Of a stretch of 64,000 bases of DNA, positions 1 to 64,000 are shown one piece after another (positions within the stretch are counted from its first letter, which is position 1; each line of letters starts with the position of its first letter). The DNA comes from Bryum argenteum (taxonomy: Eukaryota; Streptophyta; Bryopsida; Bryales; Bryaceae). A model generated the notes under the pieces. It was not told the origin of the DNA. It was given only the letters and a program-made list of their open reading frames with translations, and did not search any database. The position numbers were made by a program, and so were the translations under genes. The stretch lies in assembly GCA_037043015.1 (NCBI GenBank), contig CM073329.1, forward strand, positions 16,136,648 through 16,200,647. The letters run 5' to 3'.

Positions 1-1003
1 CAATCCATGAGAGATCCCTCAATATATCTATCCTTGTGTTGATAATTTCTCATGGTGACACACCATCAATTAGACTACAATGTCCAAATAGCACAATAGT
101 ATTCTTCTCATTTCTTTCTTTCTCACCAATAGATTTGAGGTATGGTTCTTAAGAAGGTCCATAGCAAAGAGCTGATGTTGCAAATCTAATAGAATAATCA
201 ACAGCAGAACCTTTCAAAGCCTAACAGAGTGACTAGAATCTTTTAAAGTCTAACAGAGTGACTGCCTCCGGTGAGAGTTTCATCATCAATCCCAGTCTAA
301 GTAATTAGATGCTCAATCAAGTCCATGCATGTATGGATGCATCTAGATAGCATCCTCTCCATGTAGGTAGCCCTGATCATCAAGATAGCCTTCATTGAGG
401 ATTGAGGATTTTTCTACTAGTCAGTACCAACTTTTTCTTTTCTAATGGTCTACAGAGGTTTTTCAATTTATTGCATGTCCATCTTTCCTGATCTGCGAGG
501 AGTTTTTATTTTTGCTGTCATATTTCTTCGGTCATAATTTTACAGTTATTGATAGTATATCATCTTCTTTTTGATTTTATCATAACACTAGAATGGTTGC
601 TTTTACCCCTAAATCTTTATTAGAGAATAAGGTAGCCAAAAGCATATAACCTCTAACTTTTCCTGGGTTAGGTTAGAGACAGATGGAAGAAATTACTATA
701 GGTGGTATATTGATTTCAAATCATATCTTATGTTTAACAAATTAGAAGGATTTCACACTTCTTCAGTACTAGCAAACTTCACGACTGGCAGAGAATAGCT
801 GGGCGATTGTCGTTATGCAGAAGCATATTGATGATTCACTTTTACATGTTGATGAAGTCCTTACGAAATCGATGAAAGCAAGTGGAGGCGAGGTTTCGAT
901 ATGAGAAGAATTTTATTTTGCCCAAGGTTCACAATGATTGGGAAGATTTTAGAGTTTATGATTTTGTTGTTGTTGTTGGGTCTTCACTAAACTTCAAGTT
1001 GAG

Positions 1004-1040
1004 ATGTTGCTGCATAGTGAGATTCACTATGCAGCAACAT
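1004..1040. repeat. Perfect 17-bp-arm hairpin
   Basis: The left arm ATGTTGCTGCATAGTGA (1004-1020) is an exact reverse complement of the right arm (1024-1040), with a 3-base loop GAT. No gene overlaps it. It could be a small foldback remnant or an RNA hairpin; the sequence alone does not decide. Confidence 0.9.
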
Positions 1041-1210
1041 TAATGAATTAACCTAACGGTATTTCTTGCCACATGGACCCCCTTAAGGGGGTGCCACATG
1101 GGCCCATGAACACACTTTGTTTTGTAATTTTTTTCCTCTAGAGGAGAGCCCCCAACCATTTTGTACATTTTCAGGCGGAGGAAGTAGCTGCAAAGGATAT
1201 GGGATAAATC

Positions 1211-1343
1211 CCTCCCCAAGACCCCCAAGACCCCTTGCCCCAAGACCCCCCAAGACCTCCTGCCCCAAGACCCCCCCCTTATGACCCCCCCCCTTTATAA
1301 CCCCCCCTTTAAGACCCCCACAAGACCCCTCCCATACCCCTCC
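1211..1343. repeat. C-rich degenerate tandem tract
   Basis: Repeats of the form CCCCAAGACC grade into CCCCCCCTTTA and CCCCCACAAGA. The minus strand therefore has many runs of four to eight G separated by short spacers, a G-quadruplex-prone composition. It is not the plant telomere repeat. Confidence 0.85.
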
Positions 1344-1745
1344 GGATTTTCCGCCTACTTCTGCGGCCCGCATTTCAGGATCGGTAACGAGATTTTGGGA
1401 GATAGTCTAGTACATTTGAACCAGCTATGCAGATGTAGTTGAGGAACGGTCTTGGTTTCTTCGCACAAATGTAGCTTAGATATAATAGTGAATACCTGAA
1501 TGTTGTGCATGAGAAATCTGCAAAATCATAAACCCTAAGATTTGCCCAATCATTGCAAGCCTGAAAGATAGTCTTCTCATGTCGAAACCTTGCTTCTAGT
1601 TGCCTTCATAAGTCCGGTAGGTCGTGAACCATTTTCTAGAGCCACATTGCATTAATGAAAATTTCAGAGTGTGGGGGAGTTGTGAGCATGAGGAGGGAGG
1701 AGCGAGTGCGAGGGAAGCCCACTGACCAGCAAGTCCACGAGAAAC

Positions 1746-2336
1746 ATGGGGCATTCCAAGTCCAGTACAGACACGGACTACATTCGGCTGAAGCGGCGCG
1801 GCAGGCACAAGCAATTCCCTGTGGACGTGCTCACCAACCCTTCGCTCGCTGAGTTCTGCCTTCACGCGCCATCGCCAGCTTCTCTTCTGGATCATGATTG
1901 TGAGCTGGATGAGGAAGTCGTGCATGTGAGGAGCTCCATCGTTACTGTGAACAGCCTGATTGAAGCTGCTCTTGCGAGAGATCATGAGACAATGGCCACG
2001 TCTTGCACTTCAGTATACTATCTTCATGCCAGTGATCAGGAGGCATCCCAAGGAGAGTTGGAAACCTTCAGAAGCGCAAGCTTGTCCATGACGCCACTCG
2101 CCAGAAAGTGGGGATCCGATGAAAGCTGGTCGAATGTTGATTTTGATGAACTCTCAAAGCTGGACAGCTCCGAGCTTGAGGAGCTTGAGGGTGATGATAG
2201 GTTCATAGTATCACATGAAGCTGATGAGGAATTCTTGGAATCTGACACTGGTGCTAGCTTCACAATCACGAAGCGGTTATCTTCACTCGGATTCTCATTT
2301 GAATTGCTGGAGGCATTCGAATGTCAAGCAGGGTGA
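1746..2336 (+). CDS. Uncharacterised single-exon host protein, 196 aa
   Basis: The reading frame starts at ATG 1746 and stops with TGA at 2334. The N-terminus is basic (LKRRGRHKQFPVDVLTNPSL, residues about 14-33); the rest is acidic and Ser/Glu-rich with a hydrophobic end. I recognise no catalytic or named domain and see no signal peptide or membrane segment. The start is supported by a second copy at the right edge (63855 onward) that is homologous from just upstream of this ATG. A 54-codon upstream frame begins at 1688, overlaps the main start in another frame and ends at 1852, so it could reduce translation of the main frame. Conservation between the copies is good evidence for a real gene family; the function is unknown. 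Confidence 0.75.
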   Translation: MGHSKSSTDTDYIRLKRRGRHKQFPVDVLTNPSLAEFCLHAPSPASLLDHDCELDEEVVHVRSSIVTVNSLIEAALARDHETMATSCTSVYYLHASDQEASQGELETFRSASLSMTPLARKWGSDESWSNVDFDELSKLDSSELEELEGDDRFIVSHEADEEFLESDTGASFTITKRLSSLGFSFELLEAFECQAG

Positions 2337-3410
2337 TGGTAGTCCAGTATAATTGTGACTCTTTGAGAATGAATTCAAGGTGCAAAAGCTTTTATGGGCA
2401 TTGCTCGTGAGACATTGTCTACATTGTATTGCAAAGGGAAATTTTACGATTGTTACTCCACATGTTTTGTTCATATATTTTTCTACGTAGTAATCAAGTT
2501 GGGTACGCTCATGCACATCTAGAGACTCATTGCAATTGTTTGACCTTTATTCAAATTATTTTGTAAAAGAATATCTAAAAGCAACGATATTGGAAAATAT
2601 GTATCACGTTAGATATATCTGGTCAAGAAAAAATTAGACGATAAGTAGATGGCTTTATGAGTTTCTGAAATTTGAGAAAATGAATATTGGAAGAATGATT
2701 TTTAAAAACATGAATTTCAACACATTTTGAAAAATATAACTCAGACATTACTCAACTTTTAAGATTATTTTTGTAATTTTTAGGAATTGCCCTTGTGAAT
2801 TTGGTCTTTGGAACTTGAGAAGTGACTTTTTTACAAAAATATTTTTCAGATTGAAAAAATTCCAAAAAAAATACTAAATTCAAATTGTGTATTTGGGCCT
2901 CAAAAACTAAAATTTTAAGTTGAAGGTTTAAGGATTAAAATTTGGTTTTGAAAATTTTACAACGTATAGTTTGCAAAATTGGGATCACCCAATAAAAATC
3001 TTTCGCATGATATCACTTTTAATACCTTCATCTAGATTGGTGGAAATGGTCATAAGCAATTACGGCTTTCTTACATTTTTAGGGGTTCAATTGAAAACAA
3101 GGGGATGTCACCAACAAAGATGATTGCAAGTTTTTGTCTTTTGTGCAACAATATACTGCAAACCATATCTATGCCTTTTTATATAATCCCGAAGAACCAC
3201 ATTACATTCACAAAGACTCATCATCACCTTCAACCTTCTCTATATCCTTTCACCTTGTTCTTCTTACCTCAAGATCATTCTTATGAGAGTGTGTTTGGCA
3301 ACCACCCAAATATCATGATATATTTCCCAAATTCAAGTTACTAGCAAAATTACAATATTTAGGAGTGACCACCCATTTGACAACCCTTAATTACCATGAT
3401 AATATAGATT
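2337..3410. other. Host intergenic DNA, AT-rich
   Basis: This is the 3' flank of the gene at 1746 followed by AT-rich DNA up to the Copia target site. I see no credible exon, RNA gene or transposon end. Confidence 0.6.
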
Positions 3411-3415
3411 ATGAC
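3411..3415. repeat. Copia target-site duplication, left copy (ATGAC)
   Basis: ATGAC directly precedes the 5' LTR and recurs directly after the 3' LTR (59606-59610). A 5-bp duplication is usual for Copia elements and shows that both LTRs belong to one insertion. Confidence 0.93.
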
Positions 3416-3801
3416 TATTGGAGTATCAGCACTGTGAGAACTCGAGACACAACGTGCCAGGTGGATTAGCTGAGGTGGCATGTTCATGTCGAACTCACAT
3501 CAACACTCTAGCAATCATGAGTTCTAGTGTTGCGCCCACCAGGGGATTTGTACCTCTGCATCGTCTCTCTCACTTAGAGTGTAAGGCGAGGAGTAATAGT
3601 GCAGTGTGTGTATCTGAGTACATGTGTATGCTCTGTACTCGTAGTATAGTACAGAACTGTAAGCTCAGCATACTTTGGTATAATTTATATTCTGATTGCT
3701 GGCAAAGCATTGTCGTTGTGTATGAGTTTGCTTTACCGTATGAGCGAAGGGGTGACACAGTCCATTGATAATTTTGCAAGCTTCATAAATAGTATTCAAT
3801 A
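3416..3801 (+). repeat. Copia 5' LTR, 386 bp
   Basis: It begins TATTGGAG and ends GTATTCAATA, so the outer five bases TATTG/CAATA form an inverted repeat; the termini are TA...TA rather than the usual TG...CA. A TATA-like stretch (TATAATTTATAT) lies at 3679-3690. It differs from the 3' LTR at five sites, four of them transitions. Confidence 0.95.
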
Positions 3802-3813
3802 GGTTATGGGCTC
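3802..3813 (+). promoter_or_regulatory. Primer-binding site matching the anticodon loop of initiator tRNA-Met
   Basis: GGTTATGGGC follows the LTR with no gap. It is complementary to the anticodon-loop region (GCCCATAACC) of eukaryotic initiator methionine tRNA, not to the tRNA 3' CCA end. Drosophila copia is known to prime from a half tRNA-iMet in this way. The match is 10 bases plus further scattered positions; use as a primer is inferred from position and complementarity. Confidence 0.8.
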
Positions 3814-4057
3814 CTTTGTTTCCGGATAAGTTGTGCCACTCTATTGTGTCAGAAGTATATTCTTGGTACCTGTATCGTTGTCCCTACGTAGAAGCTTCGT
3901 GTATGAACTTGGTAGCTCTAAGTCTACAGTTCTTGGTGGGGTAGAGTGATTCATGTATCTTCATTTCTTTGTCTACTGTCTGGTATATGCAGTTTAAGAT
4001 TCTGTGTCTACAGTTCTTTGTCGCTTTTTCCTGTTTTTCTCGAGTCTACCAGCTACC

Positions 4058-6330
4058 ATGGCTGATGCTGGTCGTGACTTGGGCAGTATTACTCGCTTTA
4101 AAGGGTCAAACTTCCACTTATGGAAATTTCAAATGCGTGCTATCCTTCTTGGCAAGGAGCTTATGGACATTGTTGCGGGTACACTACCTAAACCAGCGGC
4201 TACTGAAGCTACTGCTGTCAAGTCTGAGTGGGTCAAGCGGGATAGTCAGGCGTTCAGTCTTCTGTGTCAGGCCCTAGATGAGTCGATACTCAAGCATGTC
4301 GTGTCTTGTACCACCTCTAAGGAAATTTGGGATAAGCTGAAGCTCATTCATGAGCGGGACACGTCGGAGAATATTCACACCCTACAAGAAGAGTTCTATA
4401 AGTGTGCTATGACTGAAGGCGAGAATGTTGCAGACTTTCTGAGCAGGCTCGACTTCATCGTGTCACAGCTAGCTAGCCGTGGGGATACCACTTTTAATGA
4501 GCAGGCACAGATCTCCAAGATTCTGTGTAATCTTCCGAGTGCTTTCGACAGCATGCTCCCTGCGTGGCGTATGCAGCCCGACGCCTCCAAAACTCTTTCG
4601 AACCTGATACTGCAGCTTCTTCAGACGGAGGGTATGAACAAGATGTGCTCTGATGCAACTATTGCCTCGGCACAAGCATACGCTGCGTCCACGAAGGGAA
4701 AGAATACTTTTGAGTACAGCACGGAGCAGCGAGCGGCCAGGAAGAAAGAGATTGCCGATTGCAAGAAGACCACTGAATATTGGAAGTGTGGTCGGATGGG
4801 GCACTTGGGCAAGGAGTGTCAAGCCACTGAAGACGAGCAGCGTAAGCATCAAGAATCCAAGCGGAAGCCTGTTGGTGAGCAAACCAGTTCAAGCAAAACT
4901 AGTAACCTGAAGGCCTACATGGCACACATTGGAGACATTCCGCACGACTTGTCGTCGTTCTGGTATGTCGATAGTGGATGCACTGAGCACATGGCAGAAG
5001 ATCGCATGTTCTTCACTGTCTATCGTGACCTCACAGATATTCGCTCGGTGGAAGGTATTGGTGGTATACAACTCCAAGCCGTTGGTGTTGGTGACATCCA
5101 CATCAAGATCCACTTGCCAGAGGGCGATACCTTCGGTGTTCTGAAGGACGTCCTATTCGTACCTAAGCTAGGGCGTAATCTGTTCTCTTCCTAGTATGCT
5201 GCTGCCCATAAGAAGATTTTCACGTTACATACCGATGTGGGGTGCCATATGCTTGAAAACGGCAAGAAGGTGATGATCAGCATGATTCAAGATAGGATGT
5301 ACCGGCTGTTAATCGAAGTTATTCACCAAGTACCGAAGCCACCAGTTCTTGCTATGACGTCCGCCACATCTTTTGGTGTACCCACTCAAGCCGAAGGTCA
5401 ACAGTCACTTGAGATTTGGCACAGGCGGTTTTCTCATACTAGCTACTCGACCATCCAGATGATGGCAGCGAAGGGACTCGTCGATGGCATGGAAATCACT
5501 CAACGAGATAGACGGTTCTGTCCCGGTTGCGTATACGGGAAACAACATCGACATGTTTTTCCCCATGATGATCCTAGAGAGCGATCAGCTGCACCAGGAG
5601 ACCTCGTACACACAGATTTGTGTGGTCCGATGTCTACTCCTTCAATCGGCAGGGCACTTTACTTTGCGTTGTTCAAAGATGACAGCAGTGGATTCAGAGT
5701 TATTGAGTGCCTTAAGACAAAACCTGAGACTGTTCATGCATTCCAACGGTTCACAGCTCAACTTTTACGAGACACTGGTCATGCGATCAAGACTGTACGC
5801 AGTGATCGTGGCACTGAGTACACTAGCGGGTCTTTCCGACAGTTCTTGGCGGCCAAGAATATCAAGCAAGAGTTGACAACCCCTTCTACTCCAGAACAGA
5901 ACGGGGCCTCCGAACGTGACAATCGAACGATAGTCGAGGCAGTTCGATTGATGCTGCATGCTGCCAACGTTGCGCACAAGTTTTGGGGCGAAGCTGCTCA
6001 CACCGCGGTCTACACGTTGAACCGCACCGCCACCAGGACAGTCATCGGCAGCACTCCATATGAGCTTTGGTATAGGAGAAGACCATCAGTCGCTCACCTG
6101 CGAGTATTTGGCTCGGATGCTTATGTTCACGTGCCGAAGGAATTTCGAACAAAGCTGAATGCCAAAAGTCGGAAGGGTGTATTTATGGGATATTCCCCAA
6201 CTAGCAAAGCATACCGTGTTTGGAATAATGAGCTGCGACGCATCGAGGAGAGTCGTGACGTCATCTTTTATGAGGACATTTCTACCGAAGGGACTGTTGG
6301 TACCCTCGAATGGCTTACAGGGAGTAAGCA
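4058..6330 (+). pseudogene. Copia gag-protease-integrase polyprotein, 5' part
   Basis: The frame starts at ATG 4058 (MADAGRDLGS). It contains a UBN2-type Gag with the usual SNFHLWKFQM motif, a zinc knuckle whose first cysteine is changed to tyrosine (YWKCGRMGHLGKEC, about 4777-4820), an aspartic protease (WYVDSGCTEHM, about 4962-4995), the HHCC integrase finger (HRRFSH...CPGC) and the integrase core with all acidic residues: D in HTDLCGP, D in RSDRGTEY, E in PEQNGASERDN. One in-frame TAG at 5192-5194 separates protease from integrase and is most simply a nonsense mutation. The frame is cut at 6330 by the CACTAGGG end of element A and resumes near 57136. Confidence 0.93.
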
Positions 6331-7131
6331 CACTAGGGTGGGTGCACTCTTCGCCAAAAAAAAATACTCTCCAAGTATTGAAAGTCAAAGCTTTGTTTTT
6401 GGAGTTTAGGGGAGGTACATCGAGTCCTTTGTTTGTCAGTATCATCAATGCAGCTTGGACGGACTCGGCAGTAGGGTGGGTTCCTTCTCGACAGTAGGGT
6501 GGGTCCCTTTCCTATATTTGCCCTGCTGGATATCTGTCAGGTGTTGGATTTATGGGAGCTTTTTGATTCGGCGGCTATGAGCCCGATGGTGACCGGTGAT
6601 CACCGGTCACCATCGTCTCTCTCCTTTCCGTTGCGCCTCAGCAGAGCCGTCCCGCCATTTTCTAAGTTCGTAGTTTTTGAGCCGTTTTCTGAACTTCCGT
6701 GCTTGCGCCGTTTTTTGAATTCTGTGCTTGTGCCTTCACGATGTTGTGTTGTCGTTGATGGCTGGAGGGAAGGAGCAGGTGCTGCGACTAGGGTATTGAG
6801 CTGTAGACATTAGGTAACCACGAGAGTTTCTACTAAGACTGTTTCTGTGAGGTTTTAGTGTGAGGGATGTGAACATGTGCGATGTCCGAGCTGTTATTGC
6901 AGGTGGTGCAAGAGAATAGTTGATGGAGAGGGTTTTTTGAGTAATCGAGTAGGGTTTCTAGTGAGAGGCGTTTTGAAACCGTGAGGGTTCGGAGCGGCGT
7001 AGAAGCTGTGAGCATTGTTTTGTGTGCGCATTGTTTCGTGTGCGAGGCCCTGAGCGTGGGAGAGTAGCTAGTTAGGAAGTTCAGTGTTTTTTGTTTTTTT
7101 TCGGGGTTTGGGGTGGGTGCAGGTTTAGGGA
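6331..7131 (+). promoter_or_regulatory. Element A left terminal region and 5' region of the SET gene
   Basis: No exon is evident before ATG 7132. It holds the terminus CACTAGGGTGG, two subterminal copies of GTAGGGTGGGT (6471-6481, 6494-6504) resembling the terminus, and a 32-bp perfect palindrome (6584-6615). Subterminal repeats of the terminus are typical transposase-binding sites in CACTA-like elements; that role is inferred. Confidence 0.6.
6584..6615. promoter_or_regulatory. Perfect 32-bp palindrome
   Basis: GATGGTGACCGGTGA is followed immediately by its exact reverse complement, with one extra C/G pair outside. There is no spacer. It lies 250 bp inside the A terminus and about 520 bp before the SET-gene ATG, so it may be a binding site for a dimeric protein or a cruciform. 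Confidence 0.9.
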
Positions 7132-10100
7132 ATGCCAGTGATGAAGCGCTCGGAGAAGAACCTGCCGGAGAACGACCGGAAGGTCGTAGAAGCAAAGAAG
7201 GCGGCGGCGGAGGCCAAGAAAGCGCTTTCAGAGTCAAAGAAGCCTGCGGAGGCGAAGAAAATAGTTGGCGAGAAGAAGGCAGCGGAGTTTAGGGCCGCGG
7301 TTTTGAAGAAGGCGCATGCCTCGAAGAAAGTTGGGTCATCAAAGGATGACTCTTTGAGCAAGGGGGGGCCGTCGTCTTCAAAGGAAGCTGCTGTCTCCTG
7401 CCCTCCATCTTCGGGTATCGAAGAGGAAGAAGACGAAGATCATCTCGACAATGATCTCGATCTCGATGACGACGGCTTGGACGTCGACGCCCAGCTCGCG
7501 AAGATGCGGAAGGAGCCTCCTGCGCTTTTCGCTGAAGATTTCAAGAAGCTCGGTCTCGATGAGGGCGAAATCAACGCTCATCGCCTCACCGAGAAGGACG
7601 TGCCTCATGAGAAGGTGTGTCAGATATTTGGAAAAAGGTGGGGGCACAGAGGGCGTGCTGGCTGGAAGTGGCAGGGTTGCAAGAAGCGGGCCGTGCTTAC
7701 GCGCGTGAGGGATATCCATTGGCGGATTTACCAGCACTCGCAGAATTCCATGCCGTCGTTTTTGAAGGTTCAGTTTGCGAGGGGCATCACGCAAGAGGTG
7801 GCTTTCGGGGTGGGGTCGATTGATTGGTGCGCGTTTGCTCAGGAAACGAACGAGACGCAGAGGAGGGCAGTGAGGCTTCAAAGGGAGAAGCTCTTGTACG
7901 CCAAAAAGTTTGGTCTCCCTCCTACGAAGGTGACCTGGAAGCGGCTGAAGAAGGAGAAGGTGGACATACCGAAGACGCTGGGCTTGGAGACGCCAGGGAC
8001 TTCAAAGAAGGTGAGCAGTTTTTCACTTCTTGTTTCCATTGTCTTGTTGTTGAATTTTTAGGGTTAATTAACAGAGAACTGCCACCTTCTTTGACGGGTT
8101 TCTTTTATGGGATTTTGAGCAGGATGTGTCTGAGGTTTGTGCATCCCGAATACCAAACAAACAAGAGGTGGACACAGTGCTCAAGATTGCTGAGCGAGTA
8201 GAAAGGATTGAGAGTCTCATCAAGTTGTTGGGAGCTGAAATTATCGTAAGCAGAAACGAGAGGCAGGCTGCGTCATTTGCTCGGGACAACGCTCGGAAGG
8301 AAGTGGAGGGCTACGAGAAATCCCTCGACCTCTGCAACGACCAGTTGGCGTTCCTCAAGGCCAGTACAGATCCTGAAGCAGAGACTCGGCTTTGGTGTGC
8401 CGAACAGATGAAGACCAACAACATGTGCAAGTTGTCGAAGGCGCAAGAGGAGCTAAACGCGAAGGAGGCTGAGTTCGTGGCCGTAGATTCCCGGATGCGC
8501 TTACAGCAGAAGCAGTTAGCCATCTTCACCGACGAAGCTGCGGTGCTGAAGTTTGGTGGCCGACCGTCAGCCATGCATCCCTGGCCTGCAGTTTATCCCT
8601 CTAAGTCAGCCCTTGTTAGTGAGGAAGGGGAAGATCACACTAATTACATTGCAATCACAGTTTGTAGTTTGTGTGAATTCCCCTTCCCTAATTACGATAT
8701 TATTGTAGCTAGTTGTCTCCACCTCTACCACCCGTGGTGTGCTCTTGCTACATTCGGGAAAGGGGGAGGTTGTGTCCAGTATAAGTGTTTCCACGGTTGT
8801 GATTATGCATGGCTGCAGAGTTTTGGGTGGCCGATTGATTCTGCTGAGGCACAGGAGTACCAAGACTTGGAGGAAGGGCGTTGGTTGCAGGACCGAGAAG
8901 ACCTTACTCTTAGCGGGGGAGAAAGAAGGAAGGTACCAGATTCAGGTATGTAGCTGTCTCTTCCTAATGTGTACACAAAGTATACATGTAGTTGAGTAAG
9001 TGTGTTTGCCATTGGCTTCAGGAGTACTGTCGGTTAGGGTGTGTGTGTCGTTAATACTCTAAGCTGATCCGTCAATTGAATCCAACTCTGCTTTTGTACT
9101 ACAGTTACACTTCATGCAACCTCAATGAGTTCTTGATGGTTGTCATTGTACACTTTCTTTGACTGTTGTAGTACTTAAGGTGATAAGTGTTTGTAATATG
9201 GTAATCCTGGGTCTGATGAGTGTACTACTCGTTCTTTGAATTGTAGTCTTTGAGTATACAAAGTTTACAGGTGTGTACTCTTTATACTTAGGTAATGTAC
9301 TTTGTGTAATGTCCCACTACTTAAGCTACATATGGCCACCGTCCAGAGTACATAATGTGATAGTTTATGTACAATATGGAGTGCTTTTCAATACGACCCA
9401 GGATACCACGATGAGCCATTTTCTCTTCTCTTACTCAGTAGTACTTTGGCTCATGCACTTTGTACTAACTTCTCCACTACTGAGGGGTACCCTGTTCAGG
9501 TGTTTTGCTCGCAGAGGAGGATGATAATTCGAGCCCCAGCAGCAAGGGCGGTAACGAGAAGGGAGCATTACATGATGAGGACGCCAGTTCTTCGGACAAA
9601 GAGGACAACCTCAACGTGGGCTCAGCGAGCAAAGACAACGCCAGGAGGAACTCCGATGCATCGGAAGATCCGAGCACGCTTATCAAGGAAGCGGAAACGA
9701 GGAAGTCCATATCCCCTGCTGACGTTGGGCCAAGCGATGGGGCTATCGAGAAGGGGAAGAGACCAATGGTCGCGCGGTGCGGCGAGACGACTTTTAAAGA
9801 CCCGCTACTACAAAGAAAGCGTCAGATAGAGAAGGCGTCTACAAAGTTCCTCTCCACGAAGAAGCAGAAGGTTGCAGACGGGAGGCCTTCCCCTTACGGA
9901 GGTAATATCCCTATTCAAGGTAGTTGAAATTATGTGGATGCCATTTGATGTGGACTTTGCACTAACACGATTGGCGTTCTCATTTTGCAGGGTTGCTGAA
10001 GGGTATACCTCAGAGTGACTCCCAATCGAATGAAGACACGGCCTCTTCTAAAAGGGATGACGAATCGGGGGACGAAGAGGAAGACGACGACGGTGGCAAC

Positions 10101-11804
10101 TCCCCCGATGCTCCATCCTCACCGCACGCGTCGTCACCGCCCGTGCTTGCAGGAAACTTGAACGAGTTAACCCACGCCCACGTAGCTAAGAAGACCGCGA
10201 CACCCTGGGCGCTGGCTTCGTCGGTGACATCAGATGGAGAAGGCTCCAAGGACGACGAGGAATCTAAGGAAGGGGTCGCGCACGGGACATCAAAGAAGGC
10301 GGCAGAAGAAGAGACGGCCGTGGTAATTGAGGATAATGGCCGAGCGAGCAAAGAGGCGGAAGAACCGAGGGGATGACGAGGAAGAATCGAGGAGCGGAGT
10401 TGACGCCGAAGGTGACGACTGTGTGATGAAGTACTGAGGCGAGGAAGGTGGATCGCCATTGAAGGGCGCTGAAGCCTCTCCGCCCATGGAGATACCCGAG
10501 GGGAAGGAGACAGATCCTGCTCCGATGGACGAGGAGGTACCCTCGAAGGCCACTGCTGGAGGGAAGGGGCCAGATCCTGCTCCTATAAACAAGGAGGGAC
10601 CCAAGAAGGCCAGCGCTGGAGGGAAGGACAACGATCCGGCTCCAATGGAGACAGAGGAGGTAGAAGTAAGGGAGGCAGTTGAATTTAAAGTGGTTCACAG
10701 GTCACAGGGGAAGACTTTGACAGGGACATTGGCGACGCACTCACCTCCCCAGCGGAGGAAAATTCCGCCTGTTCCCAGGTTTGATGAGTCGGGTAAGGGC
10801 GGACCTTCATCGGCAAGCTCACCTTTGCCACAGATTGTATCACCTCCCAAGGAATTGCTGGTCAAGCTCACCTTCGCCACGACTTGTGTATGGCATGCGT
10901 GCGCCGGCAACTACAGGTAGGCCAATTACCCGGGCCCGACGTGCAATTGTAATGGCAGAGGAGGAACCAGCAAGTGAGCTCCAACAACCAGCAGCCCTAG
11001 CCATAGAACCAGCAGCAAAAGGCAAAGGCACCCTGAAGGGCAAGTCTGCACCCGCACCCGCCGTGGAAGAGGAGAAAGACGAGGAGGACTCCGGGGGCTG
11101 CGGCGGTGACGCACATGAAGTCCTGATGGACGGTGAGGAAGAGGTCGTCAAGGTCTACCCAGGACCTTCCCAAGACGAAGAGAAGTCCGAGTCTTCACCT
11201 CTACTTGCTGGGAAGGGCCAGAAAATGAAGACAATGGCGGGTCTCATCAAACCGGCTGTGGGGACTGCGAAGAAGATTGCGGTACGAAAAAAGAAGGGAG
11301 TGAAGCGGAACACCTAGTCTGGATGTGATTATTGTGGTACACACAATTGCAAGTTTCACATGTATGACTTTTTTTTTATTAATTAAATAACTAGTCCCTC
11401 CTACATGCAACGCAGGACCATTGGTTTAATCCCAAAGACATTTCACGAGGACTGGAGAAATTGCCAATTCCGGTAGCTGTGCCTGGGGATGGCAATCCCT
11501 CCATGCCGTTTTTTACCTATGTGCCACAGAGTGTTCTTTCTGAGTATGTTGTGGTCAACAATGCTAGAGAGAGCAGTTGTAAGTGTTATGGGCAGGATTG
11601 CTTGAATTGCGAAGATTCATGTTGCTGTATGGCAAAGAATGGTGGGAATCCTGTTTACACCGCAGATGGAAGACTGAGGGCTGATTGGATTCGGCAGGTA
11701 CGCATGCATGAGCCCGATTCTCAATTGATGTTATGTTTGTGGGATTTTTTTTTGCAATCTTTTCCCAAAATTCATGCTCCCAATGATGTTGCAGAAGTAC
11801 CAGA
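7132..11804 (+). pseudogene. Transposon-borne SUVR-type SET methyltransferase gene, 5' exons (coiled coil, RING-like finger, acidic linker, pre-SET)
   Basis: ATG 7132 opens a lysine/alanine-rich coiled coil, then an acidic stretch. Exons at 7132-8010, 8123-8945, 9515-9919 and 9991 onward join in phase through GT-AG introns. Exon 2 has a RING-like finger (CSLC ... SCLHLYHPWC). A long acidic, Pro-rich linker follows, with a one-base shift near 10370, a TGA at 10435 and another shift near 10900. A donor after 11281 joins in phase to 11416-11697, a pre-SET region (DISRGLEKLPIPV, C-rich SSCKCYGQDCLNCEDSCCC, YTADGRL). The next exon starts at 11795 and is cut after ten bases by element Q. The remainder is at 55920-56716 on the minus strand. 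SUVR-family proteins methylate histone H3 lysine 9 in plants; that activity here is inferred. Confidence 0.8.
11801..11804. repeat. Element Q target-site duplication, left copy (CAGA)
   Basis: CAGA ends the left SET-gene piece. The other piece begins, in coding direction, with CAGA (reverse complement TCTG at 56713-56716). Collapsing the two copies restores the codons AAG TAC CAG AGT GAG in the frame of both halves. Confidence 0.85.
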
Positions 11805-11832
11805 AACACACAATTAAGCAATTGTGCACTTG
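11805..11832. repeat. Element Q terminal inverted repeat, left
   Basis: This sequence reads AACACACAATTAAGC and on to GTGCACTTG. The same sequence with one change occurs at 56717-56744. Relative to the two SET-gene halves, the copies are in inverted orientation, as expected of TIRs of one element. Confidence 0.85.
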
Positions 11833-12329
11833 GCCAAGTGCGCTAATTGGCGCTCGATAACAATAAGATTCGGAGCAATTTTTTTTTTTCTTGAACTAGT
11901 AAAACAAAAATTCCATTTGCTTTTTTGCTATATTTTTGTAACAATTTCATTAAATATTGGTTTGTTGATGTGTAGGTAGGTGAATACTTTTCACTTGAAA
12001 TTGTGCATAATAGATATAATTCATGCTTATTCCATTTACAAGAACCTAATGCTATACATTTTGTTTCATGAAATGACTTTATAATGTTGTTCTACAAATA
12101 CATTTTGTAAGAGATGTAATGATAAAACATGGAATACAATGATAAAGTATAAGATTTAAAACTCTATATTTATTATTTATATATATATATATATAATTAT
12201 TGAATACTACAATATCATATACTATAATAAAACATATCATCTCTAAAGCAAACATATCAATCACACTATACTAGTCAACTAAACATCATATATGCTAAAT
12301 TATAATATCACTACAAAGTCTCCATCATC

Positions 12330-15300
12330 CTATGGTGATGCGACTCCCGTAGCGTATTCTATGGCTGTATTGACCATTTCAGCCAACACATCCTCCGGCA
12401 CCGGAGTATCTCCAAGTCTGATTGATGTAGACTGTTCATATCTAAAGCTACCACGGTCGCCATGCCGCGTGTGCCTTACGCCATCTGCATCATAATAGAA
12501 GCCATCCCTAAATGTCATTGGTGTAGTGAAGGTCCTCCTAAATTCAGCAACGTCCCCCGCTTCGCTATCTCTTGGAACAGATGGCAATATTGGTCCAATG
12601 CTTCCTCCAGTACCTTCTGTACTTCCTCGTGTCACAAATCCAGGCTGTGATTCAGTAGGCCCCAAAGGTTGCCTACCTCTACTCACAACTGAGAAAAACC
12701 TGAGAGAATCGGTATCATCTCTATCTGATTCCGGCAATTGAGAAATAGATATGTTCATTCCATCTACCGGTGTCTCTGAATGAACGTCCATTGTACGAAT
12801 ATCATCCGCCATGTCTATGGGTGTCTCCTCTATACAAACTTCCACATGCGGCAGCAACGTTGAAGGAACTACATCTCTCATAGGTGCTCTCCCCTCTTCA
12901 CCTTCATCTTCCTCTTCCTCTTCATCTTCATCTTCATCTTCCTCCTCATCTTCTCCTTCTTCTGTTTCACTGCTTCGCTGCGTGTCGGGTGAGCGACTGT
13001 CAGGTGTAGATTTGTCCGTCCCATATTCACGTGGCAATCTCTCACTGAACTGGGTGTAGAAATCCACATCATCGTCACCATCCCTCGGTAGTGGAATCTC
13101 ATCTTCAGTAGCATCTACATCGTCAGCAGCATTGTCCGTTCCACCTATGTTGTCAGACATCAATAAATGGCCATGGAAATTGTTGGACAACTCATTGTAC
13201 AAGAATGAAACTCTCTCGTTACAATTGTCAATAACAATGATATCGGATCCCTGGAAATTCGAATGCAGGATAGTCGGAATCGCAGTTGACATGCTACATG
13301 CCACCAAACCCCAACCTCGAGGCAAGTACGAATCCACAAGTCTTGATAACTCGGATGAAGATCTCTCGAGAGCATCAACAATAGAAGGCTCTTGTACTTC
13401 ACCACGATTATCGTCAAATAAAAGAGGAAGTCGGCGGCGCCCAGTAACAAAGTTCGGCTCAACAGATGCTCCAATTGGGTGTTGGAGGCAAATAATGATA
13501 TCACCTATTGGTTCAACTGCCTGCTGTAAGCGCCCTCCATTTGTAAAGTTCAAAGGATGATTAACCGAGCTCTGACCAAATGCCCAACATCCACGTCGAT
13601 GAGAGCAACCCTCCGGAAGCTTGAGCTTCGTAATCAATTCCTCGGCGGCGAACACGGCCGGTGGTAACAGGAAAATGACATTCCATCGTTCGGCGGTCGT
13701 CATCCATAAAGCCAACTGTGCAAATACTCTTGTGAACTGTTCATCTTCCCAATGACCATTGCCATGCCTTCCACCGCCACGCCGACAATCGATAATCCAC
13801 AAATATGGCTGTGTCAACTCTGCATACTTTGAACAAAATAGTTCTCTTTTACATCGAATCAAAAGTGGTTCCTCTCCATTGATTTGGCCTGGCCTTTGAA
13901 CGCGCAACTGCCACTCCCAATTGGCCCTATTTGCAACTCCTCTACGTAGAGATGGTGCATTGTGGCCTTGCCCTCTTGCTGCAACAACTTCATAATGTAC
14001 CTTGATGAAAGGAGGGATGAGGTCAGATATGTCTTTCAGCTTCGACACCTTCTCTCACTGCGGTGTACTCCATTTGGTTCTTGTTTTGCTATCCAACAAC
14101 TCGGCAAATTTGTCAAGTTGCTCCTTGCCTCCTGGTAAATACTTCCGTACAGATATACGAAAGAAATCTTCCATGGAATTTGGTGAAGATTCCTTGTTCT
14201 CTACCATCAACCAACGAATGGTATTTATCACCGCTTCTCGTCTCATAATGCGCTCACATACACCAGCAACGGTGCGAGTCCTTGGATTCTGCTCTTTAAC
14301 GCCGTTGAAGTAAAAAGCTTGACGAGGTCTTCGTCCATCCTCGCCAACTGGCTTAGCTGAACATGCTTTTGCAACCTCTAGATAGTACGAACTTGGAACT
14401 CTACCCAACGGCCTCAACCAATGTCCGGTCATCCGCTTCCGCCTTGGGCGTACATCTACATTCGGATCCAGACTCTTCTTTAGTGCCAACGCCTTCCACC
14501 TCTTCTCTTCATCCTTGCTGTAAAACAAGAAGCCGTTCTCGTAGTCCTTGGTCACTCGAAGGGCAGCTTCAAAGCATTCATCGTTGGGATTCCATGCATG
14601 TTTAGTTAGGTCTTCCATGTTCTTCCCCAAGGTAGACGTCGTAATCTTACTGTCACCTCCGTAGGGCAGTTTCCGCACGGCACTTGCTGCGCTCACCAAT
14701 GCAATAGCCCTGCGTTCATCATCCGAACGAACTGAATTATCAGGCCTACCATACAGATTCCATATCTGTCGGAGCTTCACCAAATCCTCACTCATGGTGG
14801 AAAGTTGTTTTCTTTGCCACTCCGCATTGTTGACTTGTACCGACTTGTTGATGTAAAGTCGTGGATTATCATACACAACAAAGGTAGCTTCCCGTTGCTC
14901 AAACGTCTTCTGAAACTCAGAATGAGTGATCTTGCCGCTCATCCATTGCTCCTTCACATACTTGCAAGCGGCTACAACATGTTGTCCATCCACAGGCTCC
15001 CAAATGATATGGTCTTGAAGCCAAGATAACTGAGAGCCCACAGCACCGTGAACGGATGCATCCCCATTGCTTAAAAACATCCGTTCAAACTCTCGTGCTG
15101 CTCCATTAACCAGGAAATCCACTCCTTTACGTTCAACCATACCAGTGTCGGTAACGATATCCACAAGGTACCTGATAGGACGAAGTACCAATTTACTCAC
15201 TCCGGTCCTGTTCTGAGGATCTCGTAAGAATGTATATATCTCTGATACCCTCTGTTGCGACAAAATCCGATGATTTGTCTCCGGATTCACCACATCGATA

Positions 15301-16295
15301 ATGCGGTCAATGTGTGCCTTGAAAACAATGTCGCCCCATATTGAACCTCTCGCAACTTCTTCTTTTGTAGGCACGGGCGCTTTCAGAATCTTAGAAGCTG
15401 GAACAGATGTTGGGATGTCTGCTTCTTCGTCCGAATCCCCTGATGACTGGTCGGGAATGTTGTACAACTCGTCATCTACGGCCGACAATGTCACAGGAAC
15501 ATCCGTTGTAGATGTTGACGATCTTCGATGGGTAACGATTGGTCTAGCTACCGATCCACGACCTCTGCCATGCATTGGCGATGCTCTGTCCCGTGATGTC
15601 GAGGCTCTGCCACGCGGTGGTCGTTGAACAGAACCTGAAGCTATGTTGCCTTCATCACGTCGTGGCCGCTTAGATGGACGACCAATTGTTGATGTACGAA
15701 CAGTCGATGGTCGCAATGAAGTGGATGGCCGCCAATCCAATTGTGTCGGCCTTGCTAACGCACGATAAATAGGTTCGGTCTCCTCTGGATCAGCTGGTAG
15801 ACTTGCATGTTCAAGACTTGCACGTTCTGGCTCAGTCCGATGTAATGCCTCATACGAAATATGAGCACGCATAAATCTTCTAGCTCGTGCCACATCCTCT
15901 TCAGATAACGCCAAACATGCCAACACATGCTCATGTCTAGCAGTACGCACCGCAAGATCTGTCTTGAGCCAAAATGTCTGCAACGAGGTTATGTTATTCA
16001 ACCGCCCTGGATTTTGAAGAAGATCTGTAGGAATAGGTGCGAGAAGCAACTTTTTTGAAAGGGAAGTCTTTGCCGGCCTCTGACCAACCCCCGGTACACA
16101 AATTGCATAGATCATATCGCCTGGTCGAAGATTAATTGCCCGAAGTTCGGCGAAGGGCTTCCCCAATGCTGATGTGCGCTTCCCGATTTGAAATGGATGT
16201 TCTGTAAGCCATAAAACTGGCCTTGATTCCGCGTCCACTGCGATCCACCATCCGTACTGCTCCCAGACCTTGTCGATTGGAAGCGTTGGTGCCAT
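12330..16295 (-). pseudogene. Element Q protein: ParB-like domain plus degenerate beta-class DNA methyltransferase-like domain
   Basis: A single frame of about 1,321 codons runs from ATG 16295 (MAPTLPIDKVWEQYG) to 12330, broken only by one TGA at 14057-14055 (WSTPQ-stop-EKVSKL). Residues about 1-100 are a compact, unrecognised domain; 130-330 are basic and Ser/Arg-rich. Around residue 435, VDGQHVVAACKYV resembles the DGQHR/GNHR motif of ParB-like nuclease folds. The C-terminal third has YLWIIDCRRGG where motif IV (DPPY) is expected and then LVDSYLPRGWGLVACSM followed by DIIVIDNCNERVSFLYNEL, matching the placement of motif I in N6/N4-type methyltransferases of the IV-before-I (beta) order. Both catalytic motifs are changed, so it may bind rather than methylate. 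An acidic run lies at about 12900-12970. Confidence 0.6.
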
Positions 16296-17134
16296 GATGT
16301 CCCTAATAAGAAACCTGACTTGAATCACACAATACATAAAGAATTGTAAATACAATTATAAAAAAAAAAAAACCTTTAGCTCTTTCTTGCTTTCTTAAAA
16401 TTCATATTGTAAAATGTTCTTTGTATAAAATATCTATGTTGGTTGAAAGGTCGCGTTTCATAAAATTATGAACATCAGAGCAGAATTGATAACATGGTAC
16501 CAATGTTTTGCAAAATGTTAATGGTTAGTGGAAGACAATTTATACGATCACGTATTTTATCCTAAACCATATAAAATTTTATTTAAATTCAGGAAGACAT
16601 TAAATATTCTACGACTAATACCTTCTTTTTAGAGTAATTTCAATATATAAACTTTATATAAACTTTATCACGCTTGAATACGATGCCATACATGTGGAGT
16701 ACATGACACTTTTTTATGCTATGGAAGCATGTACTGGGAGATGCAATATTGTACTAAATCATAAGTATTATTTGTGATTACATCAAGCTCATAACAAATA
16801 CGAATTCTTGTAACTATCATACATATCACATGTTTCACCTTGTAAGAAAAATAGAACTTTCAATTTACATTTTAGAATTTACAATTTTCTCGTATTACAA
16901 TGTACGAATTACAATTTATTCATATTTTGAATTTGGAAAGGAAATTAGGCTTCATAAACTTCATTTCATTAGTTGGACTGAAAATCATTTTTCAAAGTAA
17001 GAGTCGACTCCCACAAATCACTCAACTTCATCTTATTCAACTTGTACAAATTCAAAGCTACTATTTCATGATCTAAACAGCAAATGAAAATAAAACCTTC
17101 AAGATGATCACAATCTGGGACGTTACTGTGGCAT
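16296..17134. other. Element Q non-coding DNA
   Basis: AT-rich sequence upstream of the ParB-methyltransferase start. I see no exon or repeat of note before the P terminus; it presumably holds that gene's promoter. Confidence 0.5.
17126..17134. repeat. Probable element P target-site duplication, left copy
   Basis: CTGTGGCAT precedes the P terminus; CTGTGCAT follows the right terminus (31296-31303). The copies differ by one base deletion. Eight to ten bases is the usual MULE duplication size. Confidence 0.6.
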
Positions 17135-17330
17135 GAGCGTTGAGCGGTGAGCGGCGAGCGGTGAGCGCTGAATTTCAAATTTTTTAGCTAGGAAAAGTTA
17201 TTAATAGTAAAAAAATTACTAAAAATATTATTAAAAATTTAAAAAACGAATATTTTCAAGAATATTTTCAAGATTCTCACCTATTACCGTGGATCTGAGT
17301 ACCTATAACCGTGGAATTTTTGGGCATATA
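17135..17330. repeat. Element P left terminal inverted repeat
   Basis: It starts GAGCGTTGAGCGGTGAGCGG with four to five GAGCGGT-like heptamers, then AT-rich DNA and ACCTATTACCGTGG. The reverse complement of 31180-31295 shows the same order with moderate divergence. Confidence 0.75.
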
Positions 17331-17617
17331 CTTTGGATTTTTTTGTGGTGAAGACACGTTGTTCAACCAAATTGAACCGAGTTTGATCACTTGGACAATT
17401 CATCATATATCCAAAATTAGTGACGACTGTGACACGGAAAACATGGTATTCATATAAATATATTAATGTTTAGATATATCGTGTTACATAATGTTTATAG
17501 GTCTAGCCAATAAGGAAAACTATAAAGAGTAAACTAGTAAATAAAGTGAATGGGGTGAACTAAGAAGTAACGTGGTCTAGTACCCCCCTCTCGAGAATTG
17601 TCTTGACCTCGTTGAAA

Positions 17618-20600
17618 CTAAGGGTAGCCGCATGCATGAAGAGATCCATTTCGACATCTAGTTTTTGAGATCGACTCTAGAATAAAGTAGAGATGCTTGC
17701 AGTTTTTATACGGGTTCCCACGTCTACCTAACTTAGCCATTGTCTCTTTGAATGCTGGGCAATTGCATTCCGGGAACGAGCTGATCAAGACTTGATAGAT
17801 CGACTCGGTCGGAGGCGGTTTAGACTGCAACGTAACCACACACCCAAAACCGGGTTCGGGGATCATAGTCACCTTCAAAATGGTTGCCTTCATCGCCTTG
17901 GCAGAGTATATGTTCTTCATTTGCTTCGACGACGCTGTCGGACATGAGCGACGGATGGTCTTGGAGTTTCGCGTCTTCGGAAAAACATCTGCGTTATCCG
18001 GTACAGGAACATTGGACAAATCACGAGGTGGAGCACCATTCGTAAACGTTCGGTTTACAGGGACACGCTCCTTTTGAGGAAGTTGAAATCCGGCATTCTT
18101 CAATGCATCAATTTCACCACGCGTGAGATTGGTCCCGATTTTCACAGGCCAAACCAAAGGGATAGGCGGTCGTTCATCCGTCTCACTGAAGGGCTCAATC
18201 CACCTACGACGAAATCCCTTCACGCACCTCTCAATATCATCGCACGAGAAGAAGAAGAACTTGTACCACCTTGCGGGGAGCTTTCGAGGGTGGTTCCAAA
18301 CTCCGGTGTAAGTTGGAGGCTGGGTGCTCCTCCCGTTTAGGACTATCCGGGCGGTACATTTCTTCCTAGTTACAGCCATCTGTGCCCAACATGCTTTAGC
18401 GGAATGCTTACCGACACGGGCAATATGCCATAGCTTCTCGTTCACTCGAGTCTCTTGCACGGCACTAACGCCATAAATATCAGACCCAGCGGAGCTCAAA
18501 GGTTGAGCAGGACTTTCCTCCACTTCATGTTCTTCACGAATTGTGCTCAAAGTATGAGCTCGTGCTCGAGTAACTCTAATTCCTACCTTAGGTCGGGAGA
18601 AGTTTACAGTGTCCGGTCTATGAGTTTCTTCTTCAGCACCAATGGGAACATCTGCCTTTCGTTTCATGGAACCGAAAACCTCAGCTCCCTCGTGATGTGC
18701 ATCACGAGTGCATAACTCTTCGGCTCCAGGCATCTCAAGGACTGCCTTGTTGAGGGAGGAAGGATCTCCAGTGCGGTGCGCACGTCGTTGGGCTGTTCGA
18801 AGTCGAAGTTCCTCCCTCGACGGTCCAGAACCACCCGCTCCGCCTTTGAGGTATTGGTAATAAGCCACCACTTGCAAGAAGGCTCGAATGTAATCGTCCA
18901 CGGCTGCAACGTACAGGTCTCCACCTTTGTTGCCCGAAGCTTGAAGCCATTTGTTGTGTACGGACTCCGCAAGATTGCAAGATGGCATCTCCGCTAACTC
19001 CTCTTGAGTGTATTGTTTCTCCTACGTTCAAGAACATCAAGTTTTGGTCACAGAGGATGAGAAAAGTCACAAGACATTTTGGAGGTAGGGGGCTCCCTCG
19101 TACACGAGGGAGCCTCCTAAATATAGATTTTTAAAAAAAAAATTAAAAAATTGAGTAAAAAAATTTACTTTTTCTTTGGAGTAGTAAAAGGCATAACTCA
19201 TAGAATCACGTAAGGTTGAACTTACTAGCTCCATAAACCCCCCATTGGCGATATCGAAAATGCGAATGCGAGCCAAAACCCCAAATGTCTCACTCCATCC
19301 TCGGAAGCGGCGCGTGAAGACGTCCACCATGCTTTGATTCCCAAATAGCGTGTCTCGGCCTCTTCCATGGACGAGGCATTTTTATATTGAAGACACAAAT
19401 GCTTGTGTTGGTCTTGTAGTTCATGGCGAATGTCTCGCTTGGTGTGTTTCTCAGCGATCGAGACCAATGGAAGAAGCACGTCCTCTCTTGTCCTTCCATG
19501 GGCACGGTAGGGTTTGCAGGAATCGTATATGATCCGGACCGCATTCCAATTGGCTTGTGCACTATCGCCCATGAAACCTTGAAAGCGAGGCTTAGGGACC
19601 CCATTTCTTGACATCACATGGTTTGATTCTTCCAAAAAACAATTTGAGCTTCTCTATCCTCGGACATAAAATCACAACAAGCAATTGTAAGTACTCGTTG
19701 GTAATCGAGTCGTACACGTGGCACGCCATGGTCGTCCGAGTGGATAACACGTTTGACGTGATCAAACATCATCCAAGCATGCTCTAGATCACCACCAGGT
19801 TGCATCCGCCGGACCAGGTCCACTCCACTAGCGGGGCCAACCCGACATCTTGAAAATGAAGACTTTGTCCAAGTCGTCTCCTTGCCCCGAAACATGTTAC
19901 GCTGAACAAAGGCCCACCATCGAGCCCTCTGAGTTTGGTAATACCGTCCATGACTCCATAGCGCCTTAGATACCTGAACGTGTAGACACGGTTTCTAATA
20001 CTTGGAGAGTTTAGGTCTTTACAACTATCGAACACAGGCTCTAGTTGTTTCAAAGATAGGTGGGTATGAGGCTCGTCCTCTTGACGTAAAAGGTAGTTTC
20101 CTAGAAGGTCTCTGCTGGCCTCCATAACAATCTTAGAAACAGGAGCCTGTGGATTGCGTTCGACATGTTCTTCAATCAACTCGTCAATCTTGCTCCGTGT
20201 ACCTCTGTAGTCCCCAACCTTGACAGGGTGGTCGTGATTGCCGATATGAACGCACGCACGCTCTTGGTTTTCATCACCAAAAATATAATAGATCTTAGCT
20301 TTACAAGTGGCAACGCAAATAGGAGGTTCCTTACAAATCCTGCAGACGATCGTGGATGCGGAAGGAGGTGGTCCACCAACTCCAAATGGGTCTTTAGAGG
20401 ATCCATCGAACTCAACTTCGTTCACCTCTGCCGCACGCTTAGGTCTCTGCAAGAATGGACATTTCGATTGCGACCTTTGGACATGACCAACACAATTAGA
20501 AGATCGAAAGTCAAGCTCATGGTGTTGGAGATGTTAGTGGTCATGGTTTTAGTCCATAAGTGTCCGTCGTAACGTTTATCCATTCCATCCATGGATTTTG

Positions 20601-21329
20601 CATTTTTGTTAGCAGCAGATAGAAGAACGGGTGGAAGAATGAAGAGAATGTCACCATTGAAAGATGGTGGTAAACTAACTACACGGATTGTCTGGATGCT
20701 AGCATAATCTAGTTTCTTCAGCATCGTCTTGCTACTGGGCATACTACCTAACTTGAGGAGGCATGTGAGAATGTTTTTGGGTTTTGACGTTTGTGAGGAA
20801 TGTTGTTGAGGGATAGGGGTAGACAATTGAGATGTAGTAGACGGGGATTGAAGCGGAAGAGGAGAACAATTACTTGGAACCGAAGTGTTGCGCTCGTCAT
20901 CAGATGACTCAGTAAGGTCTATGCTAACACGTTCACATGGTTCGACCTTTATACGACGTAGAACGGGAGTGATCGTTGACAGAGTAGAAGAAGTACGGGG
21001 GTCGATGGGGCAGATTGAAGCGACCATTATAGATTCGACAATCCGTATAGGCGGTACTTGCGGTATTAAGATCCGACTTTGCTTCTCATTCACAAGCACT
21101 GGACTAGGTTCAACAACCATGGAATACATGACGTTCAAGGTGATAGGGTCTACAACGTCCTTCTCTAACCACAAAGACGACGAATCGAACCCGAATCTAA
21201 TTGATAACACTTGAGCGATTCGCGAGCTACTCTTGGGGGCCCTCTTTGGTATGCGAGAGGAACTGGAGCACCGGGAGAGAGAATTTCGACAACGTTCGGA
21301 CTAGTAAGCTCTGAAGACGAGGATGCCAT
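17618..21329 (-). pseudogene. MULE (Mutator-type) transposase with SWIM zinc finger
   Basis: Reading leftward from ATG 21329 (MASSSSELTS), frames shift several times (about 21220, 20500, 19850, 19260), so the gene is broken. The order is an acidic Ser-rich N-terminus, a WRKY/FLYWCH-like region (DGHLWTK with C and H residues), a helical domain (20450-19950), the catalytic core, and a C-terminal SWIM finger (CNCPAFKET...CKHLYF, about 17690-17770). Core acidic candidates are D in RLDYQRVLTIACCDF (about 19680), D in GFMGDSAQANWNAV (about 19560) and E in NLAESVHNKWL (about 18960), matching the D-D-E of MULE transposases. The intron between 19225 and 18988 contains a CCTCGT-AC-ACGAGG palindrome. 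The enzyme would cut and move P through its TIRs. Confidence 0.8.
19091..19114. promoter_or_regulatory. Palindromic box of P (11-bp arms, centre AC)
   Basis: GGCTCCCTCGT-AC-ACGAGGGAGCC. About 50 bp around it match, in reverse complement, the box at 30957-30970, including flanking AAAAATCTAT and AGCCCCCTAC. It sits in the transposase intron. Confidence 0.85.
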
Positions 21330-21555
21330 GATGATAGAACGAGGTACGACAATAGTAGAAAGGAGAATGGAAGTCTTTCTGCAGAGTATATTTATTTTGA
21401 ATAGTTATTACCTCTAACCCTAGATTCGTATAAATAAAACCATTTGTATACTCCACCTCCAAAGGCCGTGAGTAAGTTTGAAAGTTTGCTACATGACAAA
21501 AAGTAAGTCACATTGAGTTAGAAATAGCCTTATTTGGATTTTTGCAGATCACACA

Positions 21556-21642
21556 ATGGTGTTATGGAAACGTGTAAAGGTGCGGCGGCCGTCATTGTCA
21601 GGTAGACGCGTAGATATTCTTAGTGCATTAAGCGGAAGATAG
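21556..21642 (+). CDS. Small ORF, 28 codons, copy 1
   Basis: ATG follows TTTTTGCAGATCACACA. The product is a basic peptide (KRVKVRRPSLSGRRVD). The copy at 21795 keeps the same length, start and stop with three amino-acid changes and four silent changes. It could be a tiny peptide, a first exon, or a chance frame kept by recent duplication. Confidence 0.35.
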   Translation: MVLWKRVKVRRPSLSGRRVDILSALSGR

Positions 21643-21794
21643 AATTTAGAATCCTATGTTAAGCCATCCTATGTTAAGCCATTTGTATACTCCACTTGTA
21701 AAAGGTGTGAGTAGGTTTAAAAGTTTGCTACATGACTAAAAGTAAGTCACATTGAGTTAGAATTAGCCTTATTTGGTTTTTTGCAGATCACACA

Positions 21795-21881
21795 ATGGTG
21801 TTATGTAAACGTGTAAAGATGCGGCGACCGTCATTGTCAGGAAGACGCGTAGATATTCTTAGCGCTTTAAGCGTAAGATAG
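21795..21881 (+). CDS. Small ORF, 28 codons, copy 2
   Basis: This is the duplicate of the frame at 21556. Trp4 becomes Cys, Val9 becomes Met and Gly27 becomes Val; start, stop and length are unchanged. Confidence 0.35.
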   Translation: MVLCKRVKMRRPSLSGRRVDILSALSVR

Positions 21882-22125
21882 AATTTATAATCCTATGTTA
21901 AGCCGGTAACATAGAGGATGTCAGATGTTCAAGATTGGAATGACGGGTGCGCCGACTGTAGATATATTTTATTATATTTTAAAATTGAATCTGAGTTCCG
22001 GGGACAAGGTATATAGTAAAAGTGGAGCAAGGATTCAAAATCATTTAATCTTGAGAGCTTAAGTAGTGGACATCTAGAGCTGTATTCTTGTTTTCTTGTG
22101 TGGTGTTCTCAGTTCTAGAGACTAC

Positions 22126-22535
22126 ATGAAGGACATAGTTGAAATACCTGAGAGTAGTGCAGACATTCAACAGAAACGGAAGAAGAAGAGAGGAGGTTTG
22201 AAGTTCAGTGGTTCCAAACAGCGCAGGCGGATGGCGTTGAGGCGGAAAGAGTCAATGTCTCAATCCAAATGCGATGGAACAAGAGAGGAGCGCGAACTTG
22301 AAGGGAATGCGGAGCGGCGGAGCCAACCCCATTCCAATCGAGGTGTATTAGACGAGCCACTAACTTAGAGAGTGTTTTGAGGTCGATGAGTATGAAAAAG
22401 TAGAGGAAGATTGCGAGAACACTATAGACGAGGTCTTCTCTACTGCTTCAAAGTATTGCACTTCCCAGAGTGATTCTCACCGCGCCGAGAATGACGATGA
22501 AGACGAAGGAGTTGATTCGGATGAATTGGTAATTT
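22126..22535 (+). pseudogene. Element P basic/acidic exon(s), unknown
   Basis: ATG 22126 opens MKDIVEIPESSADIQQ followed by a strongly basic run (KRKKKRGG, KQRRRM). A shift near 22360 leads into an acidic stretch (NDDEDEGVDSDEL) ending at a good GTAATT donor near 22531. This may be the 5' part of the methyltransferase gene or a separate small gene. The charge pattern suggests a nuclear or DNA-binding tail; no domain is recognised. Confidence 0.4.
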
Positions 22536-22815
22536 TTCAATTGCGCATTAACTTCTCTATTTGCCTAATCTATGTACTTGGAAATTTGGATAAAGAAAAC
22601 TTTATACTTTCTTTCCACATCCTTGTAGATTGTATAAAATCAATTTTGTTAAGTAAATAGACCATATTCTCCATCTCCTTGTAGATAAACCCTTATGGTT
22701 GCTTCATAAAAATCATTTCATCTGAATTTCCATAAAGGTAAGAGTCACAAATCCAACAAACAAGATATGAATAATCTATAATCTAGTATATAAGCAGAGT
22801 CCATTGATCACACAG

Positions 22816-23110
22816 ATTTCAGTGTGAAAACGGTTCAGGATATTAGCTTGAGTGAAGTGAAGAAAAAAAAATTCCAAAAAATCCGAAAATGCAGTGTGAA
22901 ACCGGTTTTCGCTATTCTCGGGAGTTTAAATTAAAAAAAAAAAAAATCAAAAATCCGGTATGAAACCGGTTCTGGCTCCTATCGGGGTGTTTGAATTAAA
23001 AAAAAAAAAAACAAGAATCCGGTGTGAAACCGGTTCTGGCTTCTACCGGGAGTTTAATTTTTAAAAAAAAAAATCAAATATCCTCAGCCGTTCCGGTGTC
23101 GGCTCCTATC
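22816..23110 (+). repeat. Tandem repeat of about 62 bp, three to four copies
   Basis: Units share GTGTGAAACCGGTTCTGGCT, CTATCGGG and GTTTAAATTAAAAAAAAAA. Copies become less alike toward 23110. No coding role is seen. Confidence 0.8.
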
Positions 23111-23300
23111 GGAAGCGCGCTGGCTGCCAACGCTGAGTCTGGCTGCGAACGCCGATTCTAGCTGCCACCGAGACTGGCTCGGCGCCCTCGGCAGACTCCA
23201 CGATCGCTCTACCATCGCTCTACCATGTCTCTCTCGTCGCGGCAGGAAGTTTTTTTTCTCCGTTTTTTTCTTTCTTCCGTTCCAAGTTATCTTCAGAGAA

Positions 23301-23537
23301 ATGGCTGGGCAGATTGGTGGAGAGATTCACGTTGGAGAAGGAACCCGAGTCGGAGGGGAGATCACGATGTTGGAGCGCGGAAGGGAGGGTGCAGACGTCG
23401 ACGTGGTGAGCATTCAGACAGAGGATTTGTTTTGGGAGCATCTAAGAACTTGTGGGAAAAGTTTTCCCATTTCGATAGAGGTAGGAAGGGAGAGATTCGT
23501 CGCCGAATTGGAGACTGAGACAGACACACAAGAAGAG
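23301..23537 (+). CDS. Candidate first coding exon of the P methyltransferase gene
   Basis: ATG 23301 opens MAGQIGGEIHVGEGTRVGGE and stays open for 79 codons to an in-frame donor (GAG|GTAAGA). The peptide is Gly/Glu-rich with no known domain. It precedes the cluster of palindromes, which would then lie in introns. Linking it to the downstream exons is inferred from strand and order. Confidence 0.4.
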
Positions 23538-24249
23538 GTAAGATCGACCTGTTCAAACCCTAAACCATTCTGATGAGCCTAAACCCTCATGAACTGCTCT
23601 TCGTGATAATGTTCGTCGTGGTCCTGTTCGAATGATTAGAGGCATCGGGGGTGTAACACCCTCGACGTATTCTGAAACTTTAAGTAGGTAAGCCGCTGGG
23701 GTTGCTTGGTTGAACCCCAGCACAGAATGAGAGCTCCAAGTGGGCCATTTTTGGTAAGCAGAACTGGCGATGCGGGATGAACCGAAAGCCGGGTTACGGT
23801 GCCAAACTGCGCGCTAACCTAGATCCCACAAAGGGTGTTGATTGATCTGGACAGCAGGACGGTGGTCATGGAAGTCGAAATCCGCTGAAGTACGTCGCGC
23901 GCTTCAGCGCCATCCATTTCACGGTGGTCATGGAAGTCGGAAGTGTAACAACTCACCTGCCGAATCAACTAGCCCCGAATCAACTAGGTCCTGTCGTGGT
24001 CCTGTTCCGAAGGCTCCCTCGTGTACGAGGCTGGTCTCAGTTCTAGGTCCGAGGGCTCCCTCCCACCACCTCAAATATCCTAGATAACGAATCTCAACGA
24101 TTATAGAATCTCGTATCTCATCGCTCGTATCCCATAGCCCGAGTCTCGCGTTGCCTGGGCCGGCATTCTTTCAGGCAATTCTACCCTGTTCTTCTAGTTA
24201 ACTCGAGCTGGATTACCTGGTTGTCGACGGGTTACTGATGGCAGGGGAT

Positions 24250-24670
24250 CCTGGGGAGATGCTCATGCTCATCTTTGTGTCCAGAAATTTCTTTGCGTCG
24301 AAGGCTCCCTCGTGTACGAGGAAGCGCCGGAGGTCGTGATTCTCATGAATTCGGGGAGATGCTCATGCTCATGCTGGTGATGCTCATGCTCGTGATTCTC
24401 GTGATGCTGTCATCCTCATGTTCGAGTAGGTTTGTGAGCGGTGTGTGAGGTTTGTGAGTGCGGGGGTGCCCTCGTGTACGAGGATGGCACCGGGATTCAT
24501 TGTTCAGGGCCAGATCCTCATGCTCGTGACGTTGAAGGTGATAGGATCCTCATGCTCGTGATGCTCGAGCTCGTGATGCTCATGCACGTGATGCTGTCAT
24601 CCTCAGCCGTTCCGGATCCTCATGCTCGCGATGCTCATGCTCGTGATGCTCGTGATGCTGTCATCCTCAT
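24250..24670 (+). repeat. Minisatellite of CTCATGCTCGTGATGCT units
   Basis: Many diverged units of CTCATGCTCGTGATG and GATGCTGTCATCCTCATG are interleaved with three of the palindromic boxes. Larger blocks containing GAGTAGGTTTGTGAGCG recur at about 24424 and 24673. Confidence 0.8.
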
Positions 24671-24828
24671 GCTCGAGTAGGTTTGTGAGCGAGTGCGGAG
24701 GTGCCCTCGTGTACGAGGATGGGTTTTCAACTTAGTCGAGCTAGGTCCTTCGACTGTCACCGACCAGCGAGTATAAAGCCGGCTGCATAAGTTCCCCCAG
24801 TTACATAACTGGCAAGCCATTCGGGAGA

Positions 24829-25066
24829 CATGGCGGCCTCGGTGAGAAGTCAGGCTCTGTTGGAGTGCAGTGATGGCGCGTTTCGCGTGGTCGCTCGGGC
24901 TACATACGTCGAGCCGCGGGCGATGGAACGAAATTGTGATTTTGGTGGTCAAAAAAATCGAATTTATGAACTTGTACTGTACCCTCTCATACACGAGGGA
25001 GTGTTCGATCTTGGACACCGTCCTGGACATATGACTCTTTTTGTCCGATCCATTCATGCGACGGTA
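24829..25066 (+). CDS. Candidate coding exon of P
   Basis: ATG 24829 opens MAASVRSQALLECSDGAF and stays open to a GTATGA donor at 25067. The sequence has a natural protein composition (ending GHMTLFVRSIHAT) but no domain I recognise. A degenerate palindromic box lies within it. Confidence 0.4.
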
Positions 25067-26037
25067 TGAGGATTTCAAGCGAATCGGTAATGGTATTCGT
25101 GATCTTTGTTCATCTCTTTGATCTTGTCACGCAGACATTAGAGTGGTCAAACCAAGGATTGGTCAAGTACACATGAGAGTCAAGTAGGGTGGTTCAACGA
25201 TCAGTGTGACCTCGTATACGAGGTTGTAGTAATGGGAGTCATATTTGCTACTATGTTGTCTTCATAATGCTCTCAAAATCTATAATCTTCTAAGTTTAGA
25301 TAATTCTTTTAATTCATTATGATTAAATTGACCATTCTTGCAAATTATTGTAGTTTTTTGTGAATACAGGTTGTTTTTATCGTTTACGAGGTAAGGTAGG
25401 CATTAAAAATTATCTCTATTGAACCGATTTTGATTATAATACGTTTACGAAGAAGGATAGCAAATACGATTTTGATGGGTGCCTCGTAATACGAGGTTGA
25501 GTAAAGAATTCGGTTCTTGATCGTATTTTTGTCTATTCTTTTGATTACACTTTGGGCATGGGCATTGGGCTTAAGCACTCTCCACTTGTGGTAGGTATCC
25601 TCGTATACGAGGGTGAGATCGAATCTTAACCAGTTAGATCAAAAGTTTGTGAATGTTGATAATCATTTTAAATATATGGGCTTTGGAATCGGGCATCACT
25701 TCATTTGTGGTAGGTATCCTCGTATACGAGGGTAGGTGTATACAAGAGAAAATTTCAGCCAACTTTGATCATTATAATCTCGAAGAATCAAGAATAATCA
25801 ACGGTTCATATTTGAGATGTGATTAGAATGTCTAATTCAATTTGCCAATGTGCACTCATGATTGTGACTAAACCGCTATATTTGTTTTTGTGTGCAGGAG
25901 TTCTCTACGGATAGCATGGAGCATGTCATTGAGTCGACATCGATAGTAGTGATTTTGATGGAATGAGTCACGGTGTTCAAATTGGATTGGAGACCGCACC
26001 GTTGTCTTAGGTTTACCCGCCACGATCGTTCCCATGG

Positions 26038-29000
26038 CTGAGCCCTCTAATGGGGATTCTTTTCCCCGTTCCAATGTTGTATCATCCAATATTGTTGACA
26101 AGGAGGCTCATGCTCTATATATGAGAGAATGGCGACGTCATACACGTGAGAAGAGACTAGAAGCTCGAGATGCGGTCCGTTTAGCCCCTAGACGGTCTCC
26201 TAGGCTAGCAACTTTTTCTTAACTTGATTCATGATTTGACTCTCCACATTGTATTGTCTTTGACAATACAATGATTCATATTTTGTATTACTATGGATGA
26301 TAGTTTATTAATCATCATATTTTTACTGATATATATCTATTGACATTTGTTGTTTGCATAAGTTTAATTTAGTGTTTTACCCTTTCAATTATCCAGCCAA
26401 GAGATGGCGATGACGATTATGAGAATGGCGAGCATACTCCCTTAAGTATTCCGGAGACCCAACCCATGGAAGAGGATCGCAGTCTGCCGAACGTCCCGAC
26501 ACCATCCACTGGACAAGACATCCCCCCGCGCCATCACGTAGGTGACATTGAGAATGGGGACGGGCGAGCGCTTACTCCGGATGAAGGAGCCCAAGCAGTG
26601 CATCATAGTGAGCATCTTGCTATTGTGCACGCAACGCACGCCCTTGGGCTTGCTTCACCGGAGAGAGAGCAACAAATGGAGGGCCCGTCATCTCTTTCCG
26701 AGGATTCGATGATGATGATGAGACCGCTAAACATCCTTCACATCTCAAGGATAAGGATATGAAGTTTAGCGAGCACGAGATTCGAGTTTGCACCACGACG
26801 GACTCCGTTAAGGCCATCAAAGGGATTCTCAACAAACCGGAAGATAAGTCCCGGTTTCGAATTCCTTTATGTCGCCTTCAATCTTACCCGAAGGTTAGAC
26901 ATTCTTGAAGCCGACGTGCGGAGGCTTCAAAACGAATTTGCCCGAGGTTATAGGGAGGGTGATCGCGTCATGTACGTCTCGTTATATGACGAGGATAGTC
27001 GGGATCTCCTTGTTTCCCGGAGATTGTCAAGACTTGGGATGAACATTGGGTGAATGAAAATAGACGATTCGAGGACGATTGTCTCGTGACGTCCACCTCC
27101 ATCAATTTCAAGGCAAAATGTTTTTTGTCTATGAAGGGAATCATCGTTTGGCTGCATGGATGCGCGAGATTGCAGAGTTTCACCAAGAAGATCCTTCTTG
27201 GCACATTCGGGTTGACTGCATCGTGCTTGATGCACGGGGAAGGAATGGCGTTCTCGTCAATGCCATGGCTGACGTCAATTGGTAAGTTGGTTGTCTTCCA
27301 TGAAGTTTGATTTCCTTTTTTTTTCATTAACCTTAACTTCTTACATCCTCATGCATATGATTTGAATTGTAGGTCGACCGAGAACGACTTCGTGAAGAGT
27401 AGTCTTCCAGCGAAGTTACAACGAATTCGGACGTTCGGATCCATGAAACTTGAGGCTTTCAGGGACTTGATTTCGGAAGAGTCATATGCTTTTTGCCAAA
27501 AAGAGAAATCAAGGCGTACCACTTGGTATTCTCTGACAGTTGACGTATTCGTAGCATTCTTGTTCAAGGTAATAATTTTAAGTATTGATCTTCCAAATAC
27601 TGCTTATGACTATGGTCAAATGTTATGTAATTTGTATTGTGTGATTTTCGTAATTCACAGAGAGAGGTTTCTCGGGCTCAAGACCTTGCTGCAAAGATTT
27701 ACAAGGAGACCACTGCTAAAGAGAAGCAAACCGGACACGGGGTGTGGTTGGCTATGCATCATGCGCAACAAAAGACCATCAAGATCTTAAAGGGTCGAAA
27801 TTTTGAAAAATTTATCGCGGTGGCTAATCCACAAAATGGCCCCAAGTTCTTCGACGAGGTACGTATAATATATTATTGCTTTCTATTTGATTACCCGTAA
27901 TATGGTAATTGACGTGAGTTATGTCTTAATCAGATTACTACACATTACTCGACTTTTCCAGTACCCGAGTTGTCAATTGAGCAACTTCAAAAGATTGCTA
28001 CATCTCATGTTGAGCCGGAATTCAAGGCAAAGTGGCTGTCTTGGTGGAATAGCACGGATAATGAAAGACAGCTTGTGTGTTTTCCCTTGGACCGTCCAAT
28101 GAAAGAGAAAACCTTTGACGCCTGGATTCAGAAGGCTTCTTTTTGGGCACAAGTATGCATGCTCTCTGATCAAACTTGAATTTTGGGTTGTTCGAATCTC
28201 TGAAACTATATCATGCTTTAATTCTCATTTACGTGATTCACAATCGTTTTTGCAGTTGGAGTTCGAGCTCGTACAAGAGTTCAATAAGATCCTCGAAAAT
28301 CACGCTATGCCTATTGTGTGGAAAGAGGACGTTCTCCCTCCATCCGCTTACGTAGAGCATTGGAGGGTGCGCCTTTGGGATCACGCGTACCTTGCATATC
28401 TTGCACCAACAGCAGGCCCAAAGTTTGTCAAAGGAACCGATTTGAAGAAGTTCGAGAATGGCACGTTGATCATCAAACTCTTGGTCTATAGGTATTTTAT
28501 GCTCCCCGCTTACTTATTTATTTGCTTTCTACTTGGTAATAATTGGTTTTCTAAACCATTTTGTTTTTCAGGTACTTTACCCGCGAGTTGATGACCAAAG
28601 GTGCTCTTCGTTTGTCTTCTCTTCCCGAGTTTCTGAAGGATGCTCGTGATAAAGACTCCAAGCATAACGCATTCACTCCTCGCCGAGACGAGAGGTTCTC
28701 AACAGTAGCCCTCAAGACCGGAGCTTGGTTTTTGATCGCTCCGCCCGTTCGTTCCTACGGAGGAGCAAGATCTTGCGGTGTCAATGGGGCGTCGTCTCTG
28801 CACCTCAAGCTCGTATCGACATTGAAGACGACAATGATGCAGGAGACTTCGTCGACGATATGCCTAACCGAGCTCCTAAAGTTGGGAAGAAACGTGCTCA
28901 AGTGCCAGCAAGATCACGACCTGCAGCCATGAACGCATCAATGTCTCAAGGTGGTCCTTCGTCACAAACCGAATCTGGTCCTTCCCTTACTCAGGCAAGT

Positions 29001-30630
29001 GAACGTCTTGGTGACGTTGATGGCTTGCCATCCCACGCCACAAAATTCAATCGGCTTGTTCGCGGTCGCGATGTGGTGCGTCCTGACTTGTCTGAGAAAG
29101 TATCTGCTAACGTATCACCCTTGCCCATATTCCTCGAGCACGGAGATATGGGTGAGATTTTGAACGTGAGCGACACTAATTCCCGCATGGAACCTCAGGC
29201 TATACGCATTATGCAGCATATTCGTAAGGTAAACCCATATTCTCATAATTTCATATTGTTTTCAATGTCCCTTTTTAATTGTGGTGATTTTATGACACTA
29301 ATAATTGTTATACTTTATCGTCCAGGTTGGGAAAGGTCGTGATAAGCCCATTCAAAACATGACTATGAAGCCCAAACATCCCGGCATTGACCTAATCATC
29401 GCTGATGCACCTGAAAACCTTACGGTGCCTCTCATCGAACCACACGTTGTACCCATGTGGAACATGCGAGATGACGATTATTTCGATAACGTGTTCGCAT
29501 TTGCTGATGCGAATCTAACGGATGATGGGGTTATACTTCTCATGCACCCAAGGGATAGGGCCATTGAACGAGAGTTGGACGAGTGCACGTATAGTTACCG
29601 ATTCAAGATTGTTCGTGATGGTGGGGTTATAACCCACTTCGTTTGACGTCCATGTTGTACTACGGCGAACGGTAAATCTCTGGCGTTTATATTTCTATAT
29701 TGTTTTCTCCGTTCAATTGGATAGATTGTAATGTGGTTTTCTAATCGCCCGATTGGATTGTGTAGACTCAGAACTTCCACATCAAGGTCTTTGCAAGAAA
29801 GGATGCAAAGTTTGAAATAAAGAGATCGAATGGTCTATGGGGGCAGCTCGACATTCTCCCGGACGACAATGACAACTTAACCAACTTCACCCACGCCGAA
29901 GACCAGATGTTACGTCCCGATGGGAAACCGTGGCGGGGCGCTCGGGAGAAGCATCCAGATTTCATCCAGTGTTTTATCGAGTGCTTGACCGACGAGAACG
30001 ACATCGTGTTTGATTGGAGTGTTTCTACAGGTATGTGGTTTATGTCAAGATTGAGGATAAATGTGATCAAGTGATTTATACTAACACTTGCTCGAATTGT
30101 TTTTGTACATGAGCTTCTGTTATCGCATGCAAACGAACGAATCGTTTTCTCATCGGCTTGGAGCGAGATGAGGAAATCTTCGCGACAGTCTTGAAACCGA
30201 TGTTAGAGCAATCGCAAAGTCGGCTTGATGCAAGCTCATCCAGAGATCTTACAGAGGATGTGGAGCCAAGGAGGAAGAAACCTCGCAAGTACATGGGTGC
30301 GTAATATCTGCTATTTGTATTTTAACTTTTTATGACGCTTTTGTCAACGGGAATTTCTAAACTTCACTTTGGAATCTAGTCACGCAGGATTGACTCGAAG
30401 ATTATCACTCCATTCGGATCTCATTCGGAGTCCTCCATCGCCATTTGCGCTTCTCGTATGCTGAGCGACTTGCCGAGCAGTGGGTGGCAGCTCCATCTCC
30501 TATTCGTGCTCAAGCCCAGCGACCAAAGTTTCCTCAGAGTGTATTGCGCTTCATAGATTTTGAAGCTGACCAATGTGATGAAGAATTTGACTCGCCCCAC
30601 GATAGCGACCATTCTCTTGATTACTATTGA
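26038..30630 (+). pseudogene. Element P ParB-like plus beta-class DNA methyltransferase gene
   Basis: Frames from 26038 to about 27080 are shifted several times. Then FVYEGNHRLAAWMREIAEFH (about 27120) gives a ParB-like GNHR motif. Clean GT-AG introns join exons ending at 27281 and covering 27373-27568, 27661-27858, 27934-28152, 28256-28491, 28572-29228 (one shift near 28730), 29326-29640, 29766-30030, 30114-30296 and 30388-30630. The methyltransferase part shows IDLIIADAPE (motif IV, DPPY changed to DAPE), LTDDGVILLMHPRDR, and FDWSVSTGASVIACKRTNRF plus IGLERDEEIF (motif I and following acidic strand). Motif IV before motif I is the beta-class order of N6-adenine/N4-cytosine DNA methyltransferases. 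The changed motif IV and the shifts make activity of this copy unlikely. Confidence 0.7.
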
Positions 30631-30956
30631 ACTTAGCCTCCCTATAGCTTTTGGCAACAATATTCGATATTTTTGAATTCGTATGTTTTCAACTCATTTA
30701 TGAGTTACTATTACTTATTTATACATCTTGGCGTATTGGTTATATATTAAACCGTTTTAATTCTAATTACCATGTCTAAACCGCTCTAATATTTTTTTGA
30801 TCACGCCAAATCAAATTTGTTGTTTGAGTGACAATCGGTGTATATAAAACTCAGTTTGTATTAAGAATGTTTGTGAGGTAATTGGAATTTTGAAACCATA
30901 ATATGTAAATCGAACAATTTTTTCCTTAAAAAAAAAAAATCTATTTTTAGGGGTTC

Positions 30957-30970
30957 CCTCGTGTACGAGG
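30957..30970. promoter_or_regulatory. Palindromic box downstream of the P methyltransferase gene
   Basis: CCTCGTGTACGAGG, 327 bp after the stop codon. Its flanks match the inverted copy at 19091-19114 over about 50 bp, so the two may be a duplicated unit in opposite orientation. Confidence 0.85.
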
Positions 30971-31179
30971 AAGCCCCCTACTTCTGACAATTATGTCACC
31001 TTCTCTCGCCCTTCACGACTTTTGCTTGAGCGAGAGAAACCCTAAACCACCTAAACCCCTAAAGTGATGACGTCTGTAATGACGTCAGCCCTAACCTATT
31101 GTATAGTGTACCCAAAAACCTAAACAAAGTGACTTAAGTCCACGGGTTTGGGAGCATTTACTTCTAAACCCTATACCAG

Positions 31180-31295
31180 TATTTCATTTTTATTTACCCT
31201 AAACCGTGGTAATAGGATACTTAATATTCGTAAACTTGGGGGGATTTTTTTGAAAATTTTCTCACTGCTCACCGCTCACCGCTCACCGCTCACGC
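31180..31295. repeat. Element P right terminal inverted repeat
   Basis: It ends CCGCTCACCGCTCACGC. The reverse complement matches the left TIR, including GAGCGGT heptamers and the inner CCTATTACC block. Confidence 0.75.
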
Positions 31296-31922
31296 CTGTG
31301 CATTCCCCTCACAATCTGTTGAATTTTTAAGGTTAAATAGTTAATCTCAATCTTGATGAAATCGCTATTCTGTAAGTATGGCAGTTCGTGACAGTATGGT
31401 AGTTTTGCTTCACCTAAAATGGCACTATAAAACTGCCATTTTTCAACATAATTCTAGTACAATATTTTTCAGCAGAACTTGCCATAATTCTAATACGATG
31501 CTATCGGTTACCAAAGATTCCATGAAAAGCAGTTCTGGGATTGTTCTCAATCTCATAAGTTGTTTCTAAATACTGAGATTGATCGTATTATACGAACTAG
31601 ACATTCTCATTTCTAGTTTGTCTAGATTGAGGAGATCGGAAGAGCTTCCTCAGGAGGGGGGAGTTGATCTTCCACCGTCTCATCTATCTATGACAGATGG
31701 CCATAGAAGTCGACCAGGGAATTTTGGTTCGCTGTACATGCCTGTCTGAAAGACCTTTTTATTGCTCGGTTTTTTTTTTTTTTTTTTTTTTTATTAATTT
31801 ATTATTATTTATAATTTATTTTTTCCTGTTGTTGGACGGCGCTGCCTGGGGGGTGCGTACGCACGGGGGTGTAAGGAGGGAGGGAGTCAGGAGACGATAT
31901 TAGGGTTTAGATGGCAACTCAC

Positions 31923-32202
31923 CTAATCGCACTGAGGGACTCGTATCGGCACTGGTATCTGCACTCGTACCGGGTGTTGCTGTAGCTTTCCTTTCTAATC
32001 TTTGAGGAGCCTTTGCTGTCCCCTTGGAATAATTGAACTTGGAGTATTGCTTGCAAGTAGGGGAATGCTCTAGTGAGGAGCTGTTGCCTGTGGGCGCACG
32101 TTCAGCCCCCTTGCAGAGTTGCAGCAGCCTTCTTCCTCACTTCGTTCGCAGCTCGAGCAGATCTTTCATCAGGAGCGCCCCTAACTCTTCGGAGTTCAGG
32201 CA
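31923..32202 (-). pseudogene. Exon interrupted by element C, 3' part (unknown basic, Ser/Pro-rich protein)
   Basis: On the minus strand this continues the exon at 49480-49560. With one AGG copy removed, the frame reads GRSPELRRVRG across the site. It then reads DERSARAANEVRKKAAATLQ, meets a TGA unless one G of a G5 run is dropped, and continues as a Ser/Thr-rich tail to a GTGAGT donor at 31922. No domain is recognised. It may be a second gene of Q. Confidence 0.5.
32200..32202. repeat. Element C target-site duplication, left copy (AGG)
   Basis: AGG precedes the left CACTA terminus and follows the right one (49480-49482). Three bases is the CACTA duplication length. Confidence 0.9.
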
Positions 32203-33950
32203 CTACAAGGAAATGGGTGTCTGGATGACTAATAGTTGACAGAAAATTGTCCTAATTGACAACCACACCATTGTTCAGCTCCTTTGCTGTCATTTCGGTG
32301 TTTAATAAAGTTTCTGACAATTTTTTGTCAATTTCTGTGCAAGTAGTCCAAAATGGATCCAACGTGGATCTGGTGAAAGGGATCGTTTCTAAAGACTCGC
32401 AGATTTACAGGGCTGGTTTTACTTCGAGGATACTTGAAAAGTAGAATTTGTAGCTTGCCAAAATTAACAGAACCAATGATGTAAATTTTTGTAGTTAGAA
32501 ACCATTATTTACTATTGTAAATATCAGATCGGTAATTCGTTTTGACATTGTATGTGAGCGATTTTAGGTAACAAATCTAGTGAAGGAAAAAATAATATTT
32601 GTAATTGTTCTTAATCATGTACAAGTAAACTGTCATCAGTTTAGATTTACTAGGGCAATTCATTTTATACAATTTAGATATTTAAAATTCCTACATATTC
32701 TATTTACTGTATCCACTGTAATTTATACTCTACGTTGAAGACATTAATGGCAATGTCTAAACCATTAAACAACCATTTATGGTCCCACATCTAATACTGT
32801 TCTGTCCACCAATTAACGTTCTCAAGTTTTGTATTGTTTGCTTTATTTAGAATGCATCTTTATGTGCCATAGAACAAAAGTGGGATGAAAATACAGTTGC
32901 TGAAATCTATAATTTGTACGCTTTCATGATGCAACGACAACAATTGATGACTAGTTCATGTCTGTACGTAATTCTGAGGCTATGCTAACAGGAGGTGCTG
33001 TTCCAAATACTCTGTATATCTCAAAAGAAGTACAATTCAACATACACAAGATTGCCGAATTCCATGCTCTCTGTGAAACAGCTACTTTGCAGCCGTTATA
33101 TTGCAGCTTCAAACCTGAGTCCTTGCTCCTTTCCCTGTCCACATTTGCAACATTGTAAGGCTTGTTGTAATTGAAAACCAGCAATTACGTACGTACATCA
33201 ATTCATGCATATTTAAAATAAAATGTCGGAAACCCTACTTTCTAATTTGAATCCACATGGGAACCTACCTTGTACATACTGATTATTAAGTTTTAGAAAA
33301 GGTGCTTAAGCAAAAATTGAAGATGCAATATGAGAAGATATCCTTACATGTGACCAGTAAGAGAAGCAAAAATGGTGGTTTACAGTAGCGACCCCCCTCC
33401 CCCTTTGCAATGCCCATTCTTCAAAGTCATAGAAGTGTTAAATTTCGGCACTTATTAAATGCTTCTTTGCCTGCGCTGTCAAAAAAAAAAAAAAAGCCGC
33501 CTTTGTTAGTTGCTGTCTACGTGGATGGAGACGATGAATGCTCAAATCACCCTATCTATTACAAACTGGTACCATTCTTTGTACACTGTTGGTTCCAGAA
33601 GCCATTATAGTCTTCACAATTGCCAAAAACCCTACATTCACAGCCTTTGTCAGATGAGGTTCTGACAAATTCTTAACTTGCTAGCAAGAAAATCTGGTAC
33701 TTTTTTACTTGAACTTACAATGTGAAGCATGAAGATCCAACTTTCATGAATCTACAGCAGCCATTGCGACTGATTGTATGCTGAGAATTAAGAATCACAA
33801 TGATTATTTGTTTTTGTCGGTAGCATCATATGTTTTACGACAACCAGACTACATTAAACATGTGTTGTTCTCCATACACAGTTTTCAAGATATGCCTATG
33901 ATATAAGTGGGCTTACCAGAATCTATACCTCCGCAGAATGAGGTAATCGA
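32203..33950. other. Element C left subterminal region
   Basis: After the terminus come several GTCAATT/AATTGAC motifs and AT-rich DNA. I see no credible exon. Confidence 0.6.
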
Positions 33951-35080
33951 CGAACAGTACTGTCTCTGGCTGTGACATCTTCCAAATCGTACAGGAGCTG
34001 ACGGGTGATGGATCATTCTATAATGAGGTCAAGTCGATCGATCGGGTGGACCTCGCATTTCTCAGGATGTTCTGTAAGATATCTGGACCTCAAAACATTT
34101 TAGAATCCACATGGATTGAAGAAGAGTGTGATAACGAAAGAAAAAAAGTGTTCATCAGCACCTTTGAAAAGTTTATATCTTACCGGAATACTGGACTCGC
34201 TCTCCTAGCGGTTTTATGATGACAACAGTAACAATCTCATCCTTTGCTTCATGTAGCACTGTCCACAACCGCTAGTTGCGCATCCACTGAGCGGTCGGTG
34301 TGAAGGGTAACAAACAGTAAACTGTAGCTAGTTGGAACGGATGGTACAGCGTTCCTCTGTCAAAAACCAGAATGCTCTGAAGACTTAGAGAATTTGTCAA
34401 AATACGGAAGGTTATATGCCGTTTACCTACTATAATTAAATTGAACAGTTGAAGACGATAATGTTTCAAGTATACATGAACGTTATATCCTAGAGCACAA
34501 ATTCACTTTTGAATGTAAGAGATGATCACCTTCCTGAAGTCCTTCTCTCGGCTCCAGTTCATATTATGGTTGAAGAGAATTAACTTCTCTCCAATTTGCT
34601 GCTGAACAGTCTCAACATGAGAACTTTTTAATAACAAAAAAAAAATGAGCTTTTTAAAAACAAAAAAAAATATGAAGTAATGAACAGAAAGACAAGCATG
34701 TTAAGATGAAGTTGGAGGAGTGCTCACTGTCTAATAATTTGTTGCTACAGCTGCAAACAAATCGTCTATGCGTTCCATGACAGAAGATATTCAGTAGATT
34801 TCTATTCTCTTCCTGAAAGGCCACAACAACATCTGTAAATCTTTCCAATGGGAATTTTCGAAAAAAAGAATGCCTTGTGTGAAGGGATTTTTAGATAGTG
34901 CAACAACAGAAAGTATTGTGAACATGAGTAAATGGTCTTCCAAGACGAGTCTCGCACCATCGTAAAAGTGGCTTCACCCTTTGAAGACACCAACAATGAG
35001 TGTGGATCAGGGACCAACGGCCACTTCGTCTCCATAAACTCCACCACATCCTCTACTGTGTTCGCATGTGGTACCCTCAA
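33950..35080 (-). pseudogene. Possible captured gene fragments in element C
   Basis: Read leftward, short stretches look like exons: TVEDVVEFMETKWPLVPDPH with GEATFTMVRDSSWKT (about 35070-34930), MERIDDLFAAVATNY (about 34780-34735), QQQIGEKLILFNHNMNWSRE (about 34610-34530) and QLLYDLEDVTARDSTVRRL (about 34005-33950). They have natural composition and nearby AG or GT signals, but none belongs to known CACTA genes and I cannot name the source gene. Confidence rests only on coding-like appearance. Confidence 0.35.
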
Positions 35081-35910
35081 TAATCCTTATATGCCTCATT
35101 TTTTCAATGCATCTTCCTACATAATGGAAACAACCATTCTTTCATTGATCAGTCAAAGAAAACGGAATAAATTCGACAACTGTCCAAGATTCAACAATGC
35201 TTTACCTCGATTTTTATGACGAAAACCGCATACATTCTGCACGTCGAAATACATGAAATCTTAAGATAAGGAAAGAAAGTTGGTTCATATCACTGTAGGA
35301 AACGAACTGATGAAAGCTACTATTTCAAAGATTTCGTAGCTTATGGCTAAGTTTCACGGTTGATATCTGACACATAACAGCATGAATTCACATGACTCTC
35401 ATTTCGAAATGGCACATATTACATTGATTGATTATGACTTCACATATGGTAACAAAAATGGTTCAGTCCTCTGTCGAAAATTTACGAAGAAAGTATTTCA
35501 ATCAAAACTTTGTAACTTATGCCACAAGAAATGACTGGATGGTGATAATTCACAAATACAAGCAGAATCGCATATGAATGGATGTCAAATGACACATGAT
35601 CATCTCCAAATGACTCACCTTTCACTCGAGTTTTGGTCCGAGCCACTGCGCAGACGATCCGGGCGTGGAGTACTCCCGAGCAGTTGCCTCTTCCTCTCGA
35701 ACTCGTACGTTGATCACTTTGAAGATATTCCTCTGAAAGAGATCTCTGCCTTACGTTCCTCTGCTGCTGGGCGTCGTTTTCTGTTGCCGTCCTTGTACGA
35801 CCTGCTGCTCCCCTGTTTAGTCGATTATCTTCATCTACTTCCTCATGTTCACTTTCCGAATTTTCTTCTTGAACCTCGTATGGTGTCTAGTCGCTCCGAC
35901 ACGCCTACCT

Positions 35911-38900
35911 TCAGACGGCGCCTCTACCACGCCCACGACCCCCTCGTCCACCTCGTCTTGCCCTGTTAAGCCTAATGACATGTTGCAAAATTACATCCTC
36001 CCCTGTCGCTGCAGGTTCGACTTCTTCCTCCCCAACTTCTCTTTCCGGGCGTAGTCCTTCAAAATCCTCATCTAAACCCATTTGGAATAATTCTGCATCT
36101 TCGTCTTCATTACTGGGCAGTATTCGTCTCCCTCGCACCTCCTTCCTCAGCACTACCCTCCACCCTGGTGACTCTCGAGCTTCGGAAAAAAATACCTGCT
36201 CACAATGTTTTGGAAAAGCAAAACTGTCTCGACAAATTGTAGCATATCTTCTGTCATGGTTAGCTAAAGTAAATCCCCACCTATCTCGTTTTATTGTGGC
36301 ATTCCCACCAGCGTAGTTTGCCCTGACAAAATCGCACACTAACACTACGAGACAATGGCGCCTATAATTTAATTCCAAAATCTCCTCAATGTGGCCCACA
36401 TATTCTACATCTGCATTTACTTGATTGTTATCTCTTCTACCGTTTCTGCATACCTGTCTGAACGTAGCAGCGACACCACTATCACACGTTTTAAGAGGTC
36501 GTTCAGAGCTGAGCACTCGGTAATGATTGCCAAAAGCATACATAGATTTGTAAGCAGCTGCAACATTCAACGGTCCTCGAGCTGTGTCCACAACTCTTGA
36601 ATCTACTCTGGCCCCTACCTGATCATCACGTCTCACTTCTTCTTGTACCCACTGTGCAAAGTCAGGAATTACTGATAATTCACGTGGGTACGCGAACCTC
36701 GTTCTCCTTCCACGTCGACGTTGTTCTCGTCGATACCGTTCCCTTTCTTCATCCCGCTCTCTCTCTGACTTCTCCATATCTCTCGTGACATGAATCTAGT
36801 AATCTTGAGTAGGGTACAATATTAAGGTTTAGAGTACCGACACTCCAATAATGCTGTTGGACAGGGAAGACAAAAATTGTAACAAAAAGCCTCATACAAG
36901 TTTTTACCACTAACTTATAATATAAAAGAGCTTCTAGTATTACAGCTATTTTTCTATAAACCCATCTGCATGCCACTTCAGATATATAGGTATTGTAATT
37001 CGAAACCAACACTAAGTCTGTAGAATTGAAGTTGTCAAAACTGTGAATAAGGAAGTTTTTTATCTTACTTCAATTTCGACACCCATTTGCACCTGCTCGA
37101 ATACTTAAAAAGTAATACATATAGGTCATAAAGTTCAGAATGTACCTTCTATATGGCTCCATGTGTTCAGTGTTGTCTAACACAAACTCATGGATCAATT
37201 TCTGGAACTGTGTGCTCATTGCTCAATCTCGGTTGGCACCTTCCAGAATTTCGTCGTACATCGCCGGTTCTTCTTTGTCATCCCAAGCTCGTTTTGTCGT
37301 TGGAGTATATGCCGATAGGTACTCATTCAAGAATCCTATTGATTCCTCTCTAAGATATCCATATGCCATACTACCTTCTGGTTTAGCCTTGTTTTTCACA
37401 AACCCTTTTAGTCCTTTCATGTACCGCTCAAATGGGTACATCCACCGAGTGTGTACGGACCACAAATAAACAATTCTTCTACCAAATGTAAAGGCAAATG
37501 CATCATGATTACAAACACCGACGGCGGTAACTCCTTCTCTAGAGTGCAAACTGTTTCTGCAACCTCTTCTAGCATAGAATTCTTTTTTTCCGCATCTACT
37601 ATCTTTGCTGTTATTTTTCTAAACAACCGACTAACACGCATGATTGCTCCAACTACTTTCGGATGACCTACATTTCTCAACGGGGTATTACTGTTGAAGC
37701 AATATATGGAAATCATGCGTCTTCAACCTCGCAATCTTCCGTCCGAAATCCTCCGGCTCAATGCTCCTACGTAATTAGACGGGAATTTCAAATCCCGAAG
37801 AGTAGTCAGAAATTCTTGTTGATGTCTTTTTGTCAATACGTATGGTGCGTCTGGCTTAAAGTATGAATGACCATCAGCATTTCGTTGTAAATGCAAATGT
37901 TGTCGGATGCCGCGGGCTCGCATATCTTCTCTTGACTTCGCGACATCTGTTTCACCAAACAACGTACGAAGCAAATTCTCACACACATTTTTCTCACAAT
38001 GCATAGCATCCAACGTATGCCTTGTCGAGAGTTTCTGAAAAATAGGCACAAAACCAGCATCAGTACATGAAGTGCTGTTATTTACCTAATTTTCCTTTAG
38101 TACAACTCCCTCCTGAAAGCTTATTGACTTTGGGTTCAAAGGGACAAAGTTAACTATGCTCAATCACAGATATGTAAAGTGGCAAGGATATAAAAGTAAT
38201 TTGAAAGGTTAATTCATGACTACCATTACAATTTGTATGATATTCGGGTTCAACCGTTATATTAGAGGTCATGAATCATTTCCTTGAATCATTTCTCACA
38301 CTAACATTTTCTACTCATATTAAGGCAAATTCTGCCTAACTTTAGTTAATTCCATACAACGCAACACTTACATGTTTGCATGGGCATCCTTTCAATGCCA
38401 CAATCCAGTAACATTAGTACATAAGTACAATTCAGAGCTCAATAAAAACAAACATTTTATTTGCCTCATGGTTATATTAAATGGAAAGCACTAATTGCCA
38501 AAAACAGTTTCTCAAAAGTAGAGACGTTTCATTCTTACTGTTCGACAAAGTTTACATACCTTACACACATTCTGGGTTCTACAAATAGTAACGGCATTGC
38601 AAATTTCACAACACAGGACCATTACAAATACACAGGACCATCTCCAAGACCATGCGCTCATATATCAACCATATAAATGGCACCTGTTAGTTTCAATTAT
38701 TTGTAGGAAAAACTTCAAATGAAAATAGAAATTACCTCCCAGTACGGTAGACTGAAGAGGATACTGATCCTTTTCACGCCAGTTTGCTTCACAGGATCAT
38801 GCTTCGAATTTTGTCGTCCCCCTAGTTCTAAGTATGTTGCTCTCCATGCTCCTCGCTGTATGATAGTCAATCCAGTCTGCCGACCTGGTGCCTCATCGTA

Positions 38901-40614
38901 GTTCGGACGACCGTTGAAAGCTGCTCGAGCTGATCGCCAACGGTGATTTCGACTTAGCCACCTGCGATTGCCAAGAAAGACTGTCTTGTGTGCATGTGCC
39001 GAATATTCTGCAAATGTACCTTCACCACAAACAGGGCATCCAGCGTACCCTTTCCCTGATTGTCCCGATATCAACGTGTAGGCAGGATAGTCGTGAATGG
39101 TCCAGATCAACATACCACGCAATGTGAACTGCTGGTTTTCAGCAATGGGTTCCGACATGTCTACTGCCTTGACTCCCACCCAGAGCTTCTTCAACTCATG
39201 AATGAGTGGTTGTAAATATACATCGATTGTGTCTTCAGATGGAGAGCTCGGTCCAGGTATTATCATAGTTAAACAAATGAAAAACCTCTTAGTCACGAGA
39301 TAGGGGGGCAGGTTGTATAGTACTAACATAACAGGCCAGATAGAATGCTTCGAGGATTGCAAGCTATGAGGATTTACGCCATCTAGGGCAAGTCCCATTC
39401 GAATGTTTCTATCCTCCCTGCTAAATACTGGAAACTGCTCTTCTATGAAACGCCATTGCTCACTATCTACAACAGACCGCATTTTCCTATCTCTAGAATG
39501 GTTGGCACTATGCCATCTCATATGTTTTGCGATTAAGGCAACGAAACATCCTTCTCAACCTTTTAATGATTGAGAAGTATCGTAAAAACTCGACTAGGAA
39601 TGGAAGTAGATCCCGCTATATACCTTGACTTACGGCATTTCGGACAATGGTCTAGGTTTGCATTCTCTTTCCAAAACAAGGTTCTACCACAGTCACAACA
39701 ATGTATGGTTTCGTGTGACAAGCCTAATTTTAGTAGCAACCGCTTCATCTCATATGAAGATTTGGGGCAAGTATTTTCAGCAGGTAGGACATCGTACTTC
39801 AGAAAGGTTAATACCTCGTCCAAGCAATGATGACTTACCGAATACAGTGTGCACAATGACATAAGTATAATGCTGAATTGTAACCTGCTTGTTTTTGAGC
39901 CAAGAAACAAAGGCTCTGCCGCTTCTCGAAGTAGCTCCTCCATTACAGGCGTTCTATCCGGTTCTTCATCTTTAGATGACAAGTCATCGAAGTCTAGCAC
40001 TGCATCAGCTTCATCTCTTACTTGGGCGTGAATTTCGTCCGCCCGAGCGAAATAGTTTTCTGCCATGTCATCAAAGTTAATGTCAGTATTAGCAGGGGCG
40101 GCTTGAAATTCTTCTCCATCTTCAAAGTCCAAAAACACATCCTCCTCCTCCAGGTCTGTTGGCTCTTCTTGAAGCACGTCACCATCTTCAGTTGGTAAAA
40201 CATCCTCATCTCCGTCAGCAAACTCCGGCTCTTGTACCGGTCGGTTTGGAATTCTCTGCACCAAGCATGCAAAATTGTGATTAATATGTATAGGGATTCA
40301 GAAATTGATTCCAATTATTCAGCACAAAATAAACAAATGCAATAGAAATTAATACATAACATAGTTTTGTATCCATGGTGCAGCAAGTAATTGGGGCACA
40401 ATTAGGTTGTGCGTTACTCACAAGAAGAGGGTGTATGAGTGTAACGTCACGTCCAAATTTTCGATGATGAATTTCAACAACCTGCACCAGTTGACTTCTA
40501 AACCCATGGCATTTTCGGCATCCACGGGTACCTTGGAATGCCTTGTCGAGCTGCCAAAGCTTTCTCTATATGGTACGCTTCTCCCAGTCTTGCTTCTCTC
40601 ATTGTGTTGACCCC
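35911..40614 (-). pseudogene. TNP2-type CACTA transposase
   Basis: Reading leftward: N-terminal exon(s) near 40614-40480, an acidic region (40250-39950) and a CxxC pair (CCDCGRTLF...CPKCRKSRY, about 39660). The tnp2 transposase core follows: MGLALDGVNPHSLQSSKHS, VTKRFFICLTMIIPGPSSP, RGMLIWTIHDYPAYTLISGQ, GYAGCPVCGE, NRRWLSRNHRWRSARAAFNG. Then come the DAMHCEKNVCENLL exon (from 38043), a DUF4218-like part (LEKELPPSVFVIMMHLPLHL, WMYPFERYMKGLKGFVKNKA) and a DUF4216-like exon (36777-35911; VQEEVRRD, RWGFTLANHDRR). Small shifts near 39590, 39530, 37725 and 37470 break the frame. TNP2 cuts CACTA ends. Confidence 0.88.
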
Positions 40615-43510
40615 TGCAGTGCAATACAAAACTTTAGTGGAAGAAGAGACAAAAAAATTAACACAGACTTTTTGTAACCTTGCATCTCATAACCCAAAGT
40701 TGGTACTTATAGCACAAAGTACTTTCTAATAAAACTCATGTGGTGACCACAAGATTGCGCTTAAAACAAGCCACTTTCAACTTTCGTGAAGGCAAAGGCA
40801 TGTGTAGCACTGTCCTTAGCGCATAAGGTTTGTGAGAAAAACATTCATGAGAAACGTGATCACTATTGGTCCATTCATTAATGTAACCTTCACATTGCAG
40901 TATGTATGATGTTCATAAGAGAAAGGTCCATGTTGGTTTTAGTAGGTGAACATAGGAAAATGAGATGCTGGCATATTGTACGCGTGGTCATCATGCAAAA
41001 TGAGAAAGGGTGTTAGCATACCTGAGGAAACTCCTAGCAAATCGAAGTTCTGCCCCGTGACTCAAAGTTTGCGCAATCGAATCGTGTTGTTTTAAACTCC
41101 TACAGTTGTGTAGCTCTCATCACCTTCGGTTTCAAACTCATAGCATGATAGGCGGGCGCAAATGTCTGAACACCTGTTCATTGCATCTGCACATGTGCAA
41201 GACAAAGGAGACGCATGTTCAGTAGGCGAATCTAAAATTCCTGCAACGTGCACACATGCACAGATTCAGAGACTGAGGTATGCTCTTACGACAATTTATG
41301 TACTATACTTCATTGTCGAAATTGAATTTTTTTTTTGAGTTATTCTTTCTTCTGCTTCAGAAGATCTTTCAAGGTTTCAGTAAGTAGCTAATGCTTGACA
41401 TTCCTTTCGAAACAAGATAGACGACGACTGCATAATTAATTGACATACAGTGCTTACCTCTTCATTTTAGGCCGTGTGAACTCCAATCCGTATTTGTGTT
41501 ACAAAATGTCAGTACACCTGCAGAACAACACGTCACAAAAACTTCTCTTTAGGCCCTGAAATTCCACATTCTGAATTGAATCGTTGGCATCAATATTTTA
41601 GTAAATAATCAAACAGTTTCTAACGTAGTTTGAGGAATGAATGGAACCCTAAACCTTGATAGCAATGGACTGGTGGTACTGACCTAATCGAAAAACATAT
41701 GCATCAGCAGTATGTCCAAGCTTTCTTTAAGAAATGAATTCAGCCATGGACTCATCATGATCTGATCTATACGTACTGGCAGAAAACAAAGTAAAAAATC
41801 ATTTTTGAATTTCAATGAGTTCGAATCATGCTATCTTAAGGCGGGTACGCATGATTTTGGAAGATACCAAGTTCGAATGAGAGTTACCTGGATTCGCTAG
41901 AATAAAGAGAAGGCCGATATTTGGATTTCGAGCAAGAACTGCAATCTCAGAGATCAACCGAACGGCTCACTGACAAGGTAAATGGGTGAAATCCACCGAC
42001 GTGCATGCTCTGCTTAAACCGCGCTTTCTCTGCAATTCTGGGAAGCCCTTCAACCGGTTTCAAAATAGCATTTTAATATAAGCCCGTCCACGCACAGAAT
42101 TGGGTACTAAAAGAAATTCTTATCGGACGGTGCGATACGACCCTAGACCCGATAGCCTCCCAGGATCACGAAGCTTTGGAAGCTGTTGATTTACAATCGA
42201 TGTCGTTATTCTTCCGAAGTTCACGAAATGAACACCTCTCCAAGCAACTGTATTGTGTCAACTAATTTGATGAAGCTTGCGAGTATGAGCAGGAGCGGTG
42301 GAGAAAGTTCCATGGAGCGGGCGCCGTCACTTTGCGCTGTCTTTGAACTCGCTGTCGGGGACCTCGAACGCAACCTACAGCTCAAAAACGCTACAATGAG
42401 CGGCCGCGCGCCTGGACCCGCAATGGAGGTTGATAGGTTGATCTGAAAGACGTACTGGACAAGACCGGGTATTACAGCAAATCCACTTTTTGAAGATTGT
42501 GTTCATTACTAAAGATTGGTCAGATTTTCTAATTGATTTGATAAAAAGCGACTACTTTTTGTGATTAGACATCCTTCACGTCGTCTCTTAACTTTTGCGG
42601 CTTCGTCATTGCTGTTCGGCTTTGCTCAGAACGTCAATGCCGTGAGTAGCTCAATGCCGTGAGTAGTTGCTTGCATCCCTCAATTGCTCACTCAGCGGAA
42701 AATGGACAGGCAGTTCGAGGTATGTGAGATGGCTTACCGAATTACCGTGATTGCGCAGTATTTTTATTCTGATTTTTCAATGCAAAACGATGTTTTCCAG
42801 ACGAATTCGTCTTTCCATATTATGTGCTCTCTCTCTCGCAAATCGTCCTTTAGTCACGGCTTTTCCTCGTATTGCCTAATCATGAAGTCTTTGAAAAACA
42901 CAGTCGAGTTTGCGTACTCTGCGAGTGTAAAGTTCAATTTCAAGATGAGGGTTTGGACTACGAGTTGCGGAGGTACAGGGACGATAATTGACAACGACGC
43001 ACTCACCGCAAGAGAAGACCGGCGTGCACAACATGTCGTAAGTTACTTGAAGTTACAATTTTTATTGCCAAAGTGAGAGGGACGGACGTAGTTTTTCAAT
43101 TTTTCATTGTAATTTTGTTTCATTGCGCCGGGTTCTTACTCAGAGAGGAGAAAGGTAGTTTCCTAGTCTAATAGGACTGGCCATGCAAATGCGCACCGCC
43201 ATCAGAAAGCGTCTTTTCCTCAAATTTAGTTGCGTCGTCACACTCGTCGTGGGATAGTCGAAACTGGAAGGTGGCAACGTCCTCATTGTGCGGGATATTA
43301 ACGACAGTTTCGGAGATGAAGAAATGTTTACTTCACAGAGTTTGCTTAAAGTCGTTGTAGTGGATGACTAATTTGATCGTTCGTGATCGTGGAGGCACAA
43401 ATTTCGAGACCGGTTAACTTTCTGTTCAACCGAGCTTGTCATATTTTTTGTCACCTCACCTGGTTGCCACTTCTCACGTAGTTTCTTATCCTCTGTGACT
43501 CTCTTTCAGG
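40615..43510. other. Element C intergenic and intron-like region
   Basis: Mostly non-coding between the divergent gene sets. An open frame from ATG 42228 (FELAVGDLERNLQLKN) and short frames near 42700-43070 might be 5' exons of the next gene, but splice links are not clear. A 20-bp unit containing TCAATGCCGTGAGTAG is repeated in tandem at 42634-42668. Confidence 0.45.
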
Positions 43511-43954
43511 TATGCGGCTCAGAATGCTAACGTCTTAGAGGAAGCACAAACGGCTTTGGAAACCGGCGAGATAAGAACACCATCCATACCAAGTCATGAA
43601 ACTTCTGAAACAGAAGATGATAAGAGAGTACTGGCGTGGTCACCTGGAGAAGGGGATTCAGATCCACTCAGCACTGGCACAAGGGTTGTTAAGAACGGGT
43701 CTGAAAGCTCTCCGGACTCCAAGTCATCATCTTCAGAGGACGACATAGAAGAGAGTACTGCTAAGGACAGTACAGGTTCTTCATACTCTGTTGAAGAAGA
43801 GGACACAAACACGTTGACGACGACGTCTAGATCTGGATGCAAGTCGAGCAGTGTTGAAGACGATAGCAAAAGCACATACGAGACATCGTGCACAGACTGC
43901 ACAGACGATACCACTGAGATAAGTGCACTAAACCCAACCCCCTTTGAGCTCTAA
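43511..43954 (+). CDS. Element C acidic Ser/Thr-rich terminal exon
   Basis: The exon starts after a pyrimidine-rich acceptor (CTCTCTTTCAG) and runs to TAA at 43952. The peptide is dominated by Ser, Asp, Glu and Thr (KSSSSEDDIEESTAKDSTGS) and looks disordered. Upstream exons were not identified. It may be the C-terminus of an accessory CACTA protein. Confidence 0.5.
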   Translation, partial: YAAQNANVLEEAQTALETGEIRTPSIPSHETSETEDDKRVLAWSPGEGDSDPLSTGTRVVKNGSESSPDSKSSSSEDDIEESTAKDSTGSSYSVEEEDTNTLTTTSRSGCKSSSVEDDSKSTYETSCTDCTDDTTEISALNPTPFEL

Positions 43955-44381
43955 ATGGAATAAGTGGTATTTTTACTATGTTATCTATGAAGCAGTACTA
44001 GTCGTGTTTGTATAGGTAGGAGTACATCAGTCTCTCAATGGTTGAATCTAATATATCAGTTGTTTTGGGAATGGGAATAGTGAAATTCATAAGTTGTCAC
44101 GAAGAAGTAGAAGGTGATGCATGAGGGAGTGTGGATCAGTTGGAAGTTAAGTATTGAAAGATAATTGTACTCAATGAGTACAGAGTAGCAACAGTGAAGA
44201 TGAAGGAGGTACAGCCATAACACACAGACCGGCAACAAGATCAACAACAAAGATAGGAACATGCTTTGAGAACAAATCCTTTGTGGCTGAAGAGGTCCAA
44301 CATAGACGTCTTCAACCACACCGAAGTCGAGAGGTAAGCAACTGTGATGTAAGTATTCTCAAGTAATTTGAATGTATCTTG

Positions 44382-44537
44382 GGAGCATTTCAATTTTGTA
44401 GAGTTATTAGTTAAACACAAAGAACGTTTGGGAATTTGGTGCTTCATATTGCACATGTAGGAGCATTTCAATTTTGTAGAGTTATTAGTTAAACACAAAG
44501 AACGTTTGGGAATTTGGTGCTTCATATTGCACATGTA
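44382..44537 (+). repeat. Perfect 78-bp tandem duplication
   Basis: 44382-44459 and 44460-44537 are identical, beginning GGAGCATTTCAATTTTGTAG. The identity indicates a very recent event. Confidence 0.95.
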
Positions 44538-45408
44538 GCATACGTTCGATTAATTTAGAGATAAAATTTTGACAGCTACCGTAATTTCTGCTTAAACTGG
44601 TGTGAATGTCATTCAGCTCTTGTTATGTGAATGAAGTGATACGCTGTGGTTGTGTAGTCCAGTTCAATTACTCTTATTTGTTTCTCCTCGTCGATATTCT
44701 AAAAGAGGTTAGTGTGCTTGCGTAGTTCATGTGCTTGAGTGGTTAGACTTTCTCGTATTCGCTAGATCTTTTACTAGTTAGAAGTATTTGTTCATGTCTC
44801 TAAAAGTTGCGCTGTGTCACTGTACTATTCAGATAAGAAACAATGGTATACAGTAACAGATCCGTCTTACAGTAGTTATAGCTTCATCGATAATTTCACT
44901 CCTCTAGAGATTCGCAGGTACAGAACATGGGTCTGCGAAGGAAAATGCACTGAATTACCGAAGCTGTCAACATAAAGAGTCATTCCTGCGCCGTTGTTAA
45001 ATCTGTCGATCTAAAGGACTACCTAGGTCCAGGTTGTTTGTATGAATAATTGACAAAAATACTGAATGTGACAAGAAAACGAGTGGAGTGTTCATTATTC
45101 AATCTAAGTGTTTACTGCTCTATTACGTAGGTCTCAATGTGTTATCAGCAAGAATCGGAAATGTCCATAATTAAAGCAATCCGAAGCAAGGAAGTCGTGA
45201 AATATACCAACGTTTTTGGTAAGCTAGTTCATCAATGTTGATCCTTGGGATTACAGCTTTAGTACATATTTCGAAAGCTCCTAAAGATGTTGTTAACCTC
45301 ATCGCACTTAATTACGCTCAAATCTCCATTGAATAACCCAAACTGCAGGGAATTTAAAATTAAAGCCTCAGTTTCATACAGTACTCATGTTCAATGATGC
45401 AGATCATG

Positions 45409-46465
45409 GCACCAAGACAAGTTGCTGGGAACCGCAGAGAAGATTTTGTGCAGTGGAAGGATTCACCACTGTCAACGGTGGGAGGACGCAGTCAAGGAGG
45501 CGGAACATCAGCTTCAGGTCACACGAACAGCAGCCGAGCATCAAGGCAAGAAATTGGCGTCAACCACCAAATACAACGACAGCAACTACAACAACACAGG
45601 GAGGCTGATAGCGATAACGAAGGAAGCGGAGCGCTGAAGTTGGTGCTATATCGATATCGCCATCATCGAAATCCATAAGCGGTTTCAACAAACAAATTTG
45701 TGCCGCTCTCGGGCCTTTGGTACGTCACCGACTTCAAACACGTCTAATTCTCGCACGGGAGGTTTCGCCCACCAAGCTCATCTCCCGGAGGTCCTCTATT
45801 GAGAACATCGCCAAAGCAGGTGGACTATTCGCAAATGATGACACTTGGGAGGAGCCATACAATAATGAATCGCTATAACTACAACACCCCCTGAGGTTAG
45901 TGCAACATCGTTGTACTATTATTTTATAAGTGTTGTATGTATCGTCAATCTTAATTATTGAGCATTGTTGGGAGTTTATGTACATTTTCAGTTCATGTGT
46001 TTGAATGTACCATGCATATTTACATTGTAAATAAAACCCGTAGAACACTAGAATGGTTGACTAAAGTGATTGTGTTTTTGAATTGATGCGAGAGCAAATC
46101 GAAATCGGAGTACGTAAAACCATTCCCACGTTTCCATGATAAGAGACGAATCTTTTGTAACACCACAACGTGGGGGTCGTGCTGGTCCGGGAAATGCTTT
46201 GCAGAATTCTCTAACAAAGAGAACACCCACACCTCCAAGAGAGAGGTATACGCAGAGGAATTCTGAACCTAATAGTCGCGCATATACTTCACAACGGCAA
46301 AGGGGAGAATGCAGCCGAGAACGCAGCACAGAACAGCGTGCCTCCGTACAAGGAAACCAGCGCAGTCCATCGAACATGCAACTTCTCAATCATCGGGTGC
46401 GCGAAGTGACTCCAAGGCATCCCAGTGCTGAAAACAGAGCCTTCGACAGAGCAGTAGACTCCTAA
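45409..46465 (+). CDS. Element C candidate 5' exons of the TNPA-type gene
   Basis: ATG 45409 opens MAPRQVAGNRREDFVQWKD with a Gln/Ser-rich tail to 45678. A second charged frame at 46136-46465 (RGGRAGPGNALQNSLTKRT, Arg/Ser-rich) follows. Both have coding-like composition, but splice joins to the exon at 46879 are not certain. Confidence 0.35.
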
Positions 46466-46878
46466 ACCTACATGTTATTATTTCTTTTGTCAATAAGCAG
46501 TCATAGTTCATTTATTTGCATGATCCTGCAATGAAGTTAATTTGAAGAAGGGTGTAGCTACAATTACAGGACACAATTTGATATTCATGGTTGTACGTAG
46601 AGTTGAAGCTGCAAATTAACTGAAAATTACTTTAAGTTTGCATCAGAGTTTTGAGAGACTGTGGTTGGACATTGAAGAGCTCAAGTCCAAGACATTAGTA
46701 CTGTGAAAGAACAAATACTAGTACGATTTCTAAGCACAAACGATTGAGTGATAATTCGAATAAAGCGTGATTTGAGGAAGGTCAAAAGTCGAGTGTCCTC
46801 TCACGGTCTAGTTGGGTGATTTCAAGAGACATTAAATATCGTGTTGGTTTTAGGAGAGAAGCATGCGGAACCCGCAAG

Positions 46879-48354
46879 ATGGCGCTCTCGAAGAAAAGCG
46901 GCAGACCGCGAAATGTGCGTGAAGAGCAATCACAGACTTTCTCGTTCTACAACGACGACGATGTTGAGAATGACGACCACTCTGAAGAACAGGATTCAGA
47001 GGAGGAAGTCATGGAAGAACAGCCAGAATTCAGGGACTTAGCAGAGACCGAGATTGCTCGTGAAGAAAGTTATCCAAGCGAAGCTCAGAAACGGAAAGAA
47101 CGGAGACACGAACAAGCATTGAGAGAAAGGGAAGCGGAAAGGCGTCGCCAAGAAGGTCTGCCCAGGAACTACCTGTTGATTGAGCCCATCAGCCAGCTGC
47201 CATATGGACAAGGAGTAGGTGCCTGGCGAAAGGAACTTAAGCTTTTATCAAGAAAGCTTGACCCATCCATAGGAAACATCAATAAGCATCCTCCAGAGCT
47301 TCTGAAGGAGATAGCCGAATGGATCCAACACACCTGGGAGTATCAATCACCCATCAGCGACAGATTGGTGAAGGACGTTATTGCTCGTGGGGTGTCTTTA
47401 AGACGCTCTGAGTTGTGGAGAAAAATCAGAGCAGGGGAGAGGAAACCGGATGACGTAACAGATCGCTGTTGGCGGTCATTGGCACGGGAGTTGGAGAACC
47501 CGGCAACCATCAAGAAGGCCGAAATATGCAGCAGAGCAAACGCAAGCAGACAAAACTTTGGGAGAACCGGCCCTTCAGGTGAGGTTGGGGTGCGTGAAAG
47601 ATTGAGAAAAAAACTACGACGATCACCGAACCCAGAAGAAGTTAACTTCGAAATGGCCAGAGACAAGGGCTACGGTGGCAGATCAAAACGCAACAAACCG
47701 ACTGGTTCTGTTATGCATGGCAGTAGGAACGAACAACTCCGTCTGCAGGAGGAGAATATTCCTCGGAACCGCAGAGAAGATTCAGGACCACATGGAGAAA
47801 TTCATGAGTTCACGACTAGTCCAGGACAAACGACTGAAAGACGGCTACATCTGCAAGACGGCAGTGGAGCAGACTTGGAGATTGCAGGTAATACAAATAC
47901 TTCCCCGGGTGTGTTGTCCATGTCAGAAGAAGATCTTGCACGACACCCAATGGTCATGCGAATGATGCAAAGGCTGGAGGCGCTTGAGAGGAAGAAAACA
48001 CACGATCCGGTAGAGAAAGAACCAATTGCTGTAGAGGAAAATCCTCCGCCAGCAGATGTAATCTCGGAACAGTTACGAACAGAGGAATCACTGCCGGAAG
48101 AAGTTATTGTCCCAAAGAACTTAAAATCAAAACAGGTGCGTATTTCGGTGTGGCAGTGAGCGTAAGATTCATTAAATTTTGTAACATGTTTTAGATTTCT
48201 ATTATGAGTACCAAATGTCAAGTTCGAATGCCTCATAATATTTCATTTTGATCAAATATAGATCTCACAGGTTGGGGAGGAATCTGCAAATCCGGGATGT
48301 AGCCAAGCAATTCGCAAGTCCAGTCGTGCAAAGAGGAAATCTAGGAACTCTTAA
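46879..48354 (+). CDS. TNPA-type CACTA protein (Transposase_24/En-Spm-like)
   Basis: ATG 46879 (MALSKKSGRPRNV) opens an acidic and then highly charged helical region (KERRHEQALREREAERRR). The conserved part follows (about 47280-47650): DPSIGNINKHPPELLKEIAE, the basic ICSRANASRQNFGRTGPSG, and RRSPNPEEVNFEMA. A late coiled coil (MVMRMMQRLEALERKK) may mediate oligomerisation. The exon ends at 48135 (CAG|GTGCGT) and joins in phase to 48262-48354, stopping with TAA. This is the second standard CACTA gene; such proteins bind subterminal repeats. The frame is intact, unlike TNP2. Confidence 0.75.
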
Positions 48355-49479
48355 AAGCAAAAGTAAGTTCATCGCCATTTTCTATGATTTCTTGAAATCA
48401 GTGAAATAGTGGAATACTTCGTTTGTGATTCGATTCACATCCATGTATCTGTATTTATGTACATGTTATTGTTCGGACCCATCAAATAAGGTTATTCACC
48501 TTTTTAATATGCTTGAATCATATGAGTAAGTTCATCTCCATTAATCTAACTTTAAGGAAATGCGTGATTCGTTTGAAACAGTCCAAGCAGAAATTGCCGA
48601 CAGTGCAGGAAGAACAACAATATTCTCAGTCAAGAAATTTGTGCAGGAGCAGGAAAGTAAGAGAAGTCAAGGACGGATTTTCAGAAGTTTTCAGATAAAT
48701 ATTGTATGGTATAGTCGTTTCTGCGAACATTCTGTATAGTTTTCTAAAGGTGTATTCATGAAAACATGAACACCACTTTTTTTCAGAATAGTTGCTCAGT
48801 ACTGAAAGTACCTTACATGATCGATGACCCACTTGCAGTAGACAATCTAATTGCACACTCATGCATCTAATGTTTGAGCAGACCAAAAATACTTCAGGTA
48901 TTGTTAATATAGCTTATGCACAGTAATTTCTATGGACCGTATATCCTCGCATTTGACTTTTACAATCCGGATTTCTTGAAACCGCTTATTGGATGTTCTA
49001 CGTACTCAAATCAGTGAATGAAAAGTACCCCCGTCAGCAATGCCACAATTAAAGGAAATGAATTTTTTTTAAATTGCATTTTACTGATTGGTCCACATGT
49101 CAAAGGTGATATGCTCATAATAGAAACTACCGCACAGTAATTAATTAATATTATGTACCAGCAGTTTTCACCGTAATCAAGCCAGTGAATAAATTTTTTA
49201 CTATCTCTGTAAATATTTTTTTTCTACATATATAGTAGTAAACATTATTTCACTTGGGAAGAATCACACAAGTGTAACTCCAGCATGGCAATATCAAGGA
49301 AATCCAGCGTGGCAGAGGCCATTTGAAAAAAGGAGTGACGTGTATATATGACCGAAATGACGACCAAATCAACATAATTCTGTCAATTGGATGACCGAAT
49401 CAGGGTCTCCTAATTGACGGGAGAGTTGGCTGAATTTTGTCAATTTTTAGTCAGTTAAGCCATATATATCCTTGTAGTG
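48355..49479. other. Element C right subterminal region
   Basis: AT-rich DNA without a clear gene. The last 120 bp hold several GTCAATT/AATTGAC motifs and the terminus TCCTTGTAGTG. Confidence 0.65.
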
Positions 49480-49975
49480 AGGTGACCTTCCAATAGGTCC
49501 TCGATTGACACTGATTCTAGGTCCTCGCTTGACACTGCTTCTAGGTTGTTGAGCGAATGCCTGCAAGAAGGTAGAGTGTAGTAAGCAAATTGAATGAATC
49601 TCATCATGAAGAGCTTATTACTTAATTTCCCGTTTTTCTACTACACGCTCAGCAGATAAGCCTCACCTATGCAAGTAGCATCAAAAATCATTCGCTGAAC
49701 GAGTTTAAATCAATGTCGAGATTGGTACCTCAATGTCGAGATGGGAATGATTCTGCTGACATCACGAAGTCACCGAACTTGGAGTGGCCGGAACTCTCGA
49801 GATTGACATGATTCTGCTGACTCCGAAGTCACCGAACTTAGAGTGATCCTTGAACCCCGACTGCCGGCTGTGGCAGAACCGCTGTGTGTCCCGCAGGCGG
49901 TGGCACGGCAGGGCCATGCATGGGCGCTATGTCTCCCACTCGCAGTTGATCACCGGGGTATGTAGGGTGAAAGCA
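49480..49975 (-). mobile_element. Element Q fragment with 5' part of the interrupted exon
   Basis: On the minus strand an acceptor (CTTCTTGCAG) precedes the exon 49560-49480, which contains a doubled motif (SVKRGPRI, SVNRGPIG) and runs into the C insertion. Upstream, about 49955-49840 may be an earlier exon (PGDQLRVGDIAPMHGPAVPP). A 44-bp direct repeat (CGAAGTCACCGAACTT) lies at about 49748-49845. The fragment ends where the A terminus begins. Confidence 0.55.
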
Positions 49976-50962
49976 CACTAGGGTGGCTCAAAAAGTACGT
50001 CACAATTGCAGTTTCCAGGGAATTCTTCACTCCAAGTGTTCTTGTAGTTGATTCATTTGGCTAATGAATAATTTTCTTAGTAGTTTGTCAATGTAGGGAG
50101 CAATATCTTCAACCTCCAAGTGTTATTTTTCCGACACCCATTTAGAACTATAAGAAAAGAGTACTTTTCCCCAATTTGGAAGTACTGTTCTATCTGTGAA
50201 AAAGCCACAAAAGTACTAATATCTTGCAAATTATAAACCTAAATACCATAGTGAACCGGGTTTTTAGAAAGAGCACACTATAGCCTTCCATAAACTCTAA
50301 TGCCCCATGTTAGCTTCTCTATGAGTTTTGGACAAAATGCGGTCAAAGTACTAAAATTACAACGGTCCATATTGTCGCCCTAAACTAAATTTGTTTGAAA
50401 TTTTTTTGACTTTTGAGGATTTATGGACCGTGATCTTGAATGGGGTGCTGAAATTGTCAATTAATTTGGAGTGTGTATACGTCCTTTGTAAGGAGGTAAA
50501 CATCCAAGTTCTGGTACTGTTTGGTACCAAGGATCCTCTTGGGGTTTTTGTTTAGTAGTTTCCGTAGCCGCACTGCATTGGCTGCTGATATTTGACAGAT
50601 GCCACTGTCAGGTGACATTGTGATGCGACGCCAAAAAAGTGCCCCACCATTATTGCGATGACGACTGGCTTATTGATGGTACTGGGTAACGACGGCGCGA
50701 TCGAAGAAGGATTCGGCGGCACTTCGTCTCTCTCCGTTGTTCCCGTTTGTTCAGCGAGGGTTTTTGCGATCGCTGTTTTTTGCCGTTACAATTCGAGATC
50801 CGAGGGTTTCTGCAATCGCAATTTTAATTCCCGTTGCCTCTCGAGTCTCGGGCTGGCTACGAACTCACTGCTGGGTCGTGCATCGGAAGGGGCAGTGAAT
50901 TCCAGCGATCGTGTGCACTGCGGTTTAGGGTCTGCTTTTGTTGTCTGCGCATTCTGTACACA
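49976..50962. other. Element A right terminal region
   Basis: Terminus CACTAGGGTGG followed by non-coding DNA up to the transposase ATG. It presumably holds that gene's promoter. No palindrome like the one at 6584 is present. Confidence 0.55.
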
Positions 50963-53900
50963 ATGGGGAACACTCGGTATGCGTTGCGGACAAGGGGAGG
51001 TGTGAAACGCCCCGGCCCAGAGGGTCGATTAGAGAGAGCTGTAGAAGCTGAAGTCTATCGATTAGTTAGGAATGAGGCCGCGAAACTTCGACAACGAGCA
51101 AGGCGTGAGAGGCTGGAGGAGGCTGGTGCATCCAGAATGGAGTTACAGCGAGCAGTCGAAGGGTTTGATTCGCAATCGCGTTTCTCAGTGCGGAGCCGCA
51201 GTCGTCTTTCGAACAAGATATCGAAGACAATCCAGGAATTGCTGGCGCCTTGTGAGTCTGTGGAGGCCAAGCGAGATGTTTTAGAGGGCGTTTTAAATCA
51301 CAACTCGATTTGGCCGTCTCTTCCTGAATACTACCCCCGACCTGCTGAGGCGAAGTGCATTTACGTTTTCTTGGAGAGTTACAGGACTGAACTTCAACTT
51401 GTGAAAGGAGCACATTTGAAATCCTTGTTAGCACGCAAGAGAGCGCTCCTCGACGCTGCAGTTAGTGAAGGCACCCAAGGGCAGCGTGTTTTGTCCCGTG
51501 TTCTTCAAGTACATCTGCTGTTTTGCTTTTTTAACTCTTTTTTGAATTATGCAATTGTTGCTCCGATACTCGGAGCTGAGGATAAGGTCCGTGTGTTTTT
51601 GGGCATCACCGTAAAGGCCCTCATTTCCGTAGCGGCACCAGATGTAAAGCTTCATTCAGACTCTGCAATTATTGCTCCAGCAGTTAAATAATCTAGACTG
51701 GGAATCGAGGTTCCTAAGCTTCCTAAATTGTAAATCGACTAGTCAGAGTAGGTTCGGCCAGAGTTTAGGATTTGCCGTCAACTGCTAACCCTAAAATACC
51801 TTCTGCCGCATGTTTTATTGCACAGGTATACCCCCGAAATATTACTGCTGCCCTCAGTCGGAGGGCAGGATTTGACATTGTTAACCCATTTGAGAAACGA
51901 GACTTTGCAATTCTAGAAAGAGCGAAGCGGCCTGGCTTGACAGGAGTGGTGAAAGGAGTGGTGAAGAGTTGGTGGCACGATCAATCCCAGGTTTCGCCGA
52001 ACAAAAAGGATGTCACGCTGCGGCGGGTTGGACCAAACACTTACGATGTTCACGCTACACATTTCCTAACAGAAACACAGGTGATACTCTTTTCTACTGC
52101 ATGTATTCTGGTAGAACACGTAGGTGGTAGTTCCTCGTAATCATTATGGTGAAGGTGATTTGATAGCTGTTTGCTGCAATTATTGATCACGCTTTCTTGC
52201 TTGACGCTCTTCGTTCGGTTGAATACAGTAAGAGTTAGAAGTTGCTGGCAGAGTTTATACTTGCAGTTTAGGGTCTGGTTTTGTTTGTAATTCTTGCTAC
52301 TTGAGGGTGGAGGACTGGTGTACTTCTTATGTTTAGAGCCATGACATTACACCTCTGCTGTCATGTAATGTGACTTGTCTTTGCTTTAGGGTTTGCAATC
52401 TAAAAGCCCTGATACAGAATATTGTACAGTTGCTTTATGTAGTACGAAGAATCATGCCATGTAATGGTCATTGTCCTTGGTATAATCGCGAATGCTTACT
52501 CAATTATATTTAGATTCCATGTTGTAGTTCCGAGCATGCTTTCCTACAGGTACGTCTGCTACATTTGAGAAGTGTTCGCTGGTAGTCATGTGCTACTCTA
52601 CGGTAGTTTGACCATTGATAGCAACTGCAATTGTGCACGGAGTACCTTGTCGAAGAGGTGTAAGTACAAGTCTACTTTCTGGATAGTATACCACAAATAC
52701 GCTTTTGGACATGTTAGGTAGTCTTTGATACTACCGACCGGTTTGGTGTAGTACAGTTTAGTGCATGTTAGTAGTCGTGACACTACTAGTAGGCTTGGTG
52801 TACAGTTTAGTGCATATTAGGTAGTCTTGACAGTACCCAAAAATGGTGAGACTTCCTATTTAGTACTACTTGGTTCCTTTGATACTGTAAACTATGCCTA
52901 AATTAGTCCGATGGGTAGCCTTCTTTTGGTACTTCAACTTGATCGGGGGCACTTCTACGGCTTGTCTGCTCGGTTATGAGTACCTTCTATAGTACTAATG
53001 TACGATTGAGTGTAATGTTGTATCGCGGATACTATGGGTATGCAGCTGGAGTACTGAAGGTAGTTTGTTTTTTGTGTGACAGACTCAGTTATTTTTAAGA
53101 TTCAAAGAGAGTCATCCTGAATGCAGGATCAAATTGCGGGCCTTTGAGAAGCTGAAACCATGGTATGTGAAAACTTTAAAAGACCAAAACACGTGTTGTT
53201 GTATGTATCATGTGGAGATGGACTTAATGAGGGAGGGCTTGAATGCTCTTAGAGATTCAATGAGAGGGTTACATGCTCGAAGTGGATGCACTTGTTCATG
53301 TGAGGTGTGCAATACTGAGGTGGGGAATTGTCATGCCCATGTACTCATGTTTTTGAACGTTTAACTCTGTTGTGGTCGGCCTGTGTTTGTCCAAAAGGTG
53401 AGCTTGATAAGTGGCACAATCTTGAGTGTGTAATGGGTAGTTGTAAGGATTGCGGGGTAAAGAGGCTAAAATTCTGTCCGGATGAGGTATCTGTTGCTAC
53501 TGACTTGACTGTGAAATAGAAGTGTTTTGAGTATGTTACAATAGCGGCGGTTGATGGACGTCCGAAAAAACGCATCCAGCAGGTATACAAGGAAACGGCT
53601 CCGGGTGAGTTCGTCACGTACCTGAAGGAAACGGTATCAGCTTTCATAACCCACAACTTTGTGGCGCAGTGGCAGGATGAAGAGTGCAGGAAAATGATGA
53701 TGAATGTCCCTGCTGGTGTATTGATTTCACATATTGATTTCGCTGAGAATTACACCTTCGCAATTCAGAATGAGATCCAAAGTATGCATTGGCATTCTTC
53801 TAGTGTCACCATTCTGGTCCATATTACCCTCATTAGAGCTCCACCTACAGAGGATGGTGAAGAAGGTGGTTTTGTCAAACATACTCATTATTATATCTCT

Positions 53901-55058
53901 GATGATAAGATGCATGATAGTTTGTTTGTTCAGCATTGTTTGATGTTGCATTGGAATTGGGTGTTGAGTCAAGGTGAGAAACCGGTTGAGCATTGGGTTT
54001 TTAGTGATGGATGTGCATCACAATTCAAAAGTGCCAGACCTATGTATTTTGTGGCTCGATATGCTAGTCTTACAGGGGCTACAATGCGCTGGAATTACTT
54101 TGGCTCCGGTCATGGCAAAGGTATTACATTTCCCAGTAGTTCTGTTTCTTTCATGCACTTTTGTATGAAACGGATTGCATGCATATTTACTCTATATTGT
54201 CTAAACTTACAGGTGAGTGGGACGGAGCAGGAGCTGTGGTTAAGCGGGCACTTCGGACACACCAGATTCAGCACCCAGAAGATGAACTGTCGAATGCCAA
54301 ACACTGTGTAGACTTTCTGAAAACTAGATTCTCTCATCGTGTCTTATGTGCGTATGATCAATCAAGGGAGGTGCCGATCAACAGGGAATTCTGGCATATA
54401 GCCGTAGAGAATGTCGATCGGTCCATCGGTTGGAATTGTGAAACCATTCGTGGTTCGAGCAAATTTCATTCGATCATCGGCCCCTCTTTGACTGATCCTA
54501 CGCTTTTATTGGCTCGCAATCTTTCTTGTTTTTGTGCCCCTTGTATTCAACAGGACTGGAGCCGTTGCGAGCAGCAGTCACATGTTCGACCTTGGCGTGT
54601 TGTGCACCTGGAGCCAAAAGACGTGGGAGCGCTCCACCACATACTTGACGCGAATGAAGGGAATGAACCACCTGAAGATTCCCAAAGGTGGCCGCATGGG
54701 GGAACAGATGTTGACCTCGTCGACGACGTCGAGATTGGCGACAACTTCATGATACCCGACTCTGCAGGAAGATGAAGGTGTGGAGTTTTATATACTTCAA
54801 TGTACACGATCGAAGTTTGAGTTGCAGCAAGATTTGCAAGACGCATGGGGGGGGGATTACCATGTGGGAGATTCTATTATTCAGGGCTACTATTATCAAA
54901 AATATGGTAGGTCGCACAACAGTTACGTGTTACTTGATGCAAGTCCGTTAGCGCATGTATACTCTCATCTTGTGAGGGCCTTTAAGTTTCCCATGCGGTT
55001 AGCACCGTATCGAGTTAGAGGTAACGATGCGGTGTATAAGATGATGAGAAGAGGTTGA
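50963..55058 (+). pseudogene. Element A DDE-like transposase, unassigned family
   Basis: ATG 50963 (MGNTRYALRTRGGVKR) opens a basic N-terminus. Exons 50963-51508 and 51826-52080 and the start of 53083 join in phase through GT-AG introns. The third exon has a cysteine-rich zinc-binding region (NTCCCMYHVEMD, CTCSCEVC, CVCP, CKDCG). The core reads HIDFAENYTFAIQNEIQSMH, HYYISDDKMHDSLFVQHC, WVFSDGCASQFKSA and NYFGSGHGKG, then after the intron 54121-54212 EWDGAGAVVKRALR. The Asp residues of DFAENY and SDGCAS and the acidic/His residues near GHGKG are candidate catalytic positions. A shift near 53340, a TAG at 53517 and a shift near 54650 inactivate it. CACTA-like ends suggest the wider CACTA/Mirage/Chapaev group, but the core is not TNP2. 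Confidence 0.65.
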
Positions 55059-55919
55059 TCTATCATCTCACGAGTCCTTAGCAGATTGGTGGGCAGGAGA
55101 TAACCCTTGAATGTGATTGTAATCACGCTCAACTTTTGCCTACCTTTTTGGTACTTTAAGGACCCGGAGTACATGTACATTATTCACTATGGATAGTACT
55201 TCGCCCACTGTTTGTAGTACTTTATGGTACTTCCTAATGTAAGATTTGATGTTTACCAAAGTCTACAACGTGTATGGGCTCAGTAATGGATTGCTCCTTA
55301 TTTGCTATGGGACACCTCTAAGACAGGGGATTTACTTCGCTCCTATAGAACTAATTATCCAATGTACACATTATCCAGTATTTACAAAACTCTCGCAATT
55401 ACCAAAACTCTCGCACAAGGAAGCACATATCTAGTATTTACAAATAAGCTTGCTCCTGCTCATGTTGCGATCTGCACGGGCTGTTATTGGTCCAAAATAA
55501 ATGCAAGGCAGAGAATAGCCAGCTTATTGTTGCTACCATGAGGAGACTTAATAAGGTACTCATATTCAACATAAAACGAAACCGCAAAAATTACAAAAAT
55601 GACACTGCTACGTTGTTCATTCATCTGTATGAACAACTTCTCAAATAGGAACGAGATTCCTAGGAGTAGAATTCAGGGCCTTCGCAAGAGCCATGGCCAC
55701 AGGAAGCGTAAGAACCACAGAAAGAGCCACCCAAGATGTTCTCCCCATACCAGCATAGATTAGCCCAAGCATCCCTTCGAGTCCTCCAGTGCTGAATCTA
55801 ACCTTTATTAAAATATGTACAGAAATGCAAGGAATAAATGCGTATTTAAGTTACTACAGCAGTCACATGTTCGACCTTGGCGTTATATGTATACTGTGGA
55901 CGGTCTAAGGTACCGTGGA
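55059..55919. other. Element A intergenic region between convergent genes
   Basis: No exon is evident. A 27-bp stretch (about 55857-55883, CAGTCACATGTTCGACCTTG) repeats a piece of the transposase coding exon at about 54574-54600. Confidence 0.6.
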
Positions 55920-56716
55920 CTATCTGTGACGACGTTTGAGCTTCATCCAAGCAGTAGCCCGACACCGAGCACTTCCGCACAAGCATGGATTGCTACTCGA
56001 CCCTGAAAAAAACTCCTCTCCGTAATCCTGCAAGATAGAAGTTCGCGGTTCAACAAAACTTTCCTACAACCCAAATACTTGAACCCAAAAAATTATGATA
56101 GTGATTCCAATATTGCAAGTTTAAAGATCTTACCCAAGTCAACTCCTCAAGGGCACGAATATTTCGTTTCGCAAAGAAAGCCACGTGATAGTTGTAAGGG
56201 TCTTCAAAGTTGATTTTCACGGGCACATCAACGAGGTTGGCATCTTCGCACCTGTGATTCTCAAACCGTGCCACATTTCCATACTGTGTGCCATCCAAGC
56301 ACAACGCATCTCGGTCATTCGCTGCTGCCTCAGCCTTCCAGTCTGCGTCTAAGCTAAGTGTGTACCAATACGTCCTAGTGCCATCCTTCTCCCTCTGTAA
56401 TGACTCCGAATTTGTAGAAAACTTGACCTACATACTCAAAAAGAAATGAACCACTTGGAACCGGCTCGAGGGTCCTAACTCCCCATCCCTTCTGGCCCGT
56501 CCAGAACACTTCAACCCTTTTCGTCATCCCTCGTTGGACCACCCTGTTACCACATGACGACTCACAAAAGCATGTGAGATTGCACTCATAAATAAAACTT
56601 CGTGCAAAGTGTCCATTACACACTCTAGAACCGTCTTCGGGATGCCAGGTGAGACATGAGTCTGCGCAGTAACAACCCTCGCCAGGTTGACAAAATGTGG
56701 TTCGAGCCTCACTCTG
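55920..56716 (-). pseudogene. SUVR-type SET methyltransferase, 3' half (rest of pre-SET, SET, post-SET)
   Basis: Reading leftward from 56716, the frame continues the pre-SET cysteines (CYCADSCLTW, CNLTCFCESSCGNRVVQRG). SET motifs follow: GWGVRTLEPVPSG, EYVGQV, ARFENHRCEDAN (catalytic NHxC), EELTW ending at 56134. After an intron, exon 56027-55920 reads DYGEEF and post-SET CLCGSARC, then TAG. All motifs for S-adenosylmethionine and substrate binding are present. One extra base near 56395 shifts the frame between EYVGQV and the NHRC part. It is the missing continuation of 7132-11804: joined at the Q target site the frames agree. The expected role is histone H3 lysine-9 methylation in the nucleus. 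Confidence 0.88.
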
Positions 56717-57135
56717 AACACTCAATTAAGCAATTGTGCACTTGTATGTATAAAAGTGCACTTATGTAAGTAGTCTTCAATGTGCACTTCAAAACCCACT
56801 TTGATAAAAAATTGGGTTCTTTGGTAAAAAAAAATAAGGTTCATTGGTAAAAAATTCCATTAGTTGAAAACCATATAGTTTTTGTACAATGATACATGTT
56901 AGAGAATAAATAGTTTTACCCAATGTCCTCAACAATCATTTGTAATATTTGTCACTTAATAATCTGGTGAAGTCCTACTTGCAACAGGAGACATAATACA
57001 CGGAAAATAATAAACATGCTACATTTGTAAGCATACATAGTACCCCGAAAATAATAAAAATAATACATTTGTAAGTATACTTGTAGATACAAATATTGGT
57101 ATTACCCCAATCCTTGTAATCAATTTTGACTCTAT
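56717..57135. mobile_element. Element Q, right terminal part, inverted
   Basis: It starts with the Q TIR (AACACTCAATTAAGC) and holds three GTGCACTT motifs, then AT-rich non-coding DNA. The Copia frame resumes after an in-frame TGA at 57127 and before 57157, so the junction lies between them. I cannot place it more exactly. Confidence 0.65.
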
Positions 57136-59160
57136 GTCTATAGAGCTGTACAGCCAGTGGGAGGTGCTAACTTCCCTGCCGCAGCACATCTACCTGCCCC
57201 ACTGGCATTGCGTCTCCATCATATTGTTGATGCACCCCAGCAAGATGTACTTGACAGTCCTCTCGTGCCCACCCCTGGGAGCTTGCCTAGTGACGCAGAC
57301 ACCTTCGCATCCCAAAGTACACATGGTGAAGATGGCACAGCACCCGCCACCGATCTGTCAGATGACATCCGCGATGCTGAAGCGGTTGCTGACGCAGGCA
57401 ACGCTATCAACCAGTGGGAGCATCTTACTAATGATGACCATGAGTTGGCCGAAGTTGAGCCAGAACATGTTGACGATGTTCCGGTGCCAGCAACCAGGTC
57501 GCGTAATCCTCCTACTCGATATGGCGACTGGATCTACCCAGTGAACAGGAATTCATATGCATGCACGGCTACAGTGGCCGATCAGCCGCTTGAACCACGT
57601 ACGTTTGAGGAGGCGATGCTGTCCCCACAAAAGGCTGCATGGATGACAGCCATGCGGGAGGAGTACGAGTCACTTATGGCGAACAACACTTGGCGCCTCG
57701 AACCCCTGCCAAGCGACAGGAAAGCCGTCAAGAACAAATGGGTGTACAAGCTAAAGCTTGCTGCGGATGGCTCAGTGGATCGTTACAAAGCAAGACTCTG
57801 TGCCAAAGGGTACACTCAGAGGGAAGGACTCGATTACAAGGACACATTCAGTCCGGTGGTGAAGTTTGACTCCATCAGAACTATCTTATCGGTGGCAGCG
57901 GCGGAAGACTTACACATCAGCCAGTTCGATGTCCGCACAGCATTCCTGTACGGGGAGATTGAGGAGACAATCTATATGGAGCAGGCAGTCGGGTTCCAAG
58001 ACACGACAGCCCCAGGTCAAGTTTGTCGTCTTCAGAAAGCCTTATACGGGCTGAAGCAATCCCCGAGGGTCTGGAATAAAAAGTTCGACCAATTCCTCCA
58101 GGCTTATGACCTAGTGGTCTCAGATGCTGATGCTTGTGTGTATGTCAACAAGGCTGCTGCTCCCAGGCTCATCATTGCGATATGGGTGGACGATGGTATT
58201 GTATGCAGTGAGCGCAGTGACACAATTACTAGTATCCTCCAGTACATGGAAGGAGCGTTTGAGATCACGAAAGGTTTGGCTGAAATCTTTGTCGGCCTTC
58301 ACATCACGCGTGATCGGGACCAGAAGCTGATTCATCTGGATCAGCGCCGTTACCTCGAACGAGTCCTCCCGGCGCCGGCACACGAGCACCGCAATCCGAA
58401 GAGCGGTGCCCGCCGACCCCAACAGCGCCACCGAGCTTGCACTCTGCAATAACAGCCTCGATGATATCGTCACCAGGCCCTATCGAGAGTGTATCGGATG
58501 CCTCCAGTTTGCCTCTCTTAGAACCAAGTTCGACATAAGTTACGCCGTCAGCAACGCGGCCAAGTTCAGCAGTCGTCCCAACGGTGCTCATGTCTCGGCG
58601 GTAAAACGCATCCTTAAGTATGTTCGTGGCACCCTGGGAATGCGACTCACCTACGGTCCCGGCAAACCTCACGATCTCCATCAGCTCTCGGCCTACTGTG
58701 ATGCCGACTACGCTGCCGATATTGATGACCGTAAGTCTCGCTCTGGATTCTACTACTTCTCAACAACGGTCCAGTTGCTTGGGGCAGCCGTAAGCAGACT
58801 TGCACCGCAGGCAGCACCACTGAGTCAGAATACGTTGCTGCCTCTTTAGCCTGCCAGGAGGTGATCTGGATGCGGCGTCTACTCACCAGCATTCACTTCG
58901 CTCAACCCAACCCGACGAAGCTTTTCAGCGACAATCAAGCTGCCATACGTTTGGTACTCAACCCGGTATTTCACCAGCGCACTAAGCACATCGCCACTAA
59001 GTATCACAAGATCCGCGAGGCTCAGCAAGACGGGGAGATTTCGCTAACTTATGTCTCCACAGAGGATCAGCTCGCCGATGTTCTTACCAAGCCTTTGCCT
59101 CGTGACAAATTCCAGCGCATTTGTATTCGTGCAGGACTTTCAGTTGCCAGCGTCGTTTGA
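57136..59160 (+). pseudogene. Copia reverse transcriptase and RNase H, 3' part of pol
   Basis: After a linker (PVGGANFPAAAHL) comes the RT: WRLEPLPSDRKAVKNKWVYK, FDVRTAFLYGEIEETIYMEQ, LYGLKQSPRVWNKKF and IAIWVDDGIV, where the usual YVDD is WVDD. The frame shifts near 58380 and again near 58765. RNase H motifs continue (YCDADYAADIDDRKS, TTESEYVAASLACQEVIWMR, KLFSDNQAAIRL, RTKHIATKYHKIRE, ADVLTKPLPRDKF) to TGA at 59158. The domain order after integrase confirms Copia. The shifts make this copy defective. Confidence 0.93.
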
Positions 59161-59210
59161 GGTACCGCACTGTGCTGAAGTGGGAGACATGGTTGAGTCA
59201 TCACAGTGCT

Positions 59211-59219
59211 GAGTGGGAG
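59211..59219 (+). promoter_or_regulatory. Copia polypurine tract
   Basis: GAGTGGGAG ends at the base before the 3' LTR, the position where plus-strand DNA synthesis is primed in LTR elements. Confidence 0.75.
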
Positions 59220-59605
59220 TATTGGAGTATCAGCACTGTGAGAACTCGAGACACAACGTGCCAAGTGGATTAGCTGAGGTGGCATGTTCATGTCGAACTC
59301 ACATCAACACTCTAGCAATCATGAGTTCTAGTGTTGCGCCCACCAGGGGATTTGTACTTCTGCATCGTCTCTCTCACTTAGAGTGTAAGGCGAGGAGTAA
59401 TAGTGCAGTGTGTGTATCTGAGTACATGTGTATGCTCTGTACTCGTAGTATAGTACAGAACTGTAAGCTCAGCATACTTTGGTATAATTTATATTCTGAT
59501 TGCTGGCAAAGCATTGTCGTTGTGTATGAGTTTGTTTTACCGTATGAGCGAAGGGGTGACACAATCCATTGATAATTTTGCAAGCTTCATAAATAGTAGT
59601 CAATA
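59220..59605 (+). repeat. Copia 3' LTR, 386 bp
   Basis: It begins TATTGGAG and ends GTAGTCAATA. It has the same length as the 5' LTR and differs at five positions. Confidence 0.95.
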
Positions 59606-59610
59606 ATGAC
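59606..59610. repeat. Copia target-site duplication, right copy (ATGAC)
   Basis: Matches 3411-3415 exactly. Confidence 0.93.
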
Positions 59611-60778
59611 ATTTCAAATATCATGATCATTCATAGGAAATTGAGATATTCTCAAATTCACAATATCGTTTGGCAACCTTTCATTTTCATGATAATGAAA
59701 ATCATGACATTCCAAATTTTGTGATTTTATATAAGAAATGGAAATGGAGGTCGAGACCTCAATACTTGAACCCCTGCCTTGATCTCATTGTTCGCCCTTT
59801 GTGCACTTTGCCTTTGCCCTTCGCGCACTTTGCCTTCGCCCTTTGACTCTCATTTGCCTTTGCCCTTTGACTCGGCCTTTTGCCCCACCTGTCAGGTATC
59901 TCCGGCCCGTTCCTTTTGCGGCCCTACCCTTCCTCCACCCTTGCCACACCTGCTCAAATGACTGAAATTACTTAATGTATGTAATTAAAATTACATGAAA
60001 ATATACTTAAAAATACTGAAACTACAAGAAATTTGTAATTACAAAAACTAGAATTTCCTTAAAAAAATCTAATTAAAATTACCATAAATTATTGAAAATC
60101 TATTGCTCAAGGCACGAAGTTTATTTGTTTTGTGACATTATGATCTAGGGACAAACAATTGGATTGAGCGGCATGAGGTGTGGTTGAAAGGAGCTTTTTT
60201 TTTTGTTGAATTGAGAAAACAATCAAATCGCAAAAAGGATCAAGTGATCGTGAGATATTGAATTTCCAAGTATCTATGGCCTGAGAAATATTGGAAATTA
60301 CATGTATGAGTATGGCAATGCTCCTCGGGCGTACTAGTTTAAAATTAAAATTTGTGAAAGTAGAAATTGTGTGTCACACAATATTTGATTATTGGGTTGC
60401 CAAATTACCCTTCATATTCTCATTATCATGAAATGGGAAAATCATAATAACAAGTGAAAATGGAGACTATGTAATTATCACAATATTTTATCATTGGGTT
60501 GCCAATTGACCATTCATATTCTCATTATCGTGACATGCGAAAATCACAATATCAAGTGAAAATGAAGAAAATCGTATAAATATCATCATATTTTATTATT
60601 GAACCGACAAACTTGACCTTAGTATAATAAAGTAAATTCATCACCACACGACACCAGTTTCACGGTCCAATTTGGCAGGGTTGGAGGATTTTACTTCGAA
60701 GTCTAGGCCATTCTTTTACAATCAAGCTATCATTTCCCATTCACTGCAATTTATTAAGCACTGTAAGGTAAAAGCTGA
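59611..60778. other. Host intergenic DNA with AT-rich repeats
   Basis: Contains CCCTTTG-rich repeats (about 59790-59890) and a diverged tandem pair of about 110 bp (about 60385-60475 and 60480-60580; shared TTCATATTCTCATTATC). No gene is seen. Confidence 0.6.
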
Positions 60779-60958
60779 CATTTCACACTCAAAATAATCA
60801 TTCCACTTTCAAACACAAGATGTCATTTCACACTCAAAACCATCATTCCACTTTCGGACACAAGATGTCATTTCAAACTCAAAACCATCTTTCCACATTC
60901 CGATGCAGGCTGTCATTTCACACTCAAAACTATCATTCAACTTTCAAGCTCAAGGAGT
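60779..60958 (+). repeat. 45-bp tandem repeat, four copies
   Basis: Units of 45 bp (CATTTCACACTCAAAACCAT...) at 60779, 60824, 60869 and 60914. The period is a multiple of three and a 67-codon frame (60820-61023) reads through as 15-residue repeats (SFHTQNHHSTF). It ends about 240 bp before the F-box ATG; coding status is doubtful. Confidence 0.85.
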
Positions 60959-61259
60959 CACAATATATATATATCGTTGCAACCGCGTGCCGATTACCAG
61001 ACCTCGAAAGTAGCATCACTTAAAGATTTGCATGTACGTGATTACGTGAACAGATTTGCATGTACGCAATCTGACCTCTAGTATTACCTTCTATCATTCT
61101 CAACCCCGCACGTCAATCTGTCAGTACAATTTACTGGGAGGTTGAAGAGCTGTGTGAACTTCATGCGATCTGCTTGTTTGAGGAAGTAGCCAGGTTGCAT
61201 TGGAGTCTTCTGAACATACTTAAGGCTGTGAACAGCAACGAGTAGCTTGTGGGTGCAAG

Positions 61260-62693
61260 ATGGCACAAGAGGGCAATCTCGAGGGACGGGGTAGCTTGGA
61301 GGTAGCAAGCGCTCACAGCAAACGACAGAGGTGTGCATCTCCGGAGGGTGGAGTGGGCAGTTGTAGCCAGTTCGGCACAGATCATCCTCCTTTAATGGAC
61401 ATCGCGTTGTGGGAGACACTTCCGGCAGTGGTGGTGGAACGTATCTGCGCTATGCTTCCAGTGTCTCAAGTCTTCGAACTTTTGAAACTGTGTGAGCCAT
61501 GGTCGAGACTGCCGAGTGCCACCAATTTTAGAAAGTTGTGTGCAGAGGCTCATCACGAGTCCTTCGGTATTATGATGTTTGATAAAAATTCACTGACATA
61601 CCGTCTTTCCATATATGATTGTAAACACGAAGAGTGGTTTCACATGGAGGTGAACATGCCTTCTGATTACGTGAAGGCCTCAGAAACATTCGAGTTGGTA
61701 TATGGACAAGATAGTGGATTACTTTCTGTTATACTACATCCCTTCTTATCTTTCAAGGGACCTCCTCGTATCCTTGTCTTCAATCCATTAACTGGTGAAA
61801 AGAAATACATTGGAGTATCAAGCTTGACTGCCTCTCGGAATATAGAGGAGATGTATGCCGTGATGTTGCAGTTGATCATGGATGAAGAAAGGCAGTGCTA
61901 CAAACTGATCTTGGTGACGCAACGAACAAAGGGGAGGCGGAGTCGAGGAGGAGAGTTTTATTCAGAGTTATACGATTCAGTGAGCGGGCTTTGGAGCACT
62001 TTGGACTCTGGATTTGTGAACGGCGATGGAGTTTTGGGGGGGAAATGTTACCATGTTTGTTTTGACTGCAGCTCAAAAAAGTTTTGTATACCAGAAGAAA
62101 CGTCCGTTAGTGAGTCTCTGGCGTATTTTACCAATGATCGCGATTCAGAGTACTTGTATAGTCACTACTACACATTTGTGAGGGACCATCGATTCATGCT
62201 GGATTATGAGTTTGAAACGGACGAGGGGATTCCGAGCTTGGCGGCCAGGATAACGGAGAGTGTGTGGCAGGATTGCTGGAAAGAAACGTCTACAATAGTG
62301 CTCCCGATGGAGGACCCAGTACTTGATACCTTCGACGTAAGGTTATTGGCATGTACCCGTTATGTACTTTTGGTTGCACATGATGTAGAGTTTGATATCG
62401 TTGACTTTGAGAATCGATATGAGGATCGTCATCAACGTATGGTTCTCTATGACAGAGTAACTCGTAAAGAGGTGTGCGCCATTCCACAGTTTTTGACTAG
62501 AGAATTTGGCAAAGATGCAAACTTCATGAAAAGAGAGTATGCCAACGATGAATACGCCAAGATACGTAACGTTCAGTCCAGCTATAACCGTCACCATGAT
62601 GACTTCGTGAAAATTGTGCTTGACACTGACGAGAACTTGATGAAACGCAACGTTCAGTTCATGTGCGACCTAAAATGGGATGTTAATCCTTGA
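61260..62693 (+). CDS. F-box protein, 477 aa
   Basis: ATG 61260 (MAQEGNLEGRGSLEV) opens one uninterrupted exon to TGA at 62691. Residues about 50-95 form an F-box: LPAVVVERICAMLPVSQVFE, with LCEPWSRLPSATNFRKLC. The C-terminal part resembles plant F-box-associated or kelch-like beta-propeller segments (RILVFNPLTGEKKYIGVSSL; SVSGLWSTLDSGF) but kelch repeats are not clear. F-box proteins link targets to SCF ubiquitin ligases through Skp1; the target here is unknown. It is intact and outside the transposon stack. Confidence 0.82.
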   Translation: MAQEGNLEGRGSLEVASAHSKRQRCASPEGGVGSCSQFGTDHPPLMDIALWETLPAVVVERICAMLPVSQVFELLKLCEPWSRLPSATNFRKLCAEAHHESFGIMMFDKNSLTYRLSIYDCKHEEWFHMEVNMPSDYVKASETFELVYGQDSGLLSVILHPFLSFKGPPRILVFNPLTGEKKYIGVSSLTASRNIEEMYAVMLQLIMDEERQCYKLILVTQRTKGRRSRGGEFYSELYDSVSGLWSTLDSGFVNGDGVLGGKCYHVCFDCSSKKFCIPEETSVSESLAYFTNDRDSEYLYSHYYTFVRDHRFMLDYEFETDEGIPSLAARITESVWQDCWKETSTIVLPMEDPVLDTFDVRLLACTRYVLLVAHDVEFDIVDFENRYEDRHQRMVLYDRVTRKEVCAIPQFLTREFGKDANFMKREYANDEYAKIRNVQSSYNRHHDDFVKIVLDTDENLMKRNVQFMCDLKWDVNP

Positions 62694-63881
62694 GAGCAGC
62701 TTTCCGTAAAGCTCGACTAGGTCTTCACAACAACATCTTGAGAGAAGGATGGAGTATGCTTGACAAGGTCTTCACAACATCTTGAGAGAAGGATGGAGTA
62801 TATAGCCATACTCGGAGATCGAGACCTGTTCTTGTGCCTCACGTTTTACAGGGTTCCAGTCGGTTTAGAAGCGCTGGGTAGTTTTTCAGAGTTTTCAGAT
62901 CCCAGTTTTGGAAGTATTCGGATTTTTCTGCTAGAACTTATCATCTGGAAGGGTTTCTTTCGATAGTGACAAGGAAACAATAGTTTGCGGCTTGCAATGT
63001 TCATCACACCTCACAGTTATCTCTTGCAATCCTTGTATGCTCGAGAATGTGCATTGCATTACTTCTTGTAATCTGAAATCTCAACTTCTTACTTATTTGA
63101 ATTCAATTTATTGTTGTATTTCATGTACTTTTACTGTGATGACGCATTGCAACCTGTTGCTTCCGGATGCTTCGCAATGTAAAATTCTGCAATAACACAG
63201 TTGCACGTCTTCCTCGATTCAAAACATTCAAACTTTGTGCTTAAAAATCACTGGAAGCCCTTTATCACATAGCTGTATGTATACAATGAACGAATGCATG
63301 GACTGAAAAGTATGTATCATACAATAAGTTTAAGATTTATATCCAATTTGTACACACCCGTTAATCCAGAGGAATGAAGCATTTCCACTGCAGACACTTT
63401 CAACTCATAATGCTTCAGTCAGTTTCACGCACTCGTAATCTATGCTAGAAATAGTCAAAGAACATGACCGAAACTGAGGAAGTTGCCTCTGGGTCCTATT
63501 TGTTTAATAGAAAAACACATGTTCAAGCTGTATTAGCTCTTACAGACACTAGATTCCCGGTGAGAAGCTTGACACTATCTATCTGCTGCCAGACTTGTCT
63601 GTACATACATTTCGCCGTCAAGCTTGAACGAGAAGCTTGCACATTCTCTTCTTCCAGTGCTTGCTGACCAAGCAACAATGTCTGTGACTACATTTTCTTC
63701 CTCATAAAAGGGGAGCCCCAGATCAGTATGAGCTGCGGAGTTGAACCAATTTCTAGAGTCACATTGCTTCGATTACAACATCAGAGTGCGGTGATTAGAG
63801 AGCATGAGGAGGGAGGGATGAGTGCGAGGGAAGCCCAGCAGCAAGTCAAGGAAGATTGGGCAACCCAAGTCCAGTAGAGAC
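62694..63881. other. Host intergenic DNA; 3' flank of the F-box gene and 5' region of the right-edge gene
   Basis: A 41-bp unit containing ATCTTGAGAGAAGGATGGAG is duplicated in tandem (about 62718-62802). No exon is seen between 62804 and 63730. From about 63735 the sequence is homologous to 1624-1745, the 5' region of the gene at 1746 (shared TTTCTAGAG(C/T)CACATTGC). CATAAAAGG near 63703 is TATA-like. Confidence 0.6.
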
Positions 63882-64000
63882 ATGGACTACAATCGCCTGA
63901 AGCGGCGCGGCAGGCACAAGCGATTCGCTATGGACGTGCTTGCCAACCCTTCGCTCGCTGAATTTTGCCTGCAGGCACCTCCGCCAGTTTCTTTCCTGGA
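63882..64000 (+). CDS. Paralogue of the gene at 1746, 5' end only
   Basis: ATG 63882 opens MDYNRLKRRGRHKRFAMDVL, matching residues 11 onward of the protein at 1746; the gene runs off the window. The position equivalent to the first gene's ATG is ATT here (63855-63857), while the codon equivalent to ATG 63882 is ACG in the first gene, so the start has moved by nine codons. Between them the frame stays open and similar (PKSSRD). Two short upstream frames (63804 and 63821) end before the ATG. Function unknown. Confidence 0.7.
   Translation, partial: MDYNRLKRRGRHKRFAMDVLANPSLAEFCLQAPPPVSFL

Follow-up and report, generated by a model that had tools for sequence, protein, structure and literature searches.

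A transposon family of Bryum argenteum carrying a SUVR-type SET gene, described from a copy cut by a second transposon

Transposons are the main targets of plant H3K9 methylation, and plants silence them with histone-modifying enzymes of the same kind as the putative SET protein considered here. How, then, did a gene of this kind come to lie in two halves about 45 kb apart on opposite strands among nested transposons, and of what use would it be to the element that carries it? We addressed both questions for a 64,000-nucleotide stretch of the Bryum argenteum genome (C9:16136648-16200647, hereafter the window) by searching a genome of 258.8 Mb in 25 contigs. A preliminary description, made from the letters of the window, had read the two halves as one gene of an element A that was interrupted by a second element B and could still be joined in frame. 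The gene model is given below, with the support for each part in brackets; six close copies of A are termed c1a, c1b, c2, c5, c10a and c10b.

7132-8010, plus strand: exon 1, N-terminal region (open frame; GT donor in both copies covering it)
8123-8945, plus strand: exon 2, RING-like motif (weakly matched by Pfam RING profiles at E 0.022 and 0.054, under the curated cut-offs)
9500-9901, plus strand: exon 3, linker (splice sites and frame)
9991-11281, plus strand: exon 4, acidic linker, whose frame is broken in the window copy (15 stops; none in c2, c5, c10a and c10b)
11416-11697, plus strand: exon 5, pre-SET (PF05033, E 4.1e-10 in 11395-11814)
11795-11804, plus strand: start of the SET exon, 10 bases of which the last four are CAGA, the duplication made by B (AG acceptor in five of six copies)
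55920-56716, minus strand: remainder of the SET exon (56716-56134) and post-SET exon (SET, E 2.4e-9 in 56427-56053)

In all six close copies fetched, the sequences matching the window at 11804 and at 56716 (or 56715) meet with 3-4 bases of overlap, and CAGA, which stands at both junctions in the window (11801-11804, plus; 56716-56713, minus), is found only once in the uninterrupted copies c2 and c5 when these are read letter by letter. Since the copies are continuous and CAGA is single in c2 and c5, the halves belong to a single gene of a single element, which another element has cut. The preliminary description was thus right that both the pre-SET and the SET half lie within A (6320-11804 and 49965-56716) and that B, a TIR element, cut the gene with CAGA as its target duplication. 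Its proposed splice signals also hold in the copies, with GT at 11281 in five of six and AG at 11416 in all six; altogether ten proposed splice sites read as GT/AG in c2, c5, c10a and c10b wherever covered; c1a departs from this at three sites and c1b at two.

That the window gene could still be joined in frame is true of the junction, but not of the gene. Exon 4 carries 15 in-frame stops in the window, 13 in c1a and five in c1b, against zero in the other four copies, and near 56410 the window SET exon differs by 1 nt in length from all six. Because the frame is broken in two other exons, the window copy is no longer a joinable gene, and we read it as dead, with its frame intact at the junction only. 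The SET exon is open in one frame up to ELTW in c2, c5 and c10b, breaks later in c10a, and has no open frame in c1a and c1b; damage is not confined to the window, as the RING-like exon has lost its frame in c2 and c5 and a stop interrupts exon 1 of c2.

A plain insertion of B is ruled out by the strands of the gene halves, as such an insertion would have kept both on one strand; an inversion is needed. The surroundings of the gene are composed as follows.

3413-59605, plus strand: Ty1/copia retrotransposon enclosing all parts listed here (LTRs and Pfam domains)
3413-3801 and 59217-59605: its LTRs (98.5% identity between them)
3998-6319: its gag-protease-integrase part (rve, E 2.9e-14)
From 57144: its reverse transcriptase part (RVT_2, E 4.5e-60)
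6316-6319: left target duplication of A, TACA (compared with 49961-49964 on the minus strand)
6320-6341, plus strand: left TIR of A, 22 bp, starting GGG (sequence)
6320-11804, plus strand: element A, 5' half of the SET gene (joined to 56716 in all six close copies)
11805-49845, plus strand: left part of element B, with other insertions within (similarity to a relative on C3)
35914-40297, minus strand: EnSpm tnp2-type genes nested in B (Transposase_21, E 1.3e-66; DUF4216 weak)
49846-57140: inverted block (follows from copy continuity and the B and Copia comparisons)
49847-49964, minus strand: inverted 118 bp of Copia, with the duplication of A at 49961-49964 (adjoins the Copia 5' part in a copy at C8:2035236-2035971)
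49965-49986, plus strand: other TIR of A, inverted along with its block (sequence)
49965-56716, minus strand: half of A with transposase and SET exons, inverted (copy continuity)
50828-54772, plus strand: multi-exon gene for the DDE transposase of A, with the DDE core in 53520-54772 (genome matches; fold of a homologue)
56717-57140, minus strand: right 424 bp of B, inverted (99.8% identity to the end of the C3 copy)

The reading frame of the Copia can be followed to 6319 and then through the inverted 118 bp (49964-49847), and from 57144 it is again on the plus strand, the two Copia pieces joining end to end without loss, and the C8 Copia copy is uninterrupted at the site where A inserted. A relative of element B, 13.4 kb long, lies at C3:7344367-7357798; the left part of B is 94.7% identical to it over 1873 bp from C3:7344367 onward, window 49500-49845 matches C3:7350564-7350909, and between the left part (to 49845) and the right 424 bp the window lacks about 6.5 kb of the relative. 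A single inversion of 49846-57140 together with loss of B sequence explains this layout, and the order of events reads as Copia, then A into Copia, then B into the SET exon of A, then the inversion. Recombination between two inverted B copies was rejected as the cause, because the right B piece ends internally in B and not at a TIR. The earlier account of one transposon inside another therefore stands for B cutting A, while the inversion, the surrounding Copia and the amplification of the family had been missed. It is very improbable that the opposite orientation of the halves is instead an assembly error: nested repeats are readily misassembled and the window is known from the assembly alone, but it contains zero N, and a simple flipped scaffold piece would give neither the Copia pieces that fit without loss nor a B that is short by about 6.5 kb.

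The Copia break (49847/57144; loci L061 and L064) falls within a few bases of the site of another insertion in the C8 Copia copy, which is about 13.6 kb long with a 5-bp duplication, AGCTG, and TG...CA ends. At this break a 10-base palindrome, GCTGTACAGC, has been struck twice, by the inversion in the window and by the insertion on C8.

What kind of element is A? The sequence CACTAGGGTGG, which the preliminary description gave as its ends, is exact at 6331 and 49976; it proved to be the inner half of a 22-bp TIR that starts GGG, the 11 further outer bases having been overlooked. Allowing one mismatch, this 11-mer has five matches in the window against 0.53 expected, and across the genome it has 80 and 74 on the two strands, compared with 15 and 11 for the reversed control. 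Five two-ended elements, about 11-13.5 kb long with the 22-bp TIR, are all flanked by a 4-bp duplication, namely TACA (window), ATTA (c2), AGTT (c5), CACT (c1d) and CTGT (c5b), and the empty target of the c2 element was found in the window at 30569-30997. The transposase faces the SET gene. A Pfam scan of its ORFs gave zero matches, hence none to Harbinger or tnp2 profiles, and its RNase H-like DDE core is supported by the fold of a homologue; one homologue set comprised the window ORF and 34 of 120 listed homologues. A is thus a TIR DNA transposon in which the genes for a DDE transposase and for the SET protein converge.

Two known classes were tried for A and rejected. The ends of EnSpm/CACTA elements begin CACTA and their transposase is tnp2, whereas A ends in GGG with CACTA lying 11 bp inside and has no tnp2 in its scanned ORFs; the tnp2 gene at 38718-39554 is part of another element. 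HarbingerS elements have a Harbinger transposase and a 3-bp duplication, whereas that of A is 4 bp and its transposase ORFs are without a Pfam match. Sola elements combine a Sola transposase with a 4-bp duplication, and A agrees with them in duplication length, the sole feature compared.

The amplification of this family across the genome is, in our view, more important than the cut copy itself. The SET piece has at least 152 genome matches and the transposase piece 53520-54308 at least 145. When 150 of the 152 SET matches were merged into 146 loci, a scored transposase was found within 12 kb of 97 of these and was convergent with the SET gene in 96, compared with a mean of 2.2 under random transposase placement (rounded lengths for C7, C8 and C11). 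The other 49 loci, without a scored transposase within 12 kb, include host-like SUVH genes, and the two of these examined both encode SRA, Pre-SET and SET, which is a plant arrangement. Copies at about 45-57% SET identity retain the order N-terminal region, RING-like motif, linker, pre-SET and SET, with the gene directed towards the transposase, wherever the fetched stretch covers it. The exact 11-mer occurs within 10 kb of eight of the 82 SET loci on C1-C5 (random mean 1.0), and because it lies near so few it marks few subfamilies. Pairing of ends on the same contigs, with 98 of 100 listed ends used, also yielded five A-type pairs only 405-595 bp apart (C1:40746657, C2:22801010, C3:4771006, C3:9380662 and C3:28735307), which are probably non-autonomous elements.

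The preliminary description had further placed the RING-like and SET exons in one gene, and the copies make this likely. After seven of the 134 listed genome matches were left out as pieces of one locus, 127 RING-like loci remained, and for 92 of them a SET match lies no more than 12 kb away; in 91 of these the RING-like part lies upstream on the same strand, and one is odd. The remaining 35 include the locus in the window, which is unpaired because its gene is split by 45 kb. It is nevertheless conceivable that a RING-like gene and a SET gene are merely neighbours with separate transcripts, given that the later linker is weakly constrained (see below) and that the product of exons 1-4, used as a protein query, gave no match at E 0.001 among 7990 candidates scored. 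Against such a pair of genes, the predicted splice signals are conserved in the four copies named above wherever these cover them, and exon 4 shows an uninterrupted frame between the linker and the pre-SET donor in four of six copies (432, 452, 528 and 472 aa in c2, c5, c10a and c10b, respectively), with length differences that are multiples of three; we regard two separate transcripts as unlikely. A 60-bp tandem repeat at 10501-10643 in exon 4 varies in copy number by frame-keeping steps in these four copies.

Turning to the enzyme, the Pfam Pre-SET (plus strand) and SET (minus strand) matches listed above come with GWG, NHRC, ELTW, DY and CxCx4C motifs readable in the window letters, as had been noted from the start. 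Other copies agree, as L010 and L024 both hold Pfam SET, and the Pre-SET of L024 scores 27.9 bits, just below the 29.1 cut-off. Among 16 open SET exons, GWG is altered in two and NHRC is NHCC in three, while NH.C and E[LF]TW are present in all 16 by choice of the exon end. The best solved relatives of the SET part are EHMT1 and EHMT2, and among named homologues Aegilops SUVR4 scores highest, at 38% with 95% of the query covered; eight closer homologues (59-75%) come from read assemblies without protein names. In a tree of 35 rows with midpoint root and Aegilops as the one SUVR4 source, the transposon SETs group with these eight proteins (86/85, a grouping drawn as open) beside the Aegilops sequences, and all of them stand apart from SUVH, SUV39H and EHMT (99/95). 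The predicted structure is confident for the SET part and poor for the pre-SET part. By sequence, the SET of A is of the plant SUVR type, and its protein is a putative H3K9 writer.

Have the copies kept this protein under selection? Of 29 SET loci (L010-L038), 16 have an open exon of exactly 186 codons, and six disjoint pairs of such exons gave a pooled pN/pS of 0.19, with 93 synonymous and 60 nonsynonymous changes (P 4e-24 in a binomial test of neutrality), which indicates that the SET codons are under purifying selection between copies. Pairwise dN/dS (NG86) was calculated for copies against the window, and as these non-independent comparisons all share the window, the pooled pairs are the cleaner result. 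Pairwise ratios for the SET pieces of close copies are 0.13-0.29 with at least seven changes and 0.58-0.61 where there are three. The RING-like exon gives 0.25-0.41 in three of four copies and 1.44 against c2 on six changes; linker exon 3 with the first part of exon 4 gives 0.34-0.54 (c2, c5, c10a and c10b), and the remainder of exon 4 gives 0.48-1.26. The transposase pieces show 0.22-0.66 except for the ORF 51769-52137, where ratios of 2.4-8.8 on at most 2.5 synonymous changes, an excess of nonsynonymous over synonymous change, make the frame or status of the ORF uncertain. As pseudo-frame controls, intron 2 gave 0.62-0.99 and intergenic sequence 0.17-0.79, the low values resting on two and seven changes.

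By a small margin of belief we favour the reading that this is a TIR family with a transposase and a SUVR-type gene, whose working copies write H3K9-type marks on transposon chromatin. Working copies, where they exist, would make an H3K9-type methyltransferase, and the use that we judge most likely is that it writes or reinforces heterochromatin on copies of the element itself or at repeat targets, with the result that the element may restrain itself and be steered into repeats and tolerated there. The RING-like part may provide a ubiquitin link, as WIYLD does for the host SUVR4. Three insertion sites were viewed and all are repeats, namely Copia for the window copy, a sequence that recurs in the window for c2 and, as judged by eye, short repeats for c5, a faint hint of insertion into repeats. 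More tentatively, and with some doubt, it is possible that a plant transposon family of about 100 copies or more has made a RING-like-joined writer of H3K9 heterochromatin its standard second gene, that selection has kept the enzyme, and that the element writes its own heterochromatin for self-restraint and homing to repeats.

The main rival takes the enzyme for a means of anti-silencing, whereby the element would evade silencing because its methyltransferase competes with or misdirects the H3K9 enzymes of the host, or modifies some other substrate, much as has been proposed for Vandal proteins and transposon TET/JBP enzymes; on removal of the gene this reading predicts the opposite change in element expression. 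Known transposon-borne chromatin modifiers are mostly read in this way in the excerpted text of PMC12730594, and the altered GWG or NHRC of some copies could mean changed activity; the SET codons, however, are under purifying selection and the enzyme class writes silencing marks, and escape from silencing seems to us possible but rather unlikely. A SUVR gene captured once and carried along without use to the transposon is highly improbable: many copies have decayed and the 49 of 146 SET loci without a scored transposase nearby would suit a passenger, but the pooled pN/pS of 0.19 over six disjoint pairs and a gene order kept in copies at about 50% SET identity argue against it. A transposon that carries a writer of this class and keeps it under selection would offer a direct test of whether transposons gain by self-silencing, by steered insertion or by jamming the host system.

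SETMAR resembles A in that a SET methyltransferase and a transposon became joined in its history, there by fusion of a SET gene of the host with a single mariner transposase; a SETMAR-like fusion was rejected for A, where SET and transposase are separate, convergent in 96 of 97 pairs, and mobile. Fungal transposons with TET/JBP dioxygenases and plant transposons with Vandal anti-silencing proteins likewise encode modifiers of chromatin or DNA methylation, but their proteins are read as removing or opposing silencing, whereas the SET protein of A would be one that adds a silencing mark. SET genes in DNA transposons are already known from Phytophthora, where HarbingerS and MuDR elements encode such a methyltransferase (PMC12730594, citing Kojima and Jurka, 2014), and this was the only precedent brought up by searches of an open-access library for SET genes in transposons or plants. 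A is alike in carrying a SET histone methyltransferase gene and differs in its plant host, 4-bp duplication, transposase without Pfam match and SUVR-type SET joined to a RING-like part in one gene model; the host, the transposase family, this gene model, the scale and the measured selection were not found elsewhere by these searches. Arabidopsis SUVR4, with a SET of the same clade, deposits H3K9me2/me3, binds ubiquitin through WIYLD in vitro and is reported to act on transposon chromatin, according to excerpts of PMC7218100 and, for the last point, a title cited there. SUVR4 is a host gene with an N-terminal WIYLD, whereas the gene of A is transposon-borne and RING-like, with no WIYLD match in 7129-8058 and 8072-8950 (exons 1-2) at E 0.1. 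If our reading is true, an apparent expansion of SUVR-type genes in a genome may really be transposon cargo.

Some further features of the window were observed. The nested block holds a eukaryotic LSU rRNA fragment at 23581-24025 on the plus strand (Rfam RF02543, 225 bits), and the left of B has two minus-strand ORFs, 12333-14054 and 14058-16355, of 574 and 766 aa without any Pfam match. A direct repeat of 82% identity flanks the Copia element from outside, at 1625-1891 and 63742-64000.
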